From Heterotrichella gracilis (Eukaryota; Sar; Xanthophyceae; Tribonematales; Xanthonemataceae), in NCBI GenBank assembly GCA_032358255.1, contig JAULBX010014759.1, positions 1-64,000 on the forward strand: a stretch of 64,000 nt of DNA, read 5' to 3'. Positions 1 through 64,000 of this stretch are shown here, piece after piece (the stretch's first letter is position 1; each line of letters starts with the position of its first letter). Below the pieces are notes generated by a model, which saw only the letters and a program-made list of their open reading frames with translations, was not told the origin of the DNA and made no database searches. Both the position numbers and the translations under genes were made by a program.

Positions 1-3000
1 CACCCCCCTCACCACCCCCTCATGATCATCCTCATGATCATCATCTTCAAAATTATAGGAGGCAACCGCCTCATAATCGGCGGCAGGCGCCGCGCGGGGA
101 TCCGGAGCATCCCCATACCACCAGCTGCTCCACGAGTCGAGGACAGTGGTGAGGTAGCTGTGCTGCTGATGCGCAGCAACCGCTGCTTCAAAGGCGTGCT
201 CGTGCAGGAGCTTGAGTAGGGAGGCTTCCACCTGGCCTGCCGAGGGGCGCCGGGTGGGTGTCTGGTGCCAGCAGGCGGTGACAATGTCCTGGGTAAGGGG
301 AGGGAAATGCGTTGGTTGCAATTCTTTGTAATGTTATCAATCAATTTATTTGCAGGCGTTTGGTGCTTAGGGTTTAGGGTCATGGTTTGGACCGTGCTGC
401 TTCAAAGGCATGCTCGAGCAGCAGCTTGAGTAGGGAGGCTTCCACCTGGCCCGCCGAGGGGCGCCGGGTGGGTGTCTGGTGCCAGCAGGCGATGACAATG
501 TCCTGCGTACAATGGAGGGGATATGCATTGGTTGCATTTGTTTGTAGAATTATAAGTCGGTCTTACTTGCAGGCGTTTGGTGCTTAGGGTCATGATTTGG
601 CGCATGCTGCTTCAAAGGCGTGCTCGTGAAGCAGCCTGAGTAGGGCGGATTCCACCTGGTCCGCCAAGGGGCCCCGGGTGGGGACCTGGTGCCAGTCTGT
701 CTTGGATTGGGCGAGGTGGGTTCAAGGTGCAGCATTTCAAGAGGAGGGTTTAGAGGTTTAGGGTTTAGGGCTGGCCCTACCTTCATGGGTTGGCTCAGGG
801 CCTGGGGCAGCTTGGGTCGGTAGCCCTGGGCGGTCCTGAGTGCATGCACCGATCCCAGCAGCCGCGCATCCCCCCCGCCATCCTTCACCGCACCTATCTG
901 GGCAGACAGCGAGCACCTCGAAAAGAGCTCGTATAGGATGATGCCCAGGGAGAAGATGTCGGCCTGCAATTTCAGGAGGAAAACAAAGGTTTTTAAAAAA
1001 AATAGAAAAAAATATATCAGAATAAGTATTTTTCCTAGTGGGAAATGCTCGTACAAGATGATGCCCAGGGAGAAGATGTCGGCCTGCAATGTGAGGAGGA
1101 AACACAAATCTTTATATTATAAATAGAAAAAATAAGAAGAATAAGTATTTTTCCTAGTGGGAAGTGCTCGTACAAGATGATGCCCAGGGAGAAGATGTCG
1201 GCCTGCAACGATGGGGTGGAAAAACAAATATTCATGATAAAAATAAAGGAAAGCTCGTGCATTTCCTAATAAGAAGAGCTCGTACAGGAGGATGCCCAGA
1301 GGGAGGATGTCGGCCTGCAATGTGAGGAGGGAGAAACTTACAAATTTCACAGAAAAAGCAAAGTTATCCTAGTAAGAAAAGGTTGCTCTCCCGATACCAC
1401 CACTGCCACTACCAAAATGGACTGTCCACCACCGTCACAATTGCAAAAATAATCCACCCACCTTTTCGTCATAGTCTTGGGCTGTCATCACCTCCGGAGC
1501 CATGTACATGTATGAACCCACGTCAGCACTCAGCCGCCGCCGCCGCTTAGGCCGCTCCTCCCCCCCCTCCTTCTGCGCCCCATCACCCCCCCCACCCCCC
1601 ACCCCACCGCCACCACCAGCCGCATCCGGTGCAGCAGGCTCCGATGCCAGCTGCTGGGATGCGAATGCGGGTTTTGACAGGATGTGCCCTCCATCGTAAT
1701 CCACTGCGGTTGAGAGTCCAAAGTCGATGATCTTGGCGTCCCGTTGGGACAGCAGTGCGTGGCCTGGGGATAGAAGAAGTTGCAGTTTTAGAAAATGAGA
1801 GACATAGGAAATGTGAGGCAACGAAAATGAAACAGATACAACAGACTACACATCATAACTCGTTTTCGTACGAGATTACCAAAACATACCAACATTACAC
1901 GACAACGTACCACATGCACATCCCCATGCTCAGAATAGCCTGCAAGCCTACATGACCCTGTCATGACATTCATGTAGGTTATCGTGAAGCAGGGAGCCGC
2001 TCTTGACCATGCTTCTGCAAGCACTACTTGTGGGCAAGACGCTCTCGCGTGAAACCCTAAACCCTACACCCTACCTGTGAGCAGTATGTTCTCTGACTTG
2101 ATGTCTCGATGCAGCACCTGGACGCAGGCAGCACACAGAGTTTAGGGTCTATAGAGTGCCCTCTAGAGTCTTCATGCAGCACCCAAAAGCAGGCACCACA
2201 TGGCGCCAACTCAAACCCTGCACCCACCACCCGGCACCCACCACCCTCACCCCATCTACACCACCCACCATGCACAGAGTGTAGCAACCCCCACCGTCAA
2301 CCCCCCCACCCGTCACCCCCCACCCCCACCCACCCACGTTGGGGCTAAGTGTGTGTGTGTAGTGCAGCGCCCCCTGCTACCTGCGCCCCCCACCTCGGCA
2401 CTTTCCCCCCAAATTACAGGGGGGTGAAGGGGCGGTCTGGTCCGGCAAATGCTGGCTAAAATTACCCTGGTGCGTACCTTCCCCACCCCTTTCTCCCCCA
2501 CCACCCATAGGGCTGAGCGTGTGCGGGTAATGCAGCAAAATCCCCACCCACCTTGGGGCTGAGTGTGTGCATGTAGTGCAGGGCCCCCGCCACCTGCGCC
2601 CCCCATTTGAGCGCTTCGACTTCAGAATACAAGGGGGTGAAGGGGCGGGTCATCTGGTCCAGCAGCAGCTGCCGCAGGGTGCCACCTGGCATGTACTCTT
2701 GGACGATGAACAGGCTTTTCTGGGCTGCCAAGGGGGCGAAGGTATGCGCGCACCCCACGCCCAGGACTTGGACAATGTTGCTGCGGGGGCCAGGGGAGAG
2801 GCAGATTAAAGGTGAGAAATACAGCAACATGAAAGGGCCAATCCGCTTGGCCGAGCAAAAAGCTGGCGAAGGGTGGTTCACGGCATGTATTCTTGACTAT
2901 GAATGAATTATTTGGGGCTGCCATGGGGGCGAAAGTGTGTGCGCACCCCAAGCCTAGGACTTGGGACGATGTTGCTGTAGAGTGGGGGGAGATGCATGCC

Positions 3001-4061
3001 TTGGATGCTGTTGTCGCGGGGGTGGTGGGTGGTGAGGGGATCGTGGGTGGTGAGGGGGTTTGGGTTTTCTGTTGACTGCATGCACTCGCACTGAAACTAG
3101 GAAGGGGTGATGAGGCGAGGGGAGGATACTAGACCAGGCCTTATGGCAGTTGAGTAGCATTGGGGGTGTGATGGATCCCTTGTGGATGCGCAGGGTAGTA
3201 TGTGGTGCGCGGGTGTGCGCTTGTGGTGTTGGGGCAATCCTTGCGCATGCTGTGCTGTTGTGTGTGACGGTGAAGTATGCACTGGTGCTGCTTGGCGCTT
3301 GAAAATGCGACAGGCAATAGATACGTGCGATGAAAAGAGTATCTCAAACGCGGATCACGGAGGGCGAGGGCGCAATTGGCATGCATGCATATGCGCAAAG
3401 GCAAGGGCGTTTTGGCATATGCATGCATGCAAAACCCTAGATCGCCCAACGACCAGCAATTGATACAGACCGTGTCAATACGGAACCTCTCGCGCCGCTT
3501 GGTGCATCACTCACTGCTAAACTCGTCCGGGTCAACTCAGCGTCGCTGTGTTCAATAGCAATACAGTATGCTGTATGCATGTCGCCTAGGCAACACCCAC
3601 CTGTGTTGCAGGCTGGACCACAGCACTGCCTCCCGAACAAACCGGTCCACCGATTTTGTATTCGCGTCCTTCTTCAGCCTCTTGACCGCAACCGAGCGGG
3701 GAGGGTCCCCAGGAAACCCCAGGGAGTTGAGGTCGATGATGGCGAACGCCCCCTCTCCGATATTCTGCACGAACTTGAGCTGGGCATCCGCGATGGGGTG
3801 GACCGAACAGTCCTTGTGCCATGGCTGAGGAAGGACGTCGAGTACGGAGAACACGAAGGTGGAGTTGGTGGATTGGGCGAGCTTGGTCATGGCTGGTGGT
3901 CTGGGGGACAGCTCTGTGGCGGTGACGCCAGGCGTTACGAGCTGGGATGCCTGGAAGGACCCGTCCGTGGGGTGCACGTGCAGCGTTGAGAGAAGGCTTT
4001 CCTCCAGCTCCTCCATTCCCGGGCTTCGAAACAGGCTACTGGGTACTGGGTGCTTTGCCAA
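1..4061 (-). CDS. TKL/Raf-like protein kinase, C-terminus off the left edge
   Basis: Six exons: 3601-4061, 2552-2780, 2075-2117, 1462-1763, 781-963 and <1-288. All junctions are GT-AG and the phases agree (2,0,1,0,0), giving 502 codons with no stop before the window edge. A ~90-residue N-terminal region precedes the kinase domain. Visible motifs are the glycine loop IGEGAFA (~101-107), AVK with Lys127, HRDIKSEN (~233-240), IDFGLS (~257-262), YMAPEV (~330) and ADIFSLGIILYE in subdomain IX. The catalytic residues are all present, so it should be active on Ser/Thr. A glycine-rich insert sits in the activation segment between DFG and APE. The tail after CWHQTPTRRPS is long and ends in an acidic His/Asp stretch at the edge. 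TKL membership rests on the HRDIKSEN and YMAPEV context; substrate and pathway cannot be inferred. Introns hold several partial exon copies, and one (392-502) could serve as an alternative last exon. Confidence 0.85.
392..705 (-). repeat. Two shadow copies of the kinase terminal exon
   Basis: Copy at 392-502 repeats the start of the terminal exon (<1-288). It has its own acceptor (cgcag before 502), is in phase with exon 5, and reads open to a stop just past the homology. If used it would give a complete kinase with a short tail. Copy at 598-705 is more diverged and its acceptor is weak. TTTAGGG-like motifs (around 363-379 and 745-770) separate the units. Confidence 0.8.
1027..1325 (-). repeat. 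Three shadow copies of the 5' edge of kinase exon 5
   Basis: Each unit repeats the first ~57 nt of exon 5 (ADIFSLGIILYE) together with its TTGCAG-type acceptor. The copied exon edges fall at 1083, 1202 and 1314, against 963 for the real exon, so the units are 120, 119 and 112 bp. They share an A/T-rich tail. The first spacing is exactly 40 codons and the frame stays open through it, so use of the 1083 acceptor would insert 40 residues into the kinase domain. Confidence 0.85.
2340..2530 (-). repeat. Shadow copies of the 3' edge of kinase exon 2
   Basis: Segments at about 2340-2440 and 2500-2530 resemble the end of exon 2 (LHYMHTLSPK plus donor, real edge at 2552). They lie on its downstream intron side. 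A further copy of the exon's 5' part, GCAHTFAPMAA, is at about 2890-2960 on the upstream intron side. Confidence 0.65.
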
Positions 4062-5219
4062 GTTGGGTGTGAAGGTGGTGAGTGTGCGTACTGAGGGTCA
4101 ATTCCCCAACCTGCGGTGGGTCCCACACCGTGTAGCTTTGGTACGTTATACCAACGGCAACAGGCTTTTGAAACTGGGCGAAAGTGCTCGGTTGGGTCGC
4201 GTGGCTAAGGCCAAAGTGGCAGGATCAGTTCGCAAGGACGAGCCTTGACTTAGCGATGATAGCTACAATAAGTCCAAGGACGTTCATATAGTGTGGCAAC
4301 TGCGTTGCCGAGAGACTCGAAAAACCAAGTGGTGGCGCTTACCACAGCAAACTGTAGCCCCAAGGCAAGCTCGTGCCTTTTGGTTCATCTCAGCAAACGT
4401 TTTGGCCTGAGGTAACACTGGCCCTGAAGCTCGACCCAGAACCCTAGGAGGGTTTCAATCAACCCACCCAGACCGGTCCCCTAGAAGGGTTTCAACCAAA
4501 CCACAGTGGCTCGACAGGTCTGTCCACGGACCAAGAAACCTGCTAGATCCCTCTATAAGGCACTGGCACTGACACCCCCTCACAGAGAAGCCTGAATGAT
4601 AGCACTGGGGGTAGGTCACCAAAGAGGACTACGCTGTAACGGTTACATCGTAGTCCTCGTAACCAATTACATCGACAATAAATTTGGACGTTGCAACAGC
4701 GATGGGCACAAGAGGATTAGGGTGTACATTGCATCGTCGATCAAATCGAAGACTGCAACAAGAAGGAAAGAAACAAAACGCCCCCGCGCACGGCGGCACA
4801 CCACAAGCCAGCAATGTGGTGCACAAAACCCTAAACCCTCAAGGTGGCCCTGCACATTCCACAACCCCAACCACCAGACAAAACAACCCCTGTGTAAATA
4901 CGCTATCGCCGTCCTGATTGGGCCGTATGGGCCCAAGGCTCGTCAACTGCAATGTTGCAATACCAGGGCCGATGTGGCACACAATGTGATACTACCCCTC
5001 ATCCCCCTCCCCAGAATGCCTCTCAGCCACTGCAGGGTTCACCCTCGTCGCTGTTCTGTCGACAGCCGCGGTGTTGGCCCGGCTGGTGGCCAAACTGGTC
5101 CAAATCACACATCGAGGCGTGGTGCCCCCACATTCCTCACCCACGTGCGCCTTCCCCTCGCCACTGACCCCCCCGCCAGACCCTACACCCAAATCACCCC
5201 TCCACAAAACCCTACACCC
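4062..5219. other. Intergenic: kinase promoter side and CDPK 3' flank
   Basis: No supported gene. It should hold the upstream region of the left kinase (start at 4061, minus strand) and the 3' UTR of the CDPK (stop at 5220). A decayed copy of the last CDPK exon is at about 5055-5110. Two ~45 bp near-copies containing gggtttcaa lie at about 4445-4500. A CCCTAAACCCT motif is at about 4833. Confidence 0.6.
4625..4657 (-). terminator. Imperfect hairpin carrying TGTAA, candidate CDPK 3' end
   Basis: Arms aggactacg and cgtagtcct are perfect complements. The inner part, tgtaac/ggttaca, extends the stem with one mismatch. On the minus strand it contains TGTAA, the usual polyadenylation signal of chlorophycean algae, and a second TGTAA follows at 4667-4671. 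It lies ~570 bp past the CDPK stop, a plausible 3' UTR length. The role is inferred. Confidence 0.35.
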
Positions 5220-8200
5220 TCATTCCTCCTCCATGATTGGGGTTACACCGCTGTCTGCAGCCGCGGTGGCTGATGGGCGCAGGCGGGGGTCAAACTGGTC
5301 CAGGTCAGACAGGTTGTCCCTCGAGGCCACCCGCACCATCTTCAGGAAACCCTCAAAATCAATTTCGTCGGCGTCTGCAGGCGTTAACGCACAGCAATTA
5401 GAGCGATGCAGATGACAATGAGAACAAACAGTAAACTCCAACGTTTAGGTTCTAATAATTTTAATATCATATCACAAAGTCATATCTCAAAAAAAGTTAG
5501 ATGCTGAAGTTGAAGTTACAATCCCTGCATGCTGTGCTCGCCTGCATACCCAGCCTCCCCAATGGCATCCATCACAGCTCTACCCACCTCCTCAGCATAC
5601 ACCCGTGACAAGGGCGCACTACCAAATCTCCCCCATTTAGCTCTACCACCCCCGAAAACAGCCCCCCCACCCCCAGCCCCCACATACATCCAAAACTCCC
5701 AAATCCCCCCCAGAGTTTCCGCAAGACGCTAGTTCCCAAACAGCACACCTGCGTAGCCTGCCTCCATCATCGCATCCTCCACAGCCCAATCCACCTCCTC
5801 AGCAGGCAGTCGAGACCGCAGCGCCTCAATGAGACCGTCCCTGCTCAGCAACCCCCCCCGCGCATCCAGGCCCTCGAATGCCGTGCGAGCACAGGCAAGC
5901 CACTGCTCGCGGCTGTCCTCTTGGAAAACCTACGCAAGGGTTTGAGCAGAGTTGTAAGGGTCCTGGGAAACGTACCCACATTTCTTGGCGGGATCTCCAA
6001 AAGGGATTGAGGCTGGCCACAAACACGCTGTCGCATGGCACCCACCAAACCTCCTTCTCATACTGTTCCATGTAGGGTTTCCTTTAGGGTTTTGCGCCGT
6101 ACCTGCCAGTCCAGTTGGCTGGCCACAAACTCGCTCTTGTGCAGCAGCCCATCTCGGTTTACGTCCAGCTCCTCAAGCAGCTGCTCTAGCTCAGTCTGCT
6201 CAAGGTCGTAGCCTGGGCACAGGAGGGAGGTTTAGGGTTTGAGGGTTTTGGGGTTGATATCCAGCATCTTGAGTGAGTGCTCAAGATCGTCGCCTGGGCA
6301 CAGAAAAGGGATTTTGCATTTTTGGTTTCGGGTTTCGGGTGAGGTTGTGATAAGGATACAGGTAGAATGTATCGATAGCATTCTCGGTGGTGCATTCAAT
6401 GGCGTTTCCAGCAGGAATTCACATCCAGCTCTTCCAGAAGTCTCAGTCTGCTCAAGGTCGTGGACTGGGCAGAAATGTTTGGCAGGCTTAGGATAAAGTA
6501 TGTGCTAGGAGGTCAGTAGGCTTTTCGGCAGGGTTTCGGCATGAATTTTCAATTTTAAATGGGTAGGGTTTGGGTAAAGTTCCCAGTAGGGTTTTGGGTT
6601 TTCGCGTCCAGCTCCTCCAGTAGCTGCTCAAGCTCAGTCTGCTCAAGATCCTAGCCTCGGCACAGGGGAGAAACAGGGTTCACAGCTGGTTTTTGAGTAA
6701 ACCTTTTGGCAGGGTTTTGCGTAGGGCTTGGGCTTTGTTTTTGTCCAGTTCAAGCTGGCTACAACCTTGAGCATCTCCTTGCTGAAGGTTATCGCCACCA
6801 ACCCTAGATTTTGAAATGTTGGAATTGTTAGAGTTCTTGGACGCAGCTCATTTATGCAACTCAGCCATGAGGTCAACTGTCACAACATGCAGTCATTGCC
6901 CTTACTAGATATCAGGGTTTCCGCTAGGCTTTCCACTAGGGTTTGTGGCTTGCTCACCTAGCCTGTGGAGCCCATCCGCCAGCGTTGCGTAGGACATGCT
7001 GTCGTTGCCCTTCTCAAACGACAGGCTGCGCAGCACGTGCTTCAAGGTGCTGGGGGTTGCTACCGTCTCCTCTGCAGGACACAAACATGTGGTGCATCAG
7101 TAGCAGATCACTAGACCCTTAACCCTAGGTACGTGCTTCAGAGTGCTGGGGGTTGCTACTGTCTCCTCTGCAGGACGCAAAAGTGGTGCATCAGTAGGCG
7201 ATCAAACCCTAAACCCTAAACCCTAGGTCCGTGCTTCAGGGTGCTGGGGGTCGCACCATCTCCTCTGCAGGACAAAAAAGTGGTGCATCAGTAGCAGGTC
7301 ACTAGACCCTAAACCCTAAACAGTAGATCCTAAACCCTGGGGGCATGCTTCAGGGTGCTGGGGGTTGCCATTGTCCCGTCCGGAAGCCATACAAGGATCA
7401 GAGTCCGATCAATGGTCCTACATCCTATACCAGTACCCTAAGCGGCATCCTCGAGGTCAATGGGAGTCATTGCTGTTCATCTGCACCCTAAACCCTAGCA
7501 CCAAGCTGGGTGGCACAGCCTGGTGCACCGTTAACTACAATACTGCCCTGATGATCATGGGAGTGAGGAGCTACAGAGCGAAACTCTAGTGAGGAGCTAT
7601 AGGACGGAGATGCATGGGATGGGAGTGGGAAGCTATCGTGCAACAGGGGGAAGAAGCACACAAGGGGCTACCTGCTGACGTGGTTCTTCGAGGCGGCTCG
7701 GTGGCAAAGCGCACGGTGTTGCCACCTGGCGCCGCCCCACCCCCCACATCCCCACCACCACCCCTCCTGCCACTCCCCACCGCCACAGGGGGCACAGCAC
7801 CAGGCATGTGCTGTGGTGGGGTGGGTGCGTTTCCTCCCCTCGCATCCTGACCGCCGCCAGTACTATTTCCCCCTTGACCCTCCACATATTGCTTGAAGAG
7901 CCCCTGTCCCCTTACTGCCCGCTCGGGTTCGCTGCTATCCCCATCGGGAGTGGGGGTGGGGGGGCCGGCAAAGGGGTTGATTGTGGGTGGAGCGGGCTTG
8001 GAGGTGGCGGCGGGGGCCCTGGCAGGGGGTTTGGCGGGCTGGTGGTGGAAGTCAGGGGAGGAAACAGAAGAGGAGAGCATGCCCTGCAGGGGACGGGGAA
8101 AGATGCACACATCAACCCCCTGGCAAACAAAATAAGCAAAACTATAAACCCTAAACGGGAGAGAGAAACGTACCGTGCAAGATGGGGAAAAGCACTAACA

Positions 8201-11200
8201 ACATCACCTCACCTCAATAAACCTTCACCTCTATGCCCCGGCACCCCTTTACTCCAATCTTCGGCAAAACAAACCTTACCAAACCCTGCCCAAAACCCTA
8301 CTGGCCCGTACCTCGTCCCCCTGCTCTTTGACAGCTGCGAGACCAGCGAGCGGTAGGCGACCCAAAACCCTACCATAACCCTCAAAACCTCACAATTACC
8401 CAAAGAAATCCAAATCTCACAATGACCCAAAGGAATCCCAAAACCCAAATCCAACCAAAACCCTGCCCCAAACTCACCGGCTCAGATCTCCGCCCCCTGC
8501 TCTTGGATAGCTGCGAGACCAGCGTGCGATACCCAGGCGACCCATGCTGCGAGGTGTCCAGCGCTATGCGGGCGGCCTTGCGCTGCTCCTGGCGCTCAGC
8601 GGGGGTGCGGCTGGCGGTGCGGGCATAGTCGCCAAAACCATGCACGCTGCCTGTGGAAAGGGGGGTGCGGTAGAGGAGGTCAGGGCGAGGCGCACTTATA
8701 CCGCTGCGCACACATTTGGCAAAATTGGGCAAGAGATTGGGGCTGAACTGAGCAGGAAATGGGTAGCAGGGGGTGCGCCTTAGAGTTGGTCCTGGTGCTC
8801 AGCAGGGGCAGGGCTGGCGATGCGGGCGCTTATGCAGAAAAGCCTGCATGCTGCCTGTGAGAAAAGAAGGGTTTGATATAGTAGGCGGAGGCGTTCTGCT
8901 GTCACCAATATTTTCTAACTTAATACACCAAAACAAGGCCCAGGTTTCAGGATTTCAGCTAGAAGGTTTTAGAATTTGTATCCGGCCTACCACTGAATGT
9001 TCTTAGGGTAACCCCCAGGAAATGCCAAGGCTTTATGGCCGCCTTAAGAGTTTAGAACTAGGGTTTAGGGCCCTACCGCTTGATGTCCCTGCCATCGCCA
9101 CCGCCGCCCTCAGTAATCGCCAGTACTCGCTACCACCATGCACTGAGTGAGGGCGCTTCTTCTCAAGGCTGCGGCGCAGAGTGGCAGACCTGCATCAAAT
9201 CACAGTTGCTGCAGGCTGCATATAAGTTATTGGGACGACACATAGGTCACCGTTCATTTGTAAGAACAACAATGGATACTGGCAATATATGACCGAAATA
9301 AGTAGATGATACCCCATGGCGTCCATCCCTTCCTGTTCTGTTACACCCCCACCCCCCCCAACCCCTCGTGCGCCAACCCTGGGTTGCTGCCCTCATTCCC
9401 AATTCCCATCCCTGCTGTTGTTGTTGGCCATACATCCTCCCTCTACAACCCTGACTAACACAGCCCCCCTGCTCCTGTTACTGACACAAATCAGGGCCGA
9501 AAGCAAGACAATCCCCCCCCACCTGCTTCTGTAAAACTCCGCCCCGTCGTGCGCTGATCCCGGGTTGCTGCCTATATCCCCACTGCTCATCCTCGAGCCA
9601 CTGCTGGTGGCCCGCCCCATGAGGGTACCCCCCCCGGTGCCATGCATCGACTCCCCCTTGAGGTAGGTGGCGCCCGAGGGGGTGCCAAAGGAGAAGGAGC
9701 CCTGCATGGGAATAGGGGGGCAATGTCGGATCGAGTATTGGGGAGGGAGTGTGGGCCCTGATCAGCTTCACACCTGACTGCTGATATGACTGTACCTCTG
9801 GGATGCATGTCGTTTACTACCCAGATGGTAAGCCCAGATCAGGTTTATGTTGGGGGTTGTTTCAAAAGGATGCAGGGAAAGGCTGGCATGTTTTGTGGCC
9901 AGATGGGTACAATGCATGGAGCCAACTGTGCAGAAGTCGCCCCCCGCAGAGGAAAATGAAGGGAAGATGTTGCCTCTTTAGGAGCAAACATAGTATATGT
10001 GTTTGGTTAACGAGCAAACGTAGTAAATTTGTTTGGTTAACAATGCTCACAAATGTCTACTGAATAGGACTGGCCTACGCCTTGCAAAAGCCATGGATAG
10101 CGTTGGTGGCCAGGGCTCATGGAGGGTTTTTGGCAAGGGTATTGGGAAGCCCTACCGAGCTGAATGAAGCACCCATTGACTGGAACGGTGAGGGGCCAGG
10201 CGACGTGGGTGTCCCCCGATCCCCCATGCTGCACATGGCAAGGGGAGGATGTTACTCACAGCTAGAGAAGGGGAGGAATTACTCGCAAGGTGGAAAGAGA
10301 GACATTCCTTACACAACAAGGGAAAGGAAAACTCCTTGAAGAAGCCTAGGCAATCCATCGACCAACAAGGGACAGCCTGAGATTCACATAACAGGGAGAG
10401 GATGATACTCAAAGGCAAGGGAAGGGTGTTATTCATTACAAGAAATGGGGGGCATAATCCACAACAGGGGACAAGGGCAGGACGTACATTCACCAATATC
10501 CAGCACTCGGTGTGCACGCACTTTACACTAGGGTTTGTTGGGCTGCATGCACCCTACCCTAGGGTTTGGCGAGCTGCACGCACCCTACCCTAGGGTTTGG
10601 CGAGCTGCATGCACCCACCTTGCCAGCGCGCTTGCGTTGTGCATCGAAGCCTTGAGGGACCTCATTGGAGCCTGATTTTGTACCAGCTCCTGAGCGAATA
10701 TGCCCAGACTTTTAAAAAATACTTTCCCCACCACTGCCAGTGCCACCGACACCCATCCATTACCACCACCACCTTTATCACCACAGCCCGATTGCCTTCC
10801 ACACACCCTCCCAGTACCCCCTCCTTACCTTGCCAGCGCGTTTGCGTTGTGCACCGAGGCCTCGGGAGACCGCAGCGGAGGCATGATTTTGACCAGCTCC
10901 TGGGCGATCATGTCCAGAATGGTGCGCTTAAGCAGGCTGGACTGGGCAAAGCGCTGCAGAAGGGGTGAGAACAATTGCAAGTTAGGGGAGAGGTAAAACG
11001 GTGTCCAATAAGTTAATTAGACCAACCTCATTGAGCCCCGATCTGGGTAGTCATGTCGATGCTGCGTCAGTGAGGCTAGTCGAGGCAATGCAGCGTGATT
11101 GTGACCAGCTCATGAGCGATCATGTCCAATATTATGCCCTTGAGCAGGTTCATTGGGCCCCAACCCGTGCAATCATGCGACATTGCATAAATCGACGTCG

Positions 11201-14200
11201 ATGTAATGTGGCGCGATTTTGACGTGAGCCAGCTGCTTGAGCTCGTAATAAACTTGCCTGGATATCATACCCACAATCCCCTTACTTAGACGGCCACAAC
11301 ACCCTTATCTAGGGTTCCCCTCAACTGGATGCGCTGCACTACCGAGTGTTACAGCGCCTTGGGTGGCCATCCTCCATATACCAAGGGCGCTTCAGGGCCA
11401 CAATACCCTTCCCTAGGGTACCTCCATCACTCACCTGAATGCCCTCCACCACCCACTGCACCACCAGCACGTCGCACACAACACCCTTATCTAGGGTATT
11501 TCTCACCTGGATGCGCTGCACCACCGAGTGCGACAGCGCCTTTGAGGGTTGGTGGCCGTCCGCCATGAGCCAAGGGTGCTTCAGGGCTGCCATGGCGGTG
11601 GGGCGCTGGGTGGGATCCCTGGGCGGGAAGGGTGAGGGGCAAGGATTTGGAATGGTGGGGGCAAGGGTGTGTATACACGAGGTACGCGTGTGTGAAGGAG
11701 GGAGAAAGAGGAAAACCCTAAGAGTTTTCTGCATGTGCGTCAGGCAGCGAGCCCCCACCAGCCACGACTTAACGAGATGAGATGCTGACGTGATAGGCAC
11801 TGCTTTTTCAGGCATTAGAGGTCGGCAGAATCCTGCGCACCCCCAGACATCCCCCTGCCGTGCACTCCCCCTGAACCCCAAACCCTAAACCTTAAAGCCC
11901 TACTTGTTGAGGCACTGCTTGACAAAGTCCTGCGCCTCCTCTGACACCCCCTGCCACGCGCTCCCCTTGAACCGCGGCTCCTCAGACAGAATCCCCTTCC
12001 TGCACAGAGGGTGGTTTTGAATCAGGGTTTCCCCATAGCCCTGCAAATTTTGCAGATTTATGCACTGGGATTCACATTTGTGCACTGCTATCTTCAGATA
12101 AACACAACGCGGCCCTTCAAGGGCATGCAAAGACATTCATGCACAAGAAGGTAACACCCGCAGAAGGATATATGCACACACAGCCATGCACAGCCCCCTT
12201 ACCATATGATGGAGAGCGCGGGGTTGGTGGGCCTGGCTCGGTCATCAAATGGCATGTAGCCTGAAAGTAGCTGGAAGGCCATCACCCCAGCTGACCACAC
12301 ATCCGAAGCGGGGACCACTTGGCAGGACAGCACTTCGGGGGCCATGAACCTAGGCAAGGGTATTTTGAGGTCAGCCTATGCAATGTAAATGTGGTAAGAT
12401 CACCAGGCCAAACACATAGATCCGCATGGCTCCCCATGCAAGCGTTCTGGGTAGGCCATGCATGCCAAACATGAAGCAATGACACAAGGAAACTGCAATG
12501 GATGATAGAAATTTTGTTGCATTTAAGGCCACAAGACACATGGGGTGGAGATTCCGCTGAACGCATGGTGTCGCAGGTTGCCGGGTGGGTGGCAGGTTAT
12601 CAAACGGGACAGAAACCCTGCCGTAGGGTACCTTCCAGCCTCAATCAGAGATCTTCTAGTGATGCATTTTGCGTAGGGCTTAATGTGTATTGTCTGGGGT
12701 TCCTCCTCCTACCATGGGGTCCCTTCGAGTCCCAAATCAGTGCGGGGGAGCTTCTCGGGGTCAAAATACACCGCCAGGCCGAAATCTGTGTGACATCACG
12801 TCACGTCAAACATTGTTGGCAACAATAGACATGCAACAAGATGGTCCAGGATTCAAAGCACGTGTGCTTGATGTGAAACTTTTTCCCTGCGGAATTTTGT
12901 GCTTGTGGGGCATATGCATGCATATGCTGTGCACGTGCAGAGTTTTTCGGGGTCAAAACACAGCGCCAGGCCAAAACCTGCGGAAGTACCTCGTGTAGAT
13001 TTAAAGCCGTGCCATTTGTGTTAAAGCAGATACCAGGGTTACATCGATGCCCGTTCCCTCCAAGGGGTGGGTGCATGTGGTACATAGGCAAGGCACTGGT
13101 TTCAGAGCGCACCAAATGCCGCCTCATTTTCTCCCCTACCCAGCAACATGAGTTTGCCTGGCTTAATGTGGCGGGGCAGGGTTTATAATTTGGATTTACT
13201 GACGACACCAACTGACGGGTTAGTCTTTTGGTGTTTAGGGTATAGGGTTTAGGACAGCGCACCTATGGCCTTGAGTGGTGAGCCCTGGTCCTCATTGAGC
13301 AGCATGAAATTGCCTGGCTTGATGTCCCGGTGCAGGATTTTGTGCGCATGGCACTGCGCCAGGGTGTGCATCACTGACCGCATGTAGCCAGATACCTGCA
13401 GGGATGACCAAAAAATGTACAAACGGGTTTAGGGTTTAGGGTTTAGGAGCAGTTTTGTTGTTTCTCCCTCCAAGACCGATACCGAGTCTAAGACGGCAGA
13501 CGTTTGTAAACAAAGTAGAGGTAGGTTGCACCACAAAGGCACTGCATCAGGGTGTGCCTTAGCCACCGCATGTAGCCATACATCTGGGAGTTTCCTTTCC
13601 GGCTACCCATGCATTGGACGATGCCGGTTGCCATGTCACTCAACGCGACCTTGTGCCAGACCCCAAGGTGCACCCTTGACATCGTGTAATAGCACGTATG
13701 TACACAAAAAAAGGGTGCATTTGGACTTGCAGGGTGGCCCATAAAGTGCACATGCGCTGGTACCCAATCCCCCAAATTGGCAATCCCAAGAAGAGTGTCA
13801 TGCCACAACTCAATTGCCCAGCCAACCAGCGGATCGAGCCCCCAACCTCCACACCTACCAGTGCCTCACTGTAGTGGCGTAGCCCCACGCGATGCAGCAG
13901 CTCCCCACCCCTACAGTACTCCAACACGATGTGGATGTGGGTCTCATCCTCGAACGCTCCCTCGAAGTGCGCCACTGACAGCGTGCCCCTCAGCTTGCGC
14001 AGGATGGAGATCTCGCGCTTCACGTTGTCTATGTGGGCTGCTTGCTTTTCCACGCTGAAGTTGGGGATGTTGAGCTTCTTTTGGATGGACTTGCATGCAT
14101 AATCGATGCCGGAGGTGATGTCTTTGGCGATGCGAACGAGCCCAAACCCTCCTTGGCCCAAAGTGGGTCCAAGGGTGAAGCGTTCTGCCAGGTTCCTTGG

Positions 14201-14263
14201 ATACCCGCAGTCTATGGGTTCATCCACCTGGGGTTTGATGTCCCAGACGTCAATCCGTGGCAT
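5220..14263 (-). CDS. Calcium-dependent protein kinase (CDPK), long linker before the EF-hand region
   Basis: Sixteen exons: 13859-14263, 13263-13395, 12713-12785, 12203-12349, 11904-11999, 11507-11618, 10829-10953, 10156-10228, 9523-9701, 9077-9168, 8478-8650, 7672-8083, 6958-7071, 6103-6212, 5749-5929 and 5220-5374. Together they give 859 residues with consistent phases. Exon 8 was chosen because it alone restores the frame between exons 7 and 9. The kinase domain has GQGGFGLV (~36-43), Lys58, HRDIKPGN (~157), DFGLAV (180) and GTPWFMAPEVL (~205). A basic junction like the CDPK autoinhibitory segment follows at ~323-364 (RFAQSSLLKRTILDMIAQEL). Next come ~330 Gly/Ser/Pro-rich residues, then a calmodulin-like tail. 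Only one loop is canonical (DVNRDGLLHKSE, 728-739); the others are degenerate. Classical CDPKs have four EF hands close behind the junction. There is no N-terminal Gly2, so no myristoylation signal. Calcium-activated Ser/Thr kinase is the family role; targets are unknown. Confidence 0.85.
6262..6662 (-). repeat. Three shadow copies of the 5' edge of CDPK exon 14
   Basis: Segments at about 6262-6298, 6418-6470 and 6603-6662 repeat the beginning of exon 14 (YDLEQTELEQLLEEL, real edge 6212). They lie on its upstream intron side and are divided by TTTAGGG-like and GGTTTT-rich spacers. Confidence 0.8.
7128..7381 (-). repeat. Three shadow copies of the 5' edge of CDPK exon 13 with telomere-like spacers
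   Basis: Copies at about 7128-7174, 7227-7272 and 7341-7381 repeat the start of exon 13 (ETVATPSTLK, real edge 7071) with its CTCTGCAG acceptor. They are separated by AAACCCTAAACCCTA tracts, the best at 7204-7225. Confidence 0.85.
8320..8880 (-). repeat. Shadow copies of both edges of CDPK exon 11
   Basis: A copy of the 3' edge (LVSQLSKSRG plus donor) lies at about 8305-8360, beyond the real edge at 8478. A copy of the 5' edge lies at about 8770-8870, beyond the real edge at 8650. Exon 11 itself is at 8478-8650. Confidence 0.7.
10530..10708 (-). repeat. Short tandem repeat plus copy of the CDPK exon 7 3' edge
   Basis: Three ~37 bp units containing ccctagggtttg and gctgcatgcaccc run from about 10530 to 10615. 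They abut a copy of the 3' part of exon 7 (10618-10708), which keeps an AAG/GTGGGT donor. A more decayed copy of exon 7 is at about 11060-11160. Confidence 0.7.
11327..11475 (-). repeat. Shadow copies of the 3' edge of CDPK exon 6
   Basis: Two partial copies at about 11327-11395 and 11428-11475 repeat the end of exon 6 (HSVVQRIQ and its donor, real edge 11507). The more complete one includes the upstream KHPW region in degenerate form. Confidence 0.7.
12944..12985 (-). repeat. Shadow copy of the 5' edge of CDPK exon 3
   Basis: Repeats the exon 3 start (FGLAVYFDPEKL, real edge 12785) as FGLALCFDPEKL, about 170 bp upstream in the transcript. Confidence 0.7.
13425..13447. repeat. Interstitial telomere-like repeat (TTTAGGG)3
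   Basis: Three adjacent TTTAGGG units in CDPK intron 1, ~30 bp upstream of the exon 2 acceptor. This is the longest clean run of the motif noted. Similar shorter runs are near 755-770, 2051-2066, 4830-4845, 7204-7225, 9060-9071, 13230-13252, 18134-18150 and 22905-22917. Confidence 0.9.
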
Positions 14264-16015
14264 GGTTGCTGGGTTGGTTGTCTGACTCGAGTTGGGTTTT
14301 GGCTACGGCATATGGGCAAATGCTTGCTGAGGAAGAGACCTTTGGCTTGACAAGGTGTGTCAAATCTCGCCTAGTGAGGTAGCACGGTTTGGGCAAGCTG
14401 AAAAGGCAACTGCCCCGCGAGTGGCACAGCTTTACGTACTGAGAAAACGTGCTTGAGTCTCCTATTCCTTTTCTGCAACGGGTGCGGGTTAAAGGCTCTT
14501 CAGGCGTTGCATTCAGGCGCGTTCCTTGATAAAGCTGCCAGGCTACGGCATTTGGCTTACAGCGTCAAAGCAACGCTTTGCCTGCATATACACGTAGGGT
14601 GCTGACTGGCCCCAGCACGTGTGCATATGTGCATGCAAAAAACGTGCAGATGCATGCATGCAACACGGGAAGTGACTTTCTGTAACTACCAGGCGTTCAG
14701 GTATGGGCTGTTACGCCGTAACAAGGCTGATACACTGCCATGAACGTACAAAAGTCACCCAAAACAGCTCCGAGGCTTAGCAGTGCCAACGACCAGACTG
14801 CTGCTTGCACTTTGCAAAAAGGGGGTCTAACACTGTGGCGTTGCCACAGCAAGTTCCAAACCCCACACACTATCTTTGCTGGAGGTTATTTCCGCGTCAA
14901 CCAAGATTGGGTCTTGCTGCTTTTCTGAGCCCAGCAGCTGCTGGCAATGTCACTGCTTGGATGAGGAGTGGCTGGCAGGCCCTGAAAGGCAGCTAGTAGC
15001 ACAGTAGCTGCTCACAGCGCATGACAGGAGTGGTTCCTTGCTAGGTGAGCAGGAGCAGTGTGACCATACAACGGGTCACACACAGTGCAAACAGTTGTAA
15101 ACAGCAGGTTTTACAAGCTTAAACTGCTGGGTCACCGCCTCGGCAACGGTTGACGCCTTGCACACACGGCCCCAGTATACCGTTGCTGCGTCAAATGACA
15201 GTGATATGCCGACTCAGGTATGGCTACGTCACTGTGGCCCACGGTGTGTGTGTGCTGAAGGAAAACAACATGCGGCAAAACACCTGCCTCACTAATAGAT
15301 AGCATCCTCGCCTCGTCACACCAGACCCGCTGCATCGGTGCAACTATCACCATACAGTGCAAACAATGGTATACGATCCTATCCTGCTGCTCAGGGCACT
15401 CATACCCCCAGTATATAGGTGTCAACTCCACAGGCTTAAAGGAAATTTGCTATGTGTACCTCTGACCTCCGAGATAGACGTGCAGTGGAGATAAAGGGAC
15501 AGCGTCCATCCAGGCCACTGTGTATATGCGACAGGTGTGTTTGGTGCAACAGCGAACAGTAAATAAACAAAATCGTGAGCCTAGCCACCCTCAGGACACA
15601 AGCGGAACATAGGCAGGCAAGAATAGCTAGTCGTGCTAAGTGCACGGCACAATAAATCATAAGTACTCCGACTTGGGGATTCCATCAAATCTAAAACGCA
15701 ACACCCCAACGCAGCCGAACCTAAGGTGGGGGGATTGAGCCCAGGTCAATCCAACCCCACGTTCAAATCTCGATATTGTCAGACTTCCCCACCCCACCCC
15801 ACGGCACCTGGCCACCTATGCCTCTGCGCCAAGCCCAGTAGCCTTTCAGTGACCTCCCACAGCTTGGGCCCCCTTGAACTTCCGTCCACAAACTAAATCC
15901 GACATCCACCCCACAACCCCCCGCTCCGCTACCCCCGGGATTGAGCCCGGGGGACTGTGCCCAAAGGATAGAGGCCGGGATCTGGGGATTGAGTCCCCAA
16001 ACCTCCCCTCGAGCT
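14264..16015. other. Intergenic: CDPK upstream region and POR 3' flank
   Basis: No supported gene. It should contain the CDPK promoter (start at 14263) and the POR 3' UTR (stop at 16016). TGTAA on the minus strand at 15111-15115 is a possible POR polyadenylation signal, ~900 bp past the stop. A decayed copy of the last POR exon is at about 15730-15880. Near 14580-14660 there are repeated gcatgc and cacgtg words. Confidence 0.5.
15730..15880 (-). repeat. Downstream shadow of the last POR exon
   Basis: Antisense reading resembles [13 protein letters not shown] of the POR C-terminus (GPKLWEVTERLLGLA). It lies after the POR stop, so it would fall in the 3' UTR or beyond. Confidence 0.65.
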
Positions 16016-20085
<4,070 letters not shown>

Positions 20086-22299
20086 CTGCGGGGGAGGAGG
20101 GGGAGGTGGGTGGGTGTGGGGGTGGCGGTGGAGGTGGGTGGTGCTGGGATAGGCAGCTGGTGGCGGGTGCTTGGGGAAAAGTTACAGTGGAGTACAGGGT
20201 GGGGAATTTTCGTTGCATAGGTAGGTACTGCCATGCACACAGCCTGCTGAGGGCAGGGGCATGCGGGGAGGCCAAAGACAAAGCTTTGAATTTCACAAAG
20301 TCACAGGCTCAAAGGGTGCAGTAGAGGCTGGCTGGCGGGAACACTGGGATTGTTTCGGAACCCATGGCATCGTTTGGCGCACCTTGGTGGGTGGATCGGT
20401 CCTTGCTTCACAACCAACCTGCAAGCGAGAGATGAAACCCGTTAGTACTCAGTATTCCAGTTCCAGATGGAGGTGATAACAAGGCGTTGTGGGTTGCGAG
20501 TGTCAACAGCTGGAGTACGCAAACAGGGGCGATGAAAAGCCTGACGGCTGCTGCAACAGTCAGTGTGCAATGGTTGTGCACACGTTCTGAGTATCCCAAG
20601 GTCAAAAGAAGCACTGTGTGTTCAAACGCAACACGATTGTTTCACTTGCAACAAGCCTGTCTGCTGTCGCAGCGGGTGGGTTGCTTAGCAAGTTGCTTGC
20701 ATACCGTGCGGAGTTGGGATGTTAGGCTGTGGAGGTCGAAAGTCAGCTCTTTAACAAGATGCAGTGTTGCTAGACAAGGCGGGGGGTGAGCAGAGTCGTA
20801 TACAGCAACAACAGTCGTTGTAGCGTTCGCAGAGAGTGTTCTACTTGTCTTCACAGCGTGATATCTGATACTTCAAACCTTTTTCGCCAGGCTCGCTATC
20901 TTATCCCTATCCTGCCACGTCATTTGAATTGCCACGCGTCACCACCACCAGCGAACCACGAAACCCTCCGATAGGGTGTTGTTTTACCCTGGCGAGGGGT
21001 TTCTGTGTAACCGCGGTGACGTCAGCGTTGCCACTTGGCACAACTCTGAAACCACTTTGTGCCCGAAAACGTGTGCCTGCAATTTCTGAGGCAGGTCCTG
21101 AGGAGCTGCAAATAAACAGGAAGCCAGCGCCAGTCTATAACAAGGGCATGTTCTGCCCATAAACACACCACACACTTCGACTGCTTTTACCTGCTTACTT
21201 TCGACGTGGGATTGTGTTCAAGGCTGCGACAGGTCCTCGACTCTGTGGTAAGTTGTGCATCGCGAGTGGCAGACACGGTTGGGTTTTCCTTGGCGCCATT
21301 GGCCCGCGTGACCACCCACAGCGAGCAGGCTTTCGGTCGCGATCGCCTGTTGGGATGGTGGTTTCAACAGCTAACTAGTCCTTGTTCACGATCTCCTGGG
21401 TGTACGCCTTGCATTGAACCCAGAAGCCGTGGACACTGCGTACGAATTTGCCCAGGTGGCCCGAAACAGCTTGCTAGCGCTACTTCCGACACCCTTTCTT
21501 TCCGCCTTTTAAACCGACTAGCGTTCGTTGTTTGCACTTTCAAGCCTAGTGTGCGCCAGTCAAGGTTGTCGACACTGCATCGGGGCTGGTGACGGAGGCG
21601 GGCTTCATGCCTCGGCGTGACCCCTTTGGAGAAGCTGTTGTGCTGGCACAAAGCGCGTTGGTGTCCACACGTGTGTGTTGGGGAAGCAACCCCCCTCTGC
21701 ACGGTGGATCTTAACCGTGTATGCGTTTAGTTTGCGCGCTTTCGTGTGTTCACTGAGATGTATCTTGTTGTAACTAGCTGTACCCAACCTGGCCTTGTGC
21801 TTAAGCGGATGTGCCAACGTATCCCACCACCAAAATTGGGCAGCTTCTGTTGAGGCTCAGCACTAGTCTCGGTTCTTCGGTGAAATAAGCTTCGTGGTTA
21901 GCTTCTTTTTGGTGGCAGCACTCCTTAGTAACTATCAAGCCTTGTTGTGTGAAGGCGATCTTGCATACTGGTTTTAACAAGGTTGCTTTTCTCTAGCAGT
22001 GAGTCACGAGGCACGAACAGGGTTCAGCAACGCGTTGTTGTGTATAAATAGTAGTTGGGTGACTTGAGTGAAAAGCATTGCTTTCCTCCGTTTTGCAACA
22101 GAACTTCTCACTCCTCGAGCATGTGTCACTTTTGACTGGGTCCACCAGCATAGCAGCTTGCTTGATAGAGTACGCTTGGCTTGCCTTAACCCGCACTCTG
22201 TCTGCAGCTGTGCCAACCCCAACTCTGTCTGCAGGTCTTTAGCCTCTCAGTAGCCGCCTTCACACTCTACAGCTTAACCCCCACCGCAAGACTAGCACC
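20086..22299. other. Divergent intergenic region, POR / membrane protein
   Basis: 2.2 kb between two genes transcribed outward. I see no supported coding sequence; the Gly/Ala-rich plus-strand ORF overlapping 19687-20220 is the antisense shadow of the POR transit peptide. A TATA box for the plus-strand gene is at 22043-22050. No clear TATA was found on the POR side. Confidence 0.6.
22043..22050 (+). promoter_or_regulatory. TATA box of the membrane-protein gene
   Basis: TATAAATA, 250 bp upstream of the ATG at 22300. This implies transcription starts near 22075 and a ~225 nt 5' UTR if that leader has no intron. Confidence 0.5.
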
Positions 22300-24050
22300 A
22301 TGGCTAGAGCAGGTGCTTCACGGCGAACAGGGGTGGGCCTCCTGTGCTTCCTGACGGTGAGTGAACACCCCACCACTTTTGCCTGCTGGGTACCGGCACA
22401 ACTCCACCTTTGATTTCTCGTTGTTCTGTTCTTCGGCACAGAACAAAAGCCTCTACATTCACCTTGGCACAACTTGGCACAACACGACGGCCTCTACACC
22501 GCAGCTTTGACACAACCCAACCACCACCTTGCCGGCTGTGAGCCCTCTAACCCCGCCCCCCCCCGCAGTTCGCCCTGGGCCTGGCCATCATCATCATCAC
22601 CGCGGTGCACATGCAGAACATCACCATCGACCTGCCCAGCAACATCTTCAACCCCTCCAACAGCAGCTCCATCAACATCAACGGCACCGCGCAGTGCCTG
22701 CTGGGGGTGAACAACAAGCACCTGCAGGATGTGTTCACGAGTGTCAACCTGGGGCTCAACAGGCTGGGCGAGAGCCAGGGCTTGAACCAGAGCTACATCA
22801 CCAACATGAACACGTTGTGCGTCTACACCTACATCACCGCAGGCATCGGCATGGGCTTTGGTATCCTCATCGCCCTCCTGGTGGTGCGCACCCAACCAAA
22901 TACTCTAAACCCTAAACGTTTGTGTGTGACGAATAGCGCTCTACGCTCTATACAACTTGGTCTCACAAGCATGGTAACCTGTGTTATTTGAAACAGAGGC
23001 CGTGATGGCTATGGTGAACGAGGATGTGAGGGACACCTTGCTTTATGCCTGTGAACTCAGCCACAGGGCCATGTGCAAACCCTAAACCCTACACCGGGTG
23101 CAGCGCCATGCTGGCCAGGTGTTCTCTCCAGCCTGTCTCTCCCCTCTGCTATGCGACTCGATGCACTACCCAAAATGAGGAGGTTGAACCTTTGCTTTGG
23201 TTCAACCCCTCGCCTAGCTTTGCTTGCAACCTCATATACCCTCATAAACATGTCTGTCCTACTCTGAACCTCGTGGCTCCCCCCCGCAGTGCCTAGGAGG
23301 CGCCTGCTGCAACAGCTTGTGGGCTGTGGTGCAAGTGTGCGCCGGGATCCTGGGCTGCATATCCTGGGGCATTGCTGCAGACGTGCTCATGGACAGCGCA
23401 AGGGACGCCAACAAGGTACGCTGGATGCTGCGCCGTGACCCTACCGTAAACCGTAACTACGCTGCAGTAGCTACCACCAATTTAAAGATGGCCATGGACA
23501 AACCTGGGTGTTTTGAGCTTGGAAGGGAAGGACTGATACCGCCCAGCACGCGCCATGCTCTATGCCACCAGATGCAAAGCAGGGCATAGTGTCTATGCTT
23601 TGCATGACGTGAACATGCTTCCACCATTGTACATGTTCCTCCTATTACCTCATGCCGTTCTTGGCTCCTGTACTCACCCGTTGCTTGAGCCCCTTCCTTT
23701 CACTCATCCTCCACCTCCCACACTGACAACCGCAAACCCTCAACCGCAAACCCTAAACGCCGCCTCTTACGCACCGCCTTCCCACCCCACAGCTCAAGCG
23801 CTTGCCCTCTGTGAACTGGCGCAACAGCATCTGGATTATGTCGTGGGTGGAGTTCTCGCTGTTTTGCCTCATGACCATCATCTGCACCTTCCTCATCTTC
23901 GCTGGCTGCTGCGGCATGAGCCCCCGGGAGACTGAGAAGAGGGACCAGGCGCTGCTCGCAGAGGAGCTCAAGGGGCAGAAGCCCCCACCCGGCGAGAGGC
24001 CGTGGGACGCGTACAACGCCGGCCCATCAGGCGCCATCTCCAAGGTCTAA
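22300..24050 (+). CDS. Four-helix membrane protein, unrecognised family
   Basis: Four exons: 22300-22356, 22569-22883, 23290-23415 and 23793-24050. All are phase 0 and give 251 residues. The exon 2 donor could be 22880 instead of 22883, which changes one Val. Hydrophobic segments are at about 13-33, ~105-124, ~132-152 and ~175-197. The ~70-residue loop between helices 1 and 2 has several N-glycosylation sequons (NIT, NSS, NGT, NQS) and would be lumenal or extracellular. Helix 3 is preceded by CLGGACCNSLW, and helix 4 ends FAGCCGM before a charged, Pro-containing tail. The topology recalls tetraspanins or claudins, but the large loop is in the first position and no CCG motif occurs in it, so I do not assign a family. 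TGTAA at 24760-24764 may be its polyadenylation signal. Confidence 0.8.
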
Positions 24051-25728
24051 GCAGCTTTGAACTTTGACTGGCGCAGCAGGGTGGAGTTGCCAAGCCAAAC
24101 CTATGTGTGGGTTTAGTAGGTGTGGGGAGGGCGGATTTTTCAACCCCGCCACATGGCCCTTGGACAAAGGTAGCACCAGTCGAAAGGATTCTTGCTTCCA
24201 TTTTTTTTGCGGGGTTGTGCACTGCACACATCGCCCACTTGGGGGCCCGCCAGCTCATGTTTGCATCTGTGAGTGGCAGTGTGCCACAACAGGGCACCTT
24301 TCACCTGTCGCTGTTTGTGCCGGGGGGCATGGGCAGCGTGTGAATAAGCAGTAAGGAGGCTGTTGCAAAGCTGGGCTGTTGCTGCAAGTACCTGCACGTG
24401 AGGTCTGCAATTGCTTATGCTGGATGTTGGTGCCTCTTGATCATATACATATCGTGCGTGCATCAGTTATCAGTGTGACTGGAGTTGCAGTTCGCCAAGT
24501 AATGGCTGCTGTATTTATATGCACCGTATTTTTTCCCCAATATGTTTTGTTTGTACGCACTTGCAGTGTCACACAACGGCGACCCTTTGCTTTATGTAGT
24601 AAACTAAGAAAGGAGAAATATTCCTTTAAGGAATGTGAATATTAATTCTTGCCACATGGTGCTGGAAAAAAAGGGGATTGATGGGCCAGCAATGGCAAGT
24701 GCGCATCATCATGTCATGTCTACTTAGCTACCACTGGAAGTGTTCCAGATCAATCAGACTGTAAAAAAGCTTTTGGAATTATTGCAAGCTCAAGGAAATA
24801 TTCCGGAGGTCTAAGGAGCCTTACGAAGAATTATTGCCTGAGGCCGGAAGCTTGGAAATTGCGAGCTCACGGTGATGTCTCCTTTTTGTATGCACTGCCG
24901 TTGTCGGATGCTCTGATTTGAGCTTTCTGCATGCGCATGGTCATAATCATTGTGTCACAATGAATCACTGAATCAAATTTTGGCAGTTTATATTACCTCT
25001 GGGTCTGGAGATGGTTGCGACACTGTCAGCTCGTGCATGTACAACGTTGATATTACAGATAGATTATCATCTTGGGCCAATGGCATGACATGTTCCGTGA
25101 CGCACTCAGAAAGCCACTGCCATTCATCCTGCTAGTCCTGTACCAATTTGAATTGATGCAATAATTATCCAGCTAAAACCACCATAAATTATCTGGCCAT
25201 GCATGGTCCGGTGATGTCCCCCAAATCCATCCAAGCTGACCATCAGCAGTACTGCTGATGGTGGAACTACTCTGCCACCCATCCCCAGTACCCTTGTCGG
25301 GGGTGTCACTTTGCCATCTAGTCCATCCTGCCGCGTAATCTATACACGGCCGCAGTGGCTCGCAACCTGTTACCGCCCAAGCCCAGCTCACCACGAGCCA
25401 CTTGGGCATGGCGCATTACCCCGTCCCATCCTAATGCGCCCAATTCCATGCAACCCGGTCGCTGGTGATGCTGCCCAGATCGCTTGCGGGCTCCATAGCC
25501 CGTGTGGCTCACCCGCCACTTGTCACCTGCTTAGAGCCACCCCGTAGCGAACCAATGCTTCCCCGCAACTAGCCAGGCAGTCACTGGTCGGTCCCCATTC
25601 CAACCTTGACCCACTTCATCCAATCCGATCACTGACGATGGTAGCTGAACCCTCAACCCTTGACCCTAAATCCTTGACCCTGAACCCAAAACCCTAATCC
25701 ATCCGATATGATGGCAGCCATTGGCAAG
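24051..25728. other. Convergent intergenic region with decayed MCMBP exon copies
   Basis: No supported gene. 3' flanks of the membrane-protein gene and MCMBP meet here. Segments at about 25360-25420 and 25490-25550 look like decayed copies of the last MCMBP exon (25729-25845). A candidate TGTAA is at 24760-24764 (plus strand), and a 24 bp palindrome lies at 25239-25262. Confidence 0.5.
25239..25262. repeat. Perfect 24 bp palindrome
   Basis: accatcagcagt followed directly by its exact reverse complement, with no spacer. It lies between convergent genes. It could be a cruciform or a protein-binding site; nothing in the sequence decides. Confidence 0.7.
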
Positions 25729-28700
25729 TCACTTTGCCATTGCCCGCAGCCTCTCCTGGCGCTGGTGCTCCATGGCCCTCGTGGCGCGCCACCTGTCACC
25801 GCTCAAGCCAACCTCCCCATGGCTCACAGCTACCAGCCGGGCAAGCTGCACGGGGGGAAGCGTGCGAGTCAGTATGGATGGAATAATTTTGAAGCCATTA
25901 TTTTAAACTGTTGCAGTCCTGTGTTGGTGCGTACTGTGTAAGCTTAATTGATTTTTCCTTTTGTTCTCCCTTGCCTAGACAGAAAGGAAATGGGACAGGG
26001 TCACCAGCTACAGGAACTGGACCCCAGGTCGTCACTTACATCAAACACCAGCCAGGCCAGCCACCACCAGCCACACGTGAAACTACAGGACTGGACCCCA
26101 GCCATCAATCGCAGCAAAAGTCCTAGCCAGGGCACTCACCGACAACCACACGAGGAACTACAGGACCGGATCCCAGGTCCTCATTGGCATCAAAATCCCT
26201 AGCTAGGGCACTCACCGACAGCCACACATGGAAGGTGGAGAGGTCCAGGGCCCGATCCTCCTGCCGCGCAGCCACCATGTCCGCCTCAACCTCCTTCGCC
26301 ATCCCCGCACCAATCGCGCACTCCAGCTGGCGCACACCCGCCAAATAGGCCCTCAGGGGGCCCAAATCCCGCCCCCCCAACACCGCCCGCATTTGCTCCG
26401 GGGTGGGCAGGGGCCCCGCGGGGCACAAGGGGAGCGACACGTCCACCCCCGTTTTGATCAGGGAGTGACCGGTGGAGAAGAGTGTGACGGGGAGGTCGGT
26501 GTGCACAGGGAGGTTGTAGTACTCAAAGTTGTACTCCAGGCGCTTGAGCTCCATCAGACCATGCAGGGCCTGGGAAGGGGATAGAGGATGTGAATGGTGA
26601 TTTAAAAGGAGAGGCACATATGTTGTTGCAAGCTTTAAAATTGATGTGCCACAATGACATGGTATGGCAAGGGGGAGGGTGTGGTATTCGAAGCTGTACT
26701 CCAGGCGCTTGAGCTCCTTGATAGGAGGGGAGAGCCAGTCATGTGGTTGTATTCCCATCTGTCCAAACCCTCCTGAATCCCCACCCAATCCTAAGCCACG
26801 TTGCCCATCCCACCCTCAAACCCTCCTGAATCCCCACCCAAATCCTAAGCCCTGTTCCCCAATCTAACCCCAAAAACCCACCTTTAAGTTTGCAATTCCC
26901 GTCTCTTGTAGCTGCCCCGCCTCCAAGACAGTCTCATCCACCAGCAGCTGCGTGCCACTTGGCAGCTGCAGGGCGCCGCTGACCAGGCGGTTGGTGGTGT
27001 AGTCCCGGCGGGGGGTCCAGGGGGAGGAATTCACCTGGGAGAAACAAGGGGAGGAAATGGGCATGTGCGTGAAGCCCTCTCAAGGGGCCTGTTCCCTTGT
27101 TGCTTTTGTTTTCTAAGAATTCTGTTGGTACCTCCTTGTTAGTTATCCAACTCCCCTGCTGGCAAGCCATGCTGGCCATTCGTGGCACATGCTTGCTTGT
27201 CAACTGGCATCATCATGCGGACATGAGACAGCATTCTGCCCATGGCAGCCAGATGAGCATGCCTGGGTAAGCCTCACCAAGCAGATGCCATCTCCTCCCA
27301 TTTCAAACAGCGGAGGTTATCCGCTCCATCAAATTCCCCCTTACCTTGAGCAGCACATGCATCCTCATCAAGTACATAACCATATGGATCTAGTAGAAAA
27401 TGAATACCATAAAATAACCGTCCAAAACCAACAGGGGAGGATTTCCGCTCCACCTTATCCTAAGAGGGCCCCTTACCTTGTGTAGCGTGAGTGGCAGTGC
27501 CTGGCAGCGAGGCACCAGCTCACCCAGGGTGAGCGCTGCAGCGGAAACAAACGGGGACAGACCATCGGCTGCACCTGTGGTGGCGGCTGTGGTGGCGGCT
27601 GTGGCTGTGGCTGTGGCTGTGGCTGTGGCTGTGGTTGCGTCAGGGCAGCCAATGATGTTGAGGGAAAGGAGGCCCAGGACGGCTTGGTCAACCCTAGTGT
27701 AAACCCTACAGACCACCAGGAAGGGGTTCAGGCATGGCAAATACACCTGCGCCTGTACCTGGTACGTAGCTGCCAGTGCACAAGCCCTCACCCCTCACCC
27801 CTGACACAACAAAAACCCTGACCCTGAATCAAATAGAAAAAACCCAACCTGGCCACACCATAAATAACCAAAAACCTATGCAGCCTGTCATTGAAAAGGC
27901 CAGCTGCTCAAAGAGGGTGGCGTTACCGACCAGTCCACTATGGCCCTAACACAAAACCTAGCAAAACCTAGCCTCACCTGGACACCATCTGCAGCAGCAG
28001 GTACTCAGCCGCCAGCCCATCGCCGCCCAGCAGGGTTTTCAAAACCTGGAGCGTGGCCTCGCGCAGCCCCGGGATTTGGTCTGGGGACGGTGTGGGGAGC
28101 GCAGAGGGTGGAAGGACGTTTTCTACTTTTGTGGCCACCAGGGCGTGTAGCCGGGGTACCTGCGTGTGGGGGGGGAAGGACATAAACAGTTGTGTGACAT
28201 TTTTGTTTTATTCCTGCTCCTTTATGGCAATTCCGGCCATCCTGGGGCCGCCAAAACCCCAGCACCCTGCATCACCACACCCAAAACCCTAGCACTCTGC
28301 TGCACCGCTCCCAAAATCCTAGCGCATCGCTGCACCACACCCAAAACCCTAGCGCCGCGCCGCACCACACCCCCAAAACCCTGACGTCACGCTGCACCAC
28401 AGCCAAAACCCTAGCCCTCCGCTGCGCCACACCCAAAACCCTACTGCTGGAGTGCACCACAGTCCTCAAAGTTATCGCCTCGCTTGTGAGTGGTCCCGAA
28501 ATCCCCTACCTAACCAACACACTGATGTATCACTACCCTAAGGTTTCTCATTACTAGTGCATCAATACCCTAGGGTTCCTCACCTTGCTGGTGGGTGGCC
28601 GTGCAGCCATCTGCTTCTTAACAAATGACTGGTGCTTCAAGGGGTACACAAATCCTGGTCAAACCCAACATTCCCGCCACCCTGCACCCCCCCCCAAAAC

Positions 28701-31645
28701 AACCCACCCCTTGCTGCACCACACCCGAAAACCCTAGCGCTGCTCTGCCCTTAGAACCCTAGGGTTCCTCACCTTGCTGGTGGGTGGCCGCGCGGCCATC
28801 TGCTCCTCAACAAAGGACTGGTGGTGCAAGGGGTGCACAAAATCCTGGTCCATTTCGCCATTGGCCCCCACACCCCCCGGGGGTGCGGGAAATGCCAATT
28901 CCGGCGCTCTAGAAAGCACCCCATACACCTCCACAATGTCGTTCAGCTTGAGCTCGATATCGTTATCGTAAACCTGCAGGGTTTGGGTGGGATTTAGGGT
29001 TTCAGCTCAGGGTGCAAAAGAATGATGCCGTATGACTACAACGGTTTGGAATATCAGGTTCTTGGGTCTTAGGGTATAGGGTTACGTTCTTTAAACAGCA
29101 GAGCCACTCCATGACATCATTGAGACATCATTGCCGTATGCCTGGACCAGGATTCCAGGGTCCTGATTGCCAAGCTCGTGCCTTGCTGGCGCAGGATGTG
29201 GCGGTGTACAGTGTAGGGTGTGCAAACCCATGGTCCTCAAGCCTACACCCTACAGGGGGGGTGACCCTACAGGGGGATACAGGGAGACAGGCTACAGGCT
29301 ACAGGCTACACCCAGTGGCGTGGCTATGCAAGCTGAGGACCCCACTGGCTGCAGGGTCCTCATCTTGTAGGGTCCTCCTCAAGCCTACACCCAGTGGCGT
29401 GGCTATCCCTACAGGCTACACCCTGTGTCCCACTGGGCTGCACCCAGTGTTTGGCATGGCACCCATGGGGCTAAGGATTATGAGGTTGTGCGAGGGTACA
29501 GCTCGTCCCCAAGACCCTAACAGGGTCTATCACAGCGCGCCCTGCGGCTCCACACAAGTATGGTAACGAGTTTCTGCATTAGGGTGTGGGGTGTAGGGTA
29601 TCCGAGGGTACTGCTCGTACATAGATCAGCACATCCCCTTCCTGCGCCTCAGGTGCAGGTCCCGCCGCCCCCCCATTGGCCGCGCCACCTGTCGCACTGC
29701 CATTTGCCGCCGATGGCGCGCCGTTTCCCTCCCCTCTGACGAGCTTGCTCCTCTCCCCTGACTGCACCTCTTCCCCTTCCTCCATGGCGTCATTATCCAC
29801 CTTGCTGACCGACATCTCACAGGCATCGGAGGCGTCCTCCCGGCCGCGCTTGGAGGCTCCACCTGGGGCACACCACAAACCCTTGTTGAGGGTTTGACAA
29901 GCAGGCATGATTCATGCGTAGGGTTTGACAAAACAGCCAATCCCTACCAAAGCAGTTGGATCAGAAAAAAAACCGCTGCTTAGGGTATATATGTTACGCG
30001 CATCCAAGCAGCAGAGCCTGTCAGTTGCTTTGCACAGGTTTTCCCTGCCCTCTACCATATCATGGCAACCCTGTACCCACATGTTGAGTATTTAAGTACC
30101 GGACTAGCATGGAATTTGACACGAGAATCACGCTGCGCCACACAGCCCATCGCGCCTGCCAATGACGCCCAACCGCACCACCCCCCCACACACTTTTCTG
30201 ACTTTACAGTGAGATGCGCTCCCACAACCCGCAACACTCCATCAATTGTATCCAACCAGCGCGTGTCCTCTTCCTCTCTTCTCCCCCACCCACCCCCCAC
30301 AGACGTACCTTGCATCCCTGCGTCGCCGTCCTCCCCTTTCCTCCCGCCATACACCATCCCCTGGAACCACCCCGCCTCCCCAGGAACCCTAGTGAGGTAG
30401 TAGGGTTTGCGCTCCCACAGCTGATGATCCGCCCCATCCGGCACGTGCATGTGGACGGCATCTGAGTAGGCGGTGGTGCGCCAGGTGGCGCCCCCTGGTT
30501 GCTCGGTGCGGTATGCGCCAAGGTAGTACTCGGGGTCAAGCATGTCCTGGACCTGCAGGGTTTAGGGGTTGGGTTCAAGAGGGTACAAATCAGGTCTAAG
30601 TGTGTAGGGATTTAGCTTGATTTTGGGAAATGCGTGTAGGGTTGAGTGGTATTTTGGTACATGCACTATCTGCATGTGAGAGCGCGTCTGTGTCAGCGAG
30701 TGTACAGCAATAGGTGTATATATGGCAGTGCCTGTTCTGCACTACGCACTCGCCCGCAACATACCCTAGTTACCTTAGCAATAATAGCAATAAGTACAAC
30801 AAAACTTTATAATAAAATTACATGCGCCACTGTGAGTCAACACACTATGCACAGCGCCGTGTGCCATGCCAAGGGTGGTGGGTGAGCGGGTTGTGCGCCC
30901 GGGTGTGTGTGTGGGTTGCTGTTGAGGGTTTAGGGTTTTGCCTCACCATGCCTCTCAGGCGCACCAGGCCCTCTGGGGGCACCAGGTCCATGTTGTCCAC
31001 ATTGATGCAGGGGACCTGCAACACACCAGAGAATTTAGGGTTTAGGGTCTTGCAGTGTAGGTGTAGTGTAGTGCAGGGCGGAGAGTCCATGCTGAGAGGA
31101 TCTGCAACACAGCAGATGACAACGAGAATAGACGTCAGGCCTGTTCGAGTTCGGGCCTTGGAAGTGAGGTCCTATACGCTGCTATTATGCACCGCTGCAG
31201 GCAGATATTGAGGGGGTGTAAATGGGGGGATGGTGGGATCATAGGTGGTGCATGGGGTAAGTTATATATCAGCATTTAAACGCTTCAGCATGAATGCCTA
31301 AGCTTGCTATGCAGATAATTAAGAGTTAAGTTCATATCACCTTTGTGTAGGTAAACGGCTATGGGTGTAAGAACAGACTATCCGTCTATTCATGAACAGA
31401 CATTTTAGTGACTGGGAGGGTCTAAATCATGTGCTGCTGTAGTATGGGGGCGCAAAGCAGGGTCGTGCTTAACGCAAAGACACGGTTTTCACAAGTGTGT
31501 TTACCTGATCCACGAACTGAGGGTCTTGGAGGAGGGACTTGAACGCATCACGGGCCGAAAACTCGCCCAAGCTTTTGGGGTTGGTGGCCTGGTACTGGGC
31601 GAATAGGCTGTTGATGAGGGCCACTGGGGTTTTGATGGCCTCCAT
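25729..31645 (-). CDS. MCMBP/ETG1: Mini-chromosome maintenance complex-binding protein
   Basis: Ten exons: 31505-31645, 30947-31015, 30309-30552, 29621-29862, 28773-28973, 27978-28159, 27477-27693, 26882-27034, 26216-26569 and 25729-25845. They give 639 residues, close to the human protein (~640). MCMBP binds MCM3-7 and helps load, unload or stabilise the replicative helicase; the plant homologue ETG1 is needed for sister-chromatid cohesion. Family signatures include VRLRGMVQDMLDPEYYLGAY, the LSLNIIGCP segment, RRDYTTNRLVSGALQLP, a VDETVLEAGQL stretch, NLPVHTDLPVTLFSTGHS, and a C-terminal LARLVAVSHGE helix region. Unlike animal homologues, exon 7 carries a long Thr-Ala repeat (27570-27640) after NIIGCPD. 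Introns contain minisatellites and exon shadows. The start at 31645 shares a 563 bp upstream region with PSMB4. Confidence 0.95.
25990..26150 (-). repeat. Shadow copies of the 3' edge of MCMBP exon 9
   Basis: Units with ggcactcaccgac and ccacacg words at about 26040-26150 repeat the exon 9 donor region (real edge 26216) at ~80 bp spacing. A copy of the exon 9 5' edge (ELKRLEYSFEY) is at about 26680-26730. Confidence 0.65.
27570..27640 (-). repeat. Coding GTGGCT hexanucleotide microsatellite in MCMBP
   Basis: About eight imperfect GTGGCT or GTGGCG units in exon 7 encode alternating Thr and Ala. The repeat is in frame and bounded by conserved MCMBP sequence. Confidence 0.85.
28250..28465. repeat. 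~31-33 bp minisatellite in MCMBP intron 5
   Basis: About seven units each contain aaaaccctag and gctgcaccacaccc. A related unit is at about 28700-28745. The core holds a CCCTA telomere-like half. A shadow of the exon 5 3' edge is at about 28570-28650. Confidence 0.85.
29260..29425. repeat. Short tandem repeats in MCMBP intron 4
   Basis: A caggcta microsatellite at about 29290-29311 adjoins two copies of acacccagtggcgtggctat (about 29308-29330 and 29388-29407). Confidence 0.7.
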
Positions 31646-32208
31646 GGCGGATACAAATGCCAGGAGGTGGAGAGAAAGGCGTCACTGGGTAGCGCAGCGT
31701 TGCAGTCTGGCTGTGCGCTGTTGTGTGTTTAAACTTAGTTTCAAACGGCGGTACAGTGAGTCACGAAGGTTGCAGGGCGATTGCGGTTCAACGGCTTCCT
31801 CTGCAACGACCCAGGGACCGTGCGACAGATATACAGGTGTTTCCTGGCGCGTTCAGGAGTGAAGAGCCCCTTGAATCTGGCTGATGCAGGCTACAAATAG
31901 GTGGTCCCCTGCTTTTCAAACTGCGCTGGGCACGGGAGTTTTCCATCCTCGAACGTTCCATTGTTGTTATCCCCCTTGTAATGCATGCATAAACGAAAGC
32001 AGTGCACTCCCTACTCCTCAATAAAACAGCAAGCCACCGTTCCTATACTCCAAAGCTGGTGTGGCAAGATCATAATTGCCTTTAAGTCGCCAAACGGCTT
32101 TGCCTGTGGATACCCCTTTCATGCGCATCATCGCCTGAAACGTTTGTGGCTCCCACCCTTTCCCAGCCAGCTTCACGGCCGTAGCCCTTTTGCAAAACTT
32201 GGGAAGCA
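31646..32208. promoter_or_regulatory. Shared upstream region of MCMBP and PSMB4
   Basis: 563 bp between divergent start codons, so it should contain both promoters. No TATA box or clear motif was identified. Near-E2F words (ggcgcg around 31846, cgccaaac around 32091) do not fully match WTTSSCSS. Confidence 0.5.
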
Positions 32209-35200
32209 ATGTTGCCACGACCCACCTCTCACTCATCAGCCATTGGGCCGGGATGCGCGGGACCATCGCTCGCATTCCCTTCATCCTTCTCCTACGACCA
32301 ACCACCACAGCACAACAGCCATGTCCCCTTGGCGGGAGGGGCAGCCTTCGCAGTGGACCCAGTGGCATCTAAGGGAGGCGACCCTCGTAAACACACGACG
32401 TAAGACACTGTTCCTGTCCTGCTTGTTTTGTATGCGAATTGCATTGTTGGTGGGATGGAGTCACTGTGCAGAGCATCGGTATATTTTGTATGGTGCAGTG
32501 AGTGTCTGAAAGGGTTTTATGGAGTTCATGTATCCCTACGGTACTCCCTGTGAGCCAGTAGAAACCTGTTCGATGGGGATGCTGTCATTGCAAACGAAAC
32601 AAGGTTTCACCCAGGTTATTTTTTATATCCTGTCTGAACGGGTTTTATGCACCTCAGGTATCCCTACGTAACGGGGACCTCCGTGTTGGGAATAACGTAC
32701 CAGGATGGGGTGCTGATTGCCTGCGATACACTTGGTAAGTCTGGCCATTGGCATTGCAGGGGTGCAGACAACAGGGTCCCTTGGTCATACACAGGCTGAC
32801 TGCAAGGGTTTAAAGCGTGTATTGGTTCACTTGGACTCCCTTTCACAATTTTGCATATGTGCCATGGATGTACCGGCGGTTTCTGTTACCTCTGAACTTT
32901 TAAAGAATTTTTCAAAGCTAGCAGTTTGAGCAGTCATTATTGCATGCACGTCCAGATGGGTGCATCAAACCCTCAACAAACCTACGCGAGCCCTTGGCAA
33001 ACCCTCTCCCTGCCCTACCAGGTCTCTATGGTTCCACCAAGCGCTGCAAGTTGGTGGACCGCCCCACTTGAAACCCTCCCAAAGCCCCTCAACCCAAAAC
33101 CCTCGTCAAACCCTCCCCAAACCCCTCTCCCTCATCCCCACAGGCTCCTACGGCTCCACCAAGCGCTACAAGTCGGTTGACCGCATCAAGAAGGTCAACG
33201 ACAGCTGCATCCTGGGCGCCTCGGGCGAGATCTCGGACTTCCAGTTCATCCTCACCCTGCTGGAGGACCTTGCCACCGAGGACTTTTGCATGGATGATGG
33301 CCACAAGATGTCTGCCAAGGAGATCTATGCGTGGCTCACGCGGGTGCTGTACAACCGGAGAACAAAGTATGACCTATTACCCATGATAACCCTATTCCTA
33401 GGCTTTGGAAACGTGTTTAGGGACCCACAGTGTGAAGCATGAAACCCCAAATCCAAAGCCCTCCAGAGGAGTTTTTGCATGGTTTGACGGCACAAGATGT
33501 CTGCCAAGGAGATCTGCGCGTGGCTCACGCGGGTGCTGGACAACCGGAGAACAAAGTATGACCTAGTCCGAAACCCTGAGCATCTGCCTCCTATATCCCC
33601 TGTGTCTTTTGTGTTCTCCCAGACAGGTATCATCCCATGTCTCTACCTTTTCTCCCGTACCTTTTGTTGTTCGTTCGCGGTGTTTGAAACCCTTGGAATG
33701 CCCTCCTATATCCTCTTTTCCTCTGCAGGTTTGACCCCCTGTGGAACTCCCTGGTGGTGGGTGGCTTTGCGGATGGCAAGCCATTCCTGGGGAGCGTGAG
33801 CATGCTGGGGGTGCACTTCACAGACGCACACGTGGCAACAGGTGGGGTGTATGCTGTAGGGTTTTATACTGTAGAAAATAAGGGTTGTAGGGTTTTAGGG
33901 TCGTTCTGGGCAGTGTGTGCATGCTAAGGGTGCGCATCACAGACGCACACGTGGCAACAGGTAGGGTGTACCCTGTAAGGTTTTAGAGTTTCGCCCTGGC
34001 AGTGTGAGCATGCCGGGGGTGAGGCGCGCACGTGGCAACAGGTGTTTAGGTTGTTGGTTTAGGGTTGCCTTGGGGCAGCATGAATGTGCCAACCGACTTG
34101 TGCAAAGCTGCCCCTGACTCTGCAACCCTGATTCCCTGTCACCCCTTTGCAGGCTTTGGCAACGACCTAACACACCCCTTGTCCGTGACAAGCCACCACC
34201 TTGCCCGCCTCCTGCAGGCTTTGGCAAAACTTTAAACCACAAACCCTACAGCTAAATCCCACCTACTCCCCCGCAGGTTTTGGCAACCACCTTGCGCGCC
34301 CCCTGTTCCGCGAGAAGCACCGCCCAGACATGAGCGAGCAGGAGGCAATAGACCTCATGTGCGAGGGGCTCAAGGTGGGGACAAAACCCTAGCAGAACCC
34401 TAAACTGTGCCCTAATCTCAAAACCCAACATGATGAGGAGATAATCGACCTTGGTCCATGCAACGGTCCATGCAACCCTCATCCTTCAAACCTCGCCCCG
34501 AGAAGAGTATGACCAAGGGCATCCTAGCCATTGTGACCAAAACTCTACAAACCCTGATCCTTCTCCCTGCAGGTTTGCTGTTACCGCGACAAAAACAGCA
34601 TTTTAAAGTTTTAATTAACCAAAAATATTAAAACCTAAAACCCCTCCCTGCAGGTTTGCTACTACCGCGACAAGAACAGCATCAACAAGTTCACACTGGC
34701 CAAGGTGACCAAGGACGGGGTCACTATCTCAGATCCCTTCGCACTGGAGACCAAGTGGGACTACAAGGTAATCCTGAATGCCCTGCGCTGGAAAACCCCG
34801 TGATGCTGCAACCCTCAGCACGTGTTGCCCCACTAGATACCCTTTCGAAGGGGGTATGTGTGTCCCGCGTATGTGTCACTTCACTACAACAATCAAAGGA
34901 ATATGTAATCTAATATAATCTAAAATTTAAATATAGAAACTCAATTGAGTGCATGTCACTTTGCTACTGCTATAATGCGCCAGTGCCACGGGTCGTGAAG
35001 ACACCACCACATGGGGTAGCATATGTCCCTCATATTCCATCCATCTGCCATTACCCTGCCCTGCACTCCCAGCCCCAACCCCATTTTACTCCCTGTTGTG
35101 CTACGGCTCTTATTGACTGCAGATCTTTGAGAACCCTAAATACTGACTCTAAACACACAGTACTGAACCTCCATGTTCTGCTGCAGACCTTTGAGAACCC

Positions 35201-35311
35201 AGCGCCCCAGCCCTCAACCCTGAATCCACAACCCTAAAGCAAATATTGACCCTTCCTGTGCTGCTGCAGATTTTTGAGAACCCAGCGCTGAATGCAGTGG
35301 GGACGTGGTAG
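32209..35311 (+). CDS. PSMB4/PBG1: 20S proteasome subunit beta-7 (non-catalytic)
   Basis: Seven exons: 32209-32399, 32658-32734, 33144-33366, 33729-33841, 34277-34374, 34654-34767 and 35270-35311. They give 285 residues with consistent phases. The subunit sits in the beta ring of the 20S core and has no proteolytic Thr. Signatures are YPYVTGTSVLG at the propeptide boundary, GSYGSTKRYKS, LGASGEISDFQ, FDPLWNSLVVGGFADG, DAHVATGFGNHLARP, YYRDKNSINKF and a C-terminal NAVGTW. The N-terminal ~65 residues before YPYVTG are longer than in plants (~25). The frame there was fixed by the phase-2 junction at 32399/32658, but the exact start Met is uncertain. Five introns carry copies of neighbouring exon edges. 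Confidence 0.94.
33015..33062 (+). repeat. Shadow copy of the 5' edge of PSMB4 exon 3
   Basis: Repeats the acceptor and the first codons of exon 3 (LYGSTKRCKLVDR against SYGSTKRYKSVDR), ~115 bp upstream of the real edge at 33144. Confidence 0.8.
33480..33565 (+). repeat. Shadow copy of the 3' edge of PSMB4 exon 3
   Basis: Repeats GHKMSAKEIYAWLTRVLYNRRTK and the GTATGA donor almost perfectly, ~190 bp after the real edge at 33366. If its donor were used, intron sequence would be retained and the product broken. Confidence 0.9.
33905..34235 (+). repeat. PSMB4 intron 4 with shadows of both flanking exons
   Basis: Copies of the exon 4 3' edge (DAHVATG plus donor) are at about 33905-33965 and 33995-34045. 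Copies of the exon 5 acceptor edge (gcaggctttggcaa) are at about 34150-34175 and 34212-34235. The intron is thus built from the two junctions it separates. Confidence 0.85.
34571..34605 (+). repeat. Shadow copy of the 5' edge of PSMB4 exon 6
   Basis: Acceptor plus VCCYRDKNSI, ~80 bp before the real edge at 34654. Confidence 0.85.
35115..35210 (+). repeat. Two shadow copies of the 5' edge of PSMB4 exon 7
   Basis: ctgcagatctttgagaaccc (about 35120-35139) and ctgcagacctttgagaaccc (about 35182-35201) precede the real acceptor at 35270. Both preserve the IFENP or TFENP codons. Confidence 0.85.
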
Positions 35312-36185
35312 GCGTGGCGCTGATGTGGGCTGGGTTGGGACCCGCGGGGTGTGTATGGGAACTGACAATGGGCTGGGCTGGGGATGGGCAACGGGACATG
35401 CTGGGAATCAGAAATGGGCTGGGCTGGGGATCAAAGGCGGCTGTGGCCGGGACCAGTGGGACGGACAAAGCACGGCGGTGGATCCACATTGCGCACCATC
35501 CACCATGGCTGCGCGTTCTGGATCTCAAGGGGTATGAGGTCAGCGGAACATTGCCACAAGATATAAGAACGCTTCAAGCTCGCATATGGCTTACTAGCAT
35601 TCTACACCATGTACTGGCGCTGCTTGTGTGCTGCTGTCATGCAGGGTGGGTGGTATTGTGTGTGCATGCAACATGTGCTGCCCAGCGCTTGGAGTTGGAG
35701 TTGGAGACGCCTGAAGTGCTCACCCTCGGTGCTGTGACAAAATGTGTCAATGACGTACATAGTCTATGCACTGCAAGTTACGGCTCAAAGCCGAGTTTGA
35801 ACTGGTACCTTTTATAGCGGCGACTACTAGGCCTAGGGACTGTCCCATACAATATGACTCTAGAATCTGAGATTCGCACCCTCTGAGGACTTTTGGTGAG
35901 TCATTAAAATCCCTCCTTAGCCTTGAAGGCTTTTGCAATGCATTGCCATTGGAGTTTATCGTGCACCCCACCAACTTCCTGATTCAGAAGCCTTGGTAAC
36001 ATATCAATGGCTTTGCACTGCCATGCATGCATCCATGCTGGCAGCACCTTCAGTAGCCTTGTGGTTCATTGGTTGGCAACTCAGTAGGCTGATTAGTGGG
36101 TATCACATGGCAGCCATGCGGCAAGCATTCCCTTTCAGGAATCGTCTCGTCTCACCCTTCACCTAATTACTTGTGGCTGCATTGA

Positions 36186-36222
36186 ATGATGCAAACTTTG
36201 AATTTCTCAAAGTTTGCATCAT
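36186..36222. repeat. 16 bp perfect inverted repeat, 5-nt loop
   Basis: Arms atgatgcaaactttga (36186-36201) and its exact complement (36207-36222) enclose atttc. The foldback is in A/T-rich intergenic DNA. Confidence 0.85.
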
Positions 36223-36543
36223 GCCATTGTGGTACGCGTTTCAACAGGTGGCTAACACCCACGCCATACCTTGCAGTGCCTGTTGCCAAGCTCAGCAGGC
36301 TTACAGGGATGCGAGCCACCCGCAGCCATTGTGGCAACGTTATTGCGCCAATCTGCGCCAACGACGAATAATTATTACAGATGTACTTGCACTCCAAAGT
36401 CGTGGCCAGCAAGGGAGACCCTCAATTTTTTTACAACCCCATCCCCATGATCAGATTGACTTATCCAGGCCTTAGGCTAAGGAAATGGGCCAATGTAATG
36501 GACTGCGCCCTCAATCCCCGTCCTTAAAGCTCCCAAAGATATA

Positions 36544-36622
36544 GGTTACCCTTGTTTCCAGCTTGTGTGCAAGAATATAAAACCGTAATATTCTTGCACA
36601 CAAGCTGGAAACAAGGGTAACC
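36544..36622. repeat. 35 bp perfect inverted repeat, 9-nt loop
   Basis: Left arm 36544-36578 begins ggttacccttgtttcc; right arm 36588-36622 is its exact reverse complement; the loop is aaaaccgta. It lies ~150 bp past the VPS3 stop, probably in the VPS3 3' UTR or just beyond. The RNA would be a long perfect hairpin, like small-RNA precursors of green algae. It could equally be a recent inverted duplication. Confidence 0.9.
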
Positions 36623-36772
36623 CCGCTCAGACAGAAAAAAACAAGAAAAGCGCCAGCAAATGATACACATTCTTACCCACCCATCCACAACACCACCCAG
36701 CCCAAGAAAACCCATTGGCCCCCCACTCCCACCCCGCACCCACCTACCGCCCCGCTCCCGCGGCAGGGGGTG

Positions 36773-39700
36773 TTATTGCCTCTGCCCAGCCCCTTCGCCC
36801 CCTGCATCCCACGGCGATGCCCTGAAATCCCTCCCGGTGAGGGGGCATGTGTGCGCATCCCCCTGCCTTGAGCACTGGTAGCACACGGTCACCCCATTAG
36901 GGTACACCACAAACATCTTTGCACCCAGGCGCGTGTGGCACACCCGGCACACCCGCTCTTCATCGACCTGCAGGCCAACAGGGTTTTGATGAGACCCTTA
37001 GTAGGGTTTTGTGGGCATCATAGCTGCAGCGCATCCAGCCATCACTGATCCCATTGCTGGCAGGCCAATCAGGCAGTGGAGAGGGGTCTCCGGGCGATTG
37101 CCGGGTATATTGCAGTGAGATCGATATCAAATATGGCAAAGCAGAACTACGCGCCTGCACCATCATTCATCTCCGACTCATTCTCGCCCACACAATGTGC
37201 ATACCCGCCCCTATCCCCACTATTTCCCCCCCACGCACCACCACCCGTCGCCCCAGCGCCTTTGCCCTCGCCGCCGCCACCCCCAGGTTCCTCCCCCTCT
37301 CAAGGTTGCGCACTATCAACCCCTGGCGCTGCCGGTGCACCCGCTCTCGCAGCATGCGGGCCAGCGTGTCTTGAGCAACAGCCAATGGCATGTCATCCGA
37401 GAGGGCATCCAAGACCCTTGTGGGGTCTAGGTGGGCGCCTGTGGGGGATGGGGGGTCAAAATTGTAGGGAAAGGGAGGCGCCGATGGCTCCGCGCAATGC
37501 ATACCGCGGCTCCTGCTCCCCCTGGGGCCCACACATGTGCCAGGTGAAGATGCCTCTCACAAGTCAAACCTGGGCAGGACCATAACCACAGCACCCTAAA
37601 CATCCCCAAACCCCCTCGCATCGTACCTTGCGCCGCTAGCAGGTGGGTGGCGTCCGCGTAGCGCGGCTCCTGTCCCCCTCCCGGCCTCAGCAGCATATCC
37701 AGCAATGCCAAGTGCAGGTGACCCTCACTGGCTGCGTGCTTGGCGCAGTACGCCTCCGCCCCCGCCATGTCACGCAGTACCAGGGCTAGGATGCGCAGGG
37801 CGGAGCGGTGGTCCCCCAACTGCGGGAGGTGGATGGGAGGTGGGTGGGGAGGGGCGGAGGGTGCGCGGTTTGTGGTTGGCCTCATTGGAAATACTGGTGG
37901 TTGCGGGTGCAAGGGTATGTGTCTCTGTACGTCATGCCTGGCGCAGTATGCATCCGCCCCCCGATACTGCACTACAGTGCGCCATGTGTGGGGATGCGGC
38001 ATGCATGGGGATGCGGCATGCCCAATTGCCACCTATCTAACCGTGCGATAAGCTAGCTGCCGGCAACGATGTAACTCACGCACGTCGCAGTGTACTATTG
38101 CAACCTATAATAATGATCTGTTGGTCTGCCCACCTTGCAGAGCAGCATCAATGTTCCCAGGACCTTTTTCATGTTTTACAGCTTGCCGTATGATCATCAG
38201 CGCAATGCAACATGTGGCATCGAACCATTGCAGATGTGTGCCCCCACCTTGCAGTGCAGTATGACTTGCTCCCTGTACAGCCCAGTGGGCCCCAGCACTT
38301 GGAGAACCCCCGCCACGTCATACCCACTGTCACACTCGAGGTAGGCCTGTGGGGGTTGTGGGGGTGGTGGTGAGGGTGGGTGGGTGGGGTAGCACAAGGG
38401 GCGTATTTTGCAAGGGGGGATAAACTTTGGGATCAAATGTTAGTCGCGTATATTGATTATCGTCAGGGCGCTACGATGCAGACCAATCTCTGCTTTGAGG
38501 ATGAGCTGTCATCAATAGAAAACAAAATATAAATAATCAAATGAATGGATTTTCTGTTAATTGTATTGGAATTTTGATGATGAGCCGATCACCGTTCTGA
38601 TAATGAGCCAGCCATCAGCGGATGCGCCAGGTGAATGCTCATAACCGCACACAGATCACCACTAATGGCAGGCAATCATTATCAATGCCCTCTCCACCAC
38701 GAACAATAGGCGCATCAACCAGTGCATGCCCCAGATGACCACACACAATAAATCAAGCCAACATTTTCCTACCCCAAAACCCTACGGCCAACCTCAAGAA
38801 ACCCCACCCTCGGCCCCAAGTACACCACACCCACCTGAAGCTTCTCCCGCAGGACCTCCACCTCCCCTCCCCCCTCCTGGCGCCCCTCCACCCCACCACC
38901 ACCACCACCACCACCACCCAGCTCCGGCGCAGCCTCCAAAATGGCTGCTGCCAGCTCAGTGGCCAGCATGGTTCGGTGGTGGGGGGTGACGCCAGGCACC
39001 CCCGCACCCACCACCTGTTCCAAGTATCGCCATCGCACAGCAGGGGGGGTGCTGCGCAGGAGGTGCAGGGCTTGATCGGGGGGGAGGGGGCGCACCTGAG
39101 GAGGGGCGGGGTTCTAATGAGGGGCTATTGCCCAATTGGAGATGGGATGGGGATGGCGTGGATAATGAGGCGGTGGGGTGGTTACACCAGACATGTACAA
39201 TGAAAAGATGTACTTAGAGGATGGAGGAAAGGTGGTGCAGGGAGGCCGTACATGGCCACCTTGTCGAGTGTGCGCTGCGTTGCGTTGCGTTGCGTTGCGT
39301 TGCGATGTGTACGTTTTTCAGAGGTTTACGGTTTTGGGTTTAGGATTTAGGGTAAGCGGGAAAGCACCCACCTGTAGGACTTGCAGCGCGTGGTCAGGGG
39401 AGGTGTGCAGCAGCCAGGGGAGGTACTGTGTGACCAGCTCAACGGGGAGGGAATCCTGGTGGGTGAGGAGGGAGGTGCTGCACTCCACTGCCACCCGCTC
39501 GGCGCCTGTGGGGGTGGGTAGGGGTGGTGGTTGGAATTAGTACTATTAAGAACAGATTATCGCCGTGCTCTCCGTGGCCATCCCTAGGCTGGTGTCCACT
39601 CGCTAAACCCCGCCATGTATTCACCACCCTATCACACACCCATATGCATGTGCTCCACCCCACAGACAACCCAATGCTCTACACCCTGTACCCCACACAT

Positions 39701-42700
39701 CCACAGCCAACCCTAAACCCTACACCAAAACCCTTCGCGCACCTCTCTCCGCGACCTCCCCCAGACTGCTGTCATCCTCCTCCACCACCCCACCCGCCAG
39801 GTCTCTCCAAATCCCCAGCGCCCCAGCCGCATCACCATGCCCCGCCTTCAACAGCGCCAGCGCGTGCCAATGCCCTCTCTGCCCCAGAACCCCCTCCACC
39901 CCCGCCACATCCACACGATTGTCCCCCCTGGCAAAACCCTCCAGTAGGGTGAGTGCTCCCAGGTCTGACAGGAGGAGGGAGGCAAGGGTGTCGATGCCAG
40001 CTGGAGCCTCCACGCCCTCTCGCCCTCTGATCCGGAGCAGGTAGTCCGCCACCGCTTGTTTACCCTAGGGATTTTGGGGAACGGGGTTAGTGGATCGACT
40101 GTTGCTCGCTTGGGAGAGGGTTTCAGTGGCGCATTGGGGTATAGGTGATAATCATTTTGATTACAAGCCCTGGGGAGTAATTGGAGGGTTCTCCCGCTCA
40201 AATTTCATTCACATCAGCCTCTCTCCATCAAGCATCGGTTTTTTTAGTGTTTCCCATACGCCATTCCGTCGCACCCACCCACCTCCAACGCCAACAGTGC
40301 AGCATGCTCCTCCGCATCCCCCCCGCCCCCCCTCCCATTCCCATTCATCCTGCCCACCCCCTTGTCGATCATCGTGTGCAGCTCTTGCAAGGGGGGGTGC
40401 AGGCCCCAATACCTCTTAGAGGGGAGGAGGTGGTGCCAGGTGGCGGCGTAGGACGGGAACAGGGGGAAGAGCTCAATGGGCTGAAACAGGGAGGTGGAGC
40501 ATTGCTCCAGGAGCTGCATGGCGCGCTGGAATTGGAGGTCTGCATGGGATAGGAGGAGGATTAGAGGAATCTGCACAGGAATACAGCTTCCACATTACTA
40601 CTGAATCATGCAAAAATTTAACCTTGCTCATCCCACATTTCACCCTAGCCCATACCCTTACCATGATATGAGCAGCCGCGCCAACCAGCGCCAGCACCCG
40701 CACACCATCCCGACCCTGGTCACACATTTTCCCGCTCCAGCCCAAACCTTCTAGCTCGGCCCTCACCATGGACGAGCAGCAGTGCTGCCGGCGTCCGCGC
40801 GGTTTCTGCCCACGGCGCCCCTTGTCCCGCCACCAGCGCCACACTCCAGCAACAGCCCCATGCTTCAACCCTAAAGTTGTGCCACACCCTTGCCCAAACC
40901 TAGCCCGGTCCTCACCATGGATGAGCAGCCGCGCTGCCTGTGCCCCCGCATTTTCTGGCAAAAGGCGCCCCCCGCATCGCCCCCAGCCACAGTCCATCTC
41001 AACCTCACACCCTAAAACCATGCCCAACCCTAGCCCAACCCTCACCATGTATGAGCAGCAGGGCTGCCTGCGACCCGCACGTTTTCAACCCACGGCGCCC
41101 CCTGCCCCCATCCCACCTTACCCCACACCCCAGCCACAGCCCAATACCATGAACCTGAACCCTAAAATCATGCCGCACCCCAGCCCCAACCCTAGCCCGC
41201 CCCTCACCGTGTATGAGCAGCAGTGCTGCCTGCGCCCGCGCGGTTTCTGCCCAGGGTGCCCCCTGTCCCGCTGCTGCCTCCGCCAGTGCCAGTGCTGCTT
41301 CTATTCTCCTGGAGGCCATGAGCTGCCTGGCCTGGTCCTCAAGGGGGATGGGGCGCAGGAGCCACACCTGGGGAGAATGGATGGAGAAATTACTTTGCAT
41401 TTTCTTTGTATGCGCATCTGATTATTACTAACATGAATGAATACCATGAGCTGCCTGGCTTGGTCCGCAAAGGGGACGGGGTGGAGGAGCCACACCTGGG
41501 AAGGGAAACAGATAAGGACACTTATTTTGCATTTTTAAATGCAAACATCTATACCATTTGTATTATACCATGCATAACCCTGGCCATTCCCTACCTACCG
41601 AAGACTGCAGGGGCTCGGGCCTTCAAGCCCAATGGAAAACCCTACCCCGCCGTTACCAGGCAACTCCTCCCTTGGCCATGCAACCCCAGCCCCGACCTCC
41701 AGTAAAAATCCCTAGCCCGGAACCCTACCTTGCTGTAACCCGCCACCACCAGGCAGCTGCCCGCAGGGTTGCCCGCAGCAACCATGCTCTGCCCGGGTGC
41801 TGCCCTCCCCACACACAATCGACTGCACCCCCCTTGCGCCGCCGCGATCAAACACGTGCACCCCACCCTCCAGAAAGAAAACCCCTGATAAACTGAGCCC
41901 AAACCCTACCTTGCTGTACCCCGCCACCACCAGGCAGCTGCCCGCAGGGTTGCCCGCCGCAACCATGCTCTGCCCGGGGGCCGCCCTCCGCCCCTCCCCA
42001 TAGGCTATGGTCTGCACCCACCCCGCGCTGTCCCGATCAAATACGTGCACCCCGTCCTCGCACACCGCCAGCACATAGAGCCCGCTGTGCAGCAGGGCGC
42101 AGGGGGGAGAAGGGAAGGTGAGGCCGGCACTGGTGGGGCTTCCCTGTTCATCCACTAGGATGCCGGCCTGATCCTGCAGGAGGTTGGAGATTTGAATGTT
42201 TGGATTTTGGCAGGGTAAAAAAGCAGAGCAGGGTTGCCAGCAGCAGCCCAGGGCGCCTTCGCAACCAGCTATAATTACACCACCACCACCACCACCACCC
42301 ACCGCACCATGAGCAGCAGCGCCAGCCCCGCCTGTGGCAATGCTGCCAGCAGCAGCGGGCAGGGAGACTCCGGAGCACCAAAACAAGCTCAAAGCACAAC
42401 ACACCACCACCACCCACCGCACCATGAGCAGCAGCGCCAGCCCCGCCTGTGGTAGGGCCGCAAGCAGCAGCGGGCAGGGCAACTCCGGTGGCACCGAAAA
42501 CAGCTCCGAGCACACCCCCGACCCCGGCTGCAGCAGCAGGTACTTAAAGGGAGTGCACAGCAGCAGGCGGCCGCCCACCCACGCCATGGACTGCATGCAG
42601 GGGGTGATAAATTGATTGCAGGAACGGGCAAAACGGCAAATGCACGAGCGCAAGGGGAGCGTGCAGGCACAGGATGAAGGGGAAGGGGGTTTTCAGATAG

Positions 42701-44416
42701 CAGCAGGCATTTTAAGGTTGTGCACAGCAGCAGGCGACCACCCACCCACGCCATGGACTGCGCGGTAAGGGGAGGGGAGAGGGGGGGTACGGGCTTGATC
42801 CAGCGGCGGGGGGCTTGCTTACGCCAACTAAGACTACGCTTGTGCACGCAGTGCAGTGTGCAACCCCGCTCTTGAAGCTACACCCTAAACCGCCAGCAGG
42901 GAGCCAACACCTGCACATGTGTTGAGCGATAATCCTTTTGCAATCCTCGCCCTTCCAGTGACAATCAGCTGCAATGCAGATTAACCCACCACCCGCCTGC
43001 GCCCCTTGCCCAGGTGCCACCCCATGCACGCCGCAACCGCGAATCGCATTGGTTTACGCAACATGCACCTGCGTATCGTGACCGTGCTTGCAATGCGTAT
43101 GCACACTCACATGCCGTTCAGGATGCCAGCGGTATTGTCCACGCCATGCTCCTCGTACACAAACCATGCTAATATTTTCCTATTGTTTATCAAATTTAAA
43201 TGAAATATATAATACAACCATCCTCATGCACCCCCTGGGTGAATCGACTGCCACAGGATGCACCACCCCCCATCCCCGAACCATGTCACCACCACCACCA
43301 CCACCACCCACCTTGATCCCAAATGGCTCCGGCAGCTCAATCTGCTTCACACACAGCGTGCTGCTGCCCAGCGTGCCCGTGGCATTGCCCACCGCGTGCA
43401 CCTCGTACACCACCACCCGCACCGACCGCTTGGAGGATTTGACCGCCACGGCCAGCATGGGGCGGTGGTGGGGTGCTGGGTGGCTGGCTGTGAACGAGGT
43501 GATTCCCCTCATCCCTGCTAGTAGCTGACCCTCTAGGGTTTCCGTGTCCAGCAGGGTGAGGGTCCCATCGCAGAGGATGGCCAGGCGGTGGGCGGTGGGG
43601 AGGTGGGTGATGGCGAGCAGCGGCTGTAGGGGTGGAGAGTGGGGGTTATGTGGGTATGGGGGGAAGGTGATAGGGGGCTGATGGTAAGCTGTGAAGATGG
43701 TCTGTGTCGAGAGTTAGGTATGTATGGTGGTTTGTTGGGGGGGTCGGGGAGCGAGAGGGTGTTGGTGAGTATGTGTGGAGGGGTATGGTGGGTGATGGCC
43801 AGCTGCGGTGCGGTCCCTCAGAGGGACTTCTGAAGACGACGGGGTTGGGGTTTATTTGGTGTTTAGATACGATGGTCGAGAGATGGGTGACTTTGCGGCA
43901 TGCCATGTGCTGGATGGCATTCGAGCCGTTTAGTTTCTGTTGGGATGGCTGGGACTATGCAACTATAGGAGGATGCAGATTACTTGCAACTGTGAGTGCC
44001 ACGACTGGAAGGCTTTAAGCAGCAACGTTTGCAACTCCACATGCCAGCCAGGGCGATGACTAAGCATAGTCGAGCCTGTGCCAAAACATGTGTGGCCAAA
44101 TGTAATTGTCCATAGGCAAAAAGTGTTTTTTCAAGGTTTAGCTCCAGTTGAAACAGGTCCCAGCGGCACAACTTGTGTGCATGCATATGCAGTGCCTCAC
44201 CTTCTTCCCCACATGCTTCCTGGCTGACAAGCTGAACTTGACCGAGTTGTGCGAAAAGTGCACGTGGTATTCCTCCAGCTGCCCATCAGACAGCCCCAAG
44301 TACACCTTGGCTCCCGAGTTGGCAACGGCAACGCAGGATATCGTCGAGGTGCGTATGGGGTGCTCGTGGGCAAGCCACGATTCAAAAGCACTCCTGGCGG
44401 GGCCATCCCACGCCAT
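36773..44416 (-). CDS. VPS3: CORVET tethering subunit VPS3 / TGFBRAP1-like
   Basis: Thirteen exons: 44201-44416, 43312-43623, 42423-42590, 41910-42173, 41208-41367, 40283-40539, 39743-40064, 39372-39505, 38835-39095, 38248-38346, 37627-37819, 37239-37438 and 36773-36967. They give 926 residues (human TGFBRAP1 860). The protein belongs to the Vps39/TRAP1 family, which tethers endosomes through Rab5/Rab7-class GTPases. Residues 1-~320 form the CNH/beta-propeller domain (VYLGLSDGQLEEYHV, LCDGTLTLLD, SMAWVGGRLLLC). Then come LLRPIPLEDQARQLMASRR and a clathrin-repeat-like solenoid with YLEQVV and CKLGDHRSALRIL. The C-terminus is a zinc-finger-like module: CRVCHTRLG, YPNGVTVCYQC, CPLTGRDF. The closest match by eye is TGFBRAP1/VPS3 rather than VPS39, mainly through the LLxPxPLExQxxxLxASRR block. 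Gly-rich inserts occur in exons 6 and 9. Confidence 0.93.
39276..39301. repeat. TGCGT pentanucleotide microsatellite
   Basis: About five adjacent tgcgt units in VPS3 intron 8. Confidence 0.85.
40768..41110 (-). repeat. Three shadow copies of the 3' edge of VPS3 exon 5
   Basis: Copies at about 40768-40835, 40912-40975 and 41055-41110 repeat AQAALLLIHG plus donor (real edge 41208) at ~140 bp spacing. CCCTAAA-type words lie between them. Confidence 0.85.
41727..41880 (-). repeat. Long shadow copy of the 3' half of VPS3 exon 4
   Basis: About 150 bp closely repeats VHVFDR to VVAGYSK plus donor (real edge 41910). With intron and exons 3-4 read through it produces a misleading 313-codon open frame (41712-42653). 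Confidence 0.9.
42215..42360 (-). repeat. Shadow copies of the 3' edge of VPS3 exon 3 and (ACC)n tract
   Basis: A close copy at about 42305-42360 repeats ALPQAGLALLLM plus donor (real edge 42423), and a shorter remnant is at about 42220-42250. A trinucleotide ACC tract at 42273-42301 directly abuts the copied donor, as a similar tract abuts the real donor of exon 2 (43286-43310). Confidence 0.8.
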
Positions 44417-45269
44417 CCCTGCTCACTGTTGTAGCTTCATCACACAGCAATCTTACAGGAGGAGCACTCTGCAGTAAGCAGTTTCAGATCTAATATACGG
44501 TACAGCAATTTTGTCATCGGCATCTGCCCCTCTGATTGAGATGGGCGCCATGAAATCTATTGAGACGGGTGGTACCCCTGCCATGCGGTCTGAGCCTAGC
44601 CAGGTGGGTTTTTGTGAACATCAAGTTACTGAATGCACGCCGATATGCCCTTCTTGCACGGTGCAATCTTGGGTACAAGGGCTTTGCATGCATGCATTGT
44701 TCGCAGTGAAGTTTTCATCATAATAACATTGCTCCCCTGTTACAAACTTCCAAAAAATTAATTGGTTGACTGACAGCTTGAAGTTGACTTGGCTATTTAC
44801 AGACGTTGATTGGCGCGCAGGTCCTGCTTGTTTGTTTTTTAAGCCTGTCACGAAGGTAAGTCGTGACTGGTGACGCTAGGTGCCTGCAAAGGGACACACT
44901 GAGCTGCATTTCAGACGTGCAGCGGGTGTCGTAGTTTTGGGACAGCACACCTCTCAGCAATGGACTGACGAACTGAGGGCTTTAACCAACTGTCAGTCAA
45001 AGGTATTTCTATTAGCCTAACGTGTTTCCAACCGAGTTTGACCGGTGTGTGCTTTACTTGCTCTCCTTTCACTGCTTCTTTAGTGCTCAACTACCTTGTC
45101 AAGCCATAGACCCAACCTGATATGGTTAACGAGGTGCAACAGTATCGCGGTTGTTGTTGTTGTCTTACCCTGATACTTAAACACGTTTTACGTTTGTTTC
45201 TTGCAACGACCCTCATTTACATCAACCTTGACTCAGGACCTAAGCTTTGCCTTTATCAAAGCTCGCACC
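44417..45269. promoter_or_regulatory. Shared upstream region of VPS3 and TOP2
   Basis: 853 bp between divergent start codons. ATTGGCGC at 44809-44816 fits the E2F consensus WTTSSCSS, ~455 bp before the TOP2 ATG. TOP2 is an S/G2-phase gene in other eukaryotes, so an E2F site would make sense, but a single 8 bp match is weak. Confidence 0.4.
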
Positions 45270-48200
45270 ATGGAGATAGACCTCATCAACGATGAGAACC
45301 ATGCCCACCTTGGAAAGGTGCGTGGCCCAGCAAGTTGCCATGTACATCACCTTTGGTTGTATCCTGTATGTCACCTTTGGTTGTATTCTAAATATGCACT
45401 ATGCGTCCACACCACATCACAGCACGGACGTTACCTGGCCACTGAGCACTTGGCTAGCCTGCAGTCTGCACGTTCCGCTGTTGTGCTTGAGCAAGTCTCA
45501 CTGGGTGCGATTGCTTGTACACCTGTGTAACTGTTTCTGATGACCCCCACTCTCAACTGTCGTTGACCGTGCATTGCTAGTGTTCCGTTGTATGCATGCA
45601 TACTGGGAACGCAACCTTTCAGCCAATACAGGGTGCACCGTTGATACAAGACCTGGGTTTGACCTGGGTTTGATACTTGTCTCGAACTAACCATCCTTCT
45701 ATGTGCAGGGAGGCTTGGCCTCCTCAAGCCACGCAGCGCAGCCGCTGGGGAACAGCAACAAGCAGAACAAGCAGAAGAAGACGATTGAGGAGATCTACCA
45801 GAAGAAGAGCCAGCTTGAGCACATCCTGCTGCGCCCTGACACCTACATAGGCAGCACTGAGAAGCAGCAGCAGCCTATGTGGATCCACGATGGCGAGAAG
45901 CTGGCCTTCAAGACCATCAGCTTCGTCCCTGGGCTGTACAAGATCTTCGACGAGATCCTGGTGAACGCAGCTGACAACAAAGCAAGGGATGCAACCATGG
46001 ACACCCTCAAAGTGGAGATTGACGTGGTGAGTACTGTGTAGTGGCTGTGCTATGTTAGGACCACCTGCCTGGCGCCATGTGTACATGGCTGACTGCCACC
46101 TTGCTATATGGGAATTGCAAGTGTCTTGGGCTGTCTTGGGCTGGTGCAAAGTAACCAGTGGCTGAACCGTTTGTGCACCTTGTTGCAGGAGGCTAACACC
46201 ATCAGCGTGTTCAACAACGGTAATGGCATTCCTGTTGAAGTGCACAAAGAGGAGAAGGTGTATGTCCCGGAACTGATCTTTGGCCACCTGCTCACCAGCT
46301 CCAACTACGACGATGACGAGAAGAAGGTAAATGGTATGAGTGATCGTCACCCTCGATGATCCTTCAGGGTTTCCCTAAGGATTCCACTAGGGCCATCCCA
46401 GGTGAGGGAGAAAAAAATTGCCAGATACTCTAAATTGTGCCGCTCTGATTGAATATGGGTCACCCAGATCCGCCTCTGTTGTGACTCAAAATTGGTGACC
46501 ACTCACTGTGCAGTGCCTTTGGGTGAATAGAGTCGGTTGCACTGCTGGGTTACCAGCTAGCGCTTGGCAAGTCAGCGCAGCTGGCGCAAAGCATGTAAGG
46601 CTAATACCAAGCTCCCTGGATTACTGGAGCCATGTAATTTTTCGACTCACTGTCGCAGGTTGTCGGAGGGCGCAACGGCTACGGTGCCAAGCTGGCCAAC
46701 ATCTTCTCCACGCAGTTCATTGTGGAGACCTGCGACGGCACCCGCCAGAAGCGCTACAAGCAGGTGTTCACCAACAACATGCAGGCCAAGGAGGCCCCCA
46801 AGATCTCGGCATGCAAGACCACAGACAACTGGACCAAGATCACCTTCAAGCCTGACCTGGGCAAGTTTGGCATGCAGTGCCTGGAGGAGGACACCATTTC
46901 CCTGATGCGCCGCAGGGTGTATGACCTGGCTGGAGTGCTGGGCAAGACTGTTAAGGTATGCAGCTCATGTGAACTTGTAGTACGAAATCAGGATCATGCT
47001 ATTGCCAACAAATTGTAGAATAGGTATTGTAGTCTGGATCATGCATGGAGGGCCTTCTGTTGAGTATAAATCCAGGAACAAAGATCAGGCACAGTCACCA
47101 AGTTACAAGTCAGCCCCAGGCCTGCTGGTCCTGCCATTACCCATTGCACCATAGAATGCGTCGGTCACCTATGCATCCCTCCCACCTGCAGGTGTACTAC
47201 AACACCTCCCGGCTGCCAGTGAAGACTTTCCAGGAGTACGTCGACCTGTACCTGGGGCCCAAGGAGAACGGCGCGCCCCGGATCTACGAGAAGATCGGGG
47301 AGCGCTGGGAGGTGTGCATCAGCGCCACAGAGGGCCAATTCCAGCAGGCAAGTGGGTGCATGGCGCAATGGGACAAACTTGCACCAGATTTACACTGGGG
47401 CGAGGGGCAGAAGCTTTTCCAGTAACAGAAGCAATTGCATTGCAGTGATTCCAAAACTTTTGCTCATTTCTAGGTTACATTTCTTCAAGGTGTGCCTGAT
47501 GCCATGCCGCGCGCATCATGCAAAGGAGGACTGCCGTGGCACCAAGAGCGTTTCACGAGCACCAAGCATTTTTAAATGGCACATTGGTGGTTGTGATGGT
47601 TGTGTACTTCCACCTGCAGGTCAGTTTCGTCAACTCCATCTGCACCTACAAGGGAGGCACGCACGTCAACTACATCGTTGACCAAGTCAGCAAGTGAGTC
47701 TCCCTTTCCCCTTTCCTGCGAAATCCCTTGACAAATGTTCCCTCTTGTGTTAAGGAGTGACATGCAACTCTGCAAATCGTCAATAGTTTTAGCCCTTTAA
47801 ATTGCGCACGGCCACAGCTCACATCGCTCACACCCAGTCTCTTTGCGCAGGTCCCTGTGTGACATGCTGAACAAGAAGAACAAGCAGGCCAATGTCAAGC
47901 CTTTCATGGTCAAGAACTACCTGTGGGTGTTCATCAATTGCAAGATCGAGAACCCTGCATTCGACTCTCAGGCAAGGACTTCCCTGGCAGCCTGAATTCT
48001 ACACTATGTGCTTTGTGGGTTGGCCCAACCTGGTATTCTTTGCTCGTTGGTGCTGCTGTAATTGTCTGAATCCTTTTGCACTGTGTGCTTCGTGGGTGGG
48101 CTCTATTTGGGGTGATCAATAATTGGGGTCGATTTTCCTGTCTGCTTGGAATTGTTTGCACTGTGTGCAAAGAAAGCCCAGCAGCTGCCCTTTCCCTTTC

Positions 48201-51200
48201 CCTTTCAGTGGAGGGGCTGAAAGCTTTAGCACTGCAACCCTCTCTGCTGCGCTGACCAAGGAGATATGCACACTAGGCAGCACTATGTACACAGCATCCG
48301 GCCCTTGGATGTGACCTCTGTGCTGCGCAGACCAACCCAATGCTGCGCGCCTTGCTCTTTGGCTACAAGCGCACAGCAGCATTATGGAATGTGTAGGGTT
48401 GGGCCTAAACCCTGACCTCTGTGCTGCGCAGACCAAGGAGAACCTAACCCTGCGCGCCTCCAGCTTTGGATCCAAGTGCGAACTGCCCGACCCCTTCCTC
48501 ACCAAGGTGTTCAAGTGCGGCATTGCGGACAACATCCTCTCCTTTGCAACCTTCAAGCAGAACAAGGATCTCAAGAAGAGCGATGGGGCCAAGCGCCAGC
48601 GCATCGTGGGTGAGTATTATAATAACTGTGAATTGATGGGTGTGACTGCAATGTATGGCCTGCAAAATCAGCACTGGCAGTGCGCATGACAAAGCATTTG
48701 TAGCTAGATGATGCCACACTGTCAATTTGCGGACTTTATGAATATCACGTGATAGCTGCAGCTCATGAGTGGCAGTATACATCACTGCCGAATAGTCAGC
48801 AGCATGGCCAATACATCAAATTTCATGCATAAAAACCTGGACGGGTCTGAGGCATGCCACCAGGTCAGCACAATGGGGTGAGGAAAGGGCTTAAAGGCTT
48901 TGAAATACTCTGGCTGCACTGCTTGAAAGTATGGCATGGCATGTGGTGGCTACGCGCAAAGAGGCATGCTACTAACCTTGCGTCTTGAATCGTTGCCAGG
49001 CATCCCCAAGCTGGACGACGCCAATGAGGCTGGTGGCAGGAACTCCGAGCGGTGCACCCTCATCCTCACAGAGGGAGACTCTGCCAAGACGCTGGCGGTC
49101 AGCGGACTGAGTGTGGTGGGCAGGGACAACTTTGGTGTCTTCCCACTCAGGTGGGTTGGGTTAGGTGGGTTGGGCCTTCATATAAAATTGGTATTGTGCT
49201 TTCATTGGTTTGCACATAACAACCTCTCGAACCGGAATGAGGAATCTGAGGGGCAATCTTCAATTGCAACTTGTCAAATGGCAAGCCCATTTTGGCAGTC
49301 GCCCTGGTGGCAGCGTAATGTGTTGCGCTTGGGCCAGCACATAACGACATGCTTCATTGTGCGCCTGCAGGGGAAAGCTGCTGAATGTGAGGGATGCCAG
49401 CGCGGTGCAGATCTCTGCAAACGCAGAGATCCAGAACATCAAGCAGATCCTGGGCCTGCAGCATGGCAAGGTGGGCAGCGCACCATGGTTCCCAGCATAT
49501 CAGTTCGTTCAGTCAAACTGTAATTGAACCCACTGTTGCCTGTGCCCTCCTTGCTGTCATGAAGCCGCGCACACCAATGCATTGGCTGCATGGCTCGGCC
49601 TACGCACAGTAGCACACCATGCACTGGAGCTAGTGAGTCTACAGTGTGCAGTTGTAATCACCATGAACTGATGTGACTGATATATGCTTCTGAAATACAA
49701 ATAAATAATAAGAATTCATTTGTTTGTGTTTCAGCAATACACTGACGTGAAGCAGCTGCGCTACGGCCACCTGATGATCATGGCGGACCAGGACCACGAT
49801 GGCTCCCACATCAAGGGCCTCATCATGAACTTCTTCCACCACTTCTACCCATCCCTGCTCAAGCTGCCGGGCTTCCTCATCGAGTTCATCACGCCCATCA
49901 TCAGGGTGAGGAACACATGCGCATAGCACGTGCACAGCATGCCCATCAGCAGAGCATGCAGTGTACACAAACATACCGACTAGATTAGTATGTCCCTGGA
50001 GAAGGTGACAGTGCTCTCCAGCCACACATGTGCATGTGGCACCCATTGTGCGACGCGCACACTTAGTTGCATTATTTTTCCAGGCCACCAAGGACCGTCG
50101 CACCATCTCCTTCTACACCATCCCTGAGTACGAGGAGTGGGTGGAGCAGCAGGGCGACCGCCAGCGCCAGTGGAAGATCAAGTACTACAAAGGGCTGGGG
50201 ACCTCCACCCCCAAGGAGGCCAAGGAGTACTTTGCAGACATCCAGAAGCACAGGAAGGAGTTCCAGTGGGCAGGTATGCAACTTTTAAAACCAAACCACA
50301 AGCAACAGATCAGACCAGATCTGTCTGCATTGTGTGGACATCAGGCATCACTTCCATCCCATTTTAAGGCATGAGATTGGTCTATGAATCGGTTATGATG
50401 CTGTGGTATCTTGACGTTTCCTTTCCCATCAGGAAAGCAGGAATTTTTGTTGTGTGTATCATATTGGTGATTCTCACCCTTTTTTGCTTGCGCTGTTCAG
50501 ACGAGGACGACGGCGAGGCCATCAACATGGCCTTCTCCAAGAAGAAGATCGAGGAGCGCAAGGCGTGGCTGCGCAACTTTGTGCCCGGCACCTACCTGGA
50601 CCACTCCCAGAACCGCATCAGGTACACGGACTTCATCAACAAGGTAAGGCGCATACTGCCACTGTGGGCTGCAGGGCTCAGTTCGTGGTATTGCGGCGGT
50701 ATTGATAACCAAACCCTTAACCCTACACTCTGACCTCACTCACTGTGCAATGCCACACTGTGGACATTTCTTGACCCCCGTCCCTACACCTATCTGAGCA
50801 CGTTGTACACACGCGTTGCTTTGCGAATGTGTGCGCCTGAAAATCCTGCATGCTATTTCCACCTCCCAAAAGCCTACTCAACCCTCCCCTGCTCCCTACC
50901 CCGCTGCAGGAGCTGATTCTCTTCTCGCGTGCCGACCTTGAGCGCTCCATCCCCTCCATGGTGGACGGTCTCAAGCCAGGCCAGCGCAAGATCCTGTATG
51001 CGTGCTTCAAGCGCAACCTGCGGGCGGAGATCAAGGTGGGGCGTGGACATTGAAGGTGGCTGCTGACATGCACTGCAGGGCCATACTTGCATTCCATCAC
51101 ATGTCCGTAATGACGACCCGTGTCATGCACAATGCATGTGTTGCAGCAGTGTTGCCAAATGGCACCGCCGATGCTGACTCCGCCAAGGTGTCACTGCCCA

Positions 51201-54200
51201 ACCATAGAAATTCGGACTGCGCCTTATGTTTGATGAGAAGGCGAAATTGATTTCCTGTATGTATCAATGAAAATTTAAATCATTTTACTGCAGGTTGCCC
51301 AGCTTGCCGCCTATGTGTCTGAGCACTCCGCCTACCACCATGGCGAGACCAGCCTGTCATCCACCATCGTGGGCATGGCGCAGGACTTTGTAGGCAGCAA
51401 CAACATCACATACCTCATGCCGGCAGGGCAGTTCGGGTCGCGCATCCAGGTAAGGGATGTACAGAGCGCAACGTCACATATCCCCTGGATGTATCATTAC
51501 ACCCCTTGACCCAAGGCAAGACTGCAAAAACACTGTCAGTCCCACTTACATTCCCCCGACTTCAGTTATATACATGCATGTATTCCCCCTCAAACTTGCA
51601 CTCCCGCTCGAAAGCAAGATTAGCAGTCAACCCCTATACATGCTGCGCCAGGCAGGCTGACTTCAATCTATTCTTATGCACATAACCTCTTGCTCCAGGG
51701 TGGCAAGGACGCCGCCAGCGCCAGGTACATCTTCACCCGCCTGGGCAAGATGGTGCGCCACCTGTTTAACCAGCATGACGACAGGCTGCTCAACTACCAG
51801 AACGAGGAGGGGCAGGGGATCGAGCCAGAGTGGTGCGTGCAGGGTGGGGTATCGAGGTGCTAAGGGTTTTACTCCAACATATCCTAAATCATCAGCCGCT
51901 TTTGAGGGCATGAACGCATGGGGGAGCATCAGCATCCCCAACTACACCCTCAGCCTAAATATCCTAATCTAGGCCAAACGCTGGTGCTATACTGCTTGGG
52001 CATCACATCGTTTATAAAAAAAATCAAACCCTCATTCTGCATCCCCGCAGCTATGTGCCCACCATCCCCACCGTGCTCATCAATGGCGCGGAGGGCATTG
52101 GCACCGGGTGGAGCACCAGCATCCCCAACTACAATCCGCGTGACGTGGTGGCCAACCTCAAGCGCATCATCAAAGGGGACGAGCCGGTGACCATGCACCC
52201 CTGGTACCGCGGCTTCAAGGGCCAGATCGTGGAGGTGCCCTCCAAGACCGCGGGCAAGTCCTACGCCATCTACGGCACGGTCACACAGGTGCGGTTCCCA
52301 GAGTATGCCCCATGGGGTTCTGAATGGAATGTTTTTAGAGTTTGTGACCAGCTGGCAACCAGGTGAAGGCCCAGGGGCTGTGCGGACACAATGGCGCTGG
52401 GGATGCTGCTGTTGGGATGGAGCATGCACTAGGGCAGACATGCACACGTTTGCATATACCTTGGCGCCATTATGGCTGAGCAATGGATGCCGCATGAGTG
52501 TTAGTTAGTTAGTTACATGTGCAGACTGCTGTTACCTGCACATGCCCCCTGCCTGCACTGTTGCGTGGCATGCCATCAAGGCGGCTTTCCTCCCCACCTG
52601 AATGACCTCGCCCTGCTCCCCTCCTTCAGCTGGACAGCACCACCATCGAGGTGACTGAGCTGCCCATCAAGAGGTGGACGCAGGACTATAAGGAGTTCCT
52701 GGAGGGGCTGATCAAGCCGGAGGACAAGAACCAGGCGCCGTTCATCACGGATTACAGGTGGGTGCTGAACAGGTCCCAGGGGGAGGGCTGAAGACTCCAT
52801 CTGCTCCCAGAATTTGATAGAAAATATTCCATAACAGGCTCAATAACAATTTATAATAATTAAAAATAGCAATACACCCAGATCAGCAGTTCGACCCTGA
52901 TTCAAAGCCCCGTAATGCCCTGTCCTTAAAATGCTGGCTGCATTGCTATGTAGTGGTCAGCCATTCCCTGCACATGAACCACCAGAATGCCGCTGCTGCT
53001 GACGGTGAGTTTAACCGACTCCCAGATATGCAGCACATTGACCCTGTATTGGCTTACATTTCCTCCCGAGGTATTCTGCTGATACTGCGTTTGGCTGATT
53101 TGGATCCCAGGGACAACAGCACCGACTCCAGCGTGCACTTCACCATCACCATGGCTGAGGACAAGCTGCGCGAGGCGCTGGCCGGGGGCCTGCATGACAA
53201 GTTCAAGCTGGTCACAAAGATGTCAATCGGTGGGGGCCTGCACTTGCTCGCATAGCAACCACACACTCCTGCATGGCAAATGCGCAGCAGGATTTATGTC
53301 TTTGTGGCGTTGCTACCAGCAGCCCCGCTGTGGCGCAATTGCCAGTATGTTATAATGTGGATACTTGATTTCCCCTATATCATGACACGATGGCATGGCA
53401 TGTGCATTTGCACCTTATTGACCCCCTTTGACATGTGGCGGAGTGCCTTCATTCTGTATTGGGGATGCAAAATGGCTGCATATTTACCTGCCATGTGTGC
53501 CCCTGCAGGCAACATGATGCTGTTTGACAAGGACGGCGTGATCCGGCGCTTTGAGACGCCAGAGGACGTGCTGAAGGAGTTCTACTCGCTGCGCCTGGAG
53601 TACTACGTCAAGCGCAAGGCGTACCTCATCAAGGTGAGGGCTGCGCATGGGAGTATTGTAATAATATGATCATGTCTTTATTAGGGTAATGATCCATGGA
53701 TATGATTTACCATGCCCTTTTGACAAGCTTCTGCTGCTTCTCACATTTGCCAAGGTTCCTCACGCTGCACCCCTGCCCAACCCAACCTCTTCAAATCTTC
53801 TTCTTTTACCTCAAATATCCCCCGGGTTATTTGCACCGTTGCGTGGTGCGGCGGAATGTCCAGAACCACAAGATTGTTTCCTCTTGCCTTCTGTGCATGG
53901 TCGCTCATTGTCACCATTTTGTTTTTTAAATCTTTTCTGTAATTTGTGTGTGTGTAATGTGCAGGTTGCCGAGGCTGACATGCTGAAGCTGAGCACCAAG
54001 GTGCGCTTCATCAAGGCGGTGGTGAGCGGCCAGATGGTGATCAGCAACCGCAAGCGGGCAGACATTGAGGCGCAGCTGGAGCGGGAAGGATACGCAAAGC
54101 TGGCAAAGGTGAGCACAATGCGTCAGGGGAGGGGCTCCGCTGGAGCAGGGGGTGCAGTCTGGCCAGGGGGGCACAACGAAGAGGATTCACGGTTTTGGTT

Positions 54201-57200
54201 GAGCCTGGGATATAGCTGGAGAGGGTCCTGGGCATGGGTGCACACACATGGGAGCCACAGGTAGCCCGGACCTTACACCCTTCCACCAGTGCCGGCCAAA
54301 GACTGCACAGCCATAGTGCTTGGCGAAGGTGTAGCATACTGTGCTGTAGACTGCACATACCTGTGTACACGACGCACCCTTGGTGAACAACTTTGTATGA
54401 AAGTTCTCCCCTTGCTCCAGGCCGCGAAGGCGCATGACGTGACCAGCCCAGACGACGAGGAGGAGGCCCCTACAGGCGCCACCTACGACTACCTGCTGTC
54501 AATGTCCATCTCAAGCCTCACGCTGGAGAAGGTGCGTGGGGGCTAGTTAGCAAGTGACTCAGTTGTTATGATTCATATAACTTATTAAAGAGCAGGTACA
54601 CCAATGTATTGGCAATGCTCCTTCCAAATTACCACATCTCCTTGCCCTACTTTCCTTCCCTTGCTGCCTCTGTCTATCGAATCCCCCCAATGCCCTCCCC
54701 CTCCCTCCTCATAATCCCCTTTCTTGCAGGTCTGGATGACTAGACATTAGGGATGACCAGCCATTTGGAGGCCCTGCAACACACCTCCCCTCCCTTGCTA
54801 CCCATTCCATCCCTCCTGCTTCCATTTCTTCTTCCATTTTGTACCCCTCTGATCTTTACCCCCTCTTCCCCCCCTTATTCCCCTCTAGGTGCGTGCCCTG
54901 GATGACGAGGCGTGTGAGATGGCCCGCCAGCTGGAGGCCCTGCACGGCACCTCTGAGAAGCAGATGTGGGTGTGTGACCTGGACGCGCTGCTGGTCAGCC
55001 TGGAGGAGTATGAAGCAGAGGCAGAGGCCAACGACAAAGCGCTGGCTGGGCAGCAGAACAGGGCCAGGGGGGGCAAGAAGGTGCGGGGGGAGAGGCTGTA
55101 TAGTAAGGGGAGGGGTGTTGCCTACATTCCCTTGCAAATGGACATGTTGGAAACAGTGCACTCTGCTGATCTGCCTGAGAGGAGTACGAGGCGGATGGAG
55201 AGCCTACCAATTAAGGTGCTGACTGGGCAGCAGAATATGGCCAGAGGGAAGGGGGAGGGGGCGCTGTGTGTTGTGATTGACCCCCTGTAAATTCGTAAAA
55301 AATATGTGATTGGAAAAAAACTTTTTATTGTGTTACATGCCATTTTCCTTGCGTGTGAATTTCTGGATGACAAGCCATTGGCCAGCCAGCAATGCAGGGC
55401 GCATGCTCATGTCCACACTCTTGTGTGGGCATACATACTCAAGTGCCCGACAAAGCTCCCTTCCTCATGCTCTTCACTTTTGTTTGCGTGCAGGCCAAGG
55501 GTGGCGCCAAGAAGAAGGGTGGGTATGGCTCGGACTCTGACGACGAGTTCATGGATGGGGACGAAGATGACAGCTGGGGCGCAAAGGTGAGCCACGCATG
55601 TTGACAAACCAAGCATGAGCGCGCCAACACCTAATCAATATTTTAATTATATACGGTGTATGAATTGTACATAATAATATTGTCACTATATTATTATTGT
55701 CACAATTCCCACTCCGCGTGTATTCATACTAACTATTGTACCATCAAGCACCCAAGAGATCACTAAAAACCTTTGATTTCCTCTGCAGCCCAAGAAGAAG
55801 GCACCAGCCAAGAAGACAACTGGCTCGGCACCCATGCCTGCGCAGGACCCAGGCGCGCCAAGGTGGGTGCACTCGCCTTTCTTCAAGGCTGCATGCTCAA
55901 GACCATATCTTGCACCTGGATGTCATGCGCATTGGCATGCCTGCAGCTGACATGCGCTATACTGCACACCCTGGCACGCACATTGTGTACCTGCCATGAT
56001 GGTTGCCAACGCTGACACAGACCACCTCCCTCTCGTTAAAAAGTACCGCATTGCAATAAATACTCCGCCACAAACAACATTGCTCGTTTTTGCAAGCAGG
56101 CCCGCCCCGGTGCCCATCCCCGCCCCGGGCCCCATCCCTCCGCCGGGCACCAAGGCCCGCGGCAAGAAGAACGGCGCCCAGCCCGCCACCTCCGATGCCA
56201 CCGACCTCATGGACCTCACTGAGCCTGCACCGCAGCTGGCATCCAAGCCCAAGGCAGTGGCCAAGAAGGTCCCTGCAGCCGCCAAGCCCAAGGCTGCACC
56301 CGCCAAGGTGGCCAGCACGTCTGCGGGTGATGACTCGGACGAGGATGACTACCAGCCCAACCTGATGGACCGGCTGGCAGGTGGGTGCAGGGTTTACCAG
56401 ATCAATATTGCATCACCATATTATATCCTTTTAATTTCAATTACCATTTAGGACAAGGGTTACATTATATGCCCCCTCACTCTGCATGCCCTCTCCAAAC
56501 CCCATGGGCACCCACAATGTGGAGTGTGATCAATTTATAACTCGATTATTTTAAGGGCATATTTTCTGACACCCTTCTCCAAATACCTGTTCCCAGGCCG
56601 CATGGGCACCCTCAATGTGGAGACCTCCGATGCCAGCCGTCCCCCACGCGGTTCTGGTCGGGCTGCAGTACACAAGCCCACCAGCTACGCAGAGGGGAGC
56701 GACAATGGCAGTGATGGCGAGGAGGAGCCCTCAGGCAGCGAGGTCAGCAGCCCAGAGGAGGACAGGTGAGTGGGTGAGGGGCAAAGGGGTGGATGAGGAT
56801 TGTAGCCCAGTGTAGGGTGTAGGGTGCATGCACAGGCTTTGTGGAGCCATCGGTGAAGAGTGGAGGCTTTTTGTGGGTCCAGGGTGCCCGCTGGGGTAAT
56901 TTGGCAGGCAGCCAGGTTGACTTCAGACTTGGTTGGAGTGTGGGCAGTGCACCTACTGCAGGCCCTGACCCCTCCCCCCACCTGTTTGCAGTGACGACGA
57001 GGTGGCTTCCCCTGTGGTGGCCAAGCCCAAACCCGCCCCAAAGCCAAAAGTCAAGCCAAATGTGGCGCTAGAGGACAGGTAGGTGCAGGGCTGTTGTCAA
57101 GTTAATGATTAGTATGGTACTCGCTGGCATTTGGGCATAAGAATCAAAATGGAGCTTGTAAGTGCCTGGCCCTGACGCCCACCCTTTCCTGTTCAGTGAT

Positions 57201-58901
57201 GATGAAGTGGCCTCTCCTGCGGTGGTGAAGCCCAAGCCCGCTGCCAAGCCCAGGGCCATGCAGCAGGTGGCAATGGAGGACAGGTACGTGTGTGAAGGGC
57301 TGGGGTGAAGGGGCTGCGGTTGTGAGATTGCCTGAGAAGTGTGCATAGTTGTAGGGTTTTAAAGAGGATATTGTGATGGCATTCTGGGGGATGGGTTTGA
57401 GAACAATGGAGACCAAATTCCCTTGACGCCCACGCTCACGCAGATGCCCTCCTTTCCCTGCAGCGCCAATGAGTTGGCCCCCTCACAGGCTGCCAAGCTC
57501 AAGCACCTCCCCATCACCCACTCAGATGCTCCCCCCCTTGCAGTGATGACGAGATGCCCTCCACCGAGGCGGCCAAGCCCAAGCCCGCCCCCAAGCCCAG
57601 GGCCCGCCCCGCAGCCGCGCGCCCCAAGGCGGTGGAGGTGGTGCTGCTGAGCAGCGATGACGACGAGGAGGAGGAGATTGATGATGATAGTGGCAGCGAG
57701 TTTGAGGGAAGCGACCCCACGCCGGTCAAGCCCGCCAAGAAGGCGCCAGGTAAGGGATAGAGAAAATCTTTTTGATACAAGGGAAATTACATTTTATCAA
57801 AAGATTTATGTAAGATCTAGTTGTCTGTTTTTGTGTGTCTGATTAAAATGAACTGCATGGAATCCCTGTCATTGAGGCTACCACATGCCGAGCACCAATT
57901 TGGGCACACATGAGACAGGGACTCAATGATGGAGCTGGGCAACAGTAGGGCGTGCATGCCATGCGGCTGGGGATGATTCGATGTGTGCAGAGAAGCAACG
58001 ATGCATTGCACAAGTATGACAATGTTACAAACACCCTGATACAAAAAAAATCCCCATCCCAAAAATACCAATATACAAAATTGGCAGCATGCTTTGACGT
58101 CAACTGATCCCTTGCCTCCCCCTTCCCATGTAGCCCGCAAGGCCCCAGCAGCCAAGCCTGCCCCCTCCGCCAGCCAAGCCGGCGCCAAGCGCAAGCCAGC
58201 CGCAAAGGGATCAGCCGCAACCCTGCTGGCACGCCGGGCAGTGTGCGCCAGCACGAGCGGCGACGCGTACCACTTTGGGGATGACCTGCAGGAGAGCGTG
58301 GCCTCGCCCTCAGTGGTGCCCAAGGTGCGGGAATAATAGGAGAGAGATATTGCTGGGGTGAAAGTGTGGGGCTGTGGGTGACATCCCGCCTGTCGCATGA
58401 GTGCATGTTGTTGCATGCTAGCCCCCAAGGGCAGCTTGGCAGATTTCCCCATGCGAGCTGTTCAGATTGGATCTCGTCCCGTTGCCATCTTGCCATAGCA
58501 AAGCTCAGTTGTTGCTCGCCACCCTCCCCTGAGCCTAATGATCAGTGTGTCCATTATGATGTAAATAGATAATTGATTTACTTATTTATATTTGTTTCCT
58601 AAACCCCATCCCCCTCCTTGCGCAGAAGGTCAGCCGCATGCGCCCCTCGCCCTTCCACAAGGGGTCAGGCATGCCCAAGGCTGCCAAGGCCAAGCCCGCC
58701 GCCAAGCCATCTCAAATCGATGACTCAGAATCTGGCGAGGAGGGAGGCGACTCCCCTGCAGCGGCAGCCCCTGCACAGGCTCGGGGCCGCCCCGCCCGCC
58801 GCGCAGCCACCGCCGCTGCCATCCGCTACGTGGAGGACCTGGGGAGCAGCAGTGAGGAAGGGAGTGGGGATGATGCATCGGAGTTCAGCGATGATGAGTG
58901 A
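45270..58901 (+). CDS. TOP2: DNA topoisomerase II
   Basis: Thirty-two exons, 1673 residues: 45270-45317, 45709-46026, 46189-46326, 46659-46955, 47192-47347, 47620-47693, 47851-47971, 48432-48609, 49000-49150, 49371-49470, 49735-49905, 50084-50273, 50501-50643, 50910-51035, 51294-51449, 51699-51832, 52051-52288, 52630-52757, 53111-53229, 53509-53633, 53965-54108, 54421-54531, 54889-55080, 55494-55586, 55789-55862, 56100-56380, 56597-56765, 56992-57078, 57197-57283, 57544-57749, 58134-58324, 58626-58901. The enzyme passes one duplex through another using ATP. The GHKL ATPase is residues ~25-250 (DEILVNAADN, NNGNGIPV, GGRNGYGAK ~171-179). TOPRIM has EGDSAK (~468) and DQDHDG (~545). The catalytic Tyr is in ARYIFT (~799). 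After ~1120 comes an acidic/Lys-Pro tail like other eukaryotic TOP2 tails. Introns 5 and 7 use GC donors. Duplicated exons build part of the tail. Confidence 0.97.
48245..48385 (+). repeat. Shadow copies of the 5' edge of TOP2 exon 8
   Basis: A copy at about 48318-48375 repeats the gtgctgcgcag acceptor and the first ~40 nt of exon 8 (real edge 48432). A fainter one is at about 48245-48270. Confidence 0.75.
51845..51965 (+). repeat. Shadow copy of part of TOP2 exon 17
   Basis: EGMNAWGSISIPNY at about 51905-51945 resembles EGIGTGWSTSIPNY of exon 17 (52051-52288). It is a decayed copy on the upstream intron side. Confidence 0.65.
56992..57600 (+). repeat. Tandem repeat exons of the TOP2 C-terminal tail
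   Basis: Exons 28 (56992-57078) and 29 (57197-57283) are both 87 nt, phase 2-2, and encode near-identical 29-residue units starting SDDEVASP. Exon 30 (57544) starts with the same unit (SDDEMPSTEAAKPKPAPKP). A decayed copy at 57464-57540 keeps an acceptor but has no donor, so I left it out of the CDS. Confidence 0.9.
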
Positions 58902-60831
58902 GGGTGGGAGGGGAAGGGGCAGGAGATGCCTGCACGTCGGCTGGGGCGCCTGGAAAGGTCCATGGGGATTTCCTCACCTGTATCATTCCCCCAGGCTCGG
59001 CGCCGCAGGGATGCCGCCCGGTTGACCCCAAGAGCAGCGGTGAGGAGGGGCGTGGGGATGAGGGTCCCAATTGTTGGGGGGGCTTTGGTGATGAGTGGGT
59101 GGTGTGATGAAGGAAGGGACGGCCTGGTGGCCATGAAATGCTGGGGTTTATCCCAACAAGGACAAACTTAGATATGTAGCAGATTTTCTAGGGCAAGAGC
59201 AGGACTCCTCCTGGCAAGAGCACACAATGCTGCTTGAGGATCACACATGCATTTAGTGCAATGGCCCAAATGCAGCAGTGCAGGTTTGCAGGCATGGCGC
59301 AAGTAGAAAACAAATCTTAGCATGGCGGTAGCTAGCAGACCAACCTATTACAAGGGGCACTACCCGAACCTCGCCATATTGAGGGAATTCTGGCAATTTA
59401 CCGAGTTTTTGACTTTGCCAAACTTGGCACCTCCTCAGCACACCAATATTTGGCATGGTAGATGTACCCCAAAGCAAACGGTTTTGGAACGATTGTTGTA
59501 TCAAACGCTGGGTAAAAAATCTCATCTGCCAGTACAGTAGTATGATCCCGGATGAATAGGCCTCAAACCCTGGCTCTTGATCTTCAACAATTCCCAGAGA
59601 CGGATAAATATTCACTGAAGATCTGACAGATCAATGATGACATGAACAAAACTGCTTTGCTCCAGGACCTGGTGAATGCCTTCTGTTCCAGTGGACTGCC
59701 CACCATGAACCATCTACCTTCAGGTCTACAAACTTCGATGTCCCATACGGGAGTCACAACTTGACTGCGACAAAATAAATCATCGAATTGCGGATTGGGC
59801 AGGAATAATGGCCATAAATAATTAATTCATTTACAAAAGAGATGGCAACTCTTGGGCTCGCAACTGCCAGCTTTGTGGACAATGGCGTGTATGAATCATC
59901 AGATAGAGGGACAGAGCGTTTATTTCCAGTACATCCACTATGCATTCAGGGAGTGTGTGGTACTACCCTATTGCACCTCCTCAACACTGTCAGACAGTGT
60001 ATCGCCATAAAATTATATTGGTGACTGAGAGGGGTCTAGACTCGCTGAGCGTCTCTGCTCACTGTGTCGGCACAGAGTCTACCAGGTACCTGACAGAGAC
60101 GGTGTATTGGGAATGACCCCTCAGAATCGGACACGGTCGCGACTCGCGGGCCTGGAGTTAATCCAAATAACCGTTATAAACTACCAGTATTGGGCAAAAA
60201 CAGTTCATTGAGCTTTGTTGCAGCATTATTTCAGAGTATTGGGCCATCCGGTCGGGTCAGACTTTGAGGGGCCATTCCCAATACCCCATCGTTATAAACA
60301 TTTTACATAGGGTAGTGCAAGTATTCGGGATTTTGCTGGGTATTATAATAGAGTACGTATTATGCATTGCGTTAAAATATATGACATACATTGTACCGGC
60401 CAATGAAGCAAAATATCCAGTTTCCTCAAAACTGGTCATATTGCGGTATAAACTTGGAGAGAATAGCATTCCAAACTATGGATTTGTTTTTAATAATCTG
60501 AGACACTCAACACAAGCTCAACACAAAATTGGTATTCAACCACACACTCCTCTAGGTAGTACGAAAAAAGAACCCTCCCCAACGCTCAACATGGCATCAC
60601 CCTTGTTAAACCATCCTGCATGTCATTGATGCAATAGTTATCTCCGGCCTTGCCTACCACTCGCAGCAATACATCAACCTGCATTCTCCTCTGGTTGGAG
60701 ACAATGGGCAATGTCATACGTAAAGGTACCCCATACCCAAGACGCTGTTTCTGCATTTGTTAACTGGCTCGCGAGCGTCACCCCCACCGCTCCAATAAAA
60801 CACCCCACCCACCCCACCCCATCTGGCTTTG
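58902..60831. other. Convergent intergenic region TOP2 / kinase
   Basis: No supported gene. A partial copy of the last TOP2 exon lies just past the stop (about 58990-59105). The rest turns A/T-rich and holds an inverted-repeat element at 60100-60288. Open frames here (for example 59253-59615 minus and 60264-60629 plus) have no recognisable domains or coding bias. Confidence 0.55.
60100..60288. mobile_element. Small inverted-repeat element, MITE-like candidate
   Basis: Terminal segments 60100-60123 and 60265-60288 are complementary at 21 of 24 positions around a tattgggaatg core. They enclose ~140 bp of non-coding DNA. Size and structure fit a non-autonomous foldback, but no target-site duplication was identified, so it may be only a hairpin. 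Confidence 0.35.
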
Positions 60832-63522
60832 CTAGGAAGGTGCCGAAGGTGGCACGGGAAGCCCTAGCTGCGGCGCACTGGTGCCATTTGCATGTGCTGC
60901 CTGGCCAGTTGCGGCGGGAAGCGCCGCCGCATCTCTGTGAGGGGTAGTGCCACCGTCTGTAGCCAACCATGCCGCAGCAGCTGCCCGGATGGCGCTCGCA
61001 GACCCTCCCACCGTGGACTGCCCCTCTGCTCCACCGGAGTTCACAGCGTCGCACTGCACATCCTCAACCCTAGAGGCCCCATCGCCACCAACGCCGCCAC
61101 CGTTCGGCACATGCTCGCCGGAGGCCTCCTCCAACGCATGCTCCAGAACTGTCTGTAGCGCCACAGGGCTGCCATCCTCGGCGCTTCCCGGCGCCCCAAC
61201 GCCGTTGTCCCCACTGGAGGTGGCGGCCTCCCCCTCCTCTTTGATACTCCCCCCTGGCGAGGATACCAGTTGACGGGGTGACGACCCCGTGAGGGATAGT
61301 GAACGAGGCACAGACGCACCCCCGCTCAGCATTCGTCGGAGGCGCCCCATCACACCGCCGGCGTGTGCCCCGCTGTCTTCCCCGTCATATGATGCCGCAG
61401 GGCTGGCGCGCAAGCTGGCACCACCTGACCTGTTGCGCCCCAGTGGAGTGACGTGGCTGGTCCCAGAGGTAGATCGCCAGACCCACATGGCCTTTGTTGC
61501 ATTTGCGCCATCGCCGCCATTTGCGCCACCTTGGCCACCACCACCATTTACTCTATCAGACCCATCCCGTGGTGTGGATGTCGCGGGCGCTCCGGGATGT
61601 TGCGCAGCGTCTGCGCCACCTCCCTTAGTGCCAAAATGAAAGGAGCTGTCCCGTGAGGCAGGTGGGCTCCTGCTGCCGCTGTCTGCCCTGCCGGCACCGG
61701 AGAGCTTGCGCGCAAAGATGCTGGTCATCGAGCGCTTGGGCACAGCAGCGATGCCAGGTGCTTCCGTGCGCTTGGGCACATCAGAAATGCCGGGTGCGTT
61801 CATTGCCGAGTCGGTGACACCTGAAAGGGGTTTGTGGGAGGATGCGTTGATAAAAACATGGTCATTCGGCTGTAAATCAAGTCAAGTCTATGCCGCTGTG
61901 CTAGGTTTCTAATGCATAACCACACACAATTCACACACCATGGCCAGCTGGCCCCCAATCAACAACTACTACCGCACTAGATTGGGTTCATCACCACCAC
62001 GACACCACCACCCACCCGATGAGGACGGTGGAAGCGCCCCTCCTTCCACCTGCATGGCTTTGAATATGCTGTCCCGTGGGGGGGTGGGCTGGCGCACAAG
62101 GGGCGGGGCCGGGAGGGTGTCTAGTGATGATCCTGCGATGACATGGGTGGGGGTGGATGAGCAAAGCCTGATCGTGGGTTTACATGGTGGCCCTAGTTTA
62201 CCGTGCTGAATGTATTGAGTATTATCAAGAACTGGCCGTGGCGGAATGTCAAGGGCATGTATCACACTTTGGAGTACAGGGTATCCAAGTGATGTAAGCA
62301 CTGACCGCTAGCTAACATGTGACACAACTTTTACTGATAGGAGCATACCGCATGCCCCTCCATGCAAGGGTGGCCGACTACCCAGTATGCTCGCATGTTA
62401 CATGCCCCGGCACCACTCTATGCTGCAAAACAAGTACAAGCAAATATGGGATTCAATCCCCCAACTAAAGAGCGCTGCCCCTTCCCTACCAACCACAAAC
62501 CCATCTACTCACTTTGAGCATCCTTGCTGGGCCTCCCAAGTCTTTGCGTCTTTGGCATTTGGTCCAATCTCTCCACTATCTCCGCAGCGGTGGGTCGATC
62601 CTTGGGGTCCTTGGCCATGCAGTTGGAAATGAGCTGGGTGATGGCAAGAGGGCAATCCTCGGGCACTCTGCAAGGGGTGGAAGGTGGGGAGAGGTGAGGG
62701 GTGGGGCCCCATGGGGGGGGGGGGAGGGCACATGCCTCGAGTCAAACTTTTGGACCAAACAGGAACAACAGAGTGGTAAAAAAGCAAGACGAGAGAGGGA
62801 GGGATCCTGTTAACGTTCCGTGTGGCCACTTCCAAGGTGTAATATGTGATAAATAAAATGAGGAAGGGAAATAGCAATGTCAGGACAGGGCTGGGTGGCG
62901 CAAGCTTGTGCTAGGCTGATTGCTGAGCTGGCTTTGTTGCCGGTACGCATGTAATAATAATAAAGTGCATGGGATGTGCTGTAGATAGGTGCTTTGGCAT
63001 TAGGTGATTGTGCGGTATGAAATAATTTGCAGCGTCTCTTAGGCCATCATGCTCCTCACCGCAAGGCCCTCATCCGCCCCAAATGTGCCTTCTCCCCGCT
63101 GCACACCTCCCACAATATGACCCCTGCAAGAAGCAAGGTAATACATTAAGTGTCAAAACTGCAACAGCAAGATACTAGAGCAAAAGACACTACACCCCCA
63201 CATCAATGACACATATGCGCGCCTGTGCACACTGCCTGATTGTCGGTACAGGGCTAGACTGTTCATAAATATTTGATAATGTAGTGTGTCAGGACAGGGC
63301 TGGTTGGCGCAAGGCATGCAGGACTAACTGCTGATCTGGGTTTTTCGCTGGAACGCATGTAAGTAAACAATGTAGCTTTAGATGGTAGTGCAAAATTGCG
63401 AGACTGTGCTTACCGTAGGAGTAGATGTCCACTTTGTCGTCACACATCTGCTGGTCAAACAGCTCGGGAGCCATGTAGCTGATGGTGCCAAAATTGGCCA
63501 AGGTGCGGGTGTGGTTTGACAC
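60832..63522 (-). CDS. TKL-like protein kinase, C-terminal part; N-terminus off the right edge
   Basis: Four exons are visible: 63414-63522, 63060-63123, 62513-62667 and 60832-61820, with phases 1, 2 and 1 matching. They encode the end of a kinase domain: LANFGTISYMAPELFD (activation-segment end and APE motif), DDKVDIYSYGVILWEV (subdomain IX), then MAKDPKDRPTAAEIVERL (subdomain XI). The last exon adds a ~330-residue low-complexity Ser/Gly/Ala tail ending PPSAPS and a stop at 60832. The glycine loop, catalytic Lys and HRD/DFG motifs must lie in exons beyond 64000, so activity cannot be judged. The DKVDIYSYGVILWE wording favours the TKL group. It is distinct from the kinase at the left edge. 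Two introns contain copies of an ~80 bp dispersed repeat. Confidence 0.85.
62878..62960 (-). repeat. Dispersed ~80 bp repeat, copy 1
   Basis: Minus-strand reading begins ttacatgcgtaccggc and ends ccctgtcctgac. It is ~75% identical by eye to the copy at 63288-63365. It lies in the intron between kinase exons at 63060 and 62667. Confidence 0.75.
63288..63365 (-). repeat. Dispersed ~80 bp repeat, copy 2
   Basis: Minus-strand reading begins ttacatgcgttccagc, includes agatcagcagttagtc and ends ccctgtcctgac. It lies in the preceding intron (63124-63413) of the same gene. Confidence 0.75.
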
Positions 63523-64000
63523 CTGGGGCGCCAAGAAGGGTTCAGACTGCATGCTGGGTGGCGGTAACTGACCATGGTGCATGGCAATTTATGTGTGTGT
63601 GCAAGGCCTGGAAGGGGTTGGAGGAGGTGGGCACGTGATTATGAACTCAATGTGGGTGATGTAAAACCCCCATGTATTGTGCGCGGCAAATGAGCGGGGC
63701 ACGTTGAATGCAAACATTTGCACCGATGGGTAACCCCCCTTAGTTAGTTAGTTAGTTACATGCATTCCAGCAAAATAGCCAGATTAGCAGTCAGTCTTGC
63801 ACATGCGGCGCCACGCAGCTCTTTCCCACCTTGGCAGAGAACCACTATGTAATAGCATTCAGTAGCCAGTCACTATCACAATGATCACACGTAAATCCCT
63901 TTAGAAAAATATTGAAGTCCATTTTGGCAATTATGCATTCTGATGATGAGGCCCACCCAAGTGCCTTTGTAATGCTTTATGGCCAATGAATTGCGCAGAT
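63523..64000. other. Right edge: kinase intron or upstream sequence
   Basis: No exon could be supported. The stretch probably belongs to the intron upstream of the kinase exon at 63522. It includes a dispersed-repeat copy at 63738-63836. Confidence 0.5.
63738..63836 (+). repeat. Dispersed ~80 bp repeat, copy 3, with (TTAG)n start
   Basis: Begins ttagttagttagttacatgc, includes agattagcagtcagtc and ends near gcggcgccacgcag. It is in the opposite orientation to the two copies in the kinase introns. Related sequences in TOP2 introns are at about 51565-51657 and 52498-52550 (plus) and 46550-46600 (minus). Confidence 0.7.

What the first reader, a model, noticed from the sequence alone, without database searches (positions are those of the whole stretch)
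1..59105. Junction-spanning tandem duplications fill the introns of seven of the nine genes
In seven genes I find more than 25 places where an exon edge and the intron next to it have been duplicated, usually one to three extra times, in units of about 75-150 bp. The rule is consistent. Acceptor-edge copies lie upstream of the exon in the transcript, donor-edge copies lie downstream, and each keeps its splice site. This implies an ongoing process that lengthens introns by copying exon-intron junctions and creates many competing splice sites. Tandem duplication is a known route to new introns, but this density and polarity over many unrelated genes seems unusual. The two exceptions are the membrane-protein gene and the partial kinase at the right edge, where I saw none.
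Basis: partly seen in the sequence, partly recalled or inferred. Interest (0 to 1): 0.85.

Follow-up and report, generated by a model that had tools for sequence, protein, structure and literature searches.

The report
Copied exon edges lengthen algal introns
In this green alga many introns carry decayed, apparently non-coding copies of the edge of the neighbouring exon, often separated by telomere-like filler, which points to error-prone DNA repair beside exons as one source of longer introns.

Summary
Gene models give nine genes; the seven named carry exon-edge copies at 28 automatically called junctions. In 28 sequences, 41 of 275 donor edges match their downstream intron above the 99.9th null percentile (0.3 expected) and 30 of 275 acceptor edges their upstream intron; reverse-complement controls give 0 and 1. 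58 of 333 introns carry copies and are longer (median 386 against 274 nt).

The polarity rule is geometry: any tandem duplication across a junction leaves the extra copy in the intron. Most copies look like neutral relics: 41 of 45 indels break frame, and copied splice sites are not clearly kept better than neighbouring bases.

Two features need explaining. Spacers between copies are mostly unrelated sequence (42 of 46); 17 of 39 hold a telomere heptamer, against 6% of matched intron pieces and 1.5% of intergenic ones. Comparable duplications away from exons are scarce, though detection bias explains part of that.

Best explanation: break repair by end joining with filler, filtered by selection; a new variant of known tandem-duplication mutagenesis. 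Splicing of the copies is untested.

The parts
182..695 (-). Kinase gene: acceptor edge of exon 1-288 plus two upstream copies
   Evidence: pairs 182-485/396-695 and 182-271/606-695; (predicted exon 398-502 is taken as a copy)
923..1330 (-). Kinase gene: acceptor edge of exon 781-963 plus three upstream copies
2329..2664 (-). Kinase gene: donor edge of exon 2552-2780 and one downstream copy
2667..2977 (-). Kinase gene: acceptor edge of exon 2552-2780 and one upstream copy
5541..5804 (-). CDPK-like gene: donor edge of exon 5749-5929 and one copy (79% in the exon part)
6162..6666 (-). CDPK-like gene: acceptor edge of exon 6103-6212 and a copy 443 nt upstream
7035..7368 (-). CDPK-like gene: acceptor edge of exon 6958-7071 and an array of upstream copies
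8265..8544 (-). CDPK-like gene: donor edge of exon 8478-8650 and one copy
8575..8864 (-). CDPK-like gene: acceptor edge of exon 8478-8650 and one copy (75% in the exon part)
10617..10918 (-). CDPK-like gene: donor edge of exon 10829-10953 and one copy
10881..11148 (-). CDPK-like gene: copy upstream of the acceptor edge of exon 10829-10953 (alignment stops 17 nt short of the junction)
11295..11587 (-). CDPK-like gene: donor-side copy; the modelled exon edge at 11435 is probably misplaced (edge near 11506 by eye)
   Evidence: reading
16409..16766 (-). POR gene: donor edge of exon 16719-16796 and three downstream copies with telomere-like sequence at the unit joints
17197..17336 (-). POR gene: acceptor edge of exon 17078-17235 and one upstream copy
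18036..18321 (-). POR gene: donor edge of exon 18254-18403 and two downstream copies
18965..19204 (-). POR gene: copy downstream of the donor edge of exon 19144-19322 (alignment stops 8 nt short)
19447..19789 (-). POR gene: donor edge of exon 19730-20085 and three downstream copies joined by telomere-like filler
26008..26233 (-). MCM-binding protein gene: donor edge of exon 26216-26569 and copies
26508..26717 (-). MCM-binding protein gene: copy upstream of the acceptor edge of exon 26216-26569 (alignment stops 17 nt short)
28567..28850 (-). MCM-binding protein gene: donor edge of exon 28773-28973 and one copy with 95-nt spacer
32970..33184 (+). Proteasome subunit gene: acceptor edge of exon 33144-33366 and one upstream copy
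33284..33565 (+). Proteasome subunit gene: donor edge of exon 33144-33366 and one downstream copy; the 96-nt spacer matched only itself in the genome search
33787..33985 (+). Proteasome subunit gene: donor edge of exon 33729-33841 and a downstream copy
   Evidence: further decayed copies by eye
34563..34682 (+). Proteasome subunit gene: acceptor edge of exon 34654-34767 and one upstream copy
35161..35288 (+). Proteasome subunit gene: acceptor edge of exon 35270-35311 and one upstream copy (a third by eye)
40737..41271 (-). VPS39-like gene: donor edge of exon 41208-41367 and an array of downstream copies
41316..41535 (-). VPS39-like gene: acceptor edge of exon 41208-41367 and one upstream copy
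41721..42059 (-). VPS39-like gene: donor edge of exon 41910-42173 and one copy sharing 150 exon nt
42235..42514 (-). VPS39-like gene: donor edge of exon 42423-42590 and copies
42532..42761 (-). VPS39-like gene: acceptor edge of exon 42423-42590 and one copy
48312..48479 (+). Topoisomerase II gene: acceptor edge of exon 48432-48609 and one copy (76% in the exon part)
54988..55248 (+). Topoisomerase II gene: copy downstream of the donor edge of exon 54889-55080 (alignment stops 9 nt short)
56961..57604 (+). Topoisomerase II gene: tandem duplication of whole exons with introns in the repetitive tail, a different class from edge copies

Best explanation
The copies are relics of small local tandem duplications, mostly 40-140 nt by a capped estimate, that began inside an exon and ended beyond its edge in the neighbouring intron. 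They were probably made when breaks with staggered ends were filled in and joined, with filler DNA captured at the joint; the filler often holds telomeric repeat. Some first events seem to have been amplified later as a unit of exon edge, intron part and filler, giving arrays with a period near 100. Duplications wholly inside exons are removed by selection. Those crossing an edge survive because the real exon can still splice, so the copy ends up in the intron and decays. Shown: local, mainly direct copies; geometry; unrelated spacers; telomere enrichment; mostly neutral-looking decay; presence on many contigs. Inferred: break repair as the cause, capture of telomeric DNA, later amplification. 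Not explained: why duplications of this size are scarce away from exons; an exon-biased source of breaks is one guess.
For: Local: 54 of 59 window pairs direct and near, 5 inverted, 0 direct and far. Right side 38 of 49 in the window and 30 of 35 in the sampled loci, wrong side only 0 and 0. Donor edge against downstream intron 41 of 275, upstream 1 of 275; acceptor edge against upstream intron 30 of 275, downstream 6 of 275 (perhaps because 60-nt edges overlap in short exons; not tested); reverse complement 0 and 1. Spacers without significant similarity to the outer intron: 42 of 46 two-copy cases. Telomere heptamers per kb in the window and loci L009-L035: exon 0.14, intergenic 0.25, other intron 1.47, at copies 9.74. 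With the telomere-selected loci left out, the 7-mers most enriched in spacers over intergenic DNA are telomere words, and 17 of 39 spacers hold a heptamer against 6.0% of same-length intron and 1.5% of intergenic pieces. Decay: differences by codon position 0.082, 0.078, 0.203, and 41 of 45 indels not a multiple of 3. One copy matches the last exon of a CCT gene to within 8 nt of the end of its coding sequence and lies beyond the stop codon, where no splice site is involved (L026). Literature: tandem duplications at breaks with 3' protrusions by CST-Pol alpha fill-in and end joining (PMC8355091, abstract and passages read); short interstitial telomere tracts attributed to break repair (PMC6410037, passages read).
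Against: Ordinary repair duplications should also fall in introns and intergenic DNA; 7 non-repetitive intron-only and 2 intergenic merged events were seen against 64 touching or within 25 nt of an exon, though that last class is generous because introns are short. In a segment test at a strict threshold, intron interiors match their surroundings in 12 of 596 cases against 7 of 1192 controls and intergenic DNA in 11 of 850 against 11 of 1700; at a lenient threshold 30 of 596 against 18 of 1192 and 34 of 850 against 27 of 1700, so such duplications are not absent. Detection favours exon edges, where one copy is conserved: simulated intron-only duplications were recovered in 144 to 250 of 318. 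Exon middles also match the downstream intron in 7 of 105 long exons, so not only edges are copied. The order expected if telomerase healed both ends was not seen: near the left copy 9 G-strand and 14 C-strand, near the right 8 and 14 (9 and 12, 7 and 14). Third-position divergence is more than twice that of positions 1 and 2, more than a purely neutral copy predicts; the ratio is about 3 in copies without frameshift. One of 13 CCT and one of 15 telomere-selected genic pairs is wrong-sided.
Confidence: 0.66

Rival explanations
1. Tandem duplications of this size are random over the genome, and the exon-edge pattern is only what selection and detection leave behind: exon-internal ones are lethal, and intron or intergenic ones decay in both copies and drop below detection.
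For: Polarity and direct orientation follow from geometry. One copy of an edge pair is conserved, which helps detection; simulated intron-only pairs were recovered in 144-250 of 318. Intron-only and intergenic similarity is modestly above control.
Against: With 254 introns of mean 348 nt and units near 89 nt, my arithmetic gives about two intron-only start sites for each junction-spanning one, so dozens of intron-only events would be expected beside 53 junctions; few are seen. Intergenic pairs by annotation rotation: window 0 against 8.4 expected (0 of 300 as low), sampled loci 2 against 8.8 (5 of 300 as low; L016's 15 array pairs left out). Telomere heptamers are about 6 times rarer in intergenic DNA than in introns.
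Confidence: 0.2
2. An exon- or splicing-directed copying process (for example templated synthesis at breaks near splice sites) inserts exon-edge copies into the adjacent intron.
For: Shared segments are mostly exon (median 52-56 nt) with a short intron part (median 23-27 nt); scarcity away from exons; telomere words concentrated in introns; spacers mostly unrelated to the outer intron.
Against: One copy of a coding-sequence end lies beyond a stop codon with no splice site. In 12 of 46 cases the best spacer-to-outer-intron alignment is in register within 4 nt (my count from the table), so the intron part is partly underestimated. Telomerase orientation rule not met.
Confidence: 0.16
3. The copies are alternative or mutually exclusive exons, or decoy splice sites, kept by selection.
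For: Codon positions 1 and 2 differ less than position 3, with a ratio near 3 in the 48 copies without frameshift. Splice dinucleotides are kept slightly more often than neighbouring exon bases: 71 of 78 against 63 of 79 without the telomere-selected loci.
Against: 30 of 78 copies have frame-breaking indels and 7 of 78 an in-frame stop. In most cases only one edge is copied, so the far splice site is missing. With all loci the splice-site difference is 77 of 87 against 72 of 89.
Confidence: 0.06
4. Assembly artefact or annotation artefact.
For: Nearly identical short tandem repeats are hard for short reads; few pairs are over 97% identical.
Against: Exon parts of at least 30 nt differ by 1.9-25% with the codon-position pattern expected of evolution, spacers are unrelated, and the pattern recurs on many contigs.
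Confidence: 0.02

Closest known systems
[quoted passage not shown] Rogers model as cited there)
   Same: Duplicated segment crosses an intron-exon boundary and carries its splice signals; one case with the acceptor-edge geometry seen here.
   Different: There a new intron arose. Here existing introns grow and the copy stays intronic; 58 of 333 introns are affected, at donors and acceptors alike, and 0 of 110 genic pairs have the two-exon geometry of the Rogers model.
Small tandem duplications from break repair (PMC8355091, abstract and passages read; Schiml 2016 and Vaughn and Bennetzen 2014 recalled, not read)
   Same: Direct tandem copies of similar size; that paper says data from humans and plants hint at nearby nicks on opposite strands.
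   Different: Here long unrelated, often telomeric filler, and strong proximity to exons.
Short interstitial telomeric sequences inserted during break repair (PMC6410037, passages read)
   Same: Short telomere runs inside chromosomes, attributed to repair of double-strand breaks.
   Different: Here concentrated in introns and between duplicated exon edges; no orientation rule.
Introner elements (PMC9860276, start of abstract in a listing; Amoebophrya PMC7789003, passages read)
   Same: Growth of intron sequence in many genes of protists and algae.
   Different: No repeated family seen: two spacers searched genome-wide gave 1 and 2 hits including themselves; of 45 spacers, 6 match elsewhere within 3 kb and 11 match other sequence held, by eye mostly telomeric or simple repeats.

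Membership tests
Rogers-type intron gain by tandem duplication | Exonic unit containing AGGT duplicated so that one copy joins the upstream exon and the other the downstream exon | tested here: not met
   0 of 110 genic pairs have one copy at a donor edge and the other at the acceptor edge of the next exon
Break-repair tandem duplications | Local direct duplications of tens to about 200 nt | tested here: met
Break-repair tandem duplications | Filler or microhomology at the joint | tested here: met
   Filler: 42 of 46 spacers without significant similarity to the outer intron; microhomology not tested
Break-repair tandem duplications | Occurrence irrespective of gene features | tested here: inconclusive
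   Scarce away from exons, but detection power differs
Interstitial telomeric insertions at breaks | Runs of the species' own telomere repeat at repair joints | tested here: met
   Telomere words in spacers (selected loci left out); 7-nt periodicity (selected loci included); (CCCTAAA)n at the start of contig C70
Interstitial telomeric insertions at breaks | Orientation expected of telomerase acting on both 3' ends | tested here: not met
Introner elements | Many introns share a common repeated sequence | tested here: not met
   two spacers genome-wide; 45 spacers against the sequence held only
Mutually exclusive or duplicated exons | Whole exon with both splice sites, reading frame kept | tested here: not met
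   Edges; 30 of 78 frameshifted; whole-exon duplication seen in the topoisomerase II tail

The most novel reading that the evidence does not exclude
This alga has an exon-directed duplication process: breaks or repair patches concentrated on exons copy the exon edge into the adjacent intron, with telomeric DNA as filler. It has kept lengthening introns and might be one cause of the long introns of some green algae.
Probability: 0.3. Interest if true: 0.82.

Novelty: new variant of a known kind. Interest (0 to 1): 0.62.

Why it matters
58 of 333 examined introns carry recognisable exon-edge copies, and their median length is 112 nt greater, so duplication beside exons is a measurable source of intron growth. 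[quoted passage not shown] the edge-against-intron test could be run there. The pattern also links telomeric DNA with repair inside genes, and warns annotators that copied splice sites mislead gene prediction.

Tried and rejected
Considered and rejected: (1) introner-like element. (2) Spacer as a decayed middle copy: in 20 of 29 offset-200 cases it has no strong similarity to the parent (z below 4); most of the other nine look like arrays with a middle copy (my reading). Spacer as the duplicated intron part: no significant similarity in 42 of 46. (3) Telomerase healing of both ends: orientation not met. (4) GC-rich DNA as the whole cause: 68% of exon, 16% of intron and 11% of intergenic 90-mers are at least 60% GC, which helps but by my arithmetic does not account for the deficit; edge GC does not differ between junctions with and without copies (0.625 and 0.610, p = 0.28). 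(5) Polarising events with LHC paralogues: 1 of 8 LHC loci (L038) shows copies, and its introns differ from the others. (6) A second haplotype or paralogue of the proteasome gene: one match, itself. (7) A regression suggesting that templates were already diverged (intercept 0.142) is inflated by noise in small counts and is not used. (8) The 'within 25 nt of an exon' count is too generous to stand alone. (9) My first 7-mer comparison and spacer tallies included loci fetched because they hold telomere repeats; they were redone without these and the result stood. Pentamer counts are weak: 26 of 39 spacers, but also 29% of matched intron pieces.

Rows dropped or changed before counts: ten window exons relabelled as intron; four of 58 chaperonin matches not used (two on C409, one on C180, one on C263) and one of the 54 left out of training; L016's 15 array pairs left out; L002 left out as a near-duplicate of L001; pairs with under 24 or 30 exon nt left out (82 pairs, 61 junctions, 78 pairs used); low-complexity segments dropped. 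The pair tables include telomere-selected loci (10 of 89 pairs). Pairs are not independent where a junction has several copies. The sampled loci are fixed positions on every 45th contig, 16 of 20 obtained, not random draws.


Full report
What was checked. The window is the first 64 kb of contig C149 of a 68.5-Mb genome in 903 contigs. One of its genome's LHC proteins scores best among chains of ordinary length with green-algal LHCII (that 6kac is Chlamydomonas is recalled), so I take the source to be a chlorophyte-like green alga. Self-alignment of the window gave 59 pairs at E<=1e-4, of which 54 are direct and local, 5 inverted and none direct and distant. As I had no annotation I trained a small gene model on the genome's own sequence, starting from chaperonin (CCT) exon blocks; it puts 93.7% of those bases in frame, but they were also its starting data, so this is not an independent test. 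It finds nine genes in the window, eight with a Pfam match, one of these below its cut-off.

Of 49 local direct pairs in the window, 38 cross an exon edge with the copy in the adjacent intron on the expected side and none is on the wrong side only. In 16 loci taken at fixed positions on other contigs the figures are 30 of 35 and 0, with one locus of 126-bp arrays (L016, 15 pairs) left out. Rotating the annotation 300 times never reaches either figure. A more direct test compared 60-nt edges of 275 internal exons with their introns. Above the 99.9th percentile of edges against other introns lie: donor edge to downstream intron 41, acceptor edge to upstream intron 30, wrong sides 1 and 6, reverse complement 0 and 1, exon middles (105 long exons) 7 downstream and 1 upstream. 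Exceptions: 1 of 13 genic pairs in the CCT loci and 1 of 15 in the telomere-selected loci are wrong-sided, and three pairs (two in the window, one in the CCT loci) have both copies called as exon.

Spread. 58 of 333 introns carry a copy, 32 at the donor and 28 at the acceptor; their median length is 386 nt against 274 (p = 0.0017). The pattern is uneven: the proteasome gene has copies in 5 of 5 introns, topoisomerase II in 2 of 32, four of the 11 chaperonin loci (L027, L030, L033, L034) in none, and 1 of 8 LHC loci has any; heterogeneity p = 3.5e-7 over 35 genes or loci.

Polarity is geometry. A tandem duplication that starts in an exon and ends in its intron leaves the uninterrupted exon on one side and the extra edge on the intron side, for donors and acceptors alike. 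The rule is evidence for tandem duplication, not for a directed process.

Most copies look like neutral relics. Between parent and copy, codon positions differ by 0.082, 0.078 and 0.203, and 41 of 45 indels are not a multiple of three. Of 78 copies 30 are frameshifted and 7 carry an in-frame stop. This fits a parent that keeps its protein and a copy that drifts. Copied splice dinucleotides survive in 77 of 87 pairs against 72 of 89 for the two exon bases beside them; without the telomere-selected loci the figures are 71 of 78 and 63 of 79. That is slightly better, but pairs enter this table only if the alignment crosses the junction, which favours it. Position 3 is higher than the simple picture predicts, mainly in copies without frameshift, so a minority could be used; RNA data are needed.

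Anatomy of an event. Shared segments have a median of 52-56 exon nt and 23-27 intron nt, and offsets cluster near 100 and near 190. In two-copy cases the spacer has no significant similarity to the outer intron in 42 of 46. A clear example is L025, where 58 nt at 98% identity are separated by 55 nt. Two spacers searched genome-wide are not a repeat family; of 45 tried against the sequence held, 6 match within 3 kb and 11 elsewhere, by eye mostly telomeric or simple repeats. With the telomere-selected loci left out, the 7-mers most enriched in spacers over intergenic DNA are those of the plant-type telomere repeat, and 17 of 39 spacers hold a telomere heptamer against 6.0% of same-length intron pieces and 1.5% of intergenic ones. 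Heptamers occur at 9.74 per kb around copies, 1.47 in other intron, 0.25 in intergenic DNA and 0.14 in exons. Their order is not that expected from telomerase at both ends.

Where else. Comparable duplications away from exons are few: 7 intron-only and 2 intergenic non-repetitive merged events in the window and sampled loci. Of the seven, by my reading, two are copy-to-copy pairs inside edge arrays, two are minisatellite regions and one is probably an unmodelled kinase exon. In a 60-nt segment test at the strict threshold, intron interiors match their own surroundings in 12 of 596 cases against 7 of 1192 controls, and intergenic DNA in 11 of 850 against 11 of 1700; at the lenient threshold 30 of 596 against 18 of 1192 and 34 of 850 against 27 of 1700. 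Some of the deficit is detection, since 144 to 250 of 318 simulated intron-only duplications were recovered, but my arithmetic from intron lengths leaves a several-fold deficit. In L026 a copy of the last exon of a chaperonin gene, ending 8 nt short of the end of the coding sequence, lies beyond the stop codon, so overlap with an exon rather than a splice site may be what matters; this is one case.

Mechanism. I favour small tandem duplications from joining of breaks with filler, seen through selection, with later amplification of some units. Small tandem duplications by end joining at breaks with 3' protrusions, using the CST complex that also serves telomeres, are described in mouse and human cells (PMC8355091, abstract and passages read), and short interstitial telomere tracts are attributed to break repair (PMC6410037, passages read). 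A link between CST and telomeric filler here is conjecture. The exon bias is the unexplained part.

Known context. The potato RdRp case is one duplication across an intron-exon boundary that produced a new intron (PMC4974935, passages read), and in Drosophila some novel introns may come from exonic tandem duplication (PMC2891723, passages read). I saw no report of the genome-wide pattern in the listings of ten searches of open-licence papers. Core-Reinhardtinia algae have long introns of unexplained advantage (PMC8226300, passages read), so the edge test should be run there.

Limits. 

Noticed in passing
window 56961-57749: Topoisomerase II tail: three similar predicted exons (56992-57078, 57197-57283, 57544-57749) encode repeats of an acidic and proline-lysine motif, so whole exons with intron seem to have been duplicated there.
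   Followed up: partly
L026 4278-4338 and 4463-4520: The end of a chaperonin coding sequence, to within 8 nt of its end, is duplicated downstream of the stop codon with a spacer of 124 nt, like the intron cases but without a splice site.
   Followed up: partly
L016 3204-4628 and 7414-8323: Two arrays of a unit of about 126 bp (67-76% identical) in sequence predicted as intergenic; 126 is a multiple of 3, so it may be an unmodelled repeat protein.
   Followed up: no
L038 against L036, L037, L040: An LHC gene seems to have two introns absent from three paralogues (L036 and L037 share an exon block at 97%) and is the only one of 8 LHC loci with exon-edge copies; gain or loss is undecided.
   Followed up: partly
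window 62878-62954 and 63287-63362: Intron-intron repeat (79% identical, 409 nt apart) flanking a predicted kinase exon at 63060-63123, in a gene otherwise free of detected copies.
   Followed up: no
G000:C180:5368-6876 and C409:166936-168649: Chaperonin matches with little or no intron interruption (C180 one open frame over 489 model positions; C409 two blocks, the first with a TGA) in a genome otherwise rich in introns; C180 may be bacterial or organelle-type.
   Followed up: no
G000:C70:4-74: Contig begins with a run of AAACCCT repeats, a likely chromosome end with plant-type telomere.
   Followed up: no
loci held, (telomere-selected loci included): Telomere motifs often meet as the palindrome CCCTAGGG (17 pairs at distance 3), the order not expected from fusion of two telomerase-healed ends.
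   Followed up: partly
window 22300-24050: The four-helix membrane-protein gene has no detected copies, yet its introns hold telomere heptamers at 4 per kb, perhaps traces of older events.
   Followed up: no
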